From: Mycolicibacterium anyangense
GTDB lineage: Bacteria > Actinomycetota > Actinomycetes > Mycobacteriales > Mycobacteriaceae
Length of the DNA: 64,000 nt
Direction: 5' to 3'
NCBI RefSeq assembly: GCF_010731855.1
Contig: NZ_AP022620.1
Span: 434,001 to 498,000 of the forward strand
The translations under genes were made by a program, and so were the position numbers. Below are positions 1-64,000 of the stretch, piece after piece; position 1 is the stretch's first letter, and every line of letters begins with the position of its first letter. The notes beneath the pieces were generated by a model. It was not told where the DNA came from. It made no database searches and saw nothing but the letters and a program-made list of their open reading frames with translations.

Positions 1-9
1 GGCCGGGCC

Positions 10-969
10 GTGACGATCGACGGAAATACCCTCGACCCGTCGCTGCAGATGCTGGCGACTGCGCAGCGTCTGCAGGGCCTGACCGGTTTCAGCGCCCATG
101 ACGACCCGGTGGCCAGCCGCATCCAGACCACCGAACTCGCCCGCAGCTTCGACGAAACCGAGATCCTGGTCGCCGCCACCAGTGCGGTGTCCATCCCCGG
201 GCCGGCCGGGGTCATTCCCGCCCGGCATTACCGCCCCCTCGGCGATGACCCCGCCCCGCTGCTGGTCTTCTACCACGGTGGTGGATACGTCGTCGGCGAC
301 CTCGACAGCCACGACGCGGCCTGCCGGCTGATCTGCCGCGACGCTGGTGTGCACGTGCTGGCAATCGACTACCGGCTGGCCCCCGAGCACAAGGCGCCGG
401 CGGCCGTCGACGACGGGCACGCCGCGTACGTGTGGGCTCGCGAGCACGCGGGTGACCTGGGCGCCGACCCGGACCGGGTGGCCGTCGGCGGTGACAGCGC
501 CGGCGGGAATCTGGCGACGCTGGTGACGCTGCGTGCCCGCGATGCCGGTGACCCGCTGCCGGCGCTGCAATGGCTGATCTACCCGGTGACCGACTTCCGC
601 GGGCAGAGCCGGTCCCGAACCCTGTTCGCCGACGGGTTTCTGTTGACCAAGCGCGATATGGACTTCTTCACCGCGTGCCTGCTGGACGGGTCCGGGCTGG
701 ACGCCGCCGACCCCAGGATCTCGCCGCTGCTGGCCGAGAACCTCAGCGGCCTGTCACCGGCGCTGGTCGTCACGGCGGGATTCGATCCGCTGCGCGACGA
801 GGGGGAGCAGTACGCCGCCAAACTGCGGGACGCCGGAGTGGTCGTCGACGTCAGGCGGATGGGATCGATGACCCATGCCTTCATCAATCTGAACGCACTC
901 GGCGGCCAGGTGGCCCGGGCCAACGCCGAGATGATCTCGGCGCTGCGCGCCCACCTTGCCCGCGCCTGA
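10..969 (+). CDS. lipN: Alpha/beta hydrolase, hormone-sensitive-lipase family (LipN-like esterase)
   Basis: A predicted carboxylesterase/lipase of 319 aa that would hydrolyse acyl esters in the cytosol. The oxyanion-hole motif HGGGY is at residues 89-93, the nucleophile elbow GDSAGGN at 161-167 (Ser163), the likely acid is Asp259 in the FDPLRDE stretch, and the likely base is His289 in SMTHAF. All catalytic elements are therefore present and the length is normal for the family. The start is GTG at 10, and no upstream sequence is available to test it. It lies immediately before the DsbA/VKOR/pyc genes, the position of lipN (Rv2970c) in M. tuberculosis. The symbol rests on this synteny, and the substrate cannot be read from sequence. 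Confidence 0.85.
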   Translation: MTIDGNTLDPSLQMLATAQRLQGLTGFSAHDDPVASRIQTTELARSFDETEILVAATSAVSIPGPAGVIPARHYRPLGDDPAPLLVFYHGGGYVVGDLDSHDAACRLICRDAGVHVLAIDYRLAPEHKAPAAVDDGHAAYVWAREHAGDLGADPDRVAVGGDSAGGNLATLVTLRARDAGDPLPALQWLIYPVTDFRGQSRSRTLFADGFLLTKRDMDFFTACLLDGSGLDAADPRISPLLAENLSGLSPALVVTAGFDPLRDEGEQYAAKLRDAGVVVDVRRMGSMTHAFINLNALGGQVARANAEMISALRAHLARA

Positions 970-991
970 CGAGACAGCGACCGCACGCCGG

Positions 992-997
992 TACTCT
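992..997 (+). promoter_or_regulatory. Candidate -10 element for the DsbA/VKOR transcript
   Basis: TACTCT fits the mycobacterial TANNNT -10 pattern and stands in the 75-bp gap after the lipase gene. This would leave a leader of about 40 nt carrying a GAGGA-type ribosome site before the GTG at 1045. No convincing -35 is seen, so this is tentative. Confidence 0.35.
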
Positions 998-1044
998 GGA
1001 GGCGCTAACACGACAGTCCAGAATCAGCGAGGATCTCCCGACCC

Positions 1045-1899
1045 GTGGCCAACAACAAGAAAAGCACGCCCCGCTACGACCTGAAGGCTGCGGACCGCAA
1101 GCGCAACCTGGCCATTCAGCTGGGTCTGACGGCCATCGTCGTCATCTTCGCCGTCGCCCTCGTGCTCTACATCGTGATGGGCCACGACAAGAAGGTGTCC
1201 GCCGGTGACGCGCAGGCAGTCCGGATCACCTCGAGCGCGCTGATCAAGAAGGACGGCAGCAGCGACCCGAAGGCGGTGCTGGCGGTCTACGAGGACTTCC
1301 AGTGCCCGCACTGCCGGGATTTCGAGAAGACCTTCGGCCCGACCATCAACAAGCTGGTGCAAAGCGGGGCAGTGGCCGCCGACTACTACTCGGTCGCCAT
1401 CCTCAACTCGCGGGTCAACGACAACTACTCGACCCGGGCGGCCAACGCGGCCTACTGCGTCGCCGACGTCGACAAGGACGCCTACGTCCGGTTCCACTCC
1501 GCACTGTTCGCTCAGCAGCCCGAAGAAGGCGCGAGCGCCCCGGACAACTCCCGGCTGATCGAAACCGCCCGGCAGGCCGGTGTGCCCACCGACAAGGTCT
1601 CGTCGTGCATCAACGGCGGCAAGTACAACAGCATGATCGAGGGTCTGGCCGCAGCGGCCAAGATCAACGCCACGCCGACGATCCGGCTCAACGGCGAGGA
1701 CATCAGCCCGGCCTCGCCGGACGACCTGGTCGCGAAGGTCAAGGCCGTCGTCGGTAACGTGCCCGGCCTGGAGCCCGCTTCGGCTGGGGCGCCTGTGCCG
1801 GGTGCCGCTCCCGCGGCCCCGGCTCCTGCGGCTCCCGCTCCGGCTGCGGCTCCCGCCCCGTCCCCGGCTCCGGCCGCCCCGGCACCCGCAACCCCGTGA
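1045..1899 (+). CDS. Membrane-anchored DsbA-like thiol:disulfide oxidoreductase
   Basis: 284 aa. A basic N-terminus is followed by one membrane segment (about residues 24-46) and an extracytoplasmic thioredoxin-fold domain with the redox motif CPHC at 87-90. Two further cysteines lie in AAYC and SSC contexts, and a TPT motif fits the cis-proline loop. The last 30-odd residues are an Ala/Pro repeat, probably a wall-spanning linker of no catalytic role. The protein should oxidise cysteines of exported proteins. The stop overlaps the start of the VKOR gene (GTGA at 1896-1899), so the oxidant and its recycling partner are translationally coupled. The position matches M. tuberculosis Rv2969c. Confidence 0.9.
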   Translation: MANNKKSTPRYDLKAADRKRNLAIQLGLTAIVVIFAVALVLYIVMGHDKKVSAGDAQAVRITSSALIKKDGSSDPKAVLAVYEDFQCPHCRDFEKTFGPTINKLVQSGAVAADYYSVAILNSRVNDNYSTRAANAAYCVADVDKDAYVRFHSALFAQQPEEGASAPDNSRLIETARQAGVPTDKVSSCINGGKYNSMIEGLAAAAKINATPTIRLNGEDISPASPDDLVAKVKAVVGNVPGLEPASAGAPVPGAAPAAPAPAAPAPAAAPAPSPAPAAPAPATP

Positions 1900-2534
1900 G
1901 CGTCGCGACACCGGCTTCTGTCGGCCCGACCGAACCCGCCGACTCGGCGGGCCGGCCGGCCGGCGTCCCGGTGCGCGCCACCAGCGCCTGGTGGGTGCTG
2001 ATCGCGGGGGTGATCGGCTTCGTCGCGTCCGCGACGCTGACGATCGAAAAGGTCGAGATGCTGATCAACCCGACCTACGTGCCGAGTTGCAGCATCAATC
2101 CGGTGCTGTCCTGTGGATCGGTGATGATGACGCATCAGGCGTCGGTCTTCGGGTTCCCCAACCCGCTGATGGGCATCGCCGGTTTCGCCGTGGTGATCGT
2201 CACCGGTGTGCTTGCCGTGGCGAAAGTGCGCCTGCCGCACTGGTATTGGGTGGGCCTGCTGGCCGGGGTGAGCCTCGGCGTGGTGTTCATCCATTGGCTG
2301 ATCTACCAGACGCTGTACGTGATCGGTGCGCTGTGCCCGTACTGCATGGTGGTCTGGTCGGTGACTGTTCCACTGTGGGTGGTGGTGGCCTCGATCGCGC
2401 TGCGGCCCCTGGCCGGCAATGCGGTGGCCCGCGGGCTCTACACGTGGCGATGGTCGATCGTGACGCTGTGGTACACCGCCGTCATTCTGATGATCCTCGT
2501 GCGGTTTTGGAGTTACTGGTCGACCCTGATCTAG
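1896..2534 (+). CDS. Vitamin K epoxide reductase (VKOR) family protein
   Basis: 212 aa with four to five hydrophobic membrane segments. The paired loop cysteines Cys65 and Cys73 and the quinone-side redox motif CPYC at 147-150 are all present, as expected of a functional bacterial VKOR. It should reoxidise the DsbA-like protein encoded just upstream and pass electrons to a membrane quinone. The GTG start at 1896 overlaps the upstream stop by four bases. The C-terminal segment after the CPYC helix is hydrophobic and ends without a thioredoxin domain, so this is the stand-alone rather than the fused form. It corresponds to M. tuberculosis Rv2968c. Confidence 0.92.
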   Translation: MSVATPASVGPTEPADSAGRPAGVPVRATSAWWVLIAGVIGFVASATLTIEKVEMLINPTYVPSCSINPVLSCGSVMMTHQASVFGFPNPLMGIAGFAVVIVTGVLAVAKVRLPHWYWVGLLAGVSLGVVFIHWLIYQTLYVIGALCPYCMVVWSVTVPLWVVVASIALRPLAGNAVARGLYTWRWSIVTLWYTAVILMILVRFWSYWSTLI

Positions 2535-2557
2535 CGGCGTCGGTTCCGCGGTGAGGG

Positions 2558-2563
2558 TAGGGT
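2558..2563 (+). promoter_or_regulatory. Leaderless -10 element for pyc
   Basis: TAGGGT (TANNNT) ends six bases before the GTG at 2570, the geometry of mycobacterial leaderless promoters. It supports GTG 2570 over the in-frame TTG at 2564 as the pyc start. Confidence 0.5.
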
Positions 2564-2569
2564 TTGCCC

Positions 2570-5500
2570 GTGATCTCTAAAGTTCTGGTCGCAAACCGTG
2601 GTGAGATCGCGATCCGCGCCTTCCGCGCCGCCTATGAGATGGGTATCGCCACGGTGGCGGTATACCCCTACGAGGATCGCAATTCACTGCATCGTTTGAA
2701 GGCCGACGAGTCCTATCAGATCGGCGATGTCGGTCATCCGGTGCGGGCCTATCTGTCGGTCGACGAGATCGTCGGCACCGCGCTAGCCTGCGGAGCCGAC
2801 GCGATCTATCCCGGTTACGGATTTCTCTCGGAGAACCCCGATCTGGCCGCGGCGTGCGCGGCCTCGGGGATCACCTTCATCGGCCCGGACGCCTCGATCC
2901 TGGAACTGACCGGAAACAAGGCGCGTGCGATCGCGGCCGCTCGCGCGGCCGGCCTTCCGGTGCTGGCATCCTCGGAGCCGTCGGCGTCGGTGGCCGACCT
3001 GGTCGCGGCGGCGGCCACAATGGATTTCCCGCTGTTCGTCAAGGCGGTGGCCGGCGGTGGTGGTCGCGGAATGCGCCGGGTCAGCGACCCGGAGGCGTTG
3101 CCGGAGGCCATCGAGGCGGCCAGCCGTGAGGCGGAGTCCGCATTCGGTGACCCGACGGTGTTCCTCGAGCAGGCGGTGGTCAATCCGCGCCACATCGAGG
3201 TGCAGATCCTGGCCGATACCCACGGCAACGTCATCCACCTCTACGAGCGCGACTGTAGTGTTCAGCGCCGCCACCAGAAGGTGATCGAGCTGGCTCCGGC
3301 GCCCAATCTGGATCCTGCTCTGCGGGAACGGATCTGCGCCGATGCGGTGGCGTTCGCCCGGCATATCGGCTACACCTGCGCCGGCACGGTGGAGTTCCTG
3401 CTCGACGAGCGTGGCAGGCACGTGTTCATCGAGATGAACCCGCGCATCCAGGTGGAGCACACTGTCACCGAGGAGATCACCGACGTCGATCTGGTCTCCT
3501 CGCAGCTGAAGATCGCTGCCGGGGCGACACTCGACGAGCTTGGCCTGTCCCAGGAGGCGGTACGTCCGCACGGCGCGGCCCTGCAGTGCCGGATCACCAC
3601 CGAGGACCCGGCCAACGGTTTTCGTCCGGACACCGGCCGGATCACCACCTACCGCTCACCGGGCGGGGCGGGTATCCGTCTGGACGGCGGCACCCATCTC
3701 GGTGCCGAGGTCGGGGCGCACTTCGACTCGATGCTGGTGAAGCTGACCTGCCGGGGCCGCGACTTTCCGACCGCGGTGGCCCGCGCGGTGCGCGCGGTCG
3801 CGGAGTTCCGGATCCGCGGGGTGTCGACGAACATCCCCTTCCTGCAGGCGGTTCTGGATGATCCCGATTTCCGCGCCGGGCGGATCACCACGTCGTTCAT
3901 CGACGAGCGCCCGGAGCTGCTGACCGCACGGACCTCGGCCGACCGCGGCACCAAGATGTTGAAGTTCCTGGCCGACGTCACCGTGAACTCGCCCTATCGG
4001 GACCGCGACCGGGTCTATCCGCAGGACAAGCTGCCCGCCCTCGACCTCGCGGCGAGCACTCCGCCGCCGGGCAGCAAGCAGCGTCTGGTCGAACTCGGAC
4101 CGCAGGGATTCGCGGACTGGTTGCGGGATTCACCGGCCATCGGCGTCACCGACACCACCTTCCGGGACGCCCACCAGTCGCTGCTGGCCACCCGGGTGCG
4201 GACGTCGGGTCTACTGACGGTGGCCCCCTACATCGCGCGAATGATGCCGCAGCTGTTGTCGATCGAATGCTGGGGCGGGGCGACTTACGATGTGGCGCTT
4301 CGCTTCCTGAAAGAGGATCCCTGGGAGCGGCTGATCGCACTGCGCGAGGCGGTGCCCAACATCTGTCTGCAGATGCTGCTGCGTGGCCGAAACACGGTGG
4401 GCTACACCCCCTATCCGGAGACGGTGACGCACGCGTTCGTCGACGAGGCCGCGCGCAGCGGGGTGGACATCTTCCGGATATTCGACGCGCTGAACAACGT
4501 CGAGTCGATGCGTCCGGCGATCGAGGCGGTGCGCGACACCGGAACCGCGGTGGCCGAGGTGGCCATGTCCTACACCGGCGACCTGTCGGACCCCGCCGAG
4601 ACGCTCTACACGCTCGACTACTGGCTGCGCCTAGCCGAGCAGATCGTGCAGGCCGGCGCCCACGTGCTGGCGATCAAGGACATGGCCGGCCTGCTGCGCC
4701 CGCCTGCGGCCGCCACCCTGGTCGCGGCCCTGCGCAGCCGCTTCGACCTGCCGGTGCACGTGCACACCCACGACACCCCGGGTGGGCAGTTGGCCACCTA
4801 CACCGCGGCCTGGCACGCCGGTGCCAGCGCGGTCGACGGTGCGGCGGCTCCGCTGTCCGGGACCACCAGTCAGCCGCCGCTGTCGGCGATCGTCGCCGCT
4901 GCCGCGCACACCTCCTACGACACCGGGCTGGACCTGGCCGCGGTCTGCGATCTGGAGCCGTACTGGGAAGCGCTGCGCCGGGTGTACGCACCGTTCGAAG
5001 CCGGCCTGCCCGCTCCGACCGGGCGGGTCTACCACCACGAGATACCCGGCGGGCAGTTGAGCAACCTGCGCACCCAGGCGATCGCGCTGGGGCTGGGGGA
5101 CCGGTTCGAGGACGTGGAGAACGCCTACGCCGGTGCGGACCGGATCCTGGGCCGGCTGGTCAAGGTCACCCCGTCGAGCAAGGTCGTGGGCGATCTGGCG
5201 CTGGCCCTGGTCGGCGCGGGCATCACCGCCGAGGAGTTCGCCGCCGACCCGGCGCGTCACGACATCCCCGACTCGGTCATCGGGTTCCTCCGCGGTGAGC
5301 TCGGTGACCCGCCGGGCGGTTGGCCGGAACCATTGCGCACCAAGGCATTAGAGGGTCGCGGACCGGCCAAGCCCGAGCAGCCGCTGGCGGTCGCCGATGA
5401 GAAGGCCCTCGTCGAACCGGGTCCGGCCCGGCAAGCGGTGCTGAACCGGCTGCTGTTCCCCGGCCCTACCCGGGAATTCGAGGCCCACCGCGAGGAGTAC

Positions 5501-5971
5501 GGCGACACCTCGGGGTTGTCGGCCAACCAGTTCTTCAGCGGCCTGCGCCAAGGCGACGAGCACCGCATCCAGCTCGAACGCGGAGTGCAGTTGATCGTCG
5601 GCCTCGAGGCGATCTCCGATCCCGACGACCGCGGCGTCCGCACCGTCATGTGCATCATGAACGGTCAGCTGCGCCCGATCCAGGTTCGCGACCGCAGCAT
5701 CGCCGACACCGTGCCCACCGCCGAGAAGGCCGACCGCGCCAACCCCGACCACGTCGCCGCCCCGTTCGCCGGTGTGGTGACGGTGGGGGTCGGCGTCGGT
5801 GACCAGGTCAGCGCGGGGCAGACCATCGCCACCATCGAGGCGATGAAGATGGAAGCCGCGATCACTGCACCCAAGGCCGGCGTCGTCACACGGGTGGCCG
5901 TGGGCAGCACCGCCGGTGTCGAAGGCGGTGACCTGCTCGTGGTGATCGGGGTCAACGGAGCGACGACCTGA
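2570..5971 (+). CDS. pyc: Pyruvate carboxylase
   Basis: Biotin-dependent anaplerotic enzyme converting pyruvate, bicarbonate and ATP to oxaloacetate. 1133 aa, the full-length single-chain form. The N-terminal biotin carboxylase (about 1-450) opens with the conserved [16 protein letters not shown] stretch and has the glycine-rich ATP-grasp loop GGGGRGMRR. The carboxyltransferase barrel starts near 524 with [11 protein letters not shown] and has the active-site Lys703 in AIKDMAGL. The C-terminal carrier domain holds biotin on Lys1093 in EAMKMEA. GTG 2570 is chosen because it gives the family N-terminus exactly and has a leaderless -10 in front. The stop region overlaps the probable start of rsmD. 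It is called pca (Rv2967c) in M. tuberculosis. Confidence 0.97.
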
Positions 5972-6522
5972 CCCGGATCGTCGCCGGCGTGGCGGGTGGG
6001 CGGCGAATCAACGTGCCGCCCAAGGGAACCCGGCCGACCACCGACCGGGTACGGGAAGCGTTGTTCAACGTGCTGGGCGCGCGGCGTGACTTCGACGGCC
6101 TGCACGTGCTGGACCTGTTCGCCGGGTCGGGGGCCCTTGGGCTCGAAGCGCTGTCCCGCGGTGCGGCCTCGGCGCTGTTCGTCGAGAACGACGGCCGCGC
6201 GGCTGCGGTGATCGCCCGCAATATCGACGCGCTGGGGCTGGCCGGGGCGACGGTGCGCCGCGGTGCGGTCGCCACCGTGCTGAACGCGGCGCCGTCGAGA
6301 CCGGTGGATCTGGTGCTCGCCGATCCGCCCTACGACGTGCCCGCCGCGGAGGTGGACGCTCTACTCGGCCTCCTGGTACGCAACGGGTGGCTCGCGCCCG
6401 GTGCCGTGGTGGTGGTCGAGCGGGCGGCGTCGTCACCCGAGCTGAATTGGCCGCCGGGGTGGACGGCGTGGCCGCCGCGCCGCTACGGCGACACCCGGGT
6501 CGAGGCCGCCGAGGTGGACTGA
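5968..6522 (+). CDS. rsmD: 16S rRNA (guanine966-N2)-methyltransferase RsmD, probable CTG start
   Basis: SAM-dependent methyltransferase that modifies m2G966 of 16S rRNA. The SAM-binding motif [14 protein letters not shown] and the catalytic motif LADPPYD (the DPPY box) are present. The first ATG/GTG/TTG in frame is GTG 5989, but the family-conserved N-terminal strand (T-R-I-V-A-G, then GGRR) lies upstream of it and is encoded in frame from CTG 5968. Starting there gives 184 aa, and the CTG overlaps the pyc TGA (CTGA at 5968-5971), as expected of coupled genes. I therefore propose CTG 5968. GTG 5989 would remove a core strand of the fold. It equals M. tuberculosis Rv2966c. Confidence 0.88.
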
Positions 6523-6530
6523 CGGGCTGC

Positions 6531-6536
6531 TAGCGT
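6531..6536 (+). promoter_or_regulatory. Leaderless -10 element for coaD
   Basis: TAGCGT (TANNNT) ends eight bases before the coaD ATG at 6545, placing the expected transcription start at or next to the start codon. Confidence 0.4.
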
Positions 6537-6544
6537 TTGGCTGC

Positions 6545-7027
6545 ATGAGTGGTGCGGTCTGCCCGGGGTCGTTCGACCCGGTGACGTTGGGACACATCGA
6601 TATCTTCGAGCGCGCTGCCGCGCAGTTCGATGAGGTGATCGTCGCGGTGCTGGTCAACCCGAACAAGTCGGGGATGTTCGACATCGACGAGCGCATCGCG
6701 ATGATCTCCGAAGCCACCGCCCACCTACCGAATCTGCGCGCTGAGTCGGGCAGCGGCCTGGTCGTCGACTTCGTGCGCGACCGCGGCTTCACCGCGATCG
6801 TCAAGGGCCTGCGGACCGGAACCGATTTCGAGTACGAGCTGCAGATGGCGCAGATGAACAAGCACATCGCCGGGGTCGACACCTTCTTCGTCGCGACCAC
6901 CCCGCAGTACTCGTTCGTGTCCTCGTCGCTGGCCAAAGAGGTGGCCGCGTTCGGCGGGGATGTCTCGGCGCTCTTGCCCGACGTGGTGAACCGCCGGCTG
7001 CAGGCCAAGCTCGCGCAGCGTTCCTGA
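6545..7027 (+). CDS. coaD: Phosphopantetheine adenylyltransferase
   Basis: Fourth step of coenzyme A synthesis: 4'-phosphopantetheine + ATP to dephospho-CoA. 160 aa, standard length. The nucleotidyltransferase signature [14 protein letters not shown] at the N-terminus contains the T/HxGH motif, and the C-terminal SSSLAKEV matches the ISSTxxK motif. Start ATG 6545, with no good Shine-Dalgarno, consistent with leaderless initiation. In M. tuberculosis this gene (kdtB/coaD, Rv2965c) borders the PDIM/PGL lipid locus. Here it is followed directly by sepIVA. Confidence 0.97.
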
Positions 7028-7260
7028 CGCCGCGCGTCGGTACCTCGACAGACCGCCGCGCGCGCACGGCCGCGCACCCTCGCGCATCGGTACCGCCAGC
7101 CCACTCAGGCCGACATAATGAACACCACAGTGCGGGTGGACCACCCTCTGACCAGTGGGCCTGTCATAACTCGGATTCCGACACACCGACACGGCACCGC
7201 AGTCACAGGCGTAACACCAGGCACACTGGTCACTACCAACTACGCCAGGAGGGCGGCGCC
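7028..7260. promoter_or_regulatory. Intergenic region coaD-sepIVA with probable sepIVA promoter
   Basis: 233 bp without a plausible gene. CATAAT at 7114-7119 is the best -10-like hexamer, with a weak TACCGC-type -35 about 17 bp upstream. A strong AGGAGGG ribosome site precedes the GTG at 7261. The segment is more AT-rich than its flanks in its middle part. No hairpin terminator for coaD was recognised. Confidence 0.35.
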
Positions 7261-7998
7261 GTGTACCGAGTTTTTGAAGCGCTCGACGAACTGAGCGCAA
7301 TTGTCGAGGAGGCCCGCGGCGTGCCGATGACGGCCGGCTGTGTGGTTCCGCGCGGGGACGTGTTGGAGCTGGTCGACGACATCAAGGACGCGATCCCCGG
7401 CGAGCTCGACGACGCCCAGGACGTCCTGGACGCCCGTGACGCGCTGCTGCGCGAGGCCAAGGAGCATGCCGACTCCATGGTCGCCAACGCCACGGCCGAG
7501 GCCGACTCGCTGCTGAGCCACTCCCGCGCCGAGGCGGACCGGCTGCTGGCCGACGCCAAGTCGCAGGCCGACCGCATGGTGGCCGAGGCCCGCCAGCACA
7601 GCGAACGCATGGTGCACGAAGCCCGCGAAGAGGCATCGCGGCTGGCCGCGACCTCCAAGAGGGAGTACGAGGCCGCCACCAGCCGGGCCAAGGCCGAGGC
7701 CGACCGCCTGGTCGAGAGCGGCAACATGTCGTATGAGAAGGCCGTGCAGGAAGGCATCAAGGAGCAGCAGCGGCTGGTCTCGCAGACCGAGGTCGTGCAG
7801 GCCGCCAACGCCGAATCCACCCGGCTCATCGACACCGCGCACGCCGAAGCCGACCGGCTGCGCGGCGAGTGCGACATCTACGTGGACAACAAGCTGGCCC
7901 AGTTCGAGGACTACCTCAACGGCACGCTGCGCTCGGTGAGTCGCGGCCGCCACCAGCTGCGCACCGCCGCGGGAACGCACGACTACGTCCAGCACTGA
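7261..7998 (+). CDS. sepIVA: SepIVA: DivIVA-domain septation protein
   Basis: 245 aa, mostly long alanine/glutamate/arginine-rich coiled coil from about residue 55 to 235, with heptad-like A-D-R-L/M-V-A-E-A repeats. The short N-terminal DivIVA-like head begins YRVFEALDEL. It is the orthologue of M. tuberculosis Rv2927c, an essential septal/intracellular-membrane-domain factor in mycobacteria (known for the family, not visible here). GTG start with AGGAGGG eight bases upstream. The 3' end with its TGA forms the first unit of an 18-bp tandem repeat, described separately. Confidence 0.9.
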   Translation: MYRVFEALDELSAIVEEARGVPMTAGCVVPRGDVLELVDDIKDAIPGELDDAQDVLDARDALLREAKEHADSMVANATAEADSLLSHSRAEADRLLADAKSQADRMVAEARQHSERMVHEAREEASRLAATSKREYEAATSRAKAEADRLVESGNMSYEKAVQEGIKEQQRLVSQTEVVQAANAESTRLIDTAHAEADRLRGECDIYVDNKLAQFEDYLNGTLRSVSRGRHQLRTAAGTHDYVQH

Positions 7999-8038
7999 GT
8001 CGACGTCCAACACTGAGTCGACGTCCAACACTGAGTCG
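7985..8038 (+). repeat. Three tandem copies of an 18-bp unit spanning the sepIVA stop codon
   Basis: The unit ACGTCCAACACTGAGTCG is repeated perfectly at 8003-8020 and 8021-8038. A first copy with one mismatch at 7985-8002 includes the last codons and TGA of sepIVA. Since 18 is a multiple of three, every copy places the same in-frame TGA, giving three successive stops after near-identical VQH ends. Confidence 0.9.
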
Positions 8039-8080
8039 CCCGGCCGGCGGTTACCGTCCGGATCCTGTCCTGCCGCGGCC

Positions 8081-8086
8081 TAAGAT
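8081..8086 (+). promoter_or_regulatory. Leaderless -10 element for yceD-rnc-mutM
   Basis: TAAGAT (TANNNT) ends eight bases before the ATG at 8095, and no Shine-Dalgarno is present. It marks the start of a coupled yceD-rnc-mutM unit. Confidence 0.5.
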
Positions 8087-8094
8087 CGATAGTT

Positions 8095-8691
8095 ATGCCG
8101 ACGCCACAACGTGCAGGGCAGCACCCCGATCCGCGCTCGCCCCTGGTCTTCGACGTGTCCCGGCTCGGCCGTCGGCCCGGTTCCATGATGGAGGTCCACG
8201 AGACGGTCCCCAGTCCTTCGCGGATCGGGCTCGACCTGCTCGCGATCGAGCGCGGCGCCGACATGGACCTGGACCTTCGCCTGGAATCGGTGTCCGAGGG
8301 CGTGTTGGTCTCGGGCACCGTGCACGCCCCGACCAGCGGCGAATGCTCGCGCTGTCTGGGGCCCGCCGCCGGTGATATCGAGATCGTGTTGACCGAGCTG
8401 TTCGCCTACCCCGACAGCGCCACCGAGTCCACCACCGAGGAAGACGAGGTGGGGCGGGTCATCGACCAGACCGTCAACATCGAGCAGGCCGTCGTCGACG
8501 CTGTCGGCCTCGCGCTGCCGTTCGCACCGCTGTGCTCGGACGATTGCCCGGGTCTGTGCCCGGACTGCGGGGTGGCGCTGGCCACCGCGGAACCCGGTCA
8601 TCAGCACGACAAGATCGACCCGCGCTGGGCCAAGCTGGCCGGGATGCTGGACGAGGGGGACGGGTCCGGGCCGGAAGCGGGCCGCTCATGA
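8095..8691 (+). CDS. YceD/DUF177 family metal-binding protein
   Basis: 198 aa. DUF177 proteins are linked to 23S rRNA/large-subunit accumulation. In many bacteria they precede rpmF, but here the partner is RNase III. Two cysteine clusters are visible: Cys84/Cys87 in CSRC, and Cys147, Cys151, Cys155, Cys158 in a [11 protein letters not shown] arrangement, so a zinc-binding site is likely. The TGA overlaps the rnc ATG (ATGA, 8688-8691), implying translational coupling. It equals M. tuberculosis Rv2926c. Confidence 0.9.
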
Positions 8692-9380
8692 CGGCGCCGC
8701 GACAGCACGTCCTGGACGCCCTCGGAGTCGAGCTGCCCGAGGATCTGCTCACCCTGGCACTGACCCACCGCAGCTATGCCTATGAACACGGTGGGCTGCC
8801 CACCAACGAACGTCTGGAATTCCTCGGTGACGCCGTGCTGGGACTGACGGTCACCGACGAACTGTTTCACCGCCACCCCGAACGCACCGAGGGCGACCTG
8901 GCCAAACTGCGGGCCAGTGTGGTCAACACCCAGGCGCTTGCCGACGTGGCGCGGGGGCTGACCGGGGAGGGGCTCGGTGCCCACCTGCTCCTCGGGCGCG
9001 GCGAGATGAACACCGGCGGAGCGGACAAGTCCAGCATCCTGGCCGACGGAATGGAGTCGTTGCTCGGTGCGGTCTATCTCCACCATGGCATCGAGGTCGC
9101 CCGCGACGTGATCCTGCGCCTGTTCGGTGCTCTGCTCGACACCGCCCCGACCCTGGGTGCCGGCCTGGACTGGAAGACCAGCCTGCAAGAACTCACCGCC
9201 GCCCGAAACCTGGGCCCGCCGTCCTACGTCGTCACCTCCACCGGACCCGACCACGACAAGGAGTTCACCGCCGTCGTGGTCGTGATGGACACCGAGTACG
9301 GCAGCGGTGTCGGCCGGTCCAAGAAGGAAGCCGAACAGCGGGCCGCCGCGGCGGCGTGGAACGCGCTGGATACAGCGTGA
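8688..9380 (+). CDS. rnc: Ribonuclease III
   Basis: Double-stranded RNA endonuclease that processes rRNA precursors and other duplex RNA. 230 aa. The catalytic signature [12 protein letters not shown] is at about residues 40-51 (metal ligands Glu44 and Asp48), and the second acidic patch falls in [13 protein letters not shown]-terminal double-stranded RNA-binding domain begins at about 157 ([11 protein letters not shown]) and ends in a [13 protein letters not shown] helix. Start ATG 8688, overlapping the yceD stop. An in-frame extension further upstream exists but is out of keeping with the family. Confidence 0.96.
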
Positions 9381-9399
9381 CTCCCAACCTGATTCGCTG

Positions 9400-10263
9400 A
9401 TGCCTGAACTGCCCGAAGTCGAGGTGGTTCGCCGCGGTCTGCAGGCCCACGTCGCCGGTAGGACGATCACCGCGGTGCGGGTGCACCATCCGCGGGCGGT
9501 GCGCCGACACGAAGCCGGTGCCGCCGACCTGACCGCCCGGCTGCTCGGGGCGCAGGTGCTCGGCACCGATCGGCGAGGAAAGTACCTGTGGCTCAACCTT
9601 TCTGACGACGAGGCGCTGGTGGTGCACCTCGGAATGAGCGGGCAGATGTTGCTCGGTCCGGTACCCAACACCGATCACCTGCGCATCGCCACCCTGCTCG
9701 ACGACGGCACCGCACTCAGCTTCGTCGATCAGCGCACGTTCGGCGGGTGGCAACTGGCTGATCTGGTGACCGTCGACGGTAGTCGGGTGCCCGCCCCGGT
9801 GGCGCATATCGCCCGTGACCCGCTGGACCCGCTATTCGATCGCGATGCTGTGGTAACGGTCTTGCGCCGCAAGCACTCTGAGATCAAGCGACAGCTGCTC
9901 GATCAGACCGTGGTCTCCGGAATCGGCAACATCTACGCCGACGAGGCGCTGTGGCGGGCCAAGATCAACGGGGCACGGTTGGCCGAGAAGCTGACCCGCC
10001 GCCAACTCGAGGAACTGCTCGACGCCGCCGCAGAGGTGATGCGGGAGGCGCTGGGCCAGGGCGGGACGTCGTTCGACTCGCTGTATGTCAACGTCAACGG
10101 GCAATCCGGATACTTCGACCGCTCGCTGAACGTCTATGGGCGCCAAGACCGCAACTGCCGGCGCTGTGGGGCGGTGATCCGCCGGGACAAGTTCATGAAC
10201 CGCTCGTCGTTCTACTGCCCGATCTGTCAACCGGTTCCGCGCAGGCCACGCCCGCGCGGGTAG
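9400..10263 (+). CDS. mutM: Formamidopyrimidine-DNA glycosylase
   Basis: Base-excision repair enzyme removing 8-oxoguanine and formamidopyrimidines, with AP-lyase activity. 287 aa. The mature N-terminal proline nucleophile and its partner are in [10 protein letters not shown] (Pro2, Glu3), and Lys61 sits in DRRGKYL. The helix-two-turn-helix contains [10 protein letters not shown]. The C-terminal zinc finger has CRRC and CPIC pairs. The start must be ATG 9400 because Pro2 is catalytic, and longer in-frame reading would inactivate the enzyme. A 19-bp gap separates it from rnc, so it is probably cotranscribed. It equals M. tuberculosis fpg (Rv2924c). Confidence 0.97.
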
Positions 10264-10283
10264 CGGCCTGGTACTACTGTCAC

Positions 10284-10742
10284 ATGACCCAACGTCCCAT
10301 CGAGGTGCGCCCCGGCGCGCCCGTCGACCTGGCTCCCGACACCATCAACCCGGACTGGGTCATCGAGGGTGACCCGCAGATCCGGTGCACCTGGTGGTCC
10401 AGTGACACCGACGGGCTGGCGGGCAATTTCGTCTGGGACTGCACGGCCGGACGCTTCCGCTGGTACTTCGGATGTGACGAGACGGTCCACATCATCGAGG
10501 GCGAGGTGGAGGTGAGCACCGAGGGTATCGCCCCGGTCTGGTTGCGCGCCGGGGACTCGGCGATCTTCCGCACCGGCACCTGGGCCACCTGGTACGTGCC
10601 GACCTATGTCCGCAAACACGCCGTGGTGCGGACCAACCTGCCCGGGCCGCTGCGCCTGCAGGTCATCTGGGGCAGACGGGCCAAACATCTGCTGCGGCGG
10701 CTGCTCGGCCGCGGCGCCGCCCCGGAAACACCGCGGCTGTGA
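10284..10742 (+). CDS. Cupin-domain protein
   Basis: 152 aa with a single double-stranded beta-helix domain. A WWSSDTDGLAGNFVWDCTAG stretch leads into a typical cupin core in which HIIEGEVEVS and an LRAGDSAIF turn are recognisable. It resembles the cupin_3/EutQ-like group whose ligands and reactions are mostly unknown. ATG 10284 is chosen because the cupin region begins soon after it. TAC-rich -10-like sequence lies just upstream (10272-10280). No obvious functional link to mutM on its left or the OsmC protein on its right. Confidence 0.75.
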   Translation: MTQRPIEVRPGAPVDLAPDTINPDWVIEGDPQIRCTWWSSDTDGLAGNFVWDCTAGRFRWYFGCDETVHIIEGEVEVSTEGIAPVWLRAGDSAIFRTGTWATWYVPTYVRKHAVVRTNLPGPLRLQVIWGRRAKHLLRRLLGRGAAPETPRL

Positions 10743-10786
10743 CGGTGGGTGGAATATCCCCGGGCCGGGGGATGTAGGAATGTGCC

Positions 10787-11206
10787 ATGACTGAACTGTG
10801 GGTGGAACGCACCGGTATCCGGCGCTATACGGGGCGCAGCAGCCGAGGAGCCGAGGTTCTCATCGGCTCGCAGACCGACGAGGGCGTCTTCACTCCTGGT
10901 GAGCTGCTCAAGATCGCGCTGGCCGGGTGCAGCGGGTTGAGCAGCGATCAGCCGCTGCGCCGCCGGCTCGGCGACGACTACCCGGCCGTCATCCGGGTCT
11001 CGGGTGAGGCCGACCGGGAGCAGGAGCGATACCCGGTGCTCACCGAGAAACTCGAGATCGACCTGTCCGGCCTGTCGCCCGAGGAGGTGGAGCGCCTGGT
11101 CGTGGTGGTCAACCGGGCCATCGACCAGGTCTGCACCGTTGGGCGCACCCTGAAGAACGGGGCCACGGTCAGCTTCGACATCACCGATACCGGGCATCGT
11201 GAGTGA
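10787..11206 (+). CDS. OsmC/Ohr family peroxiredoxin-like protein
   Basis: 139 aa. OsmC-family proteins reduce organic hydroperoxides by a thiol mechanism. The characteristic helix is present as KIALAGCSGLSSDQPL, carrying the first cysteine. The C-terminal cysteine occurs in IDQVCTVGRTL. The N-terminal half is the expected beta-rich WVERTGIRRYTGRSSRGAEV. The stop overlaps the start of acyP by eight bases. The position matches M. tuberculosis Rv2923c. Confidence 0.88.
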   Translation: MTELWVERTGIRRYTGRSSRGAEVLIGSQTDEGVFTPGELLKIALAGCSGLSSDQPLRRRLGDDYPAVIRVSGEADREQERYPVLTEKLEIDLSGLSPEEVERLVVVVNRAIDQVCTVGRTLKNGATVSFDITDTGHRE

Positions 11207-11477
11207 TGACGTCCGCCTGACCGCCTGGGTGCACGGCCACGTGCAGGGCGTGGGTTTTCGCTGGTGGACCCGCTCGCGGGCGCTCGAGCTGGGCCTGACC
11301 GGCTACGCCAGTAACCAGGCCGACGGCCGCGTGCTCGTGGTCGCCCAGGGGCCCCGGGCCGACTGTGAGCGGCTTCTCGAGCTGCTGCGCGGTGGCCAGA
11401 CTCCCGGATCGGTGGACAATGTGGTCGCCGACCTGACCGAACCCGGCGAGCCGATCGTGGGCTTCCGCGAACGCTGA
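11199..11477 (+). CDS. acyP: Acylphosphatase
   Basis: 92 aa, normal for the family. It hydrolyses carboxyl-phosphate bonds of acylphosphates. The signature [13 protein letters not shown] contains the catalytic Arg in GFRWW, and the catalytic Asn lies in [14 protein letters not shown] start at 11199 inside the end of the osmC-like gene, so the two are coupled. It sits immediately ahead of smc, as in M. tuberculosis (Rv2922A). Confidence 0.95.
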
Positions 11478-11489
11478 GCCGACCGCCGG

Positions 11490-11495
11490 TAATCT
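11490..11495 (+). promoter_or_regulatory. Leaderless -10 element for smc
   Basis: TAATCT (TANNNT) ends eight bases before the smc GTG at 11504. No Shine-Dalgarno is visible, so smc may be made from a leaderless transcript as well as by read-through from acyP. Confidence 0.45.
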
Positions 11496-11503
11496 CACTG
11501 CTC

Positions 11504-14500
11504 GTGTACCTCAAGAGTCTGACGCTGAAGGGCTTCAAATCCTTCGCCTCGTCGACGACTCTGCGCTTCGAACCGGGCATCACCTGCGTGGTCGGTCCCA
11601 ACGGCTCCGGTAAGTCCAACGTCGTCGATGCCCTGACCTGGGTGATGGGCGAGCAGGGCGCCAAGACTCTGCGCGGCGGCAAGATGGAGGACGTCATCTT
11701 CGCCGGTACGTCGTCCCGAGCCCCGCTGGGTCGCGCCGAGGTCACCCTGACCATCGACAACTCCGACAACGCGCTGCCGATCGAGTACTCCGAGGTGTCC
11801 ATCACCCGCCGGATGTTCCGTGACGGCGCCGGTGAGTACGAGATCAACGGCAGCAGCTGCCGGCTGATGGACATTCAGGAGCTGCTGTCGGACTCGGGCA
11901 TCGGCCGCGAGATGCACGTCATCGTGGGTCAGGGCCGGCTGTCGCAGATCCTCGAGTCGCGCCCGGAGGACCGCCGAGCCTTCATCGAGGAAGCCGCCGG
12001 CGTGCTCAAGCACCGCAAGCGCAAGGAAAAAGCGGTCCGCAAGCTGGACTCGATGGCGGCGAACCTGGCCCGGCTGACCGACCTGACCACCGAGCTGCGC
12101 CGCCAGCTCAAGCCGCTCGGCCGGCAGGCCGAGATGGCGCGTCGAGCCCAGACCATCCAGGCCGACCTCCGCGATGCGCGGCTGCGGCTGGCGGCCGACG
12201 ACCTGGTGGCCCGGCGCACCGAGTTCGCCGGCGCCGACAGCACCGAGACCACGCTGCGCCGCGAGCACGACGAGGCTGCCGAGCGCCTCGCCGCGGCCAC
12301 CGAGGCGCTGGCCGCCCACGAAGCGGCGGTCGCGACACTCTCGGAGCGCACCGATGCCGCCCAGCAGGCCTGGTTCCGGCTCTCGGCGCTGGCCGAGCGG
12401 GTCAGCGCGACAGTGCGCATCGCCAGCGAGCGCGCCCAGTACCTGGACACCGAGCCGACTGCCAGCACCGGTCCCGATCCTGACCGGCTGGAGGCCGAGG
12501 CCAACGAGGTCGCCGCGCGCGAACAGAAGCTGCAGGCCGAGCTGGCCGAGGCGCGCACCCGGCTGGAGGCCGCCCGCGCCGACCTGACCGAGAAGGAACG
12601 TGCCGCGGCCGAGGCCGAGCGCGCCCACATGGCTGCCGTCCGCGCCGAGGCTGATCGCCGAGAAGGATTGGCGCGCTTGGCCGGTCAGGTGGAGACGAAG
12701 CGCGCCCGGGTCGAGTCGATCGACGACGGCGTGGTCCGGCTGACCACTGCCATCGAAGAGGCCGCCGCGCGCGCGCAGCAGGCCAAGGCCGAGTTCGAGA
12801 CGGTGCAGGGGCGGGTCGGTGAACTCGACCAGGGTGAGGTCGGCCTGGACGAACAGCACGACCGCAGCATCGCCGCGCTGCGACTGGCCGACGAGCGGGT
12901 CGCGGAATTGCAGACCGCCGAGCGGGCGGCCGAGCGTCAGGTGGCCTCACTGCGGGCCCGGATCGACGCGCTGGCCGTGGGCCTCGAACGTAAGGACGGC
13001 GCGGCCTGGCTGGTGCAGAACCGCGGGGGCGCCGGACTTTTCGGCACCATTGCCAAGCTGGTCAAGGTGCATACCGGCTACGAGGTGGCGCTGGCGGCGG
13101 TGCTGGGTGCGGCGGCCGACGCCGTTGCCGCCGACGACTTCGACGCCGCCCGATCGGCAGTGCGTGCGCTGAAGGAGGCCGACGGCGGCCGTGCGGCGAT
13201 CGTGTTGGGGGACTGGCCTGTTCGGCCCGGAAGTGACAGCGCGCCACTTCCCGGCGGAGCGCACTGGGCCGTCGATCTGGTGGATGCTCCGCCGCGGCTG
13301 CAGGGCGCGATGAGCGCAATGCTCGCCGACGTCGCCGTCGTCGAGGACCTCGCTGCGGCCTTGGATCTGGTGGCGGCTCGTCCCGTGCTGCGCGCCGCGA
13401 CGCTCGACGGCGATCTGGTGGGTGCTGGCTGGGTCAGCGGGGGCTCGGACCGCAAGCCGAGCACGCTGGAGATCGCCTCCGAAATCGACAAGGCCAAAGC
13501 AGAACTCGCCGCGGCCGAGACGCAGGTTGAGGAGTTGTCCGCCGCACTGGCCGGTGCGCTGAGCGAGCAGGCCAACCGGCAGGACCTCGCGGAGCAGGCG
13601 CTGGCCGCGCTCAACGAGTCCGATGCGGCGATCTCGGCGATCTACGAACAGCTCGGCAGGCTCGGACAGGATGCCCGCGCCGCCGAGCAGGAGTGGCGTC
13701 GCCAGCTCGCTCAGCGCGACGAGCTCGAGGCCAGCCGGGTGCAGACCGTCGAGGAGCTGACGGCGCTGGAGGGCCGGCTCGCCGCGGCTCAGGAGACGCA
13801 GAGCGTCGTCGAGGACGGGCCGGTGGACCGCCAGCAGATGCAGGCCGCAGCCGAGGGTGCGCGGGCGATCGAGGTGGAAGCCCGGCTGGCCGTTCGGACC
13901 GCCGAGGAGCGGGCGAATGCCGTTCGCGGACGGGCTGATTCGCTTCGCCGCGCCGCCGCCGCCGAACGCGAGGCCCGGATCCGTGCGCAGCGAGCCCGTG
14001 CCGCCAGAGCCCACGCCGCGACCGTCGCCGCTGCGGTGGCAGAGTCCGGCCGCACGGTCGCCGAGCGGCTGGGGGGGATTGTCGCGGCGGCCTCACAGCG
14101 TCGCGATGCGCTGGCCGCCGAACGGCAGGACCGGGCTACCGCGATGGCCGCCGCACGCGAGGAAGTCACCGCTCTGAACAGTCGGATCACCGCGCTGACG
14201 GACTCGCTGCACCGCGACGAGGTGGCCAAGGCCCAGGCGGCGCTGCGGATCGAACAGCTCGAGGAGATGGTGCTCGAACAGTTCGGGATGGCAGCCGACG
14301 ACCTGGTCGCCGAGTACGGGCCCGAGGTGGCGCTGCCGCCCTCGGAGCTCGAGATGGCCGAATACGAGCAGGCGAAGGAGCGCGGCGAACAGGTGATGGC
14401 CCCGGCGCCGATGCCCTTCGACCGGCCCACCCAGGAACGTCGCGCCAAGCGGGCCGAAAAAGAGCTCGCCGAACTGGGCCGAGTGAACCCGCTGGCGCTG

Positions 14501-15094
14501 GAGGAGTTTGCAGCGCTGGAGGAGCGCTACAACTTCCTGGCCACCCAACTCGAAGACGTCAAGGCCGCCCGTAAGGACCTGCTGGACGTGATCGCCGACG
14601 TCGACACCCGGATCCTGCAAGTGTTCGCCGAGGCCTATGCCGACGTCGAGCGTGAGTTCGAGCAGGTGTTCGCGACCTTGTTCCCGGGCGGCGAGGGCCG
14701 ACTGCTGCTCACCGACCCCAATGATCTGCTGACCACCGGTGTCGAGGTGGAGGCGCGCCCGCCGGGCAAGAAGGTCAAGCGGCTGTCGCTGCTGTCCGGT
14801 GGCGAGAAGTCGCTGACCGCGGTGGCGATGCTGGTGGCGATCTTCCGCGCCCGCCCGTCCCCGTTCTACGTGATGGACGAGGTCGAGGCCGCCCTCGACG
14901 ACGTCAACCTGCGCCGCCTGATCGGGTTGTTCGAGCAGCTACGCGACCAGTCCCAGCTGATCGTGATCACCCACCAGAAGCCGACCATGGAGGTCGCCGA
15001 TGCGCTCTACGGCGTCACCATGCAGGGCGACGGCATCACCACCGTGATCTCGCAGCGCCTGCGCGGCCAGGAACTGGTCGCCACCCCGACCTAG
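11504..15094 (+). CDS. smc: Chromosome segregation ATPase SMC
   Basis: 1196 aa, full length. The SMC-ScpAB condensin compacts and disentangles sister chromosomes. The N-terminal head holds Walker [10 protein letters not shown] (about residues 32-40). Two very long Ala/Glu/Arg coiled-coil arms flank a hinge at about 505-660. The C-terminal head carries the signature [14 protein letters not shown] near 1098 and Walker [15 protein letters not shown]. Its start [15 protein letters not shown] is the conserved family start. No scpA/scpB is nearby. It equals M. tuberculosis Rv2922c. Confidence 0.98.
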
Positions 15095-15146
15095 TCGGGG
15101 CTGGCGGGGCCGCGAAACCTCCAGTAGACGGATTTCACAATCTGTA

Positions 15147-15159
15147 CACTCCGGGAGTG
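15147..15159. promoter_or_regulatory. Perfect palindrome upstream of the kinase-like gene
   Basis: CACTCCGGGAGTG, arms of six bases around a central G, lies 27 bp before the ATG at 15186 in the 91-bp smc-kinase gap. This is the size and place expected of a repressor operator for the accessory 15186-17206 pair. No regulator is encoded nearby. Confidence 0.35.
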
Positions 15160-15185
15160 CATCAATCCCGTTGGGCGGCCCACCG

Positions 15186-16250
15186 ATGACCGACGACGTG
15201 CCGCTCGATCAGGTACGGGGCTGGCTGGCCGCCCGGCTCGGCGGTCCGCTCGAGCTGGCGGCCCGCGGTCGTCCCGGCAGCGGGTTCTCGGCGGACAACC
15301 TGATCTTCACCGCGACCGTGGGGGAGCGCACCACGACCCATGTGTTGCGGGTCGACTCGCCCCACGCGCAGCCCTATCCGGAGCAGTCCGCCGGTCTGGG
15401 CACCGGGGTGGCCCTGCAATCGGCTGTCATGCAGGCCGTGGGCCGCTGGGCCCCGGTGGCACCGGTTCTCGGGGTGGAGCACGACGCCGCGGTCCTGGGC
15501 GCTCCGTTCCTGGTGATGGATTTCGTCGACGGGGTCGTGCCCAAGGAGACTCCGCCGTACACCGCAGAAGGCTTCTACCTCGACGCCGACCCCGAACTCC
15601 GGACGGCGATGATCACCCACGGGCTGCAGGCGCTGGCGGCCGTCCACGCCGTGCCCTGGCGCGACGGCGAGCTGGCGGTTCTCGACGTAGCCACCGAGGC
15701 GCCCGGTTCCGCCCGTCAGCTCGAACTCTGGAGCAGTCACCTGCGCAAGGGTTTACGGGGTCGTGGCGCCCACATCTTCGACACCGCGCTGGATCGGCTG
15801 CGCTCGACGTTGCCGGCTCAACCCGCCGCGGAGGACGTCGTGCTGCTGTGGGGAGACGCCCGGCTGGGCAACATCATCTGGGACCCGGCGCGGGGCACTG
15901 TGCGCGCCCTGACCGACTTCGAGGGTGCCGCGCTAGGGGAGCGTGAGCTGGACCTGGGCTGGTGGCTGATGGCCGACCGCTGGATGCACGAGGGTTCCGG
16001 GGCGGCCCGGCTGGCCGGTGAACCCACCCGCGCCGAGCAGGTGGCGATCTACGAATCCGCCGCCGGACACCTTGTGGCCCCACTCGACTGGTACGAATTG
16101 TTTGCGGCCTACCGATTCGCCACCACCGTGGTCTTCGTGATGAACCAGTGGGAGCAGGCCGGCGCGCTGCCCGCCGACCACACCATCTGGCGTGACAATC
16201 CCGCCACCGAACTCATTGCGGCGATCCTCGCGGACGGGGCGCCGTCGTGA
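15186..16250 (+). CDS. Aminoglycoside-phosphotransferase-like (APH/ChoK fold) kinase
   Basis: 354 aa. Eukaryotic-kinase-like small-molecule phosphotransferase. The catalytic loop reads LLWGDARLGNII (WGD in place of the usual HGD, with the Asp and Asn retained), and the metal-binding loop ALTDFEGA follows. The N-terminal lobe has the SGFSADN glycine/serine loop. This subgroup is common in mycobacteria next to acyl-CoA metabolism genes, so an antibiotic-resistance role is not implied. ATG 15186 is preferred over an in-frame TTG at 15171. The stop overlaps the next gene's GTG, so the two form a coupled pair. The substrate is unknown. Confidence 0.75.
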   Translation: MTDDVPLDQVRGWLAARLGGPLELAARGRPGSGFSADNLIFTATVGERTTTHVLRVDSPHAQPYPEQSAGLGTGVALQSAVMQAVGRWAPVAPVLGVEHDAAVLGAPFLVMDFVDGVVPKETPPYTAEGFYLDADPELRTAMITHGLQALAAVHAVPWRDGELAVLDVATEAPGSARQLELWSSHLRKGLRGRGAHIFDTALDRLRSTLPAQPAAEDVVLLWGDARLGNIIWDPARGTVRALTDFEGAALGERELDLGWWLMADRWMHEGSGAARLAGEPTRAEQVAIYESAAGHLVAPLDWYELFAAYRFATTVVFVMNQWEQAGALPADHTIWRDNPATELIAAILADGAPS

Positions 16251-17206
16251 TCATCGGCCCGCACGCGGACAGCGACGACGAGTTCCACCCGCCGGCCGAT
16301 CCGGCCGACCCGGAGTGGGCCGAAACCTGCTGGTTCACCTTCACGGTCCCACAACGACGATTGTCCGGGCAGCTGTACCCGTTCTTCAAACCGACGCTCG
16401 GGGTGCTTGCAGCCGGCGCGTATTTCTGGGATGACACCGGTGACCAGATCTGGAACTGCCTGTACGCCAAGAACTTCTGGCACCTCCCGCTACCGGAGGA
16501 ACCACTGTCCGATCTTCGGTTGGCCAACGGGGCGTCCTACGAGGTGCTCGACCCGGGTAACCGCTACCGGATCGGCTACCACGATCCCGACGGCGACGAA
16601 CTGCACGTCGATCTGACCTTCACCGGTGTCGCGAAGGCACACCTCCTGGGTGAGAGCCACCTCGACCAGCCGGGGCGATTCACCGGCGAGATCATCCTGC
16701 ACGGTGACCGAATCCCGGTAGACGCCTACGGTTTCCGGGACCGGTCCTGGGGCAGGCGCACCCAGCACGGCACCGGTATCCACGGGACCCCGAGCAAGCG
16801 CGGAGGGTACAGCTACGCCACCGCCTCCGAACGTGACGGGTTCCATGCGATCACCATGGATTTCGGCGACGGCGGCGCGATCGCGATTCACGGCTACATC
16901 GTCCGGGACGGGTTGTGGGGCAAGCTCACCGGCGGACGCCGCGAGGTCCTGGACCGGGATGCGTCATCGGGGGCACCCACCCGGGTATTGCTCACCGTGA
17001 CCGACGAACACGGCCGCACCATCGAGGCGACCGGATCGGCCCTCAACCGGTTGGGGTTCGCCATCAACCCCAATCTGTGGACGTGGAATTGCCTGACCGA
17101 GTGGACGTGGGACGGCATCACCGCCTACGGCGAAGACCACGACAACTGGAGCATGGCCGGCCAGCGCGAGTTCGCCAGGGGGTTCCTCGCCCGGGCCCGT
17201 CGCTAG
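16247..17206 (+). CDS. AttH/hydroxyneurosporene-dehydratase-like lipocalin-fold protein
   Basis: 319 aa. Repeated beta-rich segments with many Trp/Tyr, including [15 protein letters not shown] (a motif typical of AttH/CrtC-like and DUF7064/DUF7065 proteins) and a second half ending [11 protein letters not shown]. No signal peptide is seen. It overlaps the kinase-like gene by four bases and probably acts with it on the same hydrophobic compound, but the reaction is not known. Its TAG shares a CTAG with the stop of the opposing fni gene (17203-17206). It is not part of the M. tuberculosis gene order at this place, so it is accessory. Confidence 0.6.
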
Positions 17207-18240
17207 CCCAGCCGCTGGCTCACCGCGGTGACACCGAGCCGGCGCAGCGCCGACAGGTCACCCACCCCGCAGCCGTGCAGGCAGATCCGCAGCTCCTCGA
17301 CGAACCCCTCCAGAGCATCCAGCGCGGCGGCCGGGGATTCGATCGCGGGTGCCAGCAGCGGCCGGGCCAGCGCCACCACGTCGGCGCCCAGCGCCACCGC
17401 CTTGGCCGCGTCCATCCCGGTCCGGATGCCGCCGGAGGCCACCAGCGGCATGTCCGGCAGCGTCTGGCGGACCTCCCGCAGTGCCTGTGCGGTGGGCACG
17501 CCCCACTCGGCGATCGCGGGGTAGCGCACCTCGCCGTAGCGCACCAGCTGCTCCACCCGGGCCCACGAGGTGCCGCCGGCACCGGCGACGTCGACGGCCG
17601 CGATCGGCAGACCACGCAGCTGCTGCGCCGCGGCGGTGCCGATCCCGTGGCCGACCTCCTTGACCATCACCGGGCAGGGCAGCGCCTCGGCCAGCTGGCG
17701 CAGCCGGTCCAGCGAACCACTGAAGTCCGTGTCGCCGTTGTCCTGCATGGCCTCCTGCAGGGGGTTGGTGTGCACGGCCAGGGCGTTCGCTCCGACGCGC
17801 TCCAGCGCGGCCGCCAGCTTCGGGATGACCGCATCCGACAGTTGTGCGAGCCCGATGTTGCCGATCAAGAGCACGTCCGGGGCCAGCTCGCGCACCTCGA
17901 AGCTGCGGGCGGCCTCATCACTGTCGAGCATGATGCGCTGCGACCCGAGCATCATCCCGACGCCGAGCTTCTGAGCGGCCTCGGCGAGGTTGCGGTTGAT
18001 GGTGCGGGACAGCTCGGCCCCGCCGGTCATCGCTCCGACCAGGACCGGCGCCCTCAGCTGCGCGCCGAGGAATTGCGTGCCGAGGTCGATGGTGGTCAGG
18101 CTGGTCTGGGTGAGCGCGTTGTAGGGCAGCTCGTAGCGCTCGAAGCCGGTGGTGACGCCGACGTACTCGACCGGGCCGGTCAGGCAGGCGTCGATGTGGC
18201 GCAGTTTGCGGGTCGCCAGCGGGCCGCGGTCCATGGTCAC
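17203..18240 (-). CDS. fni: Type II isopentenyl-diphosphate delta-isomerase
   Basis: FMN- and NADPH-dependent interconversion of IPP and DMAPP, the isoprenoid building blocks. 345 aa. Family motifs seen are [10 protein letters not shown] at the start, GAMTGGA, the NPLQEA segment, [17 protein letters not shown] and GGIRTG, covering the FMN phosphate and substrate sites. The start is GTG 18240 or ATG 18234. The gene points against its neighbours and ends in a CTAG shared with the AttH-like gene. Mycobacteria also use a type I Idi, so this flavin enzyme is either a second isomerase or the only one, which this window cannot decide. Confidence 0.93.
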
Positions 18241-18300
18241 GGCCTACCCGGTTGTCCGGGCGCGACACGGCCCCGCATCGCGCCCTGAAAGAATGGCACG

Positions 18301-19665
18301 GTGTCAGAGGGTCTCTGGATCGCTATCGCGGTCATCGCCGTCCTGGTCGTCGCTGCACTGATCATCGGTCTGGTTCGGTATCGGCGGCGGCAGATCAGTT
18401 TGCGCCGCAGCTCAGAGGCTGCCACACCGATTGACCGGTCGGGCGGCTATACGGCCTCGTCGGGCATATCGTTCACACAATCGTCAGCAACGGCGACGCT
18501 GGATTCGGGGGCCGATTCCGGCGTGGGACGCCCCGGGGTCGGTGACGACGCCGCGCTGCCCCGCGACTCGGTCAAGCGGCCGATCTCCGAGGTCCGGCTG
18601 CCCGAACCGCCGGTGGTGGAGGAGGCGCCGGAAGCGCCGGTCGCCCCAGAAGTTCCGGAGACCCCGGCACCGGAAGCCCCAGCTGCGTCTACCGCCCCTG
18701 ATGTCGGCGCCATAGCGCCTGCCGGCCCTGATGTCGGCGCCATAGCGCCTCCGGAAGGCCGCCTGGAGCGCCTGCGGGGCCGCCTGGCCAAGTCGCAGAA
18801 CGCCCTCGGCCGCAGCATGCTCGGCCTGCTCGGCGGTGGTGACCTCGACGAGGAGTCCTGGGAAGAGGTCGAGGACACCCTGCTCATCGCCGATCTGGGC
18901 CCGGTGGTCACCGCCTCGGTCATCGAACAGCTGCGAAGCCGGCTGGCCAGCAGCACCGTCCGCACCGAGGCCGACGCCCGCGCGGTGCTGCGCGAGGTGC
19001 TGATCGCCGAGCTCAACCCCGGCCTGGACCGTTCCATCAAGGCCCTGCCGCACGCCGACAAGCCCTCGGTGCTGCTGGTCGTCGGCGTCAACGGCACCGG
19101 CAAGACCACCACCGTCGGCAAGCTGGCCCGCGTCCTGGTGGCCGACGGCCGCCGGGTGGTGCTCGGCGCGGCGGACACCTTCCGCGCGGCGGCCGCCGAT
19201 CAGCTGCAGAGCTGGGCGTCACGGGTGGGCGCCGAGGTGGTGCGCGGCCCCGAGGGCGCCGACCCGGCCTCGGTGGCCTTCGACGCCGTCGACAAGGGCA
19301 TCGCCGCTGGCGCCGACGTCGTCGTCATCGACACGGCCGGGCGTCTGCACACCAAGACCGGCCTGATGGACGAGCTGGGCAAGGTCAAGCGCGTCGTGAG
19401 CAAACGGGCTGCCGTCGACGAGGTGCTGCTGGTGCTGGACGCCACGATCGGTCAGAACGGACTGGCACAGGCACGTGTGTTCGCCGACGTCGTCGACATC
19501 ACCGGTGTGGCGTTGACCAAGCTCGACGGCACCGCGAAGGGCGGCATCGTGTTCCGCGTGCAGCAGGAGCTGGGTGTCCCGGTGAAGCTGGTCGGCCTGG
19601 GCGAAGGCCCTGACGACTTGGCTCCGTTCGAGCCGGGTGCCTTCGTGGATGCGCTGCTCGGATAG
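18301..19665 (+). CDS. ftsY: Signal recognition particle receptor FtsY
   Basis: 454 aa. GTPase receptor that docks SRP-ribosome complexes at the membrane. A true N-terminal membrane helix (about residues 4-25) is followed by a basic segment, then an acidic/proline-rich linker to about 155, and the NG domain. G1 GVNGTGKTTT is near 262, with DTAGRL and TKLDGTAKGG further on. The membrane helix is a feature of actinobacterial FtsY. GTG start 60 bp after the divergent fni start. The linker contains a 30-bp direct repeat (separate entry). It equals M. tuberculosis Rv2921c, and its partner ffh is at 24155. Confidence 0.97.
   Translation: MSEGLWIAIAVIAVLVVAALIIGLVRYRRRQISLRRSSEAATPIDRSGGYTASSGISFTQSSATATLDSGADSGVGRPGVGDDAALPRDSVKRPISEVRLPEPPVVEEAPEAPVAPEVPETPAPEAPAASTAPDVGAIAPAGPDVGAIAPPEGRLERLRGRLAKSQNALGRSMLGLLGGGDLDEESWEEVEDTLLIADLGPVVTASVIEQLRSRLASSTVRTEADARAVLREVLIAELNPGLDRSIKALPHADKPSVLLVVGVNGTGKTTTVGKLARVLVADGRRVVLGAADTFRAAAADQLQSWASRVGAEVVRGPEGADPASVAFDAVDKGIAAGADVVVIDTAGRLHTKTGLMDELGKVKRVVSKRAAVDEVLLVLDATIGQNGLAQARVFADVVDITGVALTKLDGTAKGGIVFRVQQELGVPVKLVGLGEGPDDLAPFEPGAFVDALLG
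18696..18750 (+). repeat. Direct repeat inside the FtsY linker
   Basis: A 25-base identical segment occurs at 18696-18720 and again at 18726-18750 (30-bp period), encoding PDVGAIAP twice. It is an in-frame duplication in the disordered linker and likely neutral. Confidence 0.85.
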
Positions 19666-19701
19666 CCGCAAATCCCTTCCGAGCGGCCCGAATTGCGGGA
19701 T

Positions 19702-19771
19702 GTAACAACCGCGAAACGAATACCGCAGATCCGTTCACATTCGCGAAACACAGAGGCGTCGTCGCGGAAAC
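19702..19771 (+). promoter_or_regulatory. GlnR-type operator array upstream of amt-glnB-glnD
   Basis: The actinobacterial GlnR consensus alternates GTNAC and GAAAC every 11 bp. Here GTAAC (19702) and GAAAC (19713) form one half-box. TTCAC (19734), GAAAC (19745), a degenerate GCGTC (19756) and GAAAC (19767) form a full box in exact 11-bp register. The two boxes are offset by 32 bp, one helical turn more than the 22-bp period. The amt start follows at 19843. This predicts nitrogen-limitation control, in line with the genes downstream. Confidence 0.75.
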
Positions 19772-19842
19772 AACCACTGCGCATTGTCTTGGCCTAGGTC
19801 GACGGTGACTAACCGCGGCATGGGTGAAGGAGGAAACTGCGA

Positions 19843-21177
19843 GTGGATGGCTTCCCGATAATGGGTGTCCCCGACACCGGGGACACTGCATGGATGCTGG
19901 TGAGTTCGGCGTTGGTTCTGCTGATGACGCCGGGCCTTGCGTTCTTTTACGGCGGCATGGTTCGCGCCAAGGGCGTGCTCAACATGATCATGATGAGCAT
20001 CAGCGCCATGGGTGTCGTGACCGTGCTGTGGGTGCTGTTCGGCTACTCGCTGGCCTTCGGCAACGACAAGTTCAACCTCTTCGGCGATCCCACCCAGTAC
20101 TGGGGTCTCAAGGGGCTGATCGGTGGTAACGCGGCCGCGGCGGTCGCCGCGGACCCGGCCACCGGGACTGCGGCCAAGGCAGCGGTAGAGATTCCGCTCG
20201 CGGGGACCATCCCGCAGTTGGTCTTCGTGATGTTCCAGCTCATGTTCGCGATCATCACCGTCGCGCTGGTTTCCGGTGCGGTTGCCGACCGTCTGAAGTT
20301 CGGTGCCTGGCTGGTCTTCGCCGGCCTGTGGGCCACGATCGTGTACTTCCCGGTGGCACACTGGGTGTTCGCCTTCGACGGCTTCACCGGTGAGCACGGC
20401 GGCTGGATTGCCAACAAGCTCAAGGCGATCGACTTCGCGGGCGGCACGGCGGTCCATATCAACTCCGGTGCTGCAGGTCTTGCCCTGTGTCTGGTTCTCG
20501 GTCGGCGTAAGGGCTGGCCGGGCTCTCCGATGCGTCCGCACAACCTGCCGTTCGTCATGCTGGGTGCCGGTCTGCTGTGGTTCGGCTGGTACGGCTTCAA
20601 CGCCGGTTCGGCACTGAACTCCAACGGCATCGCCGCCACGACGTTCGTCACCACCACCGTTGCCACCGGCACCGCGATGCTCGCCTGGCTTCTCGTGGAG
20701 AAGATCCGCGATGGCCACGCGACGTCCCTGGGTGCTGCTTCGGGCATCGTGGCCGGCCTGGTCGCCATCACTCCGTCCTGCTCCTCGGTCAACGTCCTCG
20801 GCGCCATCGCCGTCGGTGCGATCGGTGGTGCGGTGTGTGCACTGGCAGTCGGCCTGAAGTTCAAGTTCGGCTTCGACGACGCACTCGACGTGGTCGGCGT
20901 GCACATGGTCGGTGGTCTCACCGGCACGTTGCTGATCGGGTTCCTCGCCACCCCGGAGGCGCCCGCCGCGGTCAAGGGTCTGTTCTACGGCGGCGGTTTC
21001 GATCAGCTCTGGCGCCAGGCTGTCGGTGCATTCGCGGTGTTGGCATACTCGTTCATCGTCACGACGATCTTGGCCTACATCCTCAAGTTCACGATCGGCT
21101 TGCGCGTTGACGAAGAGGATGAAGCCAGTGGCATCGACGAGGCTGAGCATGCGGAAACCGCCTATGAACTCGCATGA
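19843..21177 (+). CDS. amt: Ammonium transporter Amt
   Basis: 444 aa integral membrane channel for ammonium/ammonia with about 11 hydrophobic helices. The family start ends LAFFYGGMVRAKGVLNM. The pore twin histidines are in GTAVHINSGA and HMVGGLTGTL, and the NSGAAG signature is intact. A charged C-terminal tail is the usual PII-docking region. The GTG at 19843 has a strong AAGGAGGAAA ribosome site. It is the first gene of the GlnR-controlled amt-glnB-glnD operon, so PII should gate the channel and GlnD should modify PII. It equals M. tuberculosis Rv2920c. Confidence 0.97.
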   Translation: MDGFPIMGVPDTGDTAWMLVSSALVLLMTPGLAFFYGGMVRAKGVLNMIMMSISAMGVVTVLWVLFGYSLAFGNDKFNLFGDPTQYWGLKGLIGGNAAAAVAADPATGTAAKAAVEIPLAGTIPQLVFVMFQLMFAIITVALVSGAVADRLKFGAWLVFAGLWATIVYFPVAHWVFAFDGFTGEHGGWIANKLKAIDFAGGTAVHINSGAAGLALCLVLGRRKGWPGSPMRPHNLPFVMLGAGLLWFGWYGFNAGSALNSNGIAATTFVTTTVATGTAMLAWLLVEKIRDGHATSLGAASGIVAGLVAITPSCSSVNVLGAIAVGAIGGAVCALAVGLKFKFGFDDALDVVGVHMVGGLTGTLLIGFLATPEAPAAVKGLFYGGGFDQLWRQAVGAFAVLAYSFIVTTILAYILKFTIGLRVDEEDEASGIDEAEHAETAYELA

Positions 21178-21555
<378 letters not shown>

Positions 21556-21627
21556 CGCACGCGATGTGAGTCTCCTTGCGGCCACACCGGGTAATCGTTA
21601 GCTGGCGACGGCCGCGAGAGGACTGAA

Positions 21628-24111
21628 ATGACAAAGCACACAAGAGATTCCGCCGCCGGCGCTCCCCATTGGGAGCCGCCGGCGGCGGCTTCTTTCAAGC
21701 CCGCCAAAGACCTCGCGATCGCCAATCAGCAACTGCTGGAAGGCGGGCAGCGTCCGCTGGACTCGGCTGCGCTGCGCGATGCACTGCTGGATCTGCACGA
21801 GTTCTGGCTCAACACCAAGGCCGCTGAGATCGGAATCACCGCCACCAGTGGTTTCGCTCTGGTGGCCACCGGTGGTCTGGGCCGCCGGGAACTGGTTCCG
21901 TACTCGGACCTGGACCTGATGCTGCTGCACGACAACATGCCGCCGGAGATCGTCACCCAGGTGGCCGAGATGCTGTGGTACCCGTTGTGGGACGCCAACA
22001 TCCGGCTCGATCACAGTGTGCGGACGGTGTCGGAGGCACTGCAGGTGGCCGGTGAGGACATCTCGGCCGGCCTGGCGATGCTCGAGGTGCGCCACATCGC
22101 CGGAGATTCCGAGCTGTCGTCGCTGCTGATCGGCGGCGCCCGCCGGCAATGGCGCACCGGAATCGCCTCCCGCTTCGACGAACTCGTCGAGCACACCCAG
22201 GCGCGCTGGCAGCGCAGCGGTCAGATCGCACACCGCGCCGAACCGGACCTCAAGTGCGGCCGCGGCGGTCTGCGGGACGTCCAGTTGCTCAACGCGCTGG
22301 CTATCGCCCAGCTCGCCGACGTGTACCCGAGCACGTCGCTGGCCTCGCCGACAGGGTCACTGGGCGGTGCCCACCTGTCGTTGCTCAATGTTCGTACCGA
22401 ACTGCACCGGATCTCCAAGCGCGGGCGTGACCAACTGCTGGCCCAGTACGCCGACGAGATCGGCGCCGCACTGCGCATCGGTGACCGATTCGACCTGGCC
22501 CGCGCGTTGTCCGATGCCGCCCGGACCATCAGCTACTACGTGGACGCCGGGTTGCGTACGGCCGCCAATGCCCTTCCCCGGCGCGGGCTTTCGGCTCTGC
22601 GCCGCCCCGTCCGACGGCCGCTCGACGAGGGTGTCATCGAATACGCGGGCGAGGTGATCCTGGCCCGTGACGCCCGCCCCGAACGCGATCCCGGCCTGAT
22701 CCTGCGGGTGGCGGCCGCCTCGGCCACCACCGGTCTGCCGATCTCCGGGTCGACGCTGAGCAGGTTGGCCGACTCGGCGCCGGAATTGCGCACCCCGTGG
22801 CCGCGCGATGCCCTCAAGGATCTGCTGGTGCTACTCGCCGCCGGCCCCACGACGGTGGCGTGCGTCGAGGCGCTGGACCGCACCGGCCTGTGGGGCCGGC
22901 TGTTCCCGGAGTGGGGAGCGGTGCGTGATCTTCCGCCGCGCGACGTCATCCACATCTGGACGGTGGACCGGCATCTGGTGGAAACCGTCTCTCGGGCAAG
23001 CGCTTTCACCACCCGGGTTTCGCGGCCGGATCTGCTGGTGCTGGGGGCCCTGCTGCATGACATCGGCAAGGGCCGCGGTGGTGACCACAGCGTGATCGGT
23101 GCCGAACTCGCCGTGCAGGTGGGCACCCGGCTGGGGCTGTGGCCATCGGACATCGACCTGCTGTCGGCGATCGTGCGCTATCACCTGCTGCTGCCCGACA
23201 CCGCAACGCGGCGTGACCTGCAGAATCCGCAGACCATCGCCGACGTGGTCGAGGCGCTCAACGGTGACCCCCTGCTGCTCGAACTGCTGGATGCGCTGGC
23301 CGAGGCGGATTCACTGGCCACCGGACCAGGGGTGTGGGGCGACTGGAAGGCCTCCCTGATCGGGGACCTGGTGCGGCGCTGCCGATTGGTCATGGCGGGC
23401 GAGCCGTTGCCCCAAGCCGATCCCGTTGACCCGCACCATCTTTCGCTGGCAGCCGATCATGGCGTGCACGTCGAGCTGACGCCGGGGGAGACGGCGCACA
23501 CCTACAATGTCACGGTGATCGCCCCGGACCGGCGCGGACTGCTGTCCAAGGCGGCGGGGGTGCTTGCCCTGAACTCGTTGCGGGTGCATTCCGCAGCCAT
23601 CAACAGCGCCAGCGGCGCGGCGATCAACACATTCACGGTGTCGCCACACTTCGGTTCCCCGCCCGCGGCCGAGCTGTTGCGCCAACAGTTCATCCTGGCG
23701 CTCGACGGGGAACTCGACGTGATCGCATCGTTGGAGAAACGGGATCGGGAGGCCGCGCAGTACGGCACCGGGCGGGTCGGGGAGTCCAAGCCGGCCGTTC
23801 CGGCCAACTCCGTGTCGGCTCCGCCGCGTGTTCTGTGGCGCGATGGCAGCGGCCCGGGCCAGCTGCTGGTGGAGATCCGCACCACCGACCGCACCGGGTT
23901 GCTGGCGATCCTCACCAACGTTTTCGAACGCTCCGGTGTCGACATCGCCTGGGCCAAGATCACCACCCTGGGTTCGTCGGTGGTCGACGTGTTCGGCATC
24001 ACCGTGCCGGCGCTGAGCTCGCTCGACGATGTGCGCGCCACGCTGGAACGCGAGCTCTACGCGGTGCTTCCGACGGTGGCGCCGGCCAAACCCGTCGAAG
24101 AAGCCAGCTAG
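21628..24111 (+). CDS. glnD: PII nucleotidyltransferase/deadenylylase GlnD
   Basis: 827 aa bifunctional modifier of PII. The nucleotidyltransferase domain has GGLGRREL and the metal ligands Asp94 and Asp96 in YSDLDLMLL. The HD phosphohydrolase domain has LLHDIGKG (His477, Asp478), and two C-terminal ACT domains begin near 615 and 745 (glutamine sensing). Start ATG 21628. The first 22 codons are not conserved in related proteins and contain a very stable stem-loop (21650-21688). It is the third gene of the amt-glnB-glnD operon, 72 bp after glnB. It equals M. tuberculosis Rv2918c. Confidence 0.95.
21650..21688 (+). terminator. Strong GC stem-loop at the start of glnD, terminator/attenuator-like
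   Basis: An 11-bp plus 6-bp stem (one bulged C at 21677) closes a four-base CATT loop, and is followed by CTTCTTTC. The shape is that of an intrinsic terminator but it lies inside codons 8-21 of glnD. It may reduce read-through from amt-glnB into glnD or hamper translation initiation. Confidence 0.45.
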
Positions 24112-24142
24112 CGTCGCCGCGAATCGCTCGCCACGGTCCAGA

Positions 24143-24148
24143 TAGGCT
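24143..24148 (+). promoter_or_regulatory. Leaderless -10 element for ffh
   Basis: TAGGCT (TANNNT) ends six bases before the ffh GTG at 24155, and no Shine-Dalgarno precedes it. Confidence 0.45.
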
Positions 24149-24154
24149 TACGAC

Positions 24155-25723
24155 GTGTTTGAATCCCTGTCCGACCGGTTGACCGGTGCGCTCTCGGGCC
24201 TGCGCGGCAAAGGCCGGTTGACCGATGCCGACATCGACGCCACCACCCGTGAGATCCGACTGGCCCTGCTCGAGGCCGACGTTTCGCTGCCGGTGGTCCG
24301 CGCCTTCGTCAACCGCATCAAGGAGCGGGCCAAGGGTGCGGAGGTCTCGGCCGCCCTCAACCCGGCCCAGCAGGTCGTCAAGATCGTCAACGAGGAGCTC
24401 ATCGGCATCCTCGGCGGCGAGACCCGCCAGCTGGCGTTCGCCAAGAACCCGCCGACGGTCATCATGCTGGCCGGTCTGCAGGGCGCCGGTAAGACCACAC
24501 TGGCCGGAAAGCTGGCGAAGTGGCTCAAGGGCCAGGGTCACACCCCGCTGCTGGTGGCGTGCGACCTGCAACGCCCCGGTGCGGTCAACCAGCTCAAGAT
24601 CGTGGGTGAGCGGGCCGGCGTCGCCGTCTTCGCCCCGCACCCCGGCACCGCCCCGGACGCCGACGAGATCGCCGGTGCCGGTCCCGGCGACCCCGTCGCG
24701 GTCGCTGCCGCGGGCCTGGCCGAGGCCAAGGCCAAGCATTTCGACGTCGTCGTGGTGGACACCGCGGGCCGGCTCGGCATCGATGACGTGCTGATGGCGC
24801 AGGCCGCCGCGATCCGCGACGCCGTGCAGCCCGACGAGACGCTGTTCGTTCTCGACGCGATGATCGGCCAGGACGCGGTCGCCACCGCTGAGGCGTTCGG
24901 GGCCGGTGTCGGCTTCACCGGTGTGGTCCTGACCAAGCTCGACGGCGACGCCCGTGGCGGTGCTGCCCTGTCGGTGCGTGAGGTCACCGGCGTCCCGATC
25001 CTCTTTGCGTCGACCGGTGAGAAGCTCGAGGACTTCGACGTCTTCCACCCCGACCGGATGGCCAGCCGCATCCTGGGCATGGGCGACGTGCTGTCGCTCA
25101 TCGAGCAGGCCGAACAGGTCTTCGACCAGAAGAAGGCCGAGGAAGCCGCCGCCAAGATCGGCTCCGGCGAGCTGACGCTGGAGGACTTCCTCGAGCAGAT
25201 GCTGGCGATCCGCAAGATGGGCCCGATCGGCAACCTGCTGGGCATGCTGCCCGGCGCCGGCCAGATGAAGGACGCGCTGGCTGCCGTCGACGACAAGCAG
25301 CTCGACCGGCTGCAGGCGATCATCCGCGGCATGACCCCAGCCGAGCGCGCCGACCCGAAGATCATCAACGCCTCGCGGCGGCTGCGGATCGCCAACGGCT
25401 CGGGCGTCACCGTGTCGGAGGTCAATCAGCTTGTCGACCGCTTCTTCGAGGCGCGCAAGATGATGTCGCAGATGGCCGGTGCGATGGGTATGCCGTTCGG
25501 CCGCCGGTCGTCGAAGAAGGCGGCCAAGGGCAAGAACAAGCAGGCGGGCAAGAAGAAGGGCGGTCGCGGGCCGACGCCGCCCAAGACACGCAACCCGCTG
25601 TTGGCCGGTGGTCTTCCCGGTGGCTTCCCCGACCTGTCCGGTATGCCGGAGGGTCTCAACGAATTGCCGCCTGGTCTGGCCGATTTCGACCTGTCCAAGC
25701 TGAAGTTCCCCGGCAAGCAATAA
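24155..25723 (+). CDS. ffh: Signal recognition particle protein Ffh
   Basis: 522 aa GTPase that binds 4.5S/SRP RNA and signal sequences. The N domain starts FESLSDRLTGAL. G1 GLQGAGKTT is near 107, with DTAGRLGIDD and TKLDGDARGG further on. The methionine-rich M domain (about 320-440) contains MLPGAGQMKDAL and the RNA-binding SGVTVSEVNQLV...FEARKMM region. The C-terminus has a lysine-rich stretch (KKAAKGKNKQAGKKKGG) and a Gly/Pro tail not needed for the fold. It is the partner of ftsY in the same window. It equals M. tuberculosis Rv2916c. Confidence 0.98.
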   Translation: MFESLSDRLTGALSGLRGKGRLTDADIDATTREIRLALLEADVSLPVVRAFVNRIKERAKGAEVSAALNPAQQVVKIVNEELIGILGGETRQLAFAKNPPTVIMLAGLQGAGKTTLAGKLAKWLKGQGHTPLLVACDLQRPGAVNQLKIVGERAGVAVFAPHPGTAPDADEIAGAGPGDPVAVAAAGLAEAKAKHFDVVVVDTAGRLGIDDVLMAQAAAIRDAVQPDETLFVLDAMIGQDAVATAEAFGAGVGFTGVVLTKLDGDARGGAALSVREVTGVPILFASTGEKLEDFDVFHPDRMASRILGMGDVLSLIEQAEQVFDQKKAEEAAAKIGSGELTLEDFLEQMLAIRKMGPIGNLLGMLPGAGQMKDALAAVDDKQLDRLQAIIRGMTPAERADPKIINASRRLRIANGSGVTVSEVNQLVDRFFEARKMMSQMAGAMGMPFGRRSSKKAAKGKNKQAGKKKGGRGPTPPKTRNPLLAGGLPGGFPDLSGMPEGLNELPPGLADFDLSKLKFPGKQ

Positions 25724-25724
25724 C

Positions 25725-26789
25725 GTGCTGCACGTTCGCGGTCGCGGCCTGCCCGACGGCGAGCCGGTCGAGTGGTGGATCGCCGACGGGGTACTGCGCA
25801 GTGAGCCGGTTGCCGGCGCCGAGACCGTCTGGGACGGTGGCTGGGTCATCGCGGGATTGGTCGACGCCCACTGCCACGTGGGGCTGGGACCGGACGGTGA
25901 GATGCCGCTGCAGGAGGCGATCGCCCAAGCCGAGGTCGAACGTGACGCCGGCGCGCTGCTGCTGCGGGATTGCGGTTCGCCCACCGACACCCGCGGTCTC
26001 GACGATCATCACGACCTGCCGCGGATCATCCGGGCGGGCAGGCATCTCGCGCGTCCGAAGCGCTACGGTCGAGGCCACGCCATCGAGCTGGAAGACGAGT
26101 GGCAGCTGCCCGAGGCGCTGGCGCAGCAGGCCCGGCGGTCGGACGGGTGGGTCAAACTGGTCGGCGACTGGATCGATCGCTCGGTGGGTGATCTGGCCCC
26201 GTTGTGGTCCGACGCCGTGTTGCACGCCGCAATCGATGCGGCCCACGCGGCGGGCGCCAGGGTGACCGCCCATGTCTTCAGCGAGGATGCGCTGCCCGGC
26301 TTGATCGCGGCGGGTATCGACTGCATCGAACACGGCACCGGTTTGACCGAGGACACCATCGCGATGATGGTCGAGCACGGCACCGCACTGGTGCCCACTT
26401 TGATCAATATCGATAACTTCCCCGAATTTGCCGCTGGTGCAAGCAAATTCCCGCTCTACGCGACTCATATGCGCGAGCTGTATGCGAGCTGCCCGCAGCG
26501 GATCGCCGCGGCCAGGGACGCCGGTGTGCCGATCTATGCGGGTAGTGACGCGGGCAGCCATGTCGAGCACGGCCGGATCGCCGACGAGGTCGACGCGCTG
26601 ACCGGGATTGGGATGACACCCACCGAGGCGCTCGGTGCCGCCTGCTGGGACGCCCGGCGCTGGCTGGGTAGGCCCGCCCTGGAAGACGGCGCGCCCGCGG
26701 ATCTGCTGTGTTTCCAGCAGGATCCGCGAGACGGCGCCGGCGTGCTGTCCCGGCCGGACCGGGTAATCCTGCGCGGTCGGGTGTTCTAG
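25725..26789 (+). CDS. Amidohydrolase-superfamily metal-dependent hydrolase
   Basis: 354 aa TIM-barrel hydrolase. Metal-binding motifs are DAHCHVGLG (HxH), TAHVFSED, CIEHGTGL and the late YAGSDAGSH aspartate, the imidazolonepropionase/prolidase-like arrangement. A small N-terminal composite beta domain (VRGRGLPDGEPVEWW) and its C-terminal completion (RVILRGRVF) are present, so the protein is complete. GTG start one base after the ffh stop. Its TAG shares CTAG (26786-26789) with the opposing small gene. It corresponds to M. tuberculosis Rv2915c. The substrate is unknown. Confidence 0.85.
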   Translation: MLHVRGRGLPDGEPVEWWIADGVLRSEPVAGAETVWDGGWVIAGLVDAHCHVGLGPDGEMPLQEAIAQAEVERDAGALLLRDCGSPTDTRGLDDHHDLPRIIRAGRHLARPKRYGRGHAIELEDEWQLPEALAQQARRSDGWVKLVGDWIDRSVGDLAPLWSDAVLHAAIDAAHAAGARVTAHVFSEDALPGLIAAGIDCIEHGTGLTEDTIAMMVEHGTALVPTLINIDNFPEFAAGASKFPLYATHMRELYASCPQRIAAARDAGVPIYAGSDAGSHVEHGRIADEVDALTGIGMTPTEALGAACWDARRWLGRPALEDGAPADLLCFQQDPRDGAGVLSRPDRVILRGRVF

Positions 26790-27064
26790 CCGACGGGTGC
26801 GATGGGCAATTCCAGACCGATTGTGTGATCGTTCGAGGTGTTGGTTTGGGCGCTGAGGTGAGTGGCCGCGCTCTTGGCTGCTTCGCCTACACCCGCCGCC
26901 CCGACGGGGGCGATGGGCAGCTCCGCCCCGATGTGGGTGCCTGCACCCGGCCCCGGATTTCCCGGACCGACATGGCCTGCCGCGGCCGCCGGGCCGGCCA
27001 GAATCAGCGAGCATGCTGCCAGCCCGCCGAGTGCTGCCGCCAGAGATGTCATGGTGCGCTTCAT
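26786..27064 (-). CDS. Small exported protein with ELPIAPVG repeats
   Basis: 92 aa. ATG 27064 opens a clear signal peptide: KR, a hydrophobic core ending LILAGPAAAA, and an AxA-type cleavage near residue 29. The mature part is about 60 residues, rich in Gly, Pro and Ala, and contains GAELPIAPVG in the middle and GLELPIAPVG as its very C-terminus. No catalytic motif is seen. I cannot name a family. The repeated octapeptide suggests a binding or surface role. The gene lies alone between a hydrolase and a LexA-box HNH gene, and ends in a stop codon overlapping the opposing gene's stop. Confidence 0.65.
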   Translation of the reverse strand: MKRTMTSLAAALGGLAACSLILAGPAAAAGHVGPGNPGPGAGTHIGAELPIAPVGAAGVGEAAKSAATHLSAQTNTSNDHTIGLELPIAPVG

Positions 27065-27206
27065 ATCGGGATTTCCCTCGACTCGTGACGCCACCCCGTG
27101 GTGGCGATCTGCTCCGCATACGATGCGCGTCTTTGAGCGTGACGTCTGTCCACCGTCGGGGCCTGGGTGCGGACGATTCCGACGTCCGCCGATCGGGGGA
27201 CAGCCG

Positions 27207-28550
27207 TCACGCCGCGTCGTTGTCGTTGTGCTCGATGAGCCGTTCGGGGTGGTGGTAGCTGTTGATGCCACCGCCGTCGAACGGAAGCTGTGGTGGTGGG
27301 ACCCACTCGGTGGTTCCGTCGGCCCGTTTTCGGACGCTCCAGCCCTCGTCGAGCAGTTTGTGGTCGGGAGGGCAGGCCTGGGTCAGCTTGTCGATATTGG
27401 TCAGGCCACCTTTGGCCCACTCGTCGATATGGTGCACTTCGGTGCGGTATCCCGGCGCGTCGCAACCCGGCCGGGTGCAGCCACGATCCTTGCTGTGCAG
27501 CATGATTCGCTGGTCGCCGGTGGCCAGGCGCTTGGTGCGGCCCAGCCACAGCGCCTGGCCGCTGACCCCGTCGAACAGGGCCAGGTAGTGATAGGCATGG
27601 ATGGCCATCCGGATCACGTCGGTCATCGGGAGCAGGGTGCCACCGCCGGTGACGCCATGCCCGGACTTGGACTGCAGGTCCTGCAGCGTGGCCGAGACGA
27701 TGACGGTGACCGGTAATCCGTTGTGCTGCCCCAGGGTGGGGTTGCCGAGCTGACCGCGCACCAGAGCGCTCAACGCGTCGTGCTGGCGTTGACCATGGCT
27801 GCGGGCATCCCGAGCCGCGATGTCATCGGTGAGTTCTGTGGTGACGGTGGGGCTTTGGTCATCGGGATTGCACATGCCGGGTGCGGCAAACTTGGCGAAC
27901 CAGGCGTCGAGCATGGCCCGCAGTTCCGGATCTGCGATGAGTTTGCCGACGCTCATGCCGTCTGCTCGTTGTCCGCCGCACCAGGTGAACCCGCGCTTGC
28001 GGGCGCGGTCGTCGTCGGAGAAGGTGCCGTCGGGGTTGAGGGTCAGTGCCAGGCGGGTGGCGACTTTCTCCAGCTGGTCGGGACGCAGGTTCGCCGCATG
28101 CTCGGCCAGCGCGGCTTCGGCCTTCTCGATCTCGGCGGGTGGGACATGGTCGGGGAGGTCGCGGAAGAACTTCTGGATGACCCGCAGGTGTTCTGCGTCG
28201 AGCAGGCCCCGATGCCACGTCACGGAGGTGGCCGGCAGCAGGGGTGCCAGGGGCTCACCGGTCAGGGTGATGCGGTCGGCTAGGTCTCCGGCGTCGCGGA
28301 GCCGGCGACGTGCCTCGGTGCGGCTGATGCGCAAGACGTCGGCCAAGCTGATCGGTGGCGGCGGACAGCCAGGGACATGGTCGAGGCGCGCCACGTGGTC
28401 GTGGGCGATAGCGATCTGGCGGCGGCGGAGCGTCTCGAGACGGTCCAGGACGTGATAGCGCGCGATCGCGTCGACGGCGTCCAGATCGGCGGCGGCGAGC
28501 TCCTCTACGACAGCGTCGAGGTCCTCGAGAACCGCCATGATCGAACGCAT
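27207..28550 (-). CDS. DUF222/HNH endonuclease-like protein of the 13E12 repeat family
   Basis: 447 aa. An N-terminal helical DUF222 domain (about 10-290) is followed by a C-terminal HNH domain with CTRPGCDAPG, the TEVHHIDEWAKGG core and NIDKL...CPPDHKL, giving the zinc cysteines and the His-Asn-His catalytic set. The family is dispersed in many copies in mycobacterial genomes (REP13E12) and several members are LexA-controlled. ATG 28550 lies inside a perfect SOS box, with a TACGCT -10 seven bases upstream on this strand, so transcription is probably leaderless and damage-inducible. ATG 28538 is an alternative start. Its exact DNA target or role is not known. Confidence 0.85.
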   Translation of the reverse strand: MRSIMAVLEDLDAVVEELAAADLDAVDAIARYHVLDRLETLRRRQIAIAHDHVARLDHVPGCPPPPISLADVLRISRTEARRRLRDAGDLADRITLTGEPLAPLLPATSVTWHRGLLDAEHLRVIQKFFRDLPDHVPPAEIEKAEAALAEHAANLRPDQLEKVATRLALTLNPDGTFSDDDRARKRGFTWCGGQRADGMSVGKLIADPELRAMLDAWFAKFAAPGMCNPDDQSPTVTTELTDDIAARDARSHGQRQHDALSALVRGQLGNPTLGQHNGLPVTVIVSATLQDLQSKSGHGVTGGGTLLPMTDVIRMAIHAYHYLALFDGVSGQALWLGRTKRLATGDQRIMLHSKDRGCTRPGCDAPGYRTEVHHIDEWAKGGLTNIDKLTQACPPDHKLLDEGWSVRKRADGTTEWVPPPQLPFDGGGINSYHHPERLIEHNDNDAA

Positions 28551-28556
28551 GTTCGA
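28541..28556 (-). promoter_or_regulatory. Perfect LexA (SOS) box at the start of the HNH gene
   Basis: TCGAAC-GCAT-GTTCGA is an exact match to the mycobacterial SOS palindrome TCGAAC-N4-GTTCGA. It covers the start codon at 28550-28548 and lies just downstream of the TANNNT -10 (28558-28563, minus strand), so bound LexA would block transcription start. Confidence 0.9.
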
Positions 28557-28557
28557 G

Positions 28558-28563
28558 AGCGTA
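28558..28563 (-). promoter_or_regulatory. -10 element of the SOS-controlled HNH gene
   Basis: TACGCT on the minus strand, seven bases before the ATG at 28550, in the leaderless arrangement. No good -35 is seen at the usual spacing. Confidence 0.5.
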
Positions 28564-28585
28564 CGCCCGGGCACCGACAATACGG

Positions 28586-29440
28586 CTACTGCTGCGCGAA
28601 GCCCCAGTCCAACAGCGATCGGCCCTGGTCCCACAATGGATCGTCGCTGTACATCATCACCGCGATCAACCGCCGGCCGCTTCGCTGCGCCAGTGCGACG
28701 TAGGTTTCCTTGGCCAGGTTGGTGAAGCCGGTCTTACCGCCGATGAAACCGGGGTAGCTCGCCAGCAGGCGGTCGTGGCTCGCGATCTGCTTCACGCCAC
28801 CCTTGCCGTCCGGGAAGGCAGCGGTGCTCTGGTGGATGATCTGGGCGAACAGCGGATAGTTCAGCGCGGCCCGGTAGATGACTGCCAGATCGTGCGGTGT
28901 CGTCACCGTCTCCCATCCGGGCCCGTCCAGCCCCGACGGCGAGCTGGCCTTGGTACTGCGGGCGCCCAGTTGGTAGGCCTTGACATTCATCCGCTGGATC
29001 GCGACCCGGTAGCCGCCGACCATATCGGCCAGTGCGTTGGCGGCATCGTTGCCCGAGACCATGAGCAGGGCGTCGAGCAATTGCCGTGCGGTGTAGACCG
29101 CTCCTGGTGCCAGGCCGACGCAGGAACACTCGACGTCGTTGTCGGCAGCTGTCGCACGCATCGCGGCTCCCGGGTTGACCAGATCCATCACGACCATCGC
29201 CAGCAGCGGTTTGATGGTGCTCGCGGGCGCGTAGGTGCCGTAAGGATCACGGGCGCCGTAGATGCGCCCGCTGTCGAGATCGGCCACCAGCGATGCTCGC
29301 GCCGGCCCGTCCGGGGGAGCGACGAAGGCCGCCCCGGGCAGCGGTTCGGAGACTCCGGGTGGTGCCGAGGCCAGGGCGGTCATCGAGGCTGTTGCGACCG
29401 CCAGAACCGCGCGCTGCCACCGGCCGAGGAAGACACGCAT
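28586..29440 (-). CDS. D-alanyl-D-alanine carboxypeptidase (DacB-type, S11), paralogue 1
   Basis: 284 aa penicillin-binding serine peptidase that trims the terminal D-Ala of peptidoglycan stem peptides. The catalytic set is complete: SxxK as STIK at 74-77, SGN at 129-131 and KTG at 236-238 in GGKTGF. The signal peptide starts at ATG 29440 (MRVFLGRWQR and a hydrophobic core to about residue 28), which is why this start is preferred over longer reading. A CSC cysteine pair stands at 105-107. It is closely related to the gene at 30289, and both match the M. tuberculosis dacB2 (Rv2911) type. The HNH gene follows 35 bp downstream on the same strand. Confidence 0.92.
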   Translation of the reverse strand: MRVFLGRWQRAVLAVATASMTALASAPPGVSEPLPGAAFVAPPDGPARASLVADLDSGRIYGARDPYGTYAPASTIKPLLAMVVMDLVNPGAAMRATAADNDVECSCVGLAPGAVYTARQLLDALLMVSGNDAANALADMVGGYRVAIQRMNVKAYQLGARSTKASSPSGLDGPGWETVTTPHDLAVIYRAALNYPLFAQIIHQSTAAFPDGKGGVKQIASHDRLLASYPGFIGGKTGFTNLAKETYVALAQRSGRRLIAVMMYSDDPLWDQGRSLLDWGFAQQ

Positions 29441-29618
29441 GTGTGCCGAGATTAGGTGGGCAAGGACGCAGTATGGGTTCGGCAACGTCTCCGATTGGTC
29501 GCGGAGAGCGAATTGCGGGGTCAGAACCCGTTTTGCCCCCGCCTTTGCAGGCAATACGCAGTATTGTTTTCCCTGGTTACCACCAGGGAGACTCAGGCTT
29601 GATCAGCTAGGAGAGATC
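29441..29618. promoter_or_regulatory. Divergent control region between dac and the MPT63-like gene
   Basis: 178 bp. It contains the palindrome CAATAC-GCA-GTATTG at 29552-29566 and, five bases on, a stem-loop with 7-bp arms (CCCTGGT/ACCAGGG) around TACC at 29571-29588. ACGCAGTAT occurs twice (29466 and within the palindrome). The elements sit 30-65 bp before the GTG at 29619 and may be an operator and leader hairpin for the exported protein. Confidence 0.4.
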
Positions 29619-30275
29619 GTGAAGATCGCGAAATTGGCCGGCGTCGTTGCCGCGACGGCTGTCACGTTCGGCTTCGGTGTCGTCAATGCGGCGACGGCGT
29701 CGGCGACCGACAGCATCAGGGTGTTCGGCGAGCAGGAGACACTGAACGGGCCCAATGGTCTGCCCTACATCGGCTACGCGGTGGGCAAGCTGAAGCCCAG
29801 TTCGGATCCGGTGCCGCACAGCGGCAAGCTGTATGCGGCCAAACTCGTGGTCGACGGGTTCGGTGGCAGCTTCCCGCCGTTCATCGAGCGGTTCGGCGCC
29901 CGTGCCCAGTCGGGCGACTTCTACCCGTCGATCTGGGGTGCCTCGAACAACGGGAAGCTCTACTTCGATGTCGTCGGTGACATCCCGAACAGCGTCGTGT
30001 TCAACGACGGCACTCGCGACCTGCTGGCCTGGGTCCCGGGTAGCCCCGGTAGCACCGCGGCGCCCGTGATCGTGCCGGACGAAGACGACTCGTCGGTGGT
30101 GGCGCCGGACGCGCAGGCGCCGGCAACGGGTGCGGTACCGACCGAAGGCGACTCATCCATCGTCGCCACCCCGAATGACATTGCTGCCCCGCCGTTCCAG
30201 CTCACCGAGGGTGACGTCGCCACGCCCGGCTTCAACGGCGGGGGCGAGGGTCCGGGGAGCGGCGGCCACCGCTAA
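29619..30275 (+). CDS. MPT63-like (DUF1942) exported protein
   Basis: 218 aa. GTG 29619 with AGGAGAG upstream starts a signal peptide of about 30 residues ending in ATASA. The mature region (about 35-140) has the immunoglobulin-like beta-sandwich pattern of the mycobacterial secreted antigen MPT63: YAVGKLKPSSDPVP, FGARAQSGDFYPSI and KLYFDVVGD...VVFNDGTRDLLAWV. After it comes an acidic, Pro-rich tail with two copies of DSS-(V/I)-VA and a Gly-rich end, which MPT63 itself lacks. Function unknown. It is flanked on both sides by oppositely oriented carboxypeptidase paralogues. Confidence 0.82.
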   Translation: MKIAKLAGVVAATAVTFGFGVVNAATASATDSIRVFGEQETLNGPNGLPYIGYAVGKLKPSSDPVPHSGKLYAAKLVVDGFGGSFPPFIERFGARAQSGDFYPSIWGASNNGKLYFDVVGDIPNSVVFNDGTRDLLAWVPGSPGSTAAPVIVPDEDDSSVVAPDAQAPATGAVPTEGDSSIVATPNDIAAPPFQLTEGDVATPGFNGGGEGPGSGGHR

Positions 30276-30288
30276 CGACAGCGTCTAA

Positions 30289-31158
30289 CTACAGCGTCGC
30301 GACGCTGCTCGACCGGTTCTGGGCGAAGCCCCAGTCGAGCAGCATCGCGGCCTGGTCCCAGTAGGTGGGGCCGCCTTCGTGGATGAGCCCGTACATCATG
30401 GCGATCACCAACCGGCGCCCGTCACGGTCGGCGGCTCCGACGAATGTCTTGCGGGCGGCATCGGTGAAGCCGGTCTTACCGCCGATCGCGCCGGGATAAC
30501 GCACCAGCAGCTCATCCTGATTGACCAGCGGCTTGTCGCCGTTGTCCGTCGGAAACATCGCCACCGGCTGCGCGGTGATCTGGGCGAACACCGGATTGGC
30601 CATCGCGGCGCGGAAGATGGCCGCCAGGTCATGCGGAGTGGTCCATCCCGGACCGCCCGCGCCGTCCAGCCCCGATGGCGAGGCGGCGTGGGTGTTGGCC
30701 GCACCGATCGAGGCGGCCTTGGCATTCATCTTGTCCACGGCGGCCTGGTAGCCGCCGAGCATCTCGGCCAGGGTGTTCGCCGCGTCGTTGCCTGACACCA
30801 GCAGAACCGCGTCGAGCAGTTGCCGTGCGGTGTAGGTGCGGCCCGGCTTCACGCCCGCGCAGTTGCACTCCACCCGGGTGTCGGCGTCGGTGGCGGTCAC
30901 CGTCGCGTTCAGGTCGACCTCGTCCAGAGCGGTCAGTGCCAGCAGGGTCTTGATGGTGCTCGCGGGCGGATGCGCCGCGTACATATCGCGACCGGCGAGC
31001 ACCTGTCCGGTGTCCATATCGGCGATGATCCACGCCGGTGCCGGGCCGTCGGGGATCGGAATCGAGCCGGGCGGCTGGTCGGTGTCCGCGGTGGCGGTTC
31101 CTGCGGTCGCGGTGAGCAGTATCAGCGCCGTGGTCGCGCTCGCCAGGAGTCTGCGCAT
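30289..31158 (-). CDS. dacB2: D-alanyl-D-alanine carboxypeptidase (DacB-type, S11), paralogue 2
   Basis: 289 aa. A signal peptide (residues 1 to about 24, ending TATA) is followed by the S11 peptidase fold with STIK at 67-70, SGN at 122-124 and KTG in GGKTGFT. A CNC cysteine pair occurs where the upstream paralogue has CSC. Start ATG 31158. It converges on the MPT63-like gene, with 13 bp between the two stops. It neighbours the NTF2-like gene as dacB2 neighbours Rv2910c in M. tuberculosis, so of the two paralogues this one is the better positional orthologue. Confidence 0.92.
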   Translation of the reverse strand: MRRLLASATTALILLTATAGTATADTDQPPGSIPIPDGPAPAWIIADMDTGQVLAGRDMYAAHPPASTIKTLLALTALDEVDLNATVTATDADTRVECNCAGVKPGRTYTARQLLDAVLLVSGNDAANTLAEMLGGYQAAVDKMNAKAASIGAANTHAASPSGLDGAGGPGWTTPHDLAAIFRAAMANPVFAQITAQPVAMFPTDNGDKPLVNQDELLVRYPGAIGGKTGFTDAARKTFVGAADRDGRRLVIAMMYGLIHEGGPTYWDQAAMLLDWGFAQNRSSSVATL

Positions 31159-31255
31159 GGTGACCGAGCCTAACCCCAGACCCTGATGGGCTCAGATCTC
31201 AGCAGAGTCCCGCGCTGTGGATCTCCCGGCGGCGGGTCTGGTGTTCAATCGGAAG

Positions 31256-31672
31256 ATGCTGAGCCTGGCGGAAATCTCGGACCGGTTGGAGATTCAGCAA
31301 CTGCTGATCGACTATTCCACCGCGATCGACAATCAACGGTTCGACGACCTCGACCGGGTGTTCACCCCGGACGCTCAGATCGACTACACCGAGATGGGCG
31401 GTATCGCCGGCCCGTTTCCCGAGGTGAAGGCGTGGCTGGCCGAGGTGATGCCGAACTTCCCGGCGTACTACCACATGCTGGGCAACGTCGACATCCGTCT
31501 CAACGGTGACACCGCGGCCTCCCGGTCCATCTGCTTCAACCCGATGAAGCTCGGCGACGACGGGCAGATCATGTTCTGCGGGCTCTGGTACGACGACGAA
31601 TTCGTGCGTACCGCCGACGGTTGGCGGATGAGCCGCCGGTCCGAGACCAAATGCATCCAGAAGTTCTTCTGA
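31256..31672 (+). CDS. SnoaL/NTF2-like protein
   Basis: 138 aa alpha+beta cone fold. LEIQQLLIDYSTAIDNQRFDDLDRVF is the usual N-terminal helix pair, and DAQIDYTEM, VKAWLAEV and GLWYDDEFVRTADGWRMSRR follow in family order. ATG 31256 is chosen. GTG 31217 would add 13 residues of no recognisable pattern. The family contains dehydratases, isomerases and non-enzymatic binders, so a function cannot be named. It overlaps the next gene by 22 bases and is probably coupled to it. It is the positional match of M. tuberculosis Rv2910c. Confidence 0.8.
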   Translation: MLSLAEISDRLEIQQLLIDYSTAIDNQRFDDLDRVFTPDAQIDYTEMGGIAGPFPEVKAWLAEVMPNFPAYYHMLGNVDIRLNGDTAASRSICFNPMKLGDDGQIMFCGLWYDDEFVRTADGWRMSRRSETKCIQKFF

Positions 31673-32571
31673 GCGCCGGCACCGACGTCGCGGCCGTCGC
31701 CGACGTCCTCGACCGGATCGGGCTCGACGCGATCGTCGATGTCCACACCCACTTCATGCCCAAACGGGTGATGGACAAGGTGTGGGCCTACTTCGACGGA
31801 GTTGGACCACTGGTCGGGCGGCCCTGGCCCATCGAGTACCGACTCGACGAAGCCGAGCGGGTGCAGCGGCTACGCGAGTTCGGCGTCAGCGCCTTCACCT
31901 CACTGGTCTACCCGCACAAGCCGGACATGGCCGAGTGGCTCAACTCCTGGGCCACCCGGTTCGCCGCCCAGGTGCCCGAATGCCTGCACACCGCGACTTT
32001 CTATCCCGAGCCGTCGGCACCGTCCTACGTCGGCCGGGCGATCGAGGCCGGTGCCCGGGTGTTCAAATCCCACATTCAAGTGGGTGACTACCCGCCGACG
32101 GATCCGCTGCTGGAACCGGTCTGGGCGCTGCTGGAGGAGAAGCAGATCCCGACGGTCATCCACGCCGGATCCGGACCCGCACCGGGCCGGCACACCGGCC
32201 CGCAACCCGTGGCCGAGATCCTGCGCAGGCATCCGCAGCTGCGGCTGATCATCGCCCACCTAGGGCTGCCCGAATATCGGGAGTTCATCGACCTCGCTCA
32301 GCGCTATCCCGGTGTCTACCTCGACACCACCATGGTGTTCACCGACTTCACCGAGCAGCGCGATCCCTTTCCGCCCGATCTGCGGCCGGCCCTGGGGGAG
32401 TTGTCCGACAAGGTGTTGTTCGGCAGCGACTTCCCGAACATCCCGTATCCCTATCAGCATGCGCTGGAGTCGATCGTCGCCCTGGGCCTCGGCGACCAGT
32501 GGTGCCGCAAGGTGTTCGGTGACAACGCCCGCGCGCTGTTTGGGCCGATCAGCGCCCTTTCCGGCGATTAA
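31651..32571 (+). CDS. Amidohydrolase 2 (ACMSD/PTP-like) family metal hydrolase
   Basis: 306 aa TIM-barrel protein. The metal-binding motif VDVHTHF is near residue 30, followed by HAGSGPAPG, IIAHLGLPEY and the terminal FGSDFPNIPY aspartate, in the order typical of amidohydrolase-2 decarboxylases and hydrolases. Start ATG 31651, inside the end of the NTF2-like gene. The pair may share a substrate, but none can be inferred. It stands between the NTF2-like gene and rpsP, a place left empty in M. tuberculosis. Confidence 0.82.
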   Translation: MHPEVLLSAGTDVAAVADVLDRIGLDAIVDVHTHFMPKRVMDKVWAYFDGVGPLVGRPWPIEYRLDEAERVQRLREFGVSAFTSLVYPHKPDMAEWLNSWATRFAAQVPECLHTATFYPEPSAPSYVGRAIEAGARVFKSHIQVGDYPPTDPLLEPVWALLEEKQIPTVIHAGSGPAPGRHTGPQPVAEILRRHPQLRLIIAHLGLPEYREFIDLAQRYPGVYLDTTMVFTDFTEQRDPFPPDLRPALGELSDKVLFGSDFPNIPYPYQHALESIVALGLGDQWCRKVFGDNARALFGPISALSGD

Positions 32572-32727
32572 CACCTGCCCTGCGGGATCTGGCACAATGG
32601 GCGGCTGTCCGCGCGCGGCTTCTTCGGATGCGCCGCACCGCGGTCACACACGTGAGGCAAAACCGGATCGGGCATCCCGCCCGTATCGCCGAATTGCAGC
32701 GTGGCAACGCAACAGGAGTAGTCGTTC
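32572..32727 (+). promoter_or_regulatory. rpsP promoter and leader
   Basis: 156 bp. TCTGGCACAAT with the putative -10 CACAAT is at 32593-32598, preceded by TTAACA at 32568-32573 (19-bp spacing). The leader of about 120 nt includes TTCTTC (32620) and ACACACGTG, whose CACGTG is at 32649-32654. CACAAT and CACGTG are exactly 56 bp apart, as they are upstream of rplS. ACAGGAG at about 32711 is the ribosome site. Confidence 0.55.
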
Positions 32728-33213
32728 ATGGCTGTCAAGATCAAGCTCACCCGGCTTGGCAAGATCCGCAATCCCCAGTACCGCATCGCCGTCGCCGACG
32801 CGCGCACCCGCCGCGACGGACGCTCGATCGAGGTCATCGGCCGGTACCACCCGAAGGAAGAGCCGAGCCTCATCGAGATCGACTCCGAGCGCGCACAGTA
32901 CTGGCTGGGCGTGGGCGCACAGCCGACCGAGCCGGTGCTGCAGCTGCTGAAGATCACCGGTGACTGGCAGAAGTTCAAGGGCCTGCCCGGTGCCGAAGGC
33001 ACGCTGAAGGTCAAGGAGCCCAAGCCGAGCAAGCTGGATCTGTTCAACGCTGCGCTCGCTGCGGCCGACGGCGCACCGAGCGGCGAGGCCACCCAGCTCA
33101 AGAAGAAGAAGGCGCCGGCCAAGAAGGACGAGGCCGAGGCCACCGAGGCCACTGAGCCCGCTGCCGAGGCCACCGAGCCCGCTGCCGAGGCCACTGAGGC
33201 CGCCGCAGAATGA
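32728..33213 (+). CDS. rpsP: Ribosomal protein bS16
   Basis: 161 aa. The core S16 fold is in residues 1 to about 85 ([20 protein letters not shown], then [17 protein letters not shown] and [17 protein letters not shown]). A long C-terminal extension follows, first lysine-rich (KKKKAPAKK), then an acidic Ala/Glu/Thr repeat. S16 from most bacteria ends near 80-90 residues, and extended tails are common in Actinobacteria. It heads rpsP-khpA-rimM-trmD, and its stop overlaps the khpA start. It equals M. tuberculosis Rv2909c. Confidence 0.97.
33151..33200 (+). repeat. 21-bp tandem repeat in the rpsP 3' end
   Basis: Two units of 21 bp (33151-33171, 33172-33192; one base different) plus a partial third encode TEPAAEA repeats of the bS16 tail. 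In-frame repeat-length change would alter tail length without harming the fold. Confidence 0.85.
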
Positions 33214-33452
33214 GTTCGGTCGTCGTCGACGCCGTGGAGCATCTGGTCCGCGGGATCGTCGACAATCCCGACGACGTTCGTGTCGACATGGTGACCAGCC
33301 GTCGCGGCCGGACAGTCGAGGTGCACGTCCACCCCGAGGATCTCGGCAAGGTGATCGGCCGGGGCGGTCGTACCGCCACCGCGCTGCGGACCCTGGTTGC
33401 CGGAATCGGTGGCCGCGGTATCCGCGTCGACGTGGTGGACACTGACCAGTAG
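33210..33452 (+). CDS. khpA: KH-domain RNA-binding protein KhpA
   Basis: 80 aa single KH domain with the RNA-binding loop GRGG in [15 protein letters not shown] (about residues 48-62). KhpA works as a small RNA chaperone/partner of KhpB in Gram-positive bacteria (family knowledge). ATG 33210 overlaps the rpsP TGA by four bases. It is placed between ribosomal protein and ribosome-maturation genes as in M. tuberculosis (Rv2908c). Confidence 0.95.
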
Positions 33453-33491
33453 CCGCGTGCAGGAGCGACGCGACCGGGGATTGGGCTGAGC

Positions 33492-34022
33492 ATGGAGCTG
33501 GTCGTCGGGCGTGTGGTCAAGGCCCACGGCATCACCGGTGAGCTGGTGGTCGAGGTGCGGACGGACGATCCCGACGAGCGCTTTGCGCCCGGTAACCGCT
33601 TGCGGCTCAAGCCTGCTCGTGGTGACGGTGCACGCGATGTCGTGATCGAAGCCGCCCGCCCGCATGGCGGGCGGCTTCTGGTCCGGCTGCCCGGAGTCGC
33701 CGATCGCACGGCCGCCGATGCGTTGCGGGGCCAGCTGTTCGTGGTCCAGGCGACCGAGTTGCCGCCCATCGACGATCCCGACGAGTTCTACGATCACCAG
33801 CTCGAGGGGTTGGCCGTGCGCACCGTCGGCGGAACGTCGGTCGGAACGGTGGCCGAGGTCTTGCACACGGCCGCAGGCGAACTGCTTTCAGTGCGTACCG
33901 AGGATGGTGCCGAGGTGCTCATCCCGTTCGTCACCGCCATCGTCCCCAGGGTGTCCCTGGCCGAGGGCATCGTCGAGATCGATCCCCCCGAAGGGCTGCT
34001 GAATCTGGACGACGCGGGCTGA
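33492..34022 (+). CDS. rimM: Ribosome maturation factor RimM
   Basis: 176 aa. It assists 30S head assembly near bS16/uS19. The N-terminal RimM barrel begins [20 protein letters not shown]. The PRC-barrel starts around [14 protein letters not shown], and the terminal VDPPEGLL-type motif is present as [10 protein letters not shown]. It lies 39 bp after khpA and one base ahead of trmD, so it belongs to the rpsP operon. It equals Rv2907c. Confidence 0.96.
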
Positions 34023-34023
34023 G

Positions 34024-34713
34024 ATGCGTATCGACGTCGTCACCATCTTTCCGGGCTATCTTGATCCGGTCCGGGAATCCCTGCCCGGCAAGGCGATCGA
34101 GTCGGGCATCGTCGATTTCGCCGTTCACGATCTGCGGCGCTGGACCCATGACGTGCACCACTCCGTCGACGACTCACCCTATGGCGGTGGGCCCGGCATG
34201 GTGATGAAGGCGCCGGTGTGGGGCGAGGCCCTCGACGAGATCTGCACTGAATCAACGCTTTTGGTGGTCCCCACTCCGGCTGGACGGCTGTTTGATCAGG
34301 CTGCTGCCCGGCGCTGGACCAAAGAGCAGCACCTGGTCTTCGCCTGCGGCCGCTACGAGGGAATCGACCAGCGGGTGGCCCAGGACGCGGCGACCAGGAT
34401 GCGGGTCGAAGAGGTTTCGATCGGCGACTACGTGCTTGCCGGCGGCGAGGTCGCGACCCTGGTGATGATCGAAGCGGTGGTCCGGCTGCTGCCCAATGTG
34501 ATGGGCAATCCTGCGTCGCACCAAGATGATTCGCATTCCCCCGAGAACGCCGGTCTACTCGAGGGGCCCAGTTATACCCGGCCGCCGACGTGGCGCGGGT
34601 TGCCGGTGCCCGAGGTGCTGCTGTCTGGTGACCACGCGAAGATCAGGGCGTGGCGCCATGAGCAGGCGCTACAACGGACCCGGGATCGTCGTCCGGATCT
34701 GTTGGGGGAGTAG
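34024..34713 (+). CDS. trmD: tRNA (guanine37-N1)-methyltransferase TrmD
   Basis: 229 aa SPOUT-class (trefoil-knot) methyltransferase making m1G37 in tRNAs to prevent +1 frameshifting. Motifs seen are [33 protein letters not shown]-type [12 protein letters not shown] with the knot, and the [20 protein letters not shown] segment. Start ATG 34024. It is the last gene of the rpsP operon and converges on the lppW-like gene, with one base between stops. It equals Rv2906c. Confidence 0.97.
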
Positions 34714-34714
34714 G

Positions 34715-35650
34715 TCAGATCCGCCCGTCCGGGAACATCGTCTTGATCGCCTGGGTCAGCGTGTTGCGGGCAGTCGCGTCGTCGACGGGCTGCAGTGCGG
34801 CCATCGCGATGACGAAACGCCGGTCGGTTCCGATCACGCCGGTGGACATGTGCAGCCAGTCGTTGCCGTTCCAGCCGGGCATCCAACCCTGTTTGACCGC
34901 AACGGGTTCGGCGAACAAGCCGTCGGGAATGCCGAACCGCTGCGGATAACCGTCCAGGCCGTTGGGTGTCGAGGCCGACAGATCGGACAGGATGATCGCG
35001 GTCTGTTCGGGCGGTAGGCCGCCGGCGCCGTCGAGCAGCATGCTGTAGTAGCGGACGATGTCGGCGGTGGTGCTCATGGTGGTCCACCAGTGCCCGTCAT
35101 AGGGCAGCGTGGTGCCGCTCAGCCCGTATCGGGCCTTGACCCGGCTGACCACTGCGTTGCCGCCGCTCTCGCTCCAGAACACCTCGGCTGCGTTGTCGTC
35201 CGACGAGCGCAGCATCACGTCGAACTGCTGGCGTTCCTCGGGGCTGAGGTCACGCTGGCCCTTGGCCACCTGCAGCAGCAAGTCGTCGGCGATGAACAGC
35301 TTGCTCACCGAGGCGATGGGGAAGGCACCCATATCGCCGCCCGAGACGGTCTGACCGGTCTTGCGGTCCAGGACGGTGAAGCTGATGTCGGCGCCGTTGT
35401 TGGCGGCATCGGCGACGGCCTGCTTAACCCGCACGTCCAGGCCGGTGATCGTGCTCGGCGGGGCCTGCGGGGCAGGTGCCAGCACCGGGGCGTCGGGTAT
35501 GGCGTTCGGGTCAGCGCTGAGCAGGGTGACCCGCTGCGGCGCACTATCAGTGGTGCCGGCGTTGACCTGGGGCGAGGAAGAGGAGGCGACCAGAACACCG
35601 ACCAGTGTCGCTGCGGTGCTGGTGACCAGCACCGACGGGCGCCGTCGCAT
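34715..35650 (-). CDS. Exported beta-lactamase-like protein, LppW homologue without lipobox
   Basis: 311 aa. N-terminal export signal (RRR, then a hydrophobic stretch to about residue 23). A class-A serine hydrolase-like domain from about 70 has SVSK at 114-117 (SxxK), SDDN as the SxN-like motif and VKQGW in the KTG place, so the penicillin-binding core is recognisable but the third motif is degenerate. The M. tuberculosis counterpart at this site is annotated as lipoprotein LppW (Rv2905), yet no cysteine occurs anywhere in the N-terminal region here, so lipid attachment is unlikely. Activity on beta-lactams or peptidoglycan is unproven. Confidence 0.8.
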   Translation of the reverse strand: MRRRPSVLVTSTAATLVGVLVASSSSPQVNAGTTDSAPQRVTLLSADPNAIPDAPVLAPAPQAPPSTITGLDVRVKQAVADAANNGADISFTVLDRKTGQTVSGGDMGAFPIASVSKLFIADDLLLQVAKGQRDLSPEERQQFDVMLRSSDDNAAEVFWSESGGNAVVSRVKARYGLSGTTLPYDGHWWTTMSTTADIVRYYSMLLDGAGGLPPEQTAIILSDLSASTPNGLDGYPQRFGIPDGLFAEPVAVKQGWMPGWNGNDWLHMSTGVIGTDRRFVIAMAALQPVDDATARNTLTQAIKTMFPDGRI

Positions 35651-35969
35651 GGCCTCTCCTCGCAGGGAATCAGTGATCGGGCAGACTGTGGGCTTGCCGC
35701 GCCGCCGCCCGCGCGTTCAGATTAACCGTACCTTTTGTACACCGCAGTGTTAGCTCGCCGGTACATCCGCGTGACCTCGGCGGGTCGCTGGTAGATCGGG
35801 CGATTTCACTGCTCGCGGCCCATCTGGCACAATTGAGCAGTTGCCCGCGCGGGCCGGACGTTCTTCCGCCTGCTGCGACACACCACGTGCCCGAATCCAT
35901 CGGCTCGACGGCTGCCTGCGCTCGTGCAGGTTGTCGGCCGCAGCCGCGAAACGCAAGGAAGTGTCACCG
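35651..35969. promoter_or_regulatory. lppW-like/rplS divergent promoter region with structured rplS leader
   Basis: 319 bp without a gene. GTAC-N5-GTAC is at 35728-35740, beside a minus-strand TACGGT -10 for the lppW-like gene. For rplS, TCTGGCACAAT with CACAAT is at 35828-35833, TTCTTC at 35861 and CACGTG at 35884-35889 (56 bp after CACAAT, as for rpsP). A two-level stem has CGGCTGC (35909) pairing with GCAGCCG (35940) around an inner CCTGC/GCAGG hairpin (35915-35930). The ribosome site AAGGAA follows. The folded leader suggests autogenous control of bL19. Confidence 0.5.
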
Positions 35970-36311
35970 ATGAACACGCTGGACTTCGTCGATCAGGCGT
36001 CGCTGCGCGACGACATCCCGACCTTCAGCCCCGGCGACACCGTGAATGTTCACGTGAAGGTCATCGAAGGCAACAAGTCGCGCATCCAGGTCTTCAAGGG
36101 CGTCGTTATCCGCCGTTCCGGCGGCGGCATCCGGGAGACCTTCACCGTGCGCAAGGAGAGCTACGGCGTCGGTGTCGAGCGCACGTTCCCGGTGCACTCG
36201 CCCAACATCGACCACATCGAGGTCCTGACCCGCGGTGACGTCCGTCGCGCCAAGCTGTACTACCTGCGCGAGCTGCGTGGCAAGAAGGCCAAGATCAAGG
36301 AAAAGCGCTGA
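35970..36311 (+). CDS. rplS: Ribosomal protein bL19
   Basis: 113 aa, standard length. It sits at the 30S-50S interface. Family sequence is clear: [58 protein letters not shown] and [21 protein letters not shown] 35970 is the family start, with AAGGAA upstream. It is transcribed alone from the promoter described and followed 64 bp later by lepB. It equals Rv2904c. Confidence 0.98.
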
Positions 36312-36363
36312 GCTTCCCAGCTCCGGGCTTTCCGCATGACGCAGAGCAGCCGGTTCGGCTGGC

Positions 36364-36369
36364 TACGCT
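36364..36369 (+). promoter_or_regulatory. Leaderless -10 element for lepB
   Basis: TACGCT (TANNNT) ends six bases before the lepB GTG at 36376, the leaderless arrangement. Confidence 0.45.
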
Positions 36370-36375
36370 GATCAC

Positions 36376-37191
36376 GTGACCGACACAGCAGACTCGGCCG
36401 ACTCCTCGTCGGAGCAGTCCACCCAGACGGACCCGCACGAGGATCCTGAGCAGGGCGGCAAGAAGCGCTCAGCCCTGCGTGAGGGCGTCATCCTGGTCGC
36501 TATCGCGTTGGTTCTCTACTACGTGATGCTCACCTTCGTGGCGCGTCCGTACCTGATTCCGTCGGAATCCATGGAGCCGACCTTGCACGGCTGCAATGGC
36601 TGCACGGGGGACCGGATCATGGTGGACAAGGTCACCTACCGGTTCACCGAGCCCTCGCCGGGTGATGTCATCGTGTTCAAGGGCCCGCCGAACTGGAATG
36701 TCGGCTACAAGTCGATCCGCTCGGACAACCCCGCGATCCGCACGGTGCAGGATGCGCTCTCCTTCATCGGCTTCGTCCCTCCCGATGAGAACGATCTGGT
36801 CAAACGCGTCATCGCCGTCGGTGGGCAGACGGTGCAGTGCCGGGCCGACACTGGCCTGACGGTGGATGGCAAGCCGCTCAAGGAGCCTTACCTCAACGCG
36901 CAGACCATGATGGCCGACCCGTTGGTCTACCCCTGCCTGGGCAACGAATTCGGCCCGGTCAAGGTCCCCGACGGCCGGTTGTGGGTGATGGGTGACAACC
37001 GCACCCATTCGGCCGACTCCCGCGCCCACTGCACCAGCACGCCCGCCGACGCCCAGAAGGGCATCCTGTGCACGGGTGACCCGATGGCCGGCACGGTCCC
37101 GGTGAGCAATGTCATCGGCAAGGCGCGCTTCATCGCGTGGCCGCCGTCCCGGTGGGGTGGTGTGTCCTCGTTCGACCCGCAGCAGGGCTGA
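36376..37191 (+). CDS. lepB: Type I signal peptidase
   Basis: 271 aa serine/lysine endopeptidase that removes signal peptides on the outer face of the membrane. An acidic cytoplasmic N-terminus of about 35 residues is followed by one membrane helix (37-56). Box B SESMEPT carries the nucleophile Ser65, box D has the general base Lys143 in NDLVKRVIAVGG, and box E is GDNRTHSADSR. All catalytic residues are present. It likely processes the exported proteins of this window. It equals Rv2903c. Confidence 0.97.
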   Translation: MTDTADSADSSSEQSTQTDPHEDPEQGGKKRSALREGVILVAIALVLYYVMLTFVARPYLIPSESMEPTLHGCNGCTGDRIMVDKVTYRFTEPSPGDVIVFKGPPNWNVGYKSIRSDNPAIRTVQDALSFIGFVPPDENDLVKRVIAVGGQTVQCRADTGLTVDGKPLKEPYLNAQTMMADPLVYPCLGNEFGPVKVPDGRLWVMGDNRTHSADSRAHCTSTPADAQKGILCTGDPMAGTVPVSNVIGKARFIAWPPSRWGGVSSFDPQQG

Positions 37192-37194
37192 TCG

Positions 37195-37905
37195 GTGGCC
37201 GCGATGACGTGGCCGCCCCGCACGGTCATCCGCAAGTCGTCGGGACTGCGCACGCTGGAATCCGCGCTGTATCGCAGCGGCCTTGGACCGGTGGCCGGTG
37301 TCGACGAGGTGGGTCGTGGTGCCTGTGCCGGGCCACTGGTGGTCGCAGCCTGTGTGCTCGGGCCGAATCGGCTGGAGAGCCTGGCCGCCCTCGACGATTC
37401 CAAGAAGCTCACCGAGAAGGCCCGCGAGGAGCTGTTCCCGGTGATCAAGCGCTATGCGTTGGCCTACCACATCGTGTTCATCCCGGCTGCCGAGGTCGAT
37501 CGCCGTGGTGTGCACGTGGCCAATATCGAAGGTATGCGCCGGGCGGTCGCTGGACTGCCGCTGCGGCCGGGTTATGTCCTGTCGGACGGGTTCCGGGTGC
37601 CCGGCCTGCCGATGCCGTCGTTGCCGGTGGTCAGTGGTGACGCGGCGGCGGCCTGTATCGCGGCGGCCAGCGTGCTGGCCAAAGTCAGCAGGGATCGGCT
37701 GATGGTGGCGATGGAAACCGACCATCCGGGCTATGGTTTCGCCGAGCACAAGGGGTACAGCACAGCGGCGCACAGCGCGGCCCTTGCCGCGTTGGGACCA
37801 TGTCGTGAGCACCGGTACTCCTTCATCAACGTCCGGCGGGTCGCGGGCGGCGGTACCGATGTGGTGGCGCAGTGCGCACCGGCGCAGCGCGCCGAACAAG
37901 GGTGA
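37195..37905 (+). CDS. rnhB: Ribonuclease HII
   Basis: 236 aa. It removes ribonucleotides from DNA by cutting RNA/DNA hybrids. The catalytic DE of [13 protein letters not shown], the DDSKKL loop and the later Asp in the [12 protein letters not shown] region are all visible. The start is GTG 37195, three bases after lepB, or ATG 37204. Either leaves the domain intact. It is probably cotranscribed with lepB. It equals Rv2902c. Confidence 0.96.
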
Positions 37906-37911
37906 GACAAG

Positions 37912-37956
37912 ATGGACTCCGACGACGAGCAGACAAGAGGACCGCTGAGCCGATGA
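37912..37956 (+). CDS. Possible 14-codon leader peptide overlapping the DUF2469 start
   Basis: ATG 37912 reads MDSDDEQTRGPLSR and stops in a TGA that overlaps the next gene's ATG (ATGA, 37953-37956). It could couple translation of the DUF2469 gene to rnhB. Evidence is limited to the overlap geometry. Confidence 0.25.
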   Translation: MDSDDEQTRGPLSR

Positions 37957-38258
37957 GCGCCGAAGATCTCGAGAAGTACGAAACCGAGATGGAACTCTCG
38001 TTGTACCGCGAATACAAGGACATCGTGGGGCAGTTCAGCTACGTGGTAGAAACGGAGCGACGTTTCTATCTAGCAAACAGCGTGGAGATGGTCCCGCGGA
38101 ACGCTGACGGCGAGGTCTACTTCGAATTGCGGCTCACCGACGCCTGGGTGTGGGACATGTACCGACCGGCCCGATTCGTGAAACAAGTGCGTGTTATCAC
38201 TTTCAAAGATGTGAACATCGAGGAAGTGGAGAAGCCGGAGCTCCGTCTTCCCGAGTGA
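37953..38258 (+). CDS. DUF2469 conserved actinobacterial protein
   Basis: 101 aa small acidic protein, nearly invariant in Actinobacteria: SAEDLEKYETEMELSLYREY, VVETERRFYLANSVEMVPR, and VWDMYRPARFVKQVRVITF. No catalytic motif or membrane segment is seen and the function is unknown. ATG 37953 gives the conserved start. Its fixed place after rnhB (M. tuberculosis Rv2901c) suggests a basic cellular role. Confidence 0.93.
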   Translation: MSAEDLEKYETEMELSLYREYKDIVGQFSYVVETERRFYLANSVEMVPRNADGEVYFELRLTDAWVWDMYRPARFVKQVRVITFKDVNIEEVEKPELRLPE

Positions 38259-38392
38259 CCTCATCCCTCGAGTGACTTTGTGCCCCTCTTTCTTTGCGTG
38301 TGGCCCTAAACCCCAGCAACTGTTTTCGGGCTGAGCTAATGTCGGCCTGAGCTACACCGCGGGGGTGCGCTGGGGCTTTGGTCGGGGGGACC
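38259..38392 (+). promoter_or_regulatory. Promoter region of the large exported protein
   Basis: 134 bp. TAATGT at 38337-38342 is a -10 candidate (TANNNT) with no clear -35. A GGGGGGA-type ribosome site lies just before ATG 38393. A T/C-rich stretch at 38285-38295 follows the DUF2469 stop, without a hairpin. Confidence 0.35.
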
Positions 38393-41300
38393 ATGAAGCA
38401 CGCTAGCTATGTCGGCAGGGTCGGGGCACTGGCGGTCGCGTTGGGTGTCGGCGGCGCCATGGCCGGGGGTATCGCGATCGCGGAGGCCAGTCCGTCGTCG
38501 GACGGCTCGTCAGCGAGCGCCGGGACCTCCGGTAGCGCAACAGCCCATGGCAAACCTGCTCCGCGGTCTGCCGCGGCCCGCGGCCAGTCGAGCGCGGGCC
38601 CACGCCGACCGGTCGCGGTTCAGATTCCCGTCCCCACCGCGGCCACGTCAGTGCCCCGCCCATCGGCAGCCGTCGGCCGCAGCCGCGTCCTCGACATCCC
38701 GGCAGGCCCGGCTCCGGCGGCTGCGACCGTCTCTGGACCGGCCGCGGCGTCCAACGCCGCCACGTCCGCACAAACCACGACTACCGACTCCGGTATCATG
38801 GGCTGGTTCCGGCGTGCGTTCTTCAATTCCACGCCGGTCCTGACACCGCAGGCGGTACCGGTGACCTTGGCCGCGGGGCAGACCAGTCAGCCGTTCACCC
38901 TCGCGGGTACCGACGCGGACGGCGACACTCTGAGCTACTCGGTGGCCAATGCGGGGACGGGCATCTCGGGGGGCACCCTGGTGACCTCGGGCGGTACCGC
39001 GACCTACACCCCGCCGTCGTCGTGGGACGGGCTGACGTCCTACGAGGACACGTTCACCGTGACCGCGTCGGACGCCGGCAACGGCTTCCAGATCCATGGG
39101 TTGTCCGGTCTGCTGAGCATGCTGACCTTCGGCTTGCTCGGCAGTTCCGGCCAGACGGCCACCAGCACTGTCACCGTTCACGTCACGCCTGTCACCTCCG
39201 CCAACGGCAATCCCGTCCCGTCCGACGTGGTCGGTCTGCCCGGCGAGCCGTTCAGCACGTCGGTGACCGGGTCGGGTGGGGTGATCTACCAGACCAGCGT
39301 CAGCGGCACTGCCGCCACCGGCTACCGGACCTATGTGACGATCGTCCGGCCGAACGGCACATCGACGACGGTCAGTCAGGCCGGCCAGGCCTACACCGGC
39401 GTGGTCGTCGCCGCCAATGGCACTGCCTACCAGATCAGTTCGTCAGGTGGTCCAGGCAGCATCGACTACAGCGCCGACACCACGGTGCTGCGGGCCGTGC
39501 GACCGGACGGCACCGTCGTCGACTACACCCAGCCCGGCGTCATCGGCAGCGGCAGCACTGTGGTGATCGGCCCGGACGGCAGCATCTACGCCACCAGTAC
39601 CGCCGGCAGCGCCAACCCCGGCTACACGACCGTGGTGCGTACCGTTCGCGCCGACGGCACCACGACCACCCACACCCAGCAGGGCGAGGCAGCCGGTCCC
39701 ATCGTGGTGGGTGCCGACGGCACCGCTTACCAGACCAGCTTCGTCTACGGCACGAACATGCAGAAGTCGACGGTGGTGGACGTGCTGCTGCCCGGCGGCT
39801 CGACTCGCGAGTACACCATGGCCGGTCTGCCGGACGGGCCCGTCGTCGTCAGATCCGGCGGGATCGCTTACCAGACAGCATCTTTGTGGAATGAGAGCGC
39901 GGGAAGCTTCACCACCACGATCACCGCCATCCGGCCGGACGGAACATCCAGTGTGCGGACAGGCGTCTTCGGGGTGCGACCCACGACCGTCATCGCCGGC
40001 GACGGCACCGCCTACCAGACCACGGCCAGCAACGGGACGACGGTGACGGTGGTAGCGCCCGGCGGCACCCGGGTGAGCAAGTCCTGGACCGGAGCTCCCG
40101 TGGGTGGAGTCGTGATCGGCAACGACGGCTACGCCTACCAGGCCTCGGTTTCCAACGGGAAGACCACGGTGACGGTGGTACGCCCGGATGGCAACGTTGC
40201 GCTGAGTCGCGTGCAAAATGGTTCGCCGGTAACAGGTCTCGTCTTGGGTGGCGACGGAAGCGTTTATGCAGCCAGCTACGACTCGGTGGCCGGTACCACC
40301 CTGGTCAACCAGTTCAGGCCCGACGGCAGCGTGCTGAGTCGCAGCCAGTCCGGCCAGCCGGTGGGTGGCCTGGTGGTGCTTGCCGACGGGCGGGTGTATC
40401 AGACCACCGTCACAGGCAACGCGCAGAGCGGATACACCACGTTGACCCGTGCCTGGGGGGCCGACGGCACGGTGACCGACCGCACGCAGTCCGGCCAGGC
40501 GGTCGGTGGGGTGGTCGTCGCTGCCGACGGCACGATCTATCAGACGAGCTCGGGGGTCAACAGCAGCGGTGTCGCCACCGCTGTGGTCACGGTGGTGGCG
40601 ACCGACGGCACGACGGTGCGGCACACCATGGCGGGCCTGCCGTCCGGTGCGGTGACGATCGGTACCGACGGGACGGCCTACGTGACGACCTCCACGGGAG
40701 TGTGGCGGGTCGACACCCAGCCAGCGAGCACTGAAACCGTCACGGACAGAGGGCCATTGGCCGTGCCGGCCGGAGCGGTCGACGCCACTGCCGCCCTGCA
40801 GGCGATCCTGGACGCGGCCGCACCCGGTAGCACCCTCCGGCTGCAGCGGGGCCGCACCTACAACGTTGCGGGGATCCTGTATCTGCGCAACGCGTCGGTG
40901 ACCGTCGACGGCAACGGTGCGACCATCAACTCGACCAACGATGCGACCTCGTCGGTCCAGATCACGGCCAATGGTGTCACTTTGCAAAACGTCAACCTGA
41001 CGGCGGCCACCGAAGGTTTGCGCTACGGCACCCTCGAACAGCAGAAGCTGGTCGTCAGTGGCGATCACGACACCGTCCGCAACGTCAGTGTGACCGGCTC
41101 GGCCGCTGCGGGGATATTCGCTTACGGTGCAGGCAATTTCACCCTTGATCACGATACGGTGCGCTACACCCGGGCCGACGGGATCCATATGACCGGCGGT
41201 AGCCACGACGGTACCGTCATCAATCCGTCGACCGCATGGACCGAGGACGACGGTGTCGCGGTGGTGTCCTACACGGGCGAGCCCATCTCGCAGAACATCG

Positions 41301-41785
41301 TGATCACCAATCCCGTGATCAAGGGATCCGACGGTCGTGGCATCGCCGTGGTAGGTGGTAACAACGTCACCTTCTCCAACATCTATGTGTGGCGCAGTCG
41401 GGCGGCCGCGGTGTACGTCGCTGCCGAGGGAGCGCCGTGGTACTCCCAGTCGGTGTCGAACGTGACGATCAAGGGCGGCTCGCTGGTGGAGACCGCTACG
41501 AGCACCGACGTCGTCCAGGGCGCGATCCTGGTGTATTCGGGCAGTACGTCCGCCACGGTCAGCACGGTCACGATCTCCGACCTGACGGTCACCGGGACCC
41601 CGCAGTACGCCGGGCGTTCCACCGGCATCATCCAGGACTCGGGAGCCGGGCGGATCTCCGGCGTGGTGCTCAAGAACATCGCGCTGGCCGACACGGCGCT
41701 GCCGGTGTTCGCCACCAACGCGCCGTCGAGCAGCTACACCGCGACCGGGTTCACCCTCAACGGTCAGCCGGTCACCGTGCCCTGA
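38393..41785 (+). CDS. Giant exported mosaic protein: cadherin-like domain, about 11 propeller-like repeats, C-terminal beta-helix
   Basis: 1130 aa. The N-terminus KHASYVGRVGALAVALGVGG is an export signal typical of large mycobacterial surface proteins. A Ser/Ala/Pro-rich linker follows to about 150. Residues 157-266 form an Ig/cadherin-like domain (TDADGDTLSYSV). From about 297 to 781 there are 11 degenerate repeats of 40-50 residues built as DGT-(A/I)-YQT-S, a TTVTVVRPDGT strand pair and G-PVGGVVV, the pattern of beta-propeller blades. Residues from about 783 to the end are a right-handed beta-helix of pectin-lyase fold (DATAALQAILDAA start, repeated N-V-x-I/V-x-N coils, DGIHMTGG and DDGVAVV turns). 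No LPXTG or membrane anchor is seen. It is a probable polysaccharide-binding or -modifying surface protein. ATG 38393 is preferred over TTG 38378. Confidence 0.8.
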   Translation: MKHASYVGRVGALAVALGVGGAMAGGIAIAEASPSSDGSSASAGTSGSATAHGKPAPRSAAARGQSSAGPRRPVAVQIPVPTAATSVPRPSAAVGRSRVLDIPAGPAPAAATVSGPAAASNAATSAQTTTTDSGIMGWFRRAFFNSTPVLTPQAVPVTLAAGQTSQPFTLAGTDADGDTLSYSVANAGTGISGGTLVTSGGTATYTPPSSWDGLTSYEDTFTVTASDAGNGFQIHGLSGLLSMLTFGLLGSSGQTATSTVTVHVTPVTSANGNPVPSDVVGLPGEPFSTSVTGSGGVIYQTSVSGTAATGYRTYVTIVRPNGTSTTVSQAGQAYTGVVVAANGTAYQISSSGGPGSIDYSADTTVLRAVRPDGTVVDYTQPGVIGSGSTVVIGPDGSIYATSTAGSANPGYTTVVRTVRADGTTTTHTQQGEAAGPIVVGADGTAYQTSFVYGTNMQKSTVVDVLLPGGSTREYTMAGLPDGPVVVRSGGIAYQTASLWNESAGSFTTTITAIRPDGTSSVRTGVFGVRPTTVIAGDGTAYQTTASNGTTVTVVAPGGTRVSKSWTGAPVGGVVIGNDGYAYQASVSNGKTTVTVVRPDGNVALSRVQNGSPVTGLVLGGDGSVYAASYDSVAGTTLVNQFRPDGSVLSRSQSGQPVGGLVVLADGRVYQTTVTGNAQSGYTTLTRAWGADGTVTDRTQSGQAVGGVVVAADGTIYQTSSGVNSSGVATAVVTVVATDGTTVRHTMAGLPSGAVTIGTDGTAYVTTSTGVWRVDTQPASTETVTDRGPLAVPAGAVDATAALQAILDAAAPGSTLRLQRGRTYNVAGILYLRNASVTVDGNGATINSTNDATSSVQITANGVTLQNVNLTAATEGLRYGTLEQQKLVVSGDHDTVRNVSVTGSAAAGIFAYGAGNFTLDHDTVRYTRADGIHMTGGSHDGTVINPSTAWTEDDGVAVVSYTGEPISQNIVITNPVIKGSDGRGIAVVGGNNVTFSNIYVWRSRAAAVYVAAEGAPWYSQSVSNVTIKGGSLVETATSTDVVQGAILVYSGSTSATVSTVTISDLTVTGTPQYAGRSTGIIQDSGAGRISGVVLKNIALADTALPVFATNAPSSSYTATGFTLNGQPVTVP
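39281..40735 (+). repeat. Eleven propeller-like coding repeats
   Basis: The key element DG(T/S)-x-YQTS recurs at intervals of roughly 120-150 bp through this interval, each copy followed by an RPDGT-type turn. DNA copies are diverged, so the array is old and not a recent expansion. Confidence 0.75.
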
Positions 41786-41788
41786 GCC

Positions 41789-41815
41789 TGTGGACGAACC
41801 GGCGTCTGTGGATAA
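41789..41815 (-). promoter_or_regulatory. Two DnaA-box-like sequences 18 bp apart
   Basis: Minus-strand reading of 41807-41815 is TTATCCACA, the classical DnaA box. 41789-41797 reads TCGTCCACA, one base from the mycobacterial TTGTCCACA form. Same orientation, 18 bp apart, in the 101-bp gap before yraN. Confidence 0.5.
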
Positions 41816-41886
41816 CTCGCCCGTTCGGCCAGTTCGTCGCTGCGACGCGGTGCCGGCCTGTCGGGTGATTGGCAGATGCTCCAGTC

Positions 41887-42252
41887 ATGACAACGTTGAC
41901 GCGTGGCCAGTTGGGCGCACTGGGCGAAGAGCGCGCGGTCGAGCATCTGAGGGCGCGCGGGCTGCGCATCCTGGCCCGCAACTGGCGTTGCCGATACGGC
42001 GAACTCGACGTGATCGCCGCGGACGCTGCGGGCACGGTGGTCTTCGTCGAGGTGAAGACCCGCTCGGGAGACGGGTTCGGTGGCTTGGCCCAGGCCGTGA
42101 CACCACAGAAGGTGCGCCGGTTGCGGCGGCTCGCCGGGCTCTGGCTGGCCGAGCAGGACCAGCGCTGGGCGGCGGTGCGCATCGATGTGATCGGCGTACG
42201 CGTCGGTAGGCAGCGTGAGCCGGAGGTCTTCCACCTCGAGGGGGTCGGCTGA
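41887..42252 (+). CDS. UPF0102/YraN endonuclease-like protein
   Basis: 121 aa with a PD-(D/E)xK nuclease-like core: GELDVIAADAAGTVVFVEVKTR supplies the Asp, Glu and Lys of the motif, preceded by GELGA-like QLGALGEERAVEHL. The biological substrate is unknown. ATG 41887 gives the conserved start. The TGA shares a base with the comM-like ATG at 42252, so it is coupled to the following DNA-processing genes, as in M. tuberculosis (Rv2898c). Confidence 0.93.
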   Translation: MTTLTRGQLGALGEERAVEHLRARGLRILARNWRCRYGELDVIAADAAGTVVFVEVKTRSGDGFGGLAQAVTPQKVRRLRRLAGLWLAEQDQRWAAVRIDVIGVRVGRQREPEVFHLEGVG

Positions 42253-43763
42253 TGGCGCTGGGGCGAGCGTATTCGGTAGCCGTGCGCGGGCTGGATGGGG
42301 TGATCGTGGAGATCGAAGCCGACATCACCTCGGGTCTGCCCGGTGTGCATCTGGTGGGCCTACCCGATGCCGCGTTGCAGGAGTCTCGCGATCGGGTGCG
42401 GGCGGCCATCACCAACTGCGGCAACACCTGGCCGATGTCGCGGTTGACACTGGCGTTGTCGCCGGCCACGTTGCCCAAGACCGGATCGTTGTACGACATC
42501 GCGATCGCGGCCGCCGTCCTGTCGGCGAGCGGCCGTAAACCCTGGGATCGGTTGGAGAAGACGGTGTTGATGGGGGAGCTGGCCCTCGACGGCCGGGTCC
42601 GTCCGGTGCGTGGGGTGCTACCGGCGGTGCTGTCGGCCAAGCAACAGGGCTGGCAGGCGGTGGTGGTGCCGGTGGCCAATCTCGCCGAGGCCTGTCTGGT
42701 CGACGGCATCGAGGTCCTCGGCGTCCGCACGCTGCGCCACCTGCAGGCCTGGCTCGCCGGTTTCGGAACGCTCGAGGCGCGTATCACCGCGCCACGGACA
42801 CCGCCGGAGCAGATCGTCGATCTGGCTGACGTGGTGGGGCAGAGCCATGCCCGATTCGCCGTGGAGGTGGCGGCCGCCGGAGCCCACCATCTCTCCTTGA
42901 CCGGGCCGCCCGGTGTGGGGAAAACAATGCTCGCCCAACGCCTTCCGTATCTCCTGCCAGAGCTGAGCGAACCCGAGTCGCTGGAGGTGACTGCCATCCA
43001 TTCGGTGGCGGGGACGTTGTCGGACGACACCCCGCTGATCACCCGGCCACCGTTCATCGCCCCGCATCACTCGTCCACCGTCGCGGCACTGGTCGGCGGC
43101 GGCTCGGGGATGGCGCGTCCCGGTGCCGTCAGCCGAGCCCACCGTGGCGTGCTGTTCCTCGACGAGTGTGCTGAGATCCGGATCAGTGTGCTCGAAGCGC
43201 TTCGAACGCCGTTGGAAGACGGTGAGATCCGGTTGGCACGCAGGGACGGGGTGGCCTGTTATCCCGCGCGCTTCCAGCTCGTGATGGCGGCCAATCCGTG
43301 CGCGTGCGCACCCGCCGACCCCAATGACTGCCTCTGTTCGCCGGTGCAGAAGCGCCGATACCTCGGCAAGCTGTCCGGCCCGCTGATGGATCGGGTTGAC
43401 CTGCGGGTCCAGATGCACATGGTGCGGGCCGGTGCCTTCACCTCCGAGGCGGCCGAGAACTCAGAGACGGTCCGGCACCGGGTCGCGCAGGCGCGCGCCG
43501 CCGCCGCGGCCCGGTGGCAGCGATACGGGTTCACCACCAACGCCGAGGTCACCGGGTCGGTGTTGCGTCGGCAGTTCCGCCTTTCGACTGGGGCGATGGC
43601 ACCGCTGAAGACAGCTCTCGAGCGCGGCGTTCTCAGTATCCGCGGGGTGGACCGTTCGCTGCGGGTCGCGTGGACATTGTCCGATCTGGCCGGTCGCACC
43701 ATGCCCAGCGCCGACGATGTGGCCGTGGCGTTGAGTTTCCGGCAGGGCGAGGTCATCCCGTGA
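42252..43763 (+). CDS. ComM/YifB-type AAA+ (Mg-chelatase-like) protein
   Basis: 503 aa. An N-terminal Lon-protease-like domain (residues 1 to about 165) precedes an AAA+ module with Walker A GPPGVGKTM near 218, Walker B GVLFLDECAE and the sensor NPCACAPADPNDC, then a C-terminal Mg-chelatase helical domain. ComM in Gram-negative bacteria is a helicase that promotes branch migration during transformation (family knowledge). It is coupled to yraN upstream and dprA downstream (GTGA overlap at 43760), a DNA-uptake/recombination grouping. It equals Rv2897c. Confidence 0.94.
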   Translation: MALGRAYSVAVRGLDGVIVEIEADITSGLPGVHLVGLPDAALQESRDRVRAAITNCGNTWPMSRLTLALSPATLPKTGSLYDIAIAAAVLSASGRKPWDRLEKTVLMGELALDGRVRPVRGVLPAVLSAKQQGWQAVVVPVANLAEACLVDGIEVLGVRTLRHLQAWLAGFGTLEARITAPRTPPEQIVDLADVVGQSHARFAVEVAAAGAHHLSLTGPPGVGKTMLAQRLPYLLPELSEPESLEVTAIHSVAGTLSDDTPLITRPPFIAPHHSSTVAALVGGGSGMARPGAVSRAHRGVLFLDECAEIRISVLEALRTPLEDGEIRLARRDGVACYPARFQLVMAANPCACAPADPNDCLCSPVQKRRYLGKLSGPLMDRVDLRVQMHMVRAGAFTSEAAENSETVRHRVAQARAAAAARWQRYGFTTNAEVTGSVLRRQFRLSTGAMAPLKTALERGVLSIRGVDRSLRVAWTLSDLAGRTMPSADDVAVALSFRQGEVIP

Positions 43764-44902
43764 GCGATGAGCAAACCCTTCGTGCCTGGGCGTACTTGTC
43801 GCGGGTGGTCGAGCCGCCCTGCGCTGAGCTCGCCGCGCTGGTCGGCACTGTCGGGCCGGTGGAGACCGCCGACCGGATCCGGCGCGGCGCGGTGCATCCC
43901 GCGCTCGTCGACCGGACCCTGGCACGACGGGAGAACGACTGTGCCCGTGATGATCTCGATCTTGTACATAAGCGGGGAGGCCGATTGATCACTCCCGACG
44001 ATGCGGAGTGGCCCAGGTTGTCACTCGTCTCGTTCGGAGGTTGTACTGTCCGCGGCAAACCCCAGGGGCTTCCACCGCTGGCCTTGTGGGCGATCGGTCC
44101 CGCGCGCCTGGACGATCTCACGGATCGGGCAGCCGCACTGGTGGGTACCCGGGCGGCGTCCGGCTACGGCGAGCATGTGGCCGCCGATCTGGCCGCCGGG
44201 TTGGCCGAGCGCGAGGTCGCCGTGGTGTCCGGCGGGGCCTACGGCATCGACGGGGTGGCACATCGCGCTGCGTTGTCAGCGGAGGGGACGACGGTGGCCG
44301 TACTCGCCGGGGGCATCGATATCCTCTATCCCGCAGGGCATTCGGGATTGCTGCACCGCATCGGTAAGAGCGGACTGCTGCTCAGCGAGTACCCACCCGG
44401 GGTGCGCCCGGCCCGTCATCGCTTCCTGACCCGCAACCGTTTGGTGGCCGCGCTGTCCTCGGCCACGGTCGTCGTCGAGGCCGGGGTGCGCAGTGGGGCA
44501 GCCAATACTGCGGCGTGGGCGCGCGCGTTGGGCCGGGTGGTGGGCGCGGTGCCCGGCCCGGTGACCTCGGCGGCGTCGACCGGCTGCCACCTTCTGTTGC
44601 GCACCGGTGCCGAGGTGATCACCCGGGCCGAAGACGTGATCGAACTGGTCGGGCGCTGCGGCGAATTGGCTGCCGAGGAGGCTCGTCCATCCGGCCCGTT
44701 GGACGGGCTCACCGATATACAGCGGCAGGTGTACGAGGCACTTCCGGCGCGCGGATTGCGAACTGCCGACGAGATCGCCGTCGCCTCCGGTCTGCCACCC
44801 ACCGCGGTATTGGGGCCGCTGGCCATGCTCGAGCTCGCCGGTCTCGTTCGCCGTGACGAGGGCTGCTGGCGGCTGGTGCGCTCGGCGGCGGCCAAGCGGT
44901 GA
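43760..44902 (+). CDS. dprA: DNA processing protein DprA
   Basis: 380 aa. It loads RecA onto incoming single-stranded DNA. The Rossmann-fold DprA domain (about 75-300) has GTRAASGYGE, VSGGAYGIDGVAHRAAL, LAGGIDILYPAGH and SEYPPG...RHRFLTRNR. An N-terminal helical region and a C-terminal winged-helix (TADEIAVASGL) complete it. GTG 43760 overlaps the comM-like stop. No other competence gene is seen in this window. It equals Rv2896c and marks the end of the conserved backbone here. Confidence 0.95.
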   Translation: MSDEQTLRAWAYLSRVVEPPCAELAALVGTVGPVETADRIRRGAVHPALVDRTLARRENDCARDDLDLVHKRGGRLITPDDAEWPRLSLVSFGGCTVRGKPQGLPPLALWAIGPARLDDLTDRAAALVGTRAASGYGEHVAADLAAGLAEREVAVVSGGAYGIDGVAHRAALSAEGTTVAVLAGGIDILYPAGHSGLLHRIGKSGLLLSEYPPGVRPARHRFLTRNRLVAALSSATVVVEAGVRSGAANTAAWARALGRVVGAVPGPVTSAASTGCHLLLRTGAEVITRAEDVIELVGRCGELAAEEARPSGPLDGLTDIQRQVYEALPARGLRTADEIAVASGLPPTAVLGPLAMLELAGLVRRDEGCWRLVRSAAAKR

Positions 44903-44950
44903 CGATTCCTCGGCACGAGGCCGCCGATACCCGCTGGCGGAGAGAGGATT

Positions 44951-45412
44951 TCAGGCTTCCTGCGGTGCGGGCACCAGTCTCTGATCGAACTGCGCGGCCA
45001 GCAGCCCGATATCCCAGTAGTCGCGGTGACTGGTCAGCTTGCCATCGGCGTCGTATCGGCACGCCGCGATGCCCGTGACGGAGAAGTCTCTGCCCGTGGC
45101 GTCGATGTATGCGCCGCCCGGCAGTCGTAGTGGACCGCCGATCGAACCGCTCCAGGTCCACTCGTAGTAAGCACGGCCGTCGGACACCGCGGGTTCGCGG
45201 AACACGATCAGCGAATCGGGGGAGAACTTGAGCATCCACCGGTGGAATCGCTGGATCCCGTCACGGCCCGCGTAGGTCGCGTCCATCGCCACGTCGGTGT
45301 AACTGCCCTGCTCGGCGAAGAACTCACAGAGCAGCTCGGGGTCGGTGGTCCAGGCATCGCCGTATGCTGCCGCGAAGCCCGGATCGGCCGGATGGGGTGT
45401 CTGCGCTGACAT
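44951..45412 (-). CDS. SnoaL/NTF2-like protein
   Basis: 153 aa of the polyketide-cyclase/NTF2 cone fold: FAAAYGDAWTTDPELLCEFF helix, the GSYTDVAM strand, GRDGIQRFHRW and GIAACRYDADGKLTSHRDYWD near the end. ATG 45412 has an AAGGAGT ribosome site seven bases upstream, which decides the start. The gene follows the SDR at 45479 on the same strand, with a 66-bp gap, so they are probably cotranscribed. A role as isomerase, cyclase or dehydratase in the catabolic locus is plausible but not shown. Confidence 0.75.
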   Translation of the reverse strand: MSAQTPHPADPGFAAAYGDAWTTDPELLCEFFAEQGSYTDVAMDATYAGRDGIQRFHRWMLKFSPDSLIVFREPAVSDGRAYYEWTWSGSIGGPLRLPGGAYIDATGRDFSVTGIAACRYDADGKLTSHRDYWDIGLLAAQFDQRLVPAPQEA

Positions 45413-45478
45413 GGCACTCCTTGAGGAGACGGGTTTCACGAGGGCATGGCGACCACGGGTTGTGATCGGGGGTGGTGA

Positions 45479-46276
45479 TCACGGCATGGTGTAGCCGCCG
45501 CTGACCGAGATCATCTGGCCGGTCACCTGGCTTGCCGCGCGTGCCGAGGAGAACCACAGCACGGCTCGCGCCACGTCGACCGCGGTGGTCAGGGTTCGGG
45601 TCGGGGTGTCCTTGAGCATGAAGTCAATCTGCTTGGGGTTGAACACTTCGTCCTCGCCGACAGCCCACAGGCTCGATGCGCCGACAGCGTCGGGACTCTC
45701 CGGCATCACCAGGCCCGGGCAGACGATGTTGGAACGGATGCCGTGCCGGCCGTGCTCGCGCGCCGTGGTGCGGGCGAAAGCCACCATGGCCGCCTTGGAG
45801 GCGCCATAGATGCCTTGACGGATCTGCCCGAACGCGGCGTCGCTGGCGATGAAGACCAGCGCTCCGACGCCGGCTTCCTTCATCGGCCCGATGGCGGCCT
45901 GGGTCATGGCGACCGCGCTGAAGAAGTTCACCTCGATGGTGCGCCGCCACTTGTCGCGGTCGGTATCGGTGGCCACGAATCCCGGGACGCTCCAGCCCGC
46001 GTTGTTGACCACGACGTCCACGCCGCCCCAGTTGTCGAGCGCGGTACCGATGGTCTTCTCGGCGCCTCCCGCAACGGTGAGATCGGCGATGGCCAGTTCG
46101 ACCGCGCCGGCCCCGAGCCGGAGAGCTTCCTCGCGCACCTTGGTGGCCTGGGGTTCGTCGATGTCGTTCAGGACGATTCGCGCACCTTCGGCCGCGAATT
46201 CGTGGACGATGCCGCGGCCGATGTTGGACGCGCCGCCGGTGACGATGACGCGGGCGTTGGCCAGTCCGAGATCCAT
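45479..46276 (-). CDS. Short-chain dehydrogenase/reductase
   Basis: 265 aa classical SDR. The cofactor motif TGGASNIGRG is near residue 13, NNAG follows, and the Ser-Tyr-Lys catalytic set lies in FIASDAAF and YGASKAAM. Asp in NDID after beta-2 suggests NAD preference. Start ATG 46276 with AAGGATC upstream. It is transcribed away from the main catabolic run, across a shared AT-rich control region. In a Rieske-dioxygenase locus an SDR is a natural dihydrodiol dehydrogenase candidate, but substrate assignment is only inference. Confidence 0.88.
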   Translation of the reverse strand: MDLGLANARVIVTGGASNIGRGIVHEFAAEGARIVLNDIDEPQATKVREEALRLGAGAVELAIADLTVAGGAEKTIGTALDNWGGVDVVVNNAGWSVPGFVATDTDRDKWRRTIEVNFFSAVAMTQAAIGPMKEAGVGALVFIASDAAFGQIRQGIYGASKAAMVAFARTTAREHGRHGIRSNIVCPGLVMPESPDAVGASSLWAVGEDEVFNPKQIDFMLKDTPTRTLTTAVDVARAVLWFSSARAASQVTGQMISVSGGYTMP

Positions 46277-46386
46277 GGTGATCCTTCCTCGTCGGGGCTC
46301 CTTGTCCCGCTCGACCCCAGTGATTTAACCTAGATTAGAAATATCGATTAGATTTGTCTACGAGCAACGGTGCGAGGGAGTCCAGG
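46277..46386. promoter_or_regulatory. AT-rich divergent promoter/operator region of the catabolic locus
   Basis: 110 bp separating the two transcription directions. Within 46327-46360 is an unusually AT-rich patch with GATTAGA repeated at 46333-46339 and 46346-46352 (13-bp step), TAGATT -10-like hexamers on the plus strand and TAATCT on the minus strand. It is likely a regulator site controlling both directions. Confidence 0.5.
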
Positions 46387-47133
46387 ATGGAAAAGCTGCT
46401 GCACGACAAGGTGGCAGTTGTCACCGGTGCCGCGCAGGGAATCGGTCTGGAAATCGCCCGAACCCTCCATCATCACGGCGCCCGGGTGGTGCTCGCCGAC
46501 CTCGACGAAGAAGCGACCGTACGGGCTGCCGAGCAGATCGGCGGCCCGGCGGGCGGATGCAGCGGCGCAGTCTGCAACGTGACCTCCGAAGAGCAGATGC
46601 AGGCGTTGGTGGCCGACACCGTCGACACCTACGGACGCCTCGACCTGTTCGTCAACAACGCCGGCATCACCCGGGATGCTTCGCTGAAGAAGATGCAGGT
46701 GTCCGATTTCGACGCCGTCATCACCGTGCACCTGCGGGGCACCTGGCTGGGTATCCGGGAAGCCAGTGCGGTCATGCGGGAACAGAAGTCCGGCAGCATC
46801 GTGAACATCTCCTCGCTGTCGGGTAAGGCGGGTAACCCCGGCCAGACCAACTACAGCGCGGCCAAGGCGGGCATCGTCGGACTCACCAAGGCCGCGGCGA
46901 AAGAGGTCGCCCACCACAACGTGCGCATCAATGCCGTGCAACCCGGCCTGATCCGCACCCCGATGACGGCAGCCATGCCGCCGGAGATCTTCGCCCAGCG
47001 CGAGGCCGACGTGCCGATGAAGCGGGCGGGTGAACCGAGCGAGGTCGCCGGTGCCGTGGTGTTCCTGGGCTCGGAGCTATCGAGCTACATCACCGGAACA
47101 GTCATCGAGGTTGGCGGCGGGAGGTACATGTGA
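46387..47133 (+). CDS. FabG-like short-chain dehydrogenase/reductase
   Basis: 248 aa SDR. The motif TGAAQGIG is near 14, NNAGITRD follows, and the catalytic Ser is in ISSLSG, with Tyr and Lys in YSAAKAG. PGLIRTPM and TGTVIEVGGG complete the family pattern. It most resembles 3-oxoacyl-ACP/CoA reductases. ATG 46387 with GAGGGAG upstream. It is first in a run of coupled catabolic genes (GTGA overlap with the next gene at 47130). A likely role is oxidation of a 3-hydroxyacyl-CoA or dihydrodiol. Confidence 0.88.
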   Translation: MEKLLHDKVAVVTGAAQGIGLEIARTLHHHGARVVLADLDEEATVRAAEQIGGPAGGCSGAVCNVTSEEQMQALVADTVDTYGRLDLFVNNAGITRDASLKKMQVSDFDAVITVHLRGTWLGIREASAVMREQKSGSIVNISSLSGKAGNPGQTNYSAAKAGIVGLTKAAAKEVAHHNVRINAVQPGLIRTPMTAAMPPEIFAQREADVPMKRAGEPSEVAGAVVFLGSELSSYITGTVIEVGGGRYM

Positions 47134-47900
47134 GTCCCGTCCTGACCGAGATCACGGGCGCGATCGGGCGGATCACGCTCAATCGTCCGGACAAGATGAA
47201 CGCCATCAGTGTCGATCTCGCCGAGGCGCTCGGCGCGGCGATCGATGAGCTGGGCCACCGCGACGACCTCAACGTCATCGTGATCCGCGGCGCGGCAGGC
47301 AACTTCTGCGCGGGCGGCGACTTCGACGAGGTGCAGCGGTTGCGAGCAGCCGGTCCGGATCAGCTGCGGATCCTGTTCACGGCGTTCAAGGCGGCCTGCG
47401 CCGCGGTCAGTCGTACCGACATCCCGGTCGTCGCCGCGGTGCAGGGCGTCGCCGCTGCCGGTGGCTTCGAACTGATGCAAGCCGTCGACATCGTCCTAGT
47501 GTCCGAGTCGGCACGCATCGCCGACAACCACATCAACTTCGGGATGATCCCCGGCGGCGGCAGTACCGCGCGGTTGCCCCGCATCGTCGGTCGCCAGCAG
47601 GCGCTGACCGTGCTGCTCTCCGGCGACAAGCTGCGCGGCCCGGACGCCCTGCGGCTGGGGCTGGCCCAACAGTGCTATCCCGGCGAGGAATTCGACGAGT
47701 CGGTGGAGGCCTTCCTGCAGCGGCTCGCCAGTCGCGACCGCTCCGCGGTGACCGCCATCAAGCGTCTGGTCAACACCGGACTCGACAACGACCTGCAGAC
47801 CGCCATCGACGACGAGACCGATGCCGTGGTCGCCCGGATCTGCGGCGACGCCGGTCAGGCCGGGGTGTCGGCATTCAAGAACAGAGAGGCCACCGCATGA
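47130..47900 (+). CDS. Enoyl-CoA hydratase/isomerase family protein 1
   Basis: 256 aa crotonase fold. The oxyanion-hole segments are NFCAGGDF (first) and QGVAAAGGFELM (second), and NFGMIPGGGSTARLPRIVG marks the active-site loop. The position of the classical second glutamate is a Gly in IPGGG, so it may be an isomerase, hydrolase or C-C lyase rather than a hydratase. GTG 47130 overlaps the SDR stop, and the stop overlaps the next ATG. First of three consecutive crotonases. Confidence 0.88.
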   Translation: MSPVLTEITGAIGRITLNRPDKMNAISVDLAEALGAAIDELGHRDDLNVIVIRGAAGNFCAGGDFDEVQRLRAAGPDQLRILFTAFKAACAAVSRTDIPVVAAVQGVAAAGGFELMQAVDIVLVSESARIADNHINFGMIPGGGSTARLPRIVGRQQALTVLLSGDKLRGPDALRLGLAQQCYPGEEFDESVEAFLQRLASRDRSAVTAIKRLVNTGLDNDLQTAIDDETDAVVARICGDAGQAGVSAFKNREATA

Positions 47901-48700
47901 CCGTGACCACCGAGCCTGCCGTATTGCGCGAGGTGGCGCCCAACGGCGTCGCCAGCATCCGGCTGAACCGCCCCGAGACCTCCAACGGGCTCAACGTCGA
48001 GACGCTCAAGGCGCTGCACGACGCCGTGCTGACCTGCCACGCCGACCCTGAGGTGAAGGTGGTCGTCCTGACCGGGGCGGGACGCAACTTCTGCGCCGGC
48101 GGCGACGTGAAGACCTTCGAGTCCAAGGGCGAGAAGCTCCCGGACTATCTGCGGGAAGCCACCGCATGGTTGCAGCTCGCGACGTCCGCACTCATCCAGT
48201 TGCGTGTCCCGGTCGTCACCGCGGTGCAGGGCTTCGCCGCCGGGGGCGGCGGGCTCGGCCTGGTCTGCGCATCCGACATCGTGGTCGCCGCGCAGTCGGC
48301 CAAGTTCTTCTCCGGCGCGGTCCGGGTCGGCATGGCGCCGGATGGCGGATCCTCGGTGACGCTGGCCCAATTGGTGGGCTTGCGCCAGGCGCTGCGGATC
48401 CTGCTGACCAACCCGACCATCACCGCCGACGAGGCGGTCGGCATCGGTCTGATCACCGAAGTCGTGGCCGATGAGGATCTGCAGACTCGCGTCCAGACAA
48501 TCGCCACCGAGCTGTCGGCGATGCCCACCCGCGCGTTGTCGGCGACCAAACGCCTGGTGTGGTCGGGGGTGGGCGCCTCCATCGAGGAACGGCTGCCCGA
48601 GGAGTCCCGCACCGTCTCGGAGCTCTCCGGAACCGAGGACGCCCTGGAAGGTCTGCGCGCGGTCATCGAGCGCCGCCCGGCGAAGTTCACCGGCCGATGA
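47897..48700 (+). CDS. Enoyl-CoA hydratase/isomerase family protein 2
   Basis: 267 aa crotonase. Motifs are NFCAGGDVKTF, QGFAAGGGGLGLVCA and RVGMAPDGGSSVTLAQLVG. The Asp of PDGG replaces the hydratase Glu, as in PaaG-like ring-forming/isomerising enzymes. ATG 47897 overlaps the previous stop (ATGA), and the end overlaps the next gene likewise. Consecutive but diverged from crotonases 1 and 3, so each probably does a different step. Confidence 0.88.
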   Translation: MTVTTEPAVLREVAPNGVASIRLNRPETSNGLNVETLKALHDAVLTCHADPEVKVVVLTGAGRNFCAGGDVKTFESKGEKLPDYLREATAWLQLATSALIQLRVPVVTAVQGFAAGGGGLGLVCASDIVVAAQSAKFFSGAVRVGMAPDGGSSVTLAQLVGLRQALRILLTNPTITADEAVGIGLITEVVADEDLQTRVQTIATELSAMPTRALSATKRLVWSGVGASIEERLPEESRTVSELSGTEDALEGLRAVIERRPAKFTGR

Positions 48701-49482
48701 ACGTCCTCATCGACGACGACGGCGCGGTCCGGACGATCACGCTCCATCGACCGCAGGTCCGCAACGCGATCGACATCCCGCTGCGGCTGGAATTGGCCGA
48801 TGCGCTCGAGGCGGCCGACGCCGACGACTCGGTGCGAGTCATCATTCTCACCGGCTCCGGGTCGACGTTCTGTTCCGGCGGTGACATCTCGACGATGCGG
48901 GTGATGGGCGAGACCGAGGCCATGGAACGCGCGCAGCTCGCGCAGCGGGTGATCCGGGCTATCTGGAATACCCCGAAGCCCGTCATCGCGGCGGTCGAGG
49001 GGGCCGCGTTCGGCGCCGGTGCGGCACTGGCGGCAGCCTGTGATCGGGTGATCGCGGGTCGTGATACCCGGTTTGCCACCACGTTCACCAATGTCGGGCT
49101 GGCCGGCGATATGGGCACCTTCGCCTCGCTTCCCCGCCGGGTGGGCGTGGCGCGGACTCGCCAGATGCTGCTGCTTCCCGAACCGTTCACCGCCGAGGCG
49201 GCCGAGCAGTGGGGCCTCGTCGATGCCACCACCGAACCGGGCGGTGCGCTTGCGGCGGCTCGCGCGGACGCGGCACGACTCGCTGCCGGGCCCGCCCAGG
49301 CCTACGCAACGATCAAGGCCTTGTTGGCACTGACGCCCACACTGCCCCCGCTCGAGGTTCTCGACATCGAGGCGGCCCATCAGGCAAAGCTTTTCGGCAG
49401 TAGCGACTTCGCTGAAGGTGTCGCTGCTTTCGCCGAGAAACGTCGACCGTCCTTTCGCACACGACAAGGAGTACGCGGATGA
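48697..49482 (+). CDS. Enoyl-CoA hydratase/isomerase family protein 3
   Basis: 261 aa crotonase. Motifs are TFCSGGDISTM, EGAAFGAGAALAAACD and NVGLAGDMGTFASLPRRVG, again with Asp (GDMG) in the active-site loop. ATG 48697 overlaps the stop of crotonase 2, and the stop overlaps the dioxygenase alpha start (ATGA, 49479-49482). The tight coupling to the dioxygenase implies that the CoA-ester steps and ring oxidation belong to one pathway. Confidence 0.88.
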   Translation: MNVLIDDDGAVRTITLHRPQVRNAIDIPLRLELADALEAADADDSVRVIILTGSGSTFCSGGDISTMRVMGETEAMERAQLAQRVIRAIWNTPKPVIAAVEGAAFGAGAALAAACDRVIAGRDTRFATTFTNVGLAGDMGTFASLPRRVGVARTRQMLLLPEPFTAEAAEQWGLVDATTEPGGALAAARADAARLAAGPAQAYATIKALLALTPTLPPLEVLDIEAAHQAKLFGSSDFAEGVAAFAEKRRPSFRTRQGVRG

Positions 49483-50747
49483 CCTCAGTCATCGATCCCT
49501 CAGCTGGCACCGGTAGCCGATTCGACCGGCTGATCCAGCCGAACAGGGTGCATGGCAGCCTCTACACCAGCTCCGACATCTTCGCCGAGGAACTGGAGAA
49601 GATCTGGTACCGCACCTGGGTGTTCGTCGGCCACGAGAGCGAGGTCGCCCACCCCAACGACTACGTGCGCAAGAAACTCGGTACCCAGGACGTCATCATG
49701 ACCCGCGACCGCGACGGCGAGTTGCATCTGCTGCTCAACCGGTGCGCCCACCGTGGCAGTCAGGTCTGCGACGACGCCAAGGGCAACTCGAGCACCTTCC
49801 GGTGCCCCTACCACGGCTGGACGTTCCGGAACACCGGCGACCTCGTCGGCTTCCCGTTCTTCAAGGGCTACGGTGAGCGCAAGCTCGACATGCCGATGGG
49901 TCGGGTGCCCCGGGTCGACACCTACGGTGGCTTCGTCTTCGGCAGCTTCGCCACCGATGGACCGTCCTTGGTGGAGCATCTCGGTGCCGCTGCCGGCGAG
50001 ATCGACCGGTTGACCCGGCTGTCGCCGGAGGGCAAGGTCGAGCTGACTGCCGGATGGTTGCAGCACAAGACGCGCGCCAACTGGAAACTGGTCGCCGAGA
50101 ACGAAACTGACGGCTACCACCCGCAATTCGTCCACGGCTCGATCTTCGGGGTCACCGGCAGCACCATCGCCCCGCTCTACAGCGACAGTTCCACCGCTGT
50201 GACCCGTGACCTCGGCAACGGCCACAGTGAGAACGACCTGCGTCCGGAGTTCCGCAAGTTCGCCCAGCCGATGCGCTGGTTCGGCACGACCGAATCCCGG
50301 GTGCCGGACTATGTGGCGGCGATGCGCGCCAAGCACGGTGCCGAGGCCGAGCAGATCCTCGTCGAGGGTGCTCCGCACGTGATGATCTTCCCCAATCTGT
50401 TCATCGCCGAGATCCAGGTGATCTGCTTCCAGCCCGTTGCCGCCGACGAGTGCACGCAGTACGCAACCGCCGTCCAGCTGGCCGGTGCCCCGGAACTCAA
50501 CCGGCGCATGGTGTCTCAGTGCATCGGTTCGGTCGGGCCGGCCGGGATGCTGCTCGCCGACGACACCGAGATGTACGAGCGCAATCAGGAAGGCATCGCG
50601 GCACGAAACCCGGAGTGGCTCGACGTGCGCCGGGGACTGAATCGGGAAACCGTCGATGACAACGGCTTCACGATCGGCACCAACACCGACGAGACCGGTA
50701 TGCGCGCCTTCTGGTCGCAGTACAAGTCGCTGATGGAAAAGGACTGA
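49479..50747 (+). CDS. Rieske ring-hydroxylating dioxygenase, alpha (catalytic) subunit
   Basis: 422 aa. The Rieske [2Fe-2S] motif is Cys89-X-His91 and Cys109-X2-His112 (CAHRGSQ ... CPYHGW). The mononuclear iron site has His214 and His219 in NETDGYHPQFVHG with the bridging Asp211. The length and motif spacing fit the benzoate/toluate and related alpha subunits. It adds O2 to an aromatic or hydroaromatic ring and needs electrons from a ferredoxin/reductase, which is not encoded in this window. The beta subunit follows four bases later. The substrate is unknown. Confidence 0.93.
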   Translation: MTSVIDPSAGTGSRFDRLIQPNRVHGSLYTSSDIFAEELEKIWYRTWVFVGHESEVAHPNDYVRKKLGTQDVIMTRDRDGELHLLLNRCAHRGSQVCDDAKGNSSTFRCPYHGWTFRNTGDLVGFPFFKGYGERKLDMPMGRVPRVDTYGGFVFGSFATDGPSLVEHLGAAAGEIDRLTRLSPEGKVELTAGWLQHKTRANWKLVAENETDGYHPQFVHGSIFGVTGSTIAPLYSDSSTAVTRDLGNGHSENDLRPEFRKFAQPMRWFGTTESRVPDYVAAMRAKHGAEAEQILVEGAPHVMIFPNLFIAEIQVICFQPVAADECTQYATAVQLAGAPELNRRMVSQCIGSVGPAGMLLADDTEMYERNQEGIAARNPEWLDVRRGLNRETVDDNGFTIGTNTDETGMRAFWSQYKSLMEKD

Positions 50748-50751
50748 GCAC

Positions 50752-51285
50752 GTGACAACCTCGATCAGCGAGTCCGCTGAATCCACTTGTATCCCAGCCG
50801 AGTTCGATCGCTTCGCCGTCGAGCAGTTCCTGTATCGGGAAGCGCGGCTGGCCGACGAGAACGACTACGACGCCTGGGAGGCGTTGTGGACCGACGATGC
50901 CCTGTACTGGGTACCCGCCGACGTCAAGGATTACGACCCGCTGCGTCAGATGTCGGTGATCTATGACAACCGCAGCCGCATCTCGACCCGGCTCAAGCAG
51001 GTCCTCACAGGTCGCCGTTACGCGCAGGCGCCGGCCTCGGTACTGCGCCGGCTCATCTCGAACATCGAATTCCTCGGTGCGCGGCCGAATTCCGAAGGTT
51101 CGGCGGACCTGGAAGTCGGGGCGAACTTCATCGCAGTCGAATCCCGAGCGCGGGGCAACCATGTGTGGGCCGGCCGGACCACCTATCGGTTGCGCCTTGT
51201 CGGCGGTGAGCTCCGACTGGCCTACAAGAAGGTGCAGCTCGTCGATGCGGACAAGGCGATCCCGTCGCTGAGTTTCCTGATCTGA
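50752..51285 (+). CDS. Ring-hydroxylating dioxygenase, beta subunit
   Basis: 177 aa NTF2-like cone fold, the structural subunit of alpha3beta3 oxygenases. VEQFLYREARLADENDYDAW and LWTDDALYWVPAD are the family start. Then DNRSRISTRLKQVLTGRRYAQ and VLRRLISNIEFLG give the classical pattern, ending LRLAYKKVQLVDAD. GTG 50752, directly after alpha, so expression in equal amounts is expected. No catalytic residues are expected in this subunit. Confidence 0.92.
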   Translation: MTTSISESAESTCIPAEFDRFAVEQFLYREARLADENDYDAWEALWTDDALYWVPADVKDYDPLRQMSVIYDNRSRISTRLKQVLTGRRYAQAPASVLRRLISNIEFLGARPNSEGSADLEVGANFIAVESRARGNHVWAGRTTYRLRLVGGELRLAYKKVQLVDADKAIPSLSFLI

Positions 51286-51292
51286 GGCGGTG

Positions 51293-51547
51293 ATGGGAAT
51301 CGAATTCGACGATTCGGCAGCGGCGGCCATCCCGGGTGTCGGAGCAGTGATCGGGAGCGAGTTCGCCGAGGTGGCGGTCAGTGTCGACACCGAGGCGAAT
51401 TCGCCGCGCCTGCGGGTCGAGGATCTGCGCACCGGCCGGGTGCGCTTCCTGGACGCCCTGGAGCTGGAGACCATCGTGTGGTTGTCCGAGGAGAAGCTGA
51501 CCGCGTTGCTCGATCCGTCGGCCGATCGTTGGCGGGGTGACCGATGA
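51293..51547 (+). CDS. 84-residue protein of unknown function in the dioxygenase operon
   Basis: 84 aa (GTG 51290 would add one residue). Acidic, without cysteine, signal peptide or membrane segment. The second half (LRVEDLRTGRVRFLDALELETIVWLSEEKLTALLD) looks like a small beta-hairpin plus helix. It is not a ferredoxin since it has no ligand residues. It lies between the dioxygenase beta subunit and the thiolase, with an ATGA overlap to the thiolase, so it is surely translated with the pathway. It may be an assembly or subunit-type accessory protein. I do not recognise a family. Confidence 0.7.
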   Translation: MGIEFDDSAAAAIPGVGAVIGSEFAEVAVSVDTEANSPRLRVEDLRTGRVRFLDALELETIVWLSEEKLTALLDPSADRWRGDR

Positions 51548-52752
51548 GGCGCGCAGCGATCGTGGCCCCGGTCCGGACCCCGGTCGGCACGTTCGGTGGC
51601 AGTCTGCGACCTTTACGCGCCGAGGATCTGGCCGCCCGGGTGCTCACCGCGCTGGTCGACCGCAGCGGGGTTGATCCCGAGGTCATCGAGGACGTCGTGA
51701 TGGCCCAGTCCTACTCCAACTCCGAGGCGCCGTGCATCGGGCGTTGGGCCGCGCTGCACGCTGGGCTTCCGATCACCGTGTCCGGCTTGCAGATCGACCG
51801 CCGCTGTGGCGGTGGACTGCAGGCGGTGATCACCGCGGCGATGACGGTGCAGACCGGCGCGGCCGATGTCGTCATTGCCGGTGGGGTGGAATCGATGAGC
51901 AACATCGAGCACTACACCACTACCGCACGGTGGGGGGCGCGGTCGGGGAACCAGATGCTCTACGACCGGTTGGACCGCGGCCGGCAGATGTCGCAACCGG
52001 TGTGGCGGTTCGGCGAGATCAGCGGAATGATCGAGACCGCCGAGAATCTGGCCGCCGACTACGGCATCGACCGGGCCGCCGCCGACGAATTCGCTGCCCG
52101 CAGCCACCGACTGGCCGCCGCCGCGCAGAGCGCGGGCCGGTTCGACGAGGAGATGATCGCCGTCGAGGTGCCGGTCCGGCGCGGCGATCCGGTGCAGGTC
52201 GGCAAGGACGAGGGCGTTCGCCCCGATACCACCGTGGAGAGCCTGGCACGCCTGCGCACCGTCCAGGCCGGCGGAACCGTGACGGCCGGTAACTCCAGCC
52301 AGCAGAATGACGCTGCCGCAGCATGTTTGGTGGTCGCCGAAGACCGCCTCGACGAGTTGGGCCTGGAACCGATCGGCTTCCTGGAGGGCTGGGCGGCGGT
52401 CGGCTGCGAGCCCTCCCGGATGGGGATCGGACCGGTGGGCGCGGTGCAGAAACTGTTCGCGCGCAACGGCCTGACGTTCGACCAGATGGATCTCATCGAG
52501 ATCAACGAGGCGTTCGCCGTCCAGGTCCTCGCGGTCCTCGCCGGCTGGGGTCTGACCATGGACGATGTCGAGGATCGGCTCAACGTCAACGGCTCGGGCA
52601 TCTCGCTCGGACATCCGATCGGGGCCACCGGTGTGCGCATCCTGGCCACGATGATGTACGAGTTGCGCCGGCGCGGTGGGGGATTGGCGCTCGAGACTAT
52701 GTGCATCGGCGGCGGACAAGGCATTGCCGCCGTGTTCAGGAGCGCGTCGTGA
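51544..52752 (+). CDS. Acetyl-CoA acetyltransferase (thiolase)
   Basis: 402 aa complete thiolase. The nucleophile Cys88 is in DRRCGGGLQA, and GGVESMSNIEHY follows. The base histidine is in GHPIGATG, and the second Cys is in MCIGGGQG. It cleaves a 3-oxoacyl-CoA to acetyl-CoA (or propionyl-CoA) and a shorter acyl-CoA. ATG 51544 and a GTGA stop overlap both neighbours. With the crotonases and SDR it supplies a full beta-oxidation set for the pathway. Confidence 0.94.
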   Translation: MRRAAIVAPVRTPVGTFGGSLRPLRAEDLAARVLTALVDRSGVDPEVIEDVVMAQSYSNSEAPCIGRWAALHAGLPITVSGLQIDRRCGGGLQAVITAAMTVQTGAADVVIAGGVESMSNIEHYTTTARWGARSGNQMLYDRLDRGRQMSQPVWRFGEISGMIETAENLAADYGIDRAAADEFAARSHRLAAAAQSAGRFDEEMIAVEVPVRRGDPVQVGKDEGVRPDTTVESLARLRTVQAGGTVTAGNSSQQNDAAAACLVVAEDRLDELGLEPIGFLEGWAAVGCEPSRMGIGPVGAVQKLFARNGLTFDQMDLIEINEAFAVQVLAVLAGWGLTMDDVEDRLNVNGSGISLGHPIGATGVRILATMMYELRRRGGGLALETMCIGGGQGIAAVFRSAS

Positions 52753-54104
52753 CCTACGGCGTGCTCGGATATGCGAGCTACCTGCCCCGGCACCGGCTCG
52801 CCGCGGCCGATATCGGATTGCGGCGCGGCGATCGGGTGGTGGCGTCCTACGACGAGGACTCGACCACCATGGCGGTCAGTGCCGCCGGCCAGATCGTCGA
52901 TCCGGCAACCCCCGTGGCGGCGCTGTATTTGGCGACGACCACACCGGCCTATGCCGACAAGACCAACGCCTGTGCGGTGCATGCCGCGCTCGGGCTGCCC
53001 CCGGGCGTATTGGCGGCCGATCTCGGCGGCACCGCCCGCAGCACTGTCGCCGGCCTGCGCGCCGCCGCCCTGACCGGGGGTGTGGTGGTGGCCGCCGACG
53101 TCCGGGTGGGTAAGCCCGGATCGGCGGATGAGAAGAGCGCTGGCGACGGTGCGGCCGCCCTGCTCTTCGGTGAGGGCGAACCCATCGCGGAGTTGCTGGC
53201 AGCCACCTCCATCACGGCGGAGTTCCTCGACCGCTGGCGGGATCCGTTGTCGCCCACCGGTGACCAGTGGGAGGAGCGGTTCGGCGCCGAGCGCTACAGC
53301 GCACTGATCCGTCAGGCAGCCCGCGAGGTGCTCGACGCCGCAGGGGTGGCCGATGCCGATCACGTGGTGGTCACCTGCCCGAACTCCGCCATCATCAAGC
53401 GCGCCGCCACCCTGGTCAAGGGCCAGAAGTCGGTGGCCAGCTCACCTGTCGGACATACCGGTGCGGCCGATCCCTTGATCGCGTTGGCCGGAGCCTTCGA
53501 CACCGCAGGCGCCGGTGAGACGGTGCTGCTCCTGTCGGCTGTCGACGGTTGCGATGCGGTGTTGTTCCGCACCACCGCGGCCCTGCCCGGCGCCCGCCAG
53601 GACGTCGCACTGGCGGTGCAGCGGGAGACCGGTGCGGCGGTGCCGCATCTGACGTACCTGTCGTGGCGTGGTCTGGTCACGCTCGAGTCGCCCCGGCGGC
53701 CGGAGCCCGACCGCGCGGCGGCGCCGCCGGCGGCCCGCGCCGAGCGCTGGAAGTTCGGCTTCACCGGAACACGCTGCAACAACTGTGGTTTCACCCACCT
53801 TCCGCCGACGCGGGTGTGCCGGTCATGCCGTTCGATCGACGATATGAGCGACATCGCTGTCGCCCGGCTCGCCGGCACCGTCGTCACCTACACGGTAGAT
53901 CGGTTGGCGTTCTCCCCGTCACCACCGATGGTGCAGGCCGTGATCGACATCGACGGCGGCGGCCGGTGCACCCTGGAGGTCGCCGACGCCCGTCCGGCGG
54001 ACCTCGCGGTCGGCAGCCGGGTGCGGTTCTCATTCCGGCGGCTGTTCACCGCGGGTGGCATTCACGATTACTTCTGGAAGGCGGTGCAGGAGGATGCCGA
54101 GTAA
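52749..54104 (+). CDS. HMG-CoA-synthase-like thiolase fold fused to DUF35 OB/Zn-ribbon, catalytic residues replaced
   Basis: 451 aa. The N-terminal half (1 to about 310) has the HMG-CoA synthase/KAS III-like fold: DEDSTTMAV, the AADLGGTARS nucleophile region, VVTCPNSAIIKRAA and GHTGAADPLIAL. Aligned by eye to archaeal HMGCS, the catalytic Glu, Cys and His become Ser44, Ala96 and Thr209. The C-terminal 110 residues are a DUF35 unit with zinc ribbon Cys343/346/357/360 and an OB fold. Fusion to DUF35 recalls steroid retro-aldolase systems in which a DUF35 protein pairs with a thiolase-like enzyme. Its reaction is unknown. GTG 52749 overlaps the thiolase stop. Confidence 0.8.
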   Translation: MTYGVLGYASYLPRHRLAAADIGLRRGDRVVASYDEDSTTMAVSAAGQIVDPATPVAALYLATTTPAYADKTNACAVHAALGLPPGVLAADLGGTARSTVAGLRAAALTGGVVVAADVRVGKPGSADEKSAGDGAAALLFGEGEPIAELLAATSITAEFLDRWRDPLSPTGDQWEERFGAERYSALIRQAAREVLDAAGVADADHVVVTCPNSAIIKRAATLVKGQKSVASSPVGHTGAADPLIALAGAFDTAGAGETVLLLSAVDGCDAVLFRTTAALPGARQDVALAVQRETGAAVPHLTYLSWRGLVTLESPRRPEPDRAAAPPAARAERWKFGFTGTRCNNCGFTHLPPTRVCRSCRSIDDMSDIAVARLAGTVVTYTVDRLAFSPSPPMVQAVIDIDGGGRCTLEVADARPADLAVGSRVRFSFRRLFTAGGIHDYFWKAVQEDAE

Positions 54105-55296
54105 CGGGATCGCCGGCAAGGTCGCGGTCGTGGCCATGGGCTGCAGCGCATTCGGCGAACGGTGGAACGCCTCCACCGACGACCTCATCCTCGAGGCCTA
54201 CCAGGAGTGCCTGGCATCGGTACCCACCGTCGACCGATCCGATGTGGACGCCTACTGGCTGGGGACGCTGAGCTCCGGCCTCGGCGGGCTCACGCTGAGC
54301 CGGGCGATCGGCAGCGATGACAAGCCGGTGACCCGGGTGGAGAACTTCTGTGCCACCGGTTCCGAGGCGTTCCGCAACGCCTGCTACGCGGTGGCGGCCG
54401 GGGCCTACGACATCGTGATGGCCGTCGGCGTGGAAAAACTCAAGGACTCCGGCTATTCGGGTCTGCTGCGGCAGGATCCCCCCGGTGACGGCACGGCGCC
54501 AGAGATCTCGATGACCGCACCGGCGGCGTTCTCACTGCTCGACCCGGCCTACTGTGACCGCTATGGTGTGCACCCCGACGAGATGCGTGCGGCGATGACG
54601 CACGTGGCGTGGAAGAATCACGACAACGGCACCCGCAATCCCAAAGCCCAATTCCGTTCACCGGTGGCGCGCGAGACCATCGAGAATGCGCCGAAGGTAG
54701 CGGGGCGGCTCGGTGTCTTCGACTGCTCGGGAGTCTCCGACGGCGCGGCGTGCGCACTGATCGTTTCCGCCGAGCGTGCCCATGAGTTCACCGATACCCC
54801 GATGTACGTGCAGGGTCTGTCGCTGGTGGCGGGTTCGGCTCGGGGCTACATGGACTCGGCCTACGACTACACCACATTCCCCGAAGTCGTGAAGGCGGCC
54901 AAGGACGCCTACGCGCAAGCCGGTATCGACCGGCCCGCCGAACAGCTGTCCTTGGCCGAGGTGCACGACTGCTTCACCCCGACCGAGATCGTGCTGATGG
55001 AGGACTTGGGCTTCGCCGAAACCGGACAGGCCTGGAAAGACGTTCTCGGTGGCGATTTCGACGCCGACGGTCGCCTGCCGGTCAACCCCGACGGCGGATT
55101 GAAGTCATTCGGGCACCCGGTCGGGGCCAGCGGACTGCGCATGCTCTACGAGGCCTGGCTGCAGTTCCGCGGGGAGGCCGGCCCGCGTCAACTCGACGAC
55201 CCGCACACCGCGCTGACGCACAACCTCGGCGGACGCCCGGGCGGTTGCGTGTCCTTCGTGTCAGTGGTGTCCAAGCAACAACAGCGCCGCAGCTGA
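54094..55296 (+). CDS. SCP-x type thiolase (lipid-transfer-protein-like acetyltransferase)
   Basis: 400 aa. SCP-x/Ltp-type thiolase: the nucleophile Cys86 is in ENFCATGSEAF, then EVHDCFTPTEI, GHPVGASG and GGRPGGCVSF carry the remaining active-site residues, so ordinary thiolysis is possible. ATG 54094 with GCAGGAGG upstream overlaps the fusion gene by 11 bases. The adjacency of an SCP-x thiolase and a DUF35 protein is a recurring unit in sterol side-chain and terpenoid catabolism, in which the two may form one complex. Confidence 0.9.
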   Translation: MPSNGIAGKVAVVAMGCSAFGERWNASTDDLILEAYQECLASVPTVDRSDVDAYWLGTLSSGLGGLTLSRAIGSDDKPVTRVENFCATGSEAFRNACYAVAAGAYDIVMAVGVEKLKDSGYSGLLRQDPPGDGTAPEISMTAPAAFSLLDPAYCDRYGVHPDEMRAAMTHVAWKNHDNGTRNPKAQFRSPVARETIENAPKVAGRLGVFDCSGVSDGAACALIVSAERAHEFTDTPMYVQGLSLVAGSARGYMDSAYDYTTFPEVVKAAKDAYAQAGIDRPAEQLSLAEVHDCFTPTEIVLMEDLGFAETGQAWKDVLGGDFDADGRLPVNPDGGLKSFGHPVGASGLRMLYEAWLQFRGEAGPRQLDDPHTALTHNLGGRPGGCVSFVSVVSKQQQRRS

Positions 55297-55375
55297 GCGG
55301 CAGGGATCGAGCCAATCGGTCCACCCACATAACAGTCCGATTCCCATCCGGGAAACGTGAAACAAAGGAGTAGCA
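55297..55375 (+). promoter_or_regulatory. Only sizeable gap within the main catabolic run
   Basis: 79 bp. It contains TTCCC-ATCC-GGGAA (55341-55354), a 5-bp-arm inverted repeat, and an AAAGGAG ribosome site before GTG 55376. It may hold an internal promoter or a processing hairpin. Confidence 0.3.
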
Positions 55376-56236
55376 GTGCCGGGTCTGGAAGACAAAGTCG
55401 TCATCGTGACGGGCGCCGGGGGCGGCCTGGGCCGTACCTACGCCCACTTCCTGGCGGCCAACGGCGCGCTGGTGGTCGTCAACGACCTCGGCGGTGCCCG
55501 AGACGGGTCGGGCGCCGGAACTCAGGCGGCCGACACCGTGGTCGCCGAGATTCGCAGCGCCGGTGGCCGGGCGGTGGCCAACTACGATTCGGTCGCCGAG
55601 GAGAGCGGCGCCGAGGCGATCGTGGCGACCGCACTCAACGAGTTCGGTGCCGTCCACGGTGTGGTCAGCAACGCCGGCATCCTGCGTGACGGTGCCTTCC
55701 ACAAGATGACGCCGGAGAGCTGGGACGCCGTGCAGAAGGTGCACCTCTACGGCGGCTACAACGTGATCCGCGCCGCCTGGCCGCACTTCCGTGAGCAGAG
55801 CTTCGGCCGCATCGTCGTCGCCACCTCGACCAGTGGTCTGTACGGGAACTTCGGTCAGGCGAACTACGGCGCGGCCAAGGCCGGTCTGGTCGGCCTGATC
55901 AACACCCTGGCCATCGAGGGCGCGAAGTACTCGATCACCGCCAATGCCATCGCGCCGCTGGCCGCCACCCGGATGACCGCCGACATCGCACCGCAGGAGC
56001 TGCTGGACAAGCTCGACCCCGAGCTGGTGGCGCCCGCCGTCGGCTACCTGATGTCGGAGGAGAACACCGACACCGCATCGGTTTTCGTCGTCGGCGGCGG
56101 TCTGGTGCAGCGTGTCGCTCAGTTCCAGAACGAGGGCGTCACCTTCACCAAGCCCCCGACCCTGGCCGAGATCGGTACGCAGTGGTCGCAGATCAGCGAC
56201 ATGACCGGCGCGACACTCGGCCGCAACCCGGTCTGA
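55376..56236 (+). CDS. MFE-2-type short-chain dehydrogenase (3-hydroxyacyl-CoA dehydrogenase-like)
   Basis: 286 aa SDR resembling the dehydrogenase domain of peroxisomal multifunctional enzyme 2. Motifs are TGAGGGLGRTYA, VVVNDLGGARDG (Asp for NAD), NAGILRDGAF, the catalytic Ser in ATSTSG and YGAAKAG. The extended C-terminal segment after the SDR core is typical of the group. It acts on a 3-hydroxyacyl-CoA. GTG 55376 with AAAGGAG. It pairs logically with a MaoC hydratase such as that at 60803, since MFE-2 combines these two activities. Confidence 0.9.
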   Translation: MPGLEDKVVIVTGAGGGLGRTYAHFLAANGALVVVNDLGGARDGSGAGTQAADTVVAEIRSAGGRAVANYDSVAEESGAEAIVATALNEFGAVHGVVSNAGILRDGAFHKMTPESWDAVQKVHLYGGYNVIRAAWPHFREQSFGRIVVATSTSGLYGNFGQANYGAAKAGLVGLINTLAIEGAKYSITANAIAPLAATRMTADIAPQELLDKLDPELVAPAVGYLMSEENTDTASVFVVGGGLVQRVAQFQNEGVTFTKPPTLAEIGTQWSQISDMTGATLGRNPV

Positions 56237-56244
56237 GTATCCAG

Positions 56245-57870
56245 ATGGGCGCCGTGTCGGAAACTCCGACGTTGGTGACGGCCTCGCGGCCCGCGGATCG
56301 GTCGGTGCCGTTGGTCGACCATACCGTCGGAGAGCTGCTGGAGCTGCGGGCAGCTGATCACCCGCAGCGCGAGGCGGTGGTCGGGGTCCGGCACGGTTCC
56401 GGTGCCCTCGAGCGGTTGACCTATGCGCAGCTCGCCGAGGAGGCGGGCCGGGTGGCGGCGGCGCTGAGCGCGCTCGTGGAACCGGGTGAGCCGGTGGCGT
56501 TGTGGGCGCCGAACGTCCTGGAATGGACCGTCATCCAGTACGGGGCCGCGTTATCCGGCGTGCTGCTGGTGGCGCTCAACCCAGTGCTGCGCGATGACGA
56601 GCTCGACTATGCGCTGCGGCACAGCGGGGCCCGGCTGCTGTTGCATGCCGACGTCAGCCGCGACTACCCGATGGAGGAGGTGGCCGCGCAGGTCTGCGCA
56701 CAGATCCCTGGGGTCCGGCGGATCTCGTTGTCCGACAACGATCTCTGGATGTCGGCGGACTCCGTCTCCACTGGTCGCGCCCCGCACGATCCGGACGCTG
56801 CGGTCATGCTCCAGTACACGTCGGGCACAACCGGCCGGCCCAAGGGAGTGCTGCTGACGCACCGTGCTCTGGTCAATGTCGCCAAGCTCACGATGGAGGC
56901 CGGCGGGGTGGCGAACGGGGCGCGGTGTTTCAATCCGCTTCCGCTGTTCCACACCGCGGGGTGTGTGATCGGCACGCTCGGCCCGCTGTGGGTGGGCGGC
57001 ACGGCGATCCTGTGCGAGCGATTCGGCGCGCAGACGGCTCTGCAGACATTGCACGACGAGCAGGTGTCGGTTCTCTTCTATGTCCCGGCGATCCTGCATG
57101 CACTGGTGGGTCAGCAACGCGTATCCGCCCTCCCTGCAGCACGATTGAGCGTGATCATGGGTGGGGCCTCACCGGTCCCCGCCGAGCTGATCGAAGCGGC
57201 CGCGGACCTTTTCGGGGCGAACGTCCTCAACCTCTACGGCCAGACCGAACTCGCACCGGTGCTGACGGTGACCCGGCCGACCGACAGCCACGGCGACCGG
57301 CTGACCACGGTGGGCCAACCGCTACCGCAGGTGGAGTGCAAAGTGATCGATCCCGATACCGGCGACACCGTCGGCACCGGGGAGGTCGGTGAGATCTGCG
57401 CTCGCGGCTACCAGCAGTTCGTTCAGTATCTGCACGATCCGGCGGCCACCGCCGCGGCGCTGGATTCGGAAGGTTTCGTCCGCACCGGTGACCTGGGTGC
57501 GATGGACGAGCGTGGCTACCTCACCGTCACCGGCAGGCTCAAGGAACTCATCATCCGCGGCGGCGAGAACATCGCCCCCGCCGAAGTCGAATCGGTGATC
57601 GCCGAGCACGAGCAGGTGGTAGAGGCGACGGCGATCGGCCTGCCCGACGAGCGGCTGGGCGAGGTCGTCGGGCTGGTCTGCCGCGTCACCGGCAGCGAAC
57701 GGGATGCGCTGCGCCAGAGCCTCCTGGACCACGCGCGGAACCGGCTGCCGTCCTACAAGATCCCGGCGCGCTGGTTTGTCACCGAAGCGTTCCCGACGAC
57801 ACCCACGGGAAAGGTTCAGCGTTTCGCTCTGCGTGCCGCCGCTCTTGCCGACGAACTGGACGAGCTGTGA
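56245..57870 (+). CDS. Acyl-CoA synthetase (AMP-forming) 1
   Basis: 541 aa ANL-superfamily ligase: acid + ATP + CoA to acyl-CoA via acyl-AMP. The P-loop motif YTSGTTGRPKGVLLTH is near 192, with NLYGQTEL, the hinge-region RTGDLGAMDERGYLTVTGR and the C-terminal lysine motif PTTPTGKVQRF. ATG 56245 is used, and GTG 56254 is possible. The stop overlaps the second synthetase's GTG (57867). Two ligases in tandem suggest that both the entry substrate and a ring-cleaved intermediate need activation. Confidence 0.92.
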   Translation: MGAVSETPTLVTASRPADRSVPLVDHTVGELLELRAADHPQREAVVGVRHGSGALERLTYAQLAEEAGRVAAALSALVEPGEPVALWAPNVLEWTVIQYGAALSGVLLVALNPVLRDDELDYALRHSGARLLLHADVSRDYPMEEVAAQVCAQIPGVRRISLSDNDLWMSADSVSTGRAPHDPDAAVMLQYTSGTTGRPKGVLLTHRALVNVAKLTMEAGGVANGARCFNPLPLFHTAGCVIGTLGPLWVGGTAILCERFGAQTALQTLHDEQVSVLFYVPAILHALVGQQRVSALPAARLSVIMGGASPVPAELIEAAADLFGANVLNLYGQTELAPVLTVTRPTDSHGDRLTTVGQPLPQVECKVIDPDTGDTVGTGEVGEICARGYQQFVQYLHDPAATAAALDSEGFVRTGDLGAMDERGYLTVTGRLKELIIRGGENIAPAEVESVIAEHEQVVEATAIGLPDERLGEVVGLVCRVTGSERDALRQSLLDHARNRLPSYKIPARWFVTEAFPTTPTGKVQRFALRAAALADELDEL

Positions 57871-59576
57871 CGGCCTGTCCGTCGATCCCGCAGCGCCGCC
57901 AATCGTTGCGGGACAGGTTCGCCTCCTGGCAGCCGGTGAGCCTGGCCGACTGGCTGGATCGCTGCGCGGCGCAGTATCCGGACCGGCCGTTCGTCCTTGC
58001 CGACGCGGTGTCGTGGACCTACGCCCAGGTGCGCGATGAGTCGCGGCGGTTGGCCGCCGGCCTGGCGGCGCTCGGGGTGCGGCCCGGCGACCGGGTGGGG
58101 ATCTTGATGGCCAACTATCCGGAATTCGTCAGTATCAAGTTCGCGATCGCGCGGGCGGGCGCGATCGCGGTGCCGTTCAACTACCTCTATCGCGAGAGCG
58201 AATTGGCCTTTGTGCTGGCCGATTCCGGATGCCGGGTGCTGGTCACCATGACGGAATACGGCACGCTGGACTATCAGCAGATGCTCGACGGCATCGCGCC
58301 GGGATGGGACACCGCGGCCTTCGCCTATCGACCTGACGGCACGGACACCGTGCCGGGCCTTCGCGCGGTGGTGGTGCTCGACACCGGTGGTACGCCCCGC
58401 GACGGTGCGATGAACGTCGCGGATCTCGGTGCCATGGATGGACCGGGAATGATTGCTCCGCAGGTGAATCCGCTCGAAGCAGGTGACATTCTCTACACCT
58501 CCGGCACCACCGGTTCCCCCAAAGGTGTCGTGGTGTCACACGACGCGGTCTTGCGCACCGCCTATGCGTCGGCGCTGACCCGTGCCTACCAAGACGGTCG
58601 GCGAGTGCTGTATTCGCTGCCCTGCTACCACATGTTCGGCTACATCGAAGGCCTGCTGTCGGTGATGTTCGTCGGAGGCGCTGTAGTGCTGCAACCGACG
58701 TTCAGTGCCGAGGGCTACTTTCGCGGGATCCAGGAGCACGGTGCGACCGATCTCTTGTGCGTGCCGACGATGGCCGTCGCCATGGTGGAAAGTCCGGTAC
58801 GTGGGGACTACGACCTGAGTTCGCTGCAGGCGATCCTGTGTGGATCGGCTCCCGCGCCGATGTGGTTGTGGCAGAGGTTTGTTCGTGACTTCGGTGTCAC
58901 CGAGATCGTCACCGGTTACGGGATGACCGAGTGCGGCGGGGCGATGACCCTCACCCTGCCCGAGGATCCGCTGGAGGTGCTGACCGACACGGTGGGGCGC
59001 CCGAAGATCGCGGCGGCAGCCGGGGTCCCGGGTACCGATGCACTGGTGACCTACCGGGCAGTGGACCCGTCGACCGGCGCCGCCCTGCCGCCGGGTGCCG
59101 AGGGCGAACTGATTTCCAACGGTCCCACCACCATGCTGGGGTACTGGAACCGGCCGCCGGACACCGCGCTCGCCATTCGTGACGGCTGGCTACACTCCGG
59201 CGATCTGGGCCGCGTCCGCAGCGATGGCTACCTGCAGGTGACTGGTCGTAGCAAGGAGCTCTACAAGAGTGGCGGCGAGTTGGTGATGCCCAAGGAGATC
59301 GAGGATCTGCTGGTCGCGCATCCGGACATCAGTCAGGTCTTCGCCGTAGGTCTCACCGATGAGCGCTGGGGCGAGATCGGGTGCGTGGTGGTGGTCCCGG
59401 TCGCAGGTCGTCACATCACCGAGCGGGAGGTGCTCGACGTCTGCCGGCAGAATCTGGCCCGCTTCAAAGTACCCAAGCAGGTGGTGTTCCTCGCCGCCGA
59501 TGAGCTGCCCACAACACCGACCGGCAAGGTGCAGAAATTCCGGCTGGTACAGCAGCTCAGTGCGATGTCCGGTTAG
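57867..59576 (+). CDS. Acyl-CoA synthetase (AMP-forming) 2
   Basis: 569 aa ANL ligase. Motifs are YTSGTTGSPKGVVVSH near 211, TGYGMTECGGAM, SGDLGRVRSDGYLQVTGRSKELYKSGGE and the terminal PTTPTGKVQKF. It is only distantly similar to synthetase 1, so it is not a recent duplicate. GTG 57867 overlaps the previous stop. It is the last gene of the first run, and its TAG overlaps the stop of the opposing MBL hydrolase (59573-59576). Confidence 0.92.
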   Translation: MTACPSIPQRRQSLRDRFASWQPVSLADWLDRCAAQYPDRPFVLADAVSWTYAQVRDESRRLAAGLAALGVRPGDRVGILMANYPEFVSIKFAIARAGAIAVPFNYLYRESELAFVLADSGCRVLVTMTEYGTLDYQQMLDGIAPGWDTAAFAYRPDGTDTVPGLRAVVVLDTGGTPRDGAMNVADLGAMDGPGMIAPQVNPLEAGDILYTSGTTGSPKGVVVSHDAVLRTAYASALTRAYQDGRRVLYSLPCYHMFGYIEGLLSVMFVGGAVVLQPTFSAEGYFRGIQEHGATDLLCVPTMAVAMVESPVRGDYDLSSLQAILCGSAPAPMWLWQRFVRDFGVTEIVTGYGMTECGGAMTLTLPEDPLEVLTDTVGRPKIAAAAGVPGTDALVTYRAVDPSTGAALPPGAEGELISNGPTTMLGYWNRPPDTALAIRDGWLHSGDLGRVRSDGYLQVTGRSKELYKSGGELVMPKEIEDLLVAHPDISQVFAVGLTDERWGEIGCVVVVPVAGRHITEREVLDVCRQNLARFKVPKQVVFLAADELPTTPTGKVQKFRLVQQLSAMSG

Positions 59577-60601
59577 GCCACCCGATAGTGCCGGACACCG
59601 TCGACATCGGTACCGGCCACCAAACCCCGGAATTCAAGCAGGTCCAGATGTGCCTGAACCTCCAGCACCGCCATCATCCGGTGCACGGGGCCCAGTGCAC
59701 CGAGGTCCAGTTCTTCTCGTGTCCAACGCATCTCGGTGGCGACGTCAACGGAGCGTGAACGCCCGGCCGCGACCAGGTCGCCAACCACCTGCAGCCGGGT
59801 GCCATGGTGATCAAGCAGTTCCTCGGCCCGCTCGTGGGTGGTGCGATCGGTGGCCCCGTGTGCCGGCAGCATCCTGGCATCGGGCAAGTCCAGGACGAGC
59901 TGCAGGGAATCGAGGTAGGAGCGCAACGGCAACTGCTGCGGTGCCCGTTCGAACGCGAGCGACGGCGTGATCCGGGGCAGCAGGTGGTCGCCGGTGAAGA
60001 TCAGTCCGCGTGCCGAGTCCTCGAACACGACATGGCCCCTGGTATGGCCGGGGGTGGCGCGCACGGTAATCGTCGCGACCCCGCAGTCGATTTCATCTCC
60101 GTTGTCGAGCCAGCGATCCGGGAACGTGAACGGCACACCGAGCTCGTAGGGCTCCCAGTCGAGCGCGTCGATCTCGGCGGCGAGCTCATCAGCCCCGGCG
60201 CGCCGAAGCTGCGGCACCTGGGTCGGATGCACCTCGTGGGGAAGCCTGGCGAAGGACTCGATGCTGTGGCGCTCTTCGCGTCCGAGCATCAGCTCGATGC
60301 CGTACCGGTCCCGCCACCGCACCCCCAGTGAGTAGTGATCCCAATGCTGATGGGTCACGACAATCCGGTCGACGTCGCTGATGACGTATCCCAGCGAGTC
60401 GAGCGCCTGGGTCAGTGCGGTCTCAGCGGGTGGGAATGCCCAGCCCGGATCAACCAGGGTGACCCCGTCGGCAGGGGAGTGCAGGACGTAGGTGTTGACG
60501 GATCGGAGGTCCGGCAGGGGTAACGGCAGGGCTATGCACGCCACGTCGTCGGTGATGGTCTCCAGGCCGTTGGCGGCTGCCGTGACCGGTGTTCCTGACA
60601 T
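59573..60601 (-). CDS. Metallo-beta-lactamase-fold hydrolase
   Basis: 342 aa. The zinc motif HQHWDH lies in VVTHQHWDHYSLGVRW, followed by ATPGHTRGHVVFED and FTGDHLLPRITPSLAF, giving a complete MBL metal site, and a C-terminal helical domain (RTHERAEELLDHHGTR). It resembles thioesterase/glyoxalase-II-like MBL proteins. A thioesterase role releasing stalled acyl-CoA esters would fit the cluster but is inference. ATG 60601, divergent from the MaoC operon across a palindrome-bearing region. Confidence 0.87.
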   Translation of the reverse strand: MSGTPVTAAANGLETITDDVACIALPLPLPDLRSVNTYVLHSPADGVTLVDPGWAFPPAETALTQALDSLGYVISDVDRIVVTHQHWDHYSLGVRWRDRYGIELMLGREERHSIESFARLPHEVHPTQVPQLRRAGADELAAEIDALDWEPYELGVPFTFPDRWLDNGDEIDCGVATITVRATPGHTRGHVVFEDSARGLIFTGDHLLPRITPSLAFERAPQQLPLRSYLDSLQLVLDLPDARMLPAHGATDRTTHERAEELLDHHGTRLQVVGDLVAAGRSRSVDVATEMRWTREELDLGALGPVHRMMAVLEVQAHLDLLEFRGLVAGTDVDGVRHYRVA

Positions 60602-60802
60602 CCGGGAAGCCCTCCTGATCGTCGCGGAAGAAATTTAACACATACTAGAAAATGGTGTTATGGTGAGAGTGCATCCCTGATAGAGGCCCTTCATTGCGGT
60701 GAAGTGGCGATTCGAATAGGGATTAAACTGGTGTTGTGAGTGAGCGCGGTACTGCCGACGGCAGCGGGTCTCGACGTGTCGGAGAAAGGGATGGATCACG
60801 GT
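60602..60802. promoter_or_regulatory. Divergent promoter/operator region with TAACAC-N13-GTGTTA
   Basis: 201 bp. The palindrome arms TAACAC (60636-60641) and GTGTTA (60655-60660) lie 35 bp from the MBL start in an AT-rich patch, an arrangement typical of TetR-family operators. Further on are GGGATTAAACTGG (60718-60730) and a leader to ATG 60803 with AAAGGG. Apart from these nothing gene-like is seen. Confidence 0.5.
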
Positions 60803-61255
60803 ATGAAGGTGTTCGACAGCCTGGCGGAGTTCGAGGCTTCGGCGGGTACCGAACTGGGACCTACCGAGTGGCTCGAGGTCGACCAGAAGCGGGTCGATGT
60901 GTTCGCCGACGCGACGGATGACCATCAGTGGATTCACGTCGATCCCGAGCGCGCCGCTTCCGGGCCCTTCGGCGGGACGATCGCGCACGGTCTGCTGACC
61001 TTGTCGCTGCTGCCCCGCTTCATGCACCACCTCTACCGGGTGGACAACGTCACCATGGCGATCAACTACGGCTTCAACAAGGTCCGTTTCATCACCCCGG
61101 TTCCGGTCGGTGCCCGGCTGCGGGCATCCTCGCGGATCGCCCAGGTCGATGCGGTCGACGGCGGCGCACAGGCCACGATGGTGACGACCATCGAGGTGGA
61201 AGGTGCTGCCAAGCCCGCCGCCGTGATCGAATCCATCATCCGCTATGTCCGTTGA
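60803..61255 (+). CDS. MaoC-family (R)-enoyl-CoA hydratase
   Basis: 150 aa hot-dog fold hydratase. The catalytic hydratase-2 motif is present with Asp and His: FADATDDHQWIHVDPERA, followed by GPFGGTIAHGLLTLSLLP. It hydrates trans-2-enoyl-CoA to (R)-3-hydroxyacyl-CoA. ATG 60803 gives the typical MKVFDS start, and ATG 60791 would add four residues. The gene overlaps the next one by 11 bases. With the MFE-2-type SDR at 55376 it can supply a complete (R)-specific hydration-oxidation pair. Confidence 0.92.
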   Translation: MKVFDSLAEFEASAGTELGPTEWLEVDQKRVDVFADATDDHQWIHVDPERAASGPFGGTIAHGLLTLSLLPRFMHHLYRVDNVTMAINYGFNKVRFITPVPVGARLRASSRIAQVDAVDGGAQATMVTTIEVEGAAKPAAVIESIIRYVR

Positions 61256-62456
61256 GGTGAGTCGCGACGCCAAGGCCGCTGCGGCCCAGGCGCTTTACCA
61301 AGCGCTGGCCACCGGCGATGCCCACGCACTCGGTCAGCTCTTGGCGCCAGACTTCGTCGGCCACGCCGCCCAGGGGCTGCCGCTGGACATGGGTGGCACC
61401 CATGTCGGCGCCGAGGCCATGCGCGCCAATCTGTGGTGGCGCATCGGCGAGCACTTCAAGGCCCGTGCCGAAGCTGCCGATTTCCAGACCCTCGAGGACG
61501 GCCGGCTACTGGTCATCGGCACCTACCGCGGCACCGCGCGCCGATCCAAGGCGCAGCTCGACGCCGCATTCGTGCACATCCTGTCGTTCGACGACCAGGG
61601 GCGCATCGCCACCCTGACCCAACTCACCGACACCGCGGCGTGGCGCGCGGCCCTCGACGGCGACGAGCGGCTGCAGACCATCGACTATCGCGTCGAAGAC
61701 GGGTTGGCCACGGTCTGCCTCAACAGGCCCGACCACCGTAATGCCATCAATCTGCGGCTCGCCGAAGAGTTTCTCGACGTCGCGCGCCGCGTCGCCGCCG
61801 ATCCCACGGTGCGCGCGCTCCTCATCTGCGGGAACGGCCCCGCCCTCACCGTCGGCGGCGATATCGGCTACTTCCTCGACAACAAGGGGCAGGGCTACAG
61901 TGCCCTGTTCGAGAAGATGATCGCTCCCTATCACGAGACGTTCGACATCTTGAGTCGGCTTCACGTTCCGATCGTGACCGCGGCCCACGGCGCGGTGGCC
62001 GGCGGTGGACTGGGCTTCATCTATGCCGCCGACCTGGTGGTGGCTGCCGATGACGCGCGGTTCGTCACGGCTTTTGCCGCCATCGGACTCTCCGGTGACG
62101 GCGGGGGTACGTATCACCTGCCGCGGCTGATCGGTCCGCGACGTGCGGCACAGGCGTATCTGCGCAATACGCCGATCAGTGCCCAGGAGGCGCTCGACTG
62201 GGGTCTGGTCAACGAGATCGTTCCGGCCAGCGAAGTCCGCGATCGGGCAACGGCTCTGGCTCGCGAGCTTGCCCAGGGACCGACGGTGGCATACGGCACT
62301 ATGCGAAATCTCTTGCGGGAGAGTTGGAACAACGATCTGCCGCGGCAGCTCGAGGGCGAGCTCCGCGGAACGAAGACCACCGGGGACACCCGGGATGCAG
62401 CCAGCGCCATCGCCGCTTTCGCGGAACGGCACACAGCATCGTTCGAAGGAGCATGA
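61245..62456 (+). CDS. SnoaL-like domain fused to crotonase (PaaG-like) domain
   Basis: 403 aa. Residues about 1-135 form an NTF2/SnoaL-like cone (ALYQALATGDAHALGQLLAPDF start, AAFVHILSFDDQGRIATLTQ end), and 143-403 form a full crotonase domain (PALTVGGDI, HGAVAGGGLGF, IGLSGDGGGTYHLPRLIG). The active-site loop has Asp (GDGG) as in PaaG. There is no frameshift or internal stop at the junction, so it is a true fusion. Combination of a small ligand-binding/isomerase-type cone with a CoA isomerase suggests two consecutive steps on one substrate. It is unusual for either family. Confidence 0.85.
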   Translation: MSVEVSRDAKAAAAQALYQALATGDAHALGQLLAPDFVGHAAQGLPLDMGGTHVGAEAMRANLWWRIGEHFKARAEAADFQTLEDGRLLVIGTYRGTARRSKAQLDAAFVHILSFDDQGRIATLTQLTDTAAWRAALDGDERLQTIDYRVEDGLATVCLNRPDHRNAINLRLAEEFLDVARRVAADPTVRALLICGNGPALTVGGDIGYFLDNKGQGYSALFEKMIAPYHETFDILSRLHVPIVTAAHGAVAGGGLGFIYAADLVVAADDARFVTAFAAIGLSGDGGGTYHLPRLIGPRRAAQAYLRNTPISAQEALDWGLVNEIVPASEVRDRATALARELAQGPTVAYGTMRNLLRESWNNDLPRQLEGELRGTKTTGDTRDAASAIAAFAERHTASFEGA

Positions 62457-62457
62457 G

Positions 62458-63618
62458 ATGACCGGACTGATCACCGACAGTGACGAGCACCGCGCCATCC
62501 GGGAGAGCGTCGCCGGGATCGCCGAACGCTATGGGGCGCAATACTTCCTGAAGCGGGGCCGGGAAGGCCGGGACATCGAGGAACTGTGGAAGGACCTCGG
62601 CGCCTCCGGGCTGCTCGGTGTTCACCTTCCGGAGGAGTACGGCGGGGGCGGTGGCGGGATGGCCGAGGCCGTCGTGGTCGTCGAGGAATTGGCCGCCCAC
62701 GGCATGCCACTGCTGATCTGGGTCATCTCCCCGGCGATCTGTGGCTGCATCGTGGCCATGCACGGCTCGGAGGAGATGAAGCGACGCTGGCTGCCCGGCA
62801 TCGCCGACGGCAGCCAGAAGATGGCGTTCGGCCTCACCGAGCCGGACGCCGGCTCCAACAGCCATAACGTCAAGACCACGGCGCGCAAGACCGCCAACGG
62901 CTGGGTGATCTCGGGCTCGAAGTACTACATCTCGGCGATCGACCAGTGCGATGCCGTCTTGGTGGTGGCTCGTGACGCCGACCACTCGACCCCGGAGAAG
63001 TCCAAGCTCTCCCTGTTCGTCGTGCCGACGGATGCCAAGGGGCTGAGCTTCCAGCAGATCGACACCTCGATCGTGTCCCCGGACCGTCAGTTCACCGTCT
63101 TCCTCGACGAGGTCGAGGTGGGTGAGGACGCGTTGATCGGTCAGGCCGGCAACGGTCTGCGTCAGGTGTTCGACGGTCTGAATCCCGAGCGCATCCTGGT
63201 CGGCGCGCTGTGCGGTGGCATCGGCCGCTACGCCGTCGACAAGGCAGTGGCCTACGCCAAGGAGCGCAAGGTCTGGTCCACACCGATCGGTGCCCATCAG
63301 GGCGTCGCACACCCGGTCGCAGAAAGCCACATCGCCGTGGAGCTCAGCCGGCTGGCCACTGCACTCAGCGCCCAGCAGTTCGATGCCGGCCAGCCCGCCG
63401 GTGAAGCGGCCAACATCGCCAAATTCGCGGCCTCCGACGCCGCCCTGAAGGCGCTCGATCAGGCGATCCAGACCCACGGCGGCAACGGACTGGCCCACGA
63501 GTACGGGCTGTCCGAGCTCTGGTTCGTCACCCGCCTGATGCGCACCGCCCCGGTAAGCCGGGAGATGGTGCTCAACTTCGTCGCGCAGACCTCGCTGGGT
63601 CTGCCGCGTTCCTACTGA
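62458..63618 (+). CDS. Acyl-CoA dehydrogenase
   Basis: 386 aa FAD enzyme making a 2-enoyl-CoA. Motifs are HLPEEYGGGGGGMAEAVVVVEEL, AFGLTEPDAGSNS, ISGSKYYISA, FDGLNPERI and the C-terminal THGGNGLAHEYGL, whose Glu is a candidate catalytic base. Its length is typical. ATG 62458 has GAAGGAGC upstream and lies one base after the fusion gene stop. It supplies the first step of beta-oxidation for the cluster, with electrons passing to ETF (not encoded here). Confidence 0.93.
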   Translation: MTGLITDSDEHRAIRESVAGIAERYGAQYFLKRGREGRDIEELWKDLGASGLLGVHLPEEYGGGGGGMAEAVVVVEELAAHGMPLLIWVISPAICGCIVAMHGSEEMKRRWLPGIADGSQKMAFGLTEPDAGSNSHNVKTTARKTANGWVISGSKYYISAIDQCDAVLVVARDADHSTPEKSKLSLFVVPTDAKGLSFQQIDTSIVSPDRQFTVFLDEVEVGEDALIGQAGNGLRQVFDGLNPERILVGALCGGIGRYAVDKAVAYAKERKVWSTPIGAHQGVAHPVAESHIAVELSRLATALSAQQFDAGQPAGEAANIAKFAASDAALKALDQAIQTHGGNGLAHEYGLSELWFVTRLMRTAPVSREMVLNFVAQTSLGLPRSY

Positions 63619-63641
63619 CCCTGCACCCGAGGAGTACGACA

Positions 63642-64000
63642 ATGACGTCACACGACAACAACTTCGACGCCGTGGTGATCGGTGCCGGAGCCGGCGGTCT
63701 GTTTGCCGCGGCCCGACTGACCAAGCAGGGCTACCGCACCCTGGTCGTCGAACGATTGGACAAGGTTGGCGGCCGCGCCTCGACCGACGATATCGACGGG
63801 TTCAAGGTGAACGTCGGTGCGATCGTCATCGAGGTCGGCGGTATCACCCAGGAGACGTGCGAGGAGGTGGGAGCGCGGTTCGACATCCGGGAGCCCAAAC
63901 CTCCGATCCTGTACCGCATCGGCGGAAAGGACGTCGACGTCACCGGCGGTGGCTGGGGCATGTTGCTCAGCAAGCTCACCCGTCAGGGGGCCAAGCTGGT
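63642..64000 (+). CDS. FAD/NAD(P)-dependent oxidoreductase, phytoene-dehydrogenase-like (cut by window edge)
   Basis: The first 119 codons are visible. An N-terminal dinucleotide-binding fold has VVIGAGAGGLFAAARL, then the ADP-ribose acid in VVERLDKVGGRAST, the amine-oxidase/phytoene-desaturase pattern. ATG 63642 follows a GAGGAG ribosome site 23 bp after the acyl-CoA dehydrogenase stop, so it is part of the same operon. It may desaturate or saturate a ring or polyene intermediate. The rest lies beyond the window. Confidence 0.85.
   Translation, partial: MTSHDNNFDAVVIGAGAGGLFAAARLTKQGYRTLVVERLDKVGGRASTDDIDGFKVNVGAIVIEVGGITQETCEEVGARFDIREPKPPILYRIGGKDVDVTGGGWGMLLSKLTRQGAKL

Follow-up and report, generated by a model that had tools for sequence, protein, structure and literature searches.

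The 64,000-nucleotide stretch of the Mycolicibacterium anyangense genome analyzed here (the window) carries a catabolic operon that is conserved yet patchily distributed and forms one evolutionary unit. The reading we lean towards is that of a CoA-dependent pathway: a carboxylic acid with a ring would be processed as the CoA thioester, with crotonases and a thiolase complex taking the place of a ring-cleavage dioxygenase. The original prediction of an uncharacterized CoA-ester catabolic locus exceeding the needs of simple beta-oxidation is supported. Its ring-bearing acid is a plausible substrate, and we agree that this substrate cannot be named. No description of the cluster was recognized in the accessible parts of the open-licence literature, and the counter-example named in advance, an orthologous cluster whose substrate is already established, did not turn up. 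The features of the locus are as follows.

45479..46276, minus strand: SDRa, SDR family dehydrogenase (Pfam adh_short_C2), divergent from the main operon
46324..46342, no strand: conserved 19-bp element TTTAACCTAGATTAGAAAT, a putative promoter/operator between the divergent SDRa and SDRb genes
46387..47133, plus strand: SDRb, FabG-like 3-oxoacyl reductase (NF004198, 349 bits, cut-off 296)
47130..47900, plus strand: ECH1, crotonase (Pfam ECH_1)
47897..48700, plus strand: ECH2, crotonase of the Asp-loop (PDGG) type (Pfam ECH_1)
48697..49482, plus strand: ECH3, crotonase of the Asp-loop (GDMG) type (NCBIfam and loop residue)
49479..50747, plus strand: Rieske dioxygenase alpha (Pfam Rieske and Ring_hydroxyl_A)
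50752..51285, plus strand: Rieske dioxygenase beta (Pfam Ring_hydroxyl_B)
51293..51547, plus strand: unannotated 84-aa protein, PhtU-related and a probable Rieske companion (tblastn across loci)
51544..52752, plus strand: THL1, acetyl-CoA C-acyltransferase (PRK06205, 651 bits, cut-off 551)
52749..54104, plus strand: HMG-CoA-synthase-like protein fused to zinc-ribbon/OB DUF35 (6esq_I and 6esq_E matches)
54094..55296, plus strand: THL2, SCP2-type thiolase (PRK06157, 613 bits, cut-off 403)
55376..56236, plus strand: SDRc, SDR (Pfam adh_short), which we take to resemble MFE-2
56245..57870, plus strand: LIG1, acyl/aryl-CoA ligase (Pfam AMP-binding)
57867..59576, plus strand: LIG2, acyl/aryl-CoA ligase (Pfam AMP-binding)
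59573..60601, minus strand: MBL-fold hydrolase (Pfam Lactamase_B; homologue of at least 50% in 18/80 loci)
60740..61255, plus strand: MaoC-like hydratase (Pfam MaoC_dehydratas; homologue of at least 50% in 16/80 loci)
61245..62456, plus strand: SnoaL domain fused to an Asp-loop crotonase, ECH4 (Pfam SnoaL_2 and ECH_1)
62458..63618, plus strand: ACAD1, acyl-CoA dehydrogenase (Pfam Acyl-CoA_dh, scanned from 62446; start ATG at 62458, read from the sequence)
63642..64000, plus strand: CrtI-like FAD oxidoreductase, start of a gene that runs past the window end

All gene types named in the original prediction are present by Pfam and NCBIfam profile matches, and its tight junctions across 46387-55296 are right. 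SDRb/ECH1, ECH1/ECH2, ECH2/ECH3, and ECH3/Rieske alpha each overlap by 4 bp, and the alpha and beta genes are 4 bp apart. THL1 overlaps the HMGS-DUF35 fusion by 4 bp, and the fusion overlaps THL2 by 11 bp. Spacings of 79 bp (THL2/SDRc) and 8 bp (SDRc/LIG1) follow, then a 4-bp overlap (LIG1/LIG2). The lone large gap in 46387-55296, 258 bp between Rieske beta and THL1 (51286-51543), is itself filled by the 84-aa gene, whose stop end overlaps the start of the next gene by 4 bp; this conserved small gene inside the operon had been missed. The window encodes four crotonases, three of them consecutive (ECH1-ECH3) and ECH4 fused to SnoaL. The cluster extends beyond the window end, and the CrtI-like FAD oxidoreductase is 440 aa long in L008.

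Gene order is conserved across 80 related loci (L039-L118), which were compared with 10-kb flanks and of which 20 are shorter than 20 kb. Of 148 Mycobacterium genomes, 17 carry the Rieske alpha subunit and 15, all inside those 17, also carry a THL2 orthologue (at least 80% identity) (Fisher p about 1e-18, uncorrected for shared ancestry). Conserved order and co-occurrence together exclude a chance grouping. The divergent SDRa belongs to the unit: 47 of the 80 loci have a homologue (at least 50% identity) near the Rieske genes. The 19-bp element is supported by aligning 21 intergenic regions, that of the window among them. Written as TTTAACYTRGATTAGAAAT, it occurs in 22 of the 80 loci and in 9 of the 148 genus genomes, all 9 of which carry the Rieske gene. 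A regulon search allowing up to 3 mismatches found no further copies, and the element is single copy in the genome.

Two independent adjacent operons, one with the Rieske genes (45479-59576) and one from 59573 onward (MBL, MaoC, SnoaL-crotonase, ACAD, and FAD), are a quite improbable arrangement. In loci of Streptomyces, Amycolatopsis, Nocardioides, and Pseudonocardia, homologues of SnoaL-ECH4, ACAD1, and the FAD, MaoC, and MBL proteins adjoin the Rieske genes in a different order, although some mycobacterial loci (e.g., L044, L064, and L066) have no second-block gene after THL2 in the flank examined. L064 and L066 have an MBL homologue on the other side. Of 23 other loci, 20 have a match to SnoaL-ECH4 that starts no later than residue 30.

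The residues that we assign as [2Fe-2S] and iron ligands of the Rieske alpha subunit are intact in 81/81 sequences. The closest characterized Rieske protein found is IpfA of ibuprofen degradation, with 43% identity. IpfA acts on CoA-bound ibuprofen according to the accessible part of PMC11347016, and by analogy the enzyme of the window may also act on a CoA ester. The ipf cluster of Rhizorhabdus wittichii pIBU218 (NZ_CP059320) shares with the window a two-subunit Rieske oxygenase (identity 43% for alpha and 41% for beta), a CoA ligase, a thiolase-fold protein, and an OB-fold (DUF35-like) partner. The accessions of IpfA, IpfB, and IpfF agree with the accessible part of PMC11347016, and IpfD and IpfE are labeled from gene order. 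The ipf cluster has bphC and meta-cleavage genes, whereas no ring-cleavage gene was detected in the window; the pseudo-HMGS fusion and four crotonases also set the window apart.

An ipf-like route, in which an aryl-alkanoyl-CoA is dihydroxylated at the ring carbon that bears the side chain, loses that chain, and leaves a catechol for an extradiol enzyme from another part of the genome to cleave, is considered unlikely. It would account for the similarity to IpfA, and three BphC-type and three LigB-type matches elsewhere in the same genome could act in trans. A weakly similar small gene is present in the ipf-like loci L123 and L130, and Patulibacter medicamentivorans, a reported ibuprofen degrader in the accessible part of PMC11347016, carries a 63% relative (L109). 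However, IpfD and its R. rhodochrous relative are without the nucleophilic Cys and have the motifs YDAF and YDPF, whereas THL2 keeps the Cys, HDCF, and GHP motifs in 58/58 sequences. HDCF is the motif of SCP-2 thiolases, and two aldolases have YDHF/YDCY (PMC12329534, accessible part). In addition, an ipf-like cluster that encodes IpfD-like proteins and LigB stands apart at 2.598-2.618 Mb of the same genome. The locus does not read as an ipf pathway: THL2 keeps thiolase residues that IpfD lacks, no LigB- or BphC-type gene was detected in the cluster, and such genes were detected near only 1 of the 80 loci.

LigB- or BphC-type ring-cleavage dioxygenases were not found in the examined flanks of the other 79 loci, using three LigB-type queries (one partial) and four BphC-type queries. 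These queries also gave no match in the window from 43001, in L008, in L131, or in L120-L123, where L123 is itself an ipf-like locus. Two ring-cleavage profiles agreed with this result over the 7840 ORFs of these 89 sources. Starting from other genes, the BphC queries recovered the ipf BphC (35-43%), and the LigB queries recovered their own source only, which makes the LigB negatives weaker. The intradiol family PF00775 has no match in the genome of the window.

A profile comparison with named pathway loci, suggested in the original prediction, was run on NCBIfam and covered the best 25 models per protein. Within that set, cyclohexanecarboxylate, benzoate, anthranilate, phenylpropionate, and cholate/steroid assignments are rejected on scores far under cut-off, e.g., BenA (186 of 781 bits), HcaE (160 of 830), and cyclohexanecarboxylate-CoA ligase (267 of 792). 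The paa and box pathways are aerobic hybrid pathways, with CoA activation before oxygenation, lower beta-oxidation, and no ring-cleavage dioxygenase. The route proposed for the window would share the early CoA activation, the lower beta-oxidation, and the lack of a ring-cleavage dioxygenase, and its crotonases score on PaaG and oxepin models, but it uses a Rieske oxygenase and not a diiron epoxidase. The best scores are those of ECH3, 175 of 345 bits for PaaG and 204 bits (cut-off 300) for its top NCBIfam model, oxepin-CoA hydrolase alternative type. Membership in the paa pathway is rejected, as no crotonase exceeds either cut-off and PF05138 (PaaA/PaaC) is absent from this genome (0/1; control genomes positive 4/14). 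The second-best PDB chain for Rieske alpha is 7yls (also 8h2t), presumably IadDE. The iad auxin operon is set aside because the terms thiolase, enoyl-CoA, and CoA ligase are absent from the main text of PMC10374108, and the accessible part of PMC12633357 has no CoA steps. A term search of the paper on Gordonia polyisoprenivorans 135 (PMC11117675) came up empty for enoyl-CoA hydratase, for acyl-CoA, and for OB-fold.

The Asp-loop residues are invariant in ECH2 (D149, 66/66 sequences) and ECH3 (D138, 50/50), and an ECH2 homologue of at least 50% is present in 65 of the 80 loci. ECH1 keeps the first catalytic Glu and has His in place of the second. These residues, E114 and H134, are present in 56/56 sequences (window included) and are taken to be equivalent to crotonase Glu144/Glu164. 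The best solved chains for LIG2 are 8weu/8wev, named fatty-acyl-CoA synthase and feruloyl-CoA synthetase.

The protein between THL1 and THL2 had been described as a thiolase-like DUF35 fusion. The fusion to DUF35 stands, and the rest is better read as an HMG-CoA-synthase homologue without catalytic residues. Chain 6esq_I aligns over residues 3-276 and 6esq_E over 333-445. None of 58 sequences has the catalytic Cys, His, or Glu at the corresponding positions (one sequence is gapped at Cys and one at Glu), and the four zinc Cys of the DUF35 zinc ribbon are present in 58/58. The fusion resembles PhlA/PhlB of PhlACB. The nearest solved chain to THL2 is the archaeal acetoacetyl-CoA thiolase 6esq_A, and the catalytic residues C86, H291, D292, C293, and H341 are kept in 58/58 sequences. 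The archaeal thiolase/HMGCS/DUF35 (6ESQ) and PhlACB (5M3K) likewise combine a thiolase-fold Cys subunit, an HMGS-fold partner, and DUF35 (PMC6392133, accessible part). PhlA also lacks Cys and Glu, in contrast to the archaeal HMGCS. Unlike both systems, the window has DUF35 fused to the HMGS-like part in a catabolic context. THL2 and the fusion are predicted to form a physical complex.

The 84-aa gene has a tblastn match in 76 of the 80 loci, shows a third-position substitution bias, and has 1148 homologues of its product. It lies directly 3' of Rieske beta in the window and in most of the 76 loci, with L094 excepted by position. It was not found by tblastn in L111-L114 or in the proteobacterial relatives L120 and L122. 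The protein has no match in Pfam or the PDB with E up to 1, and NCBIfam gives only E 0.16. Proteins of pht operons match at E 6e-8 (L176) and 7e-8 (L183), and the cognate oxygenase in L176 is a phthalate 3,4-dioxygenase (9jp5, 847 bits). PhtU of mycobacterial phthalate operons, identified here by position and strain and not by accession, is likewise encoded straight after Rieske beta and matches at E about 1e-7 to 4e-8. The two share an EF(A/S/T)-V, RL, LE pattern and 33-43% identity over the core, but differ in the C-terminal part. The 84-aa protein is related to PhtU.

Just past the window end, a P450 resembling CYP268 is encoded together with a ligase and with alcohol and aldehyde dehydrogenases. 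On a terpenoid or alicyclic route, these could oxidize a methyl group of an isoprenoid-like substrate, with the Rieske enzyme acting as a monooxygenase on a non-aromatic ring; CYP268 presumably acts on substrates of this class. The P450 (L008:9233-10510) matches CYP268A2 best (6bld, 446 bits), then CYP125- and CYP124-named chains. Homologues of at least 50% lie near Rieske genes in 5 of the 80 loci (L057, L065, L092, L093, and L111), which belong to mycobacteria, Pseudonocardia, and a Chloroflexi MAG, some with ALDH, SCP2, or LIG3 homologues. The CrtI-like FAD enzyme, with homologues of at least 50% near Rieske genes in 19 of the 80 loci, also fits. No such P450 was seen in the other 75 loci, which counts for little, since in this genome the Rieske gene and the P450 are ~22 kb apart and the flanks compared extend 10 kb. 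A terpenoid or alicyclic substrate is rather unlikely, as L110 and L117 have PaaK-like ligases that favor aryl acids. These ligases match PaaK models below cut-off, and L116 and L118 have ORFs with a similar start (the start compared alone). In these divergent loci (L110, L116-L118), the Rieske genes stand beside ECH1, ECH2, and SDR homologues. Divergent loci were also scanned for any gene that would reveal the substrate; they yielded transporters, ligases of the FadD type and PaaK-like ones, hydrolases, a class II aldolase, a 3HCDH domain, and further genes of general function.

In the favored CoA-dependent pathway, LIG1 and LIG2 would activate the acid to a CoA ester. The Rieske oxygenase, composed of its two subunits and probably also of the small PhtU-like protein, would then oxidize the ring of this ester. 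A ferredoxin-reductase fusion ~7 kb past the window end perhaps reduces the oxygenase; FdR-like genes adjoin the Rieske genes in L107, L108, L110, L117, and L118 (41-48% identity). The SDRs and Asp-loop crotonases may carry out ring dehydrogenation, isomerization, or hydrolysis, and MaoC, SDRc, and ACAD would serve in beta-oxidation. The thiolase/pseudo-HMGS-DUF35 complex is proposed to cleave a C-C bond of a bulky 3-oxoacyl-CoA by thiolysis, leaving simpler chains to THL1. Two separate stages, one for the chain and one for the ring, are suggested.

A bolder form, doubtful at present, is a third aerobic CoA route for aromatic acids. Here the Rieske enzyme would dearomatize an aryl-CoA, and the dedicated Asp-loop crotonases and the thiolase/pseudo-HMGS-DUF35 complex would both open and cut the ring, with no need of a ring-cleavage dioxygenase. 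The oxygenase would have three components, the third a PhtU-family protein common to many actinobacterial Rieske dioxygenases, including phthalate dioxygenase. If the CoA-dependent reading is right, the few oxygen-dependent CoA pathways would be joined by a Rieske-based version, and the conserved pseudo-HMGS-DUF35/thiolase pair in actinobacteria would gain a functional setting. PhtU, an old orphan with an undefined role, would become a testable component of actinobacterial Rieske oxygenases. Speculatively, lack of a PhtU-like component might explain poor activity on heterologous expression.

The original prediction of close packing between 46387 and 55296 is borne out, because the junctions overlap or nearly touch throughout and the lone 258-bp gap holds an unannotated gene. 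The genome, placed in Mycobacterium by its named orthologs, is a single contig of 5.70 Mb, of which bases 434001-498000 make up the window. The genes of the cluster are given below with the number of related loci that carry each neighbor.

Cluster genes and their neighbor counts in 80 related loci (at least 50% identity)
45479-46276, minus strand: SDRa, 47
46387-47133: SDRb, 30
47130-49482: crotonases ECH1, 44; ECH2, 65; ECH3, 50
49479-50747: Rieske alpha subunit, used to select the loci
50752-51285: Rieske beta subunit, 80
51293-51547, plus strand: unannotated 84-aa gene
51544-52752: thiolase THL1, 51
52749-54104: HMGS-DUF35 fusion, 56
54094-55296: thiolase THL2, 57
55376-59576: SDRc, 36; CoA ligases LIG1, 38, and LIG2, 46
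59573-60601, minus strand: MBL hydrolase, 18
MaoC, 16
61245-62456, plus strand: SnoaL-ECH4, 11
ACAD1, 21
FAD, a CrtI-like oxidoreductase cut by the window end, 19

The cluster extends beyond the window with the FAD oxidoreductase, an HpcH/CitE-like lyase, a probable membrane protein, SCP2, and a FadD4-like ligase. Further genes encode an SDR, an aldehyde dehydrogenase, a ferredoxin-reductase fusion, and a P450, with an ACAD and a thiolase on the opposite strand. Among the matches listed, NCBIfam cut-offs are passed only by SDRb (FabG and two generic models), THL1 (PRK06205 and TIGR01930), and THL2 (PRK06157). Elsewhere in the window, the plus-strand gene at 38378-41785 encodes a protein of 1135 aa that contains Big_9 and beta-helix domains; its similarity to the same-length ORF at 2564-5971 is not significant.

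The cluster is one conserved unit. The comparison covers the named, best 80 of 162 alpha relatives with flanks of at most 10 kb, and 20 of the 80 loci are shorter than 20 kb. SDRb is absent from the accepted matches in the closest relative. Within the genus, an alpha ortholog (E ≤1e-150) is found in 17 of 148 genomes and THL2 (E ≤1e-150) in 20, with a copy of at least 80% identity in 15 of these. All 15 fall within the 17 alpha-positive genomes (15/2/0/131; Fisher p ~1e-18, kinship ignored), and the remaining five carry 59-67% copies and no alpha ortholog. Copies are also found on plasmids of Rhodococcus (R. opacus PD630 and R. qingshengii CX-1 among the carriers), of Pseudonocardia, and of one M. 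avium record. The plasmid-borne alpha copies (NZ_CP076857.1; Rhodococcus/Pseudonocardia plasmids) have 68-81% identity, which suggests that the cluster is mobile. A single-copy, 19-bp element, TTTAACCTAGATTAGAAAT, lies at 46324-46342 in the divergent SDRa/SDRb intergenic region and is a putative promoter or operator. The form TTTAACYTRGATTAGAAAT occurs as one copy each in 22 loci from the set of 80, every one with a mycobacterial record title, and in 9 of the 148 genus genomes, all within the 17 alpha-positive ones.

The alpha subunit has four [2Fe-2S] ligands, a bridging Asp, two iron His, and an Asp pair that are intact in 81/81 sequences. The closest characterized relative found is IpfA (43%) of the ibuprofen plasmid pIBU218, and the matches listed include several further plasmid relatives (41-60%) with no described function. 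The best solved chains are 9o71 and 7yls (191-192 bits). The same genome has its own ipf-like cluster at 2.598-2.618 Mb (L130, 2598000-2617900), with a 42% alpha, a Rieske beta, two IpfD-like proteins, ligases, and a LigB extradiol enzyme. The window cluster is therefore a separate system. That the oxygenase would act on a CoA ester is an assumption from the 43% similarity, and this dependence counts against the best reading of the cluster.

Ring-cleavage dioxygenases were sought with seven queries, three LigB-type (one partial) and four BphC-type. The sole match among the 80 loci is a BphC relative in L115, and none is found in the window from 43001, the DNA past its end (L008), L131, or L120-L123, the ipf-like locus L123 included. 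LigB and BphC profiles run on 7840 ORFs drawn from the same 89 sources likewise match L115 and no other of the 80 loci. The ipf BphC of L119 is recovered at 35-43% by BphC queries taken from this genome, so this arm of the test works. The LigB queries matched only their own source, L130; the test is thus only partly controlled, which is likewise counted against the best reading. PF00775 and PF05138 have no match anywhere in this genome. Relatives of LigB and BphC are present elsewhere in it, so ring cleavage could be supplied in trans.

THL2 keeps C86, H291, D292, C293, and H341 in 58/58 sequences. In its HMGS-like partner the catalytic Cys, His, and Glu are found at equivalent positions in 0/58 (one gap each in the Cys and Glu columns), and the four zinc-ribbon Cys of the fusion are intact in 58/58. 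The Cys that THL2 has as C86 is missing from IpfD and from its R. rhodochrous relative, which carry YDAF and YDPF where THL2 has HDCF; in neither does a His align with the GHP His of THL2. The motifs given for related enzymes are HDCF for SCP-2 thiolases, YDCF for SLP, YDHF for Ltp2, and YDCY for Sal (PMC12329534). PhlA is described as lacking Cys and Glu, with acyl transfer using PhlC residues only (PMC6392133). Given this parallel and the residues kept and lost, the pair looks like a thiolase-type enzyme plus a non-catalytic scaffold whose HMGS and DUF35 parts are fused in one chain, and the two would form a complex.

Among the crotonases, ECH1 keeps one Glu, with the second replaced by His in 56/56. 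The Asp loop is found in ECH2 (66/66), ECH3 (50/50), and ECH4 (24/24). ECH3 scores best on the NCBIfam model "oxepin-CoA hydrolase, alternative type", reaching 204 bits against a cut-off of 300. The divergent relatives L110 and L117 have Rieske genes together with ECH1, ECH2, an SDR, and a ligase, and their ligases score 274 and 279 bits on a PaaK model (cut-off 700). This points to aryl-CoA chemistry, short of proof. ECH4 itself is the crotonase part of a SnoaL fusion (61245-62456, plus strand) that is retained in 20 of 23 relatives examined.

A terpenoid-type substrate stays alive as a rival because a CYP268A2-like P450 lies ~9 kb past the window end (L008:9233-10510, plus strand), accompanied by the ferredoxin-reductase fusion, SDR, and aldehyde dehydrogenase, and 5 of the 80 loci have homologs of this P450 in the neighborhood of their Rieske genes. 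We infer the mechanism steps beyond gene content and residues.

A 7-bp spacer separates the beta stop from the 84-aa gene, whose end runs 4 bp into THL1. Differences at codon positions 1/2/3 in 58 gapless pairs (1038/700/1976) show that it is coding. With tblastn it is matched in 76 of the 80 loci and also in L121, under the annotation "hypothetical protein"; two ipf-like loci, L123 and L130, give weak matches. It was not found in L111-L114 or the proteobacterial relatives L120 and L122, which also counts against the best reading. A protein search gives 1148 homologs; among the 120 listed, the named ones are nearly all "hypothetical protein", with a few UniRef "dihydrodiol dehydrogenase". Pfam (E ≤1) and PDB profile searches give no match, and NCBIfam gives only E 0.16.

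Strong matches (E ~1e-28 or lower) are found in exactly the 17 alpha-positive genomes, and weak matches raise the total to 65 of the 148 genus genomes. For genomes among the Rieske matches listed, 11 of 12 weak matches have a Rieske alpha match no more than 2.2 kb away, the exception being G031, versus ~0.05 expected under uniform placement. Examples fall into two further groups. One adjoins IpfD-like genes (L175, L178). In the other (L173, L174, L176, L177), the gene is flanked by the beta gene or its region on one side and by an SDR on the other; the L176 alpha, the one compared of these four, scores 847 bits against phthalate 3,4-dioxygenase (9jp5). The Mycobacterium sp. MBM genome (6.7 Mb, reached via L042 and identical to G144 in hit positions) has two more members, both directly after Rieske alpha/beta genes or regions. 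In strain MBM, phtU is placed downstream of phtAb, with its function called undefined (PMC10134610). The name PhtU is applied to these proteins by position and strain rather than by accession. The 84-aa gene belongs to a PhtU-related family that accompanies actinobacterial Rieske dioxygenases.
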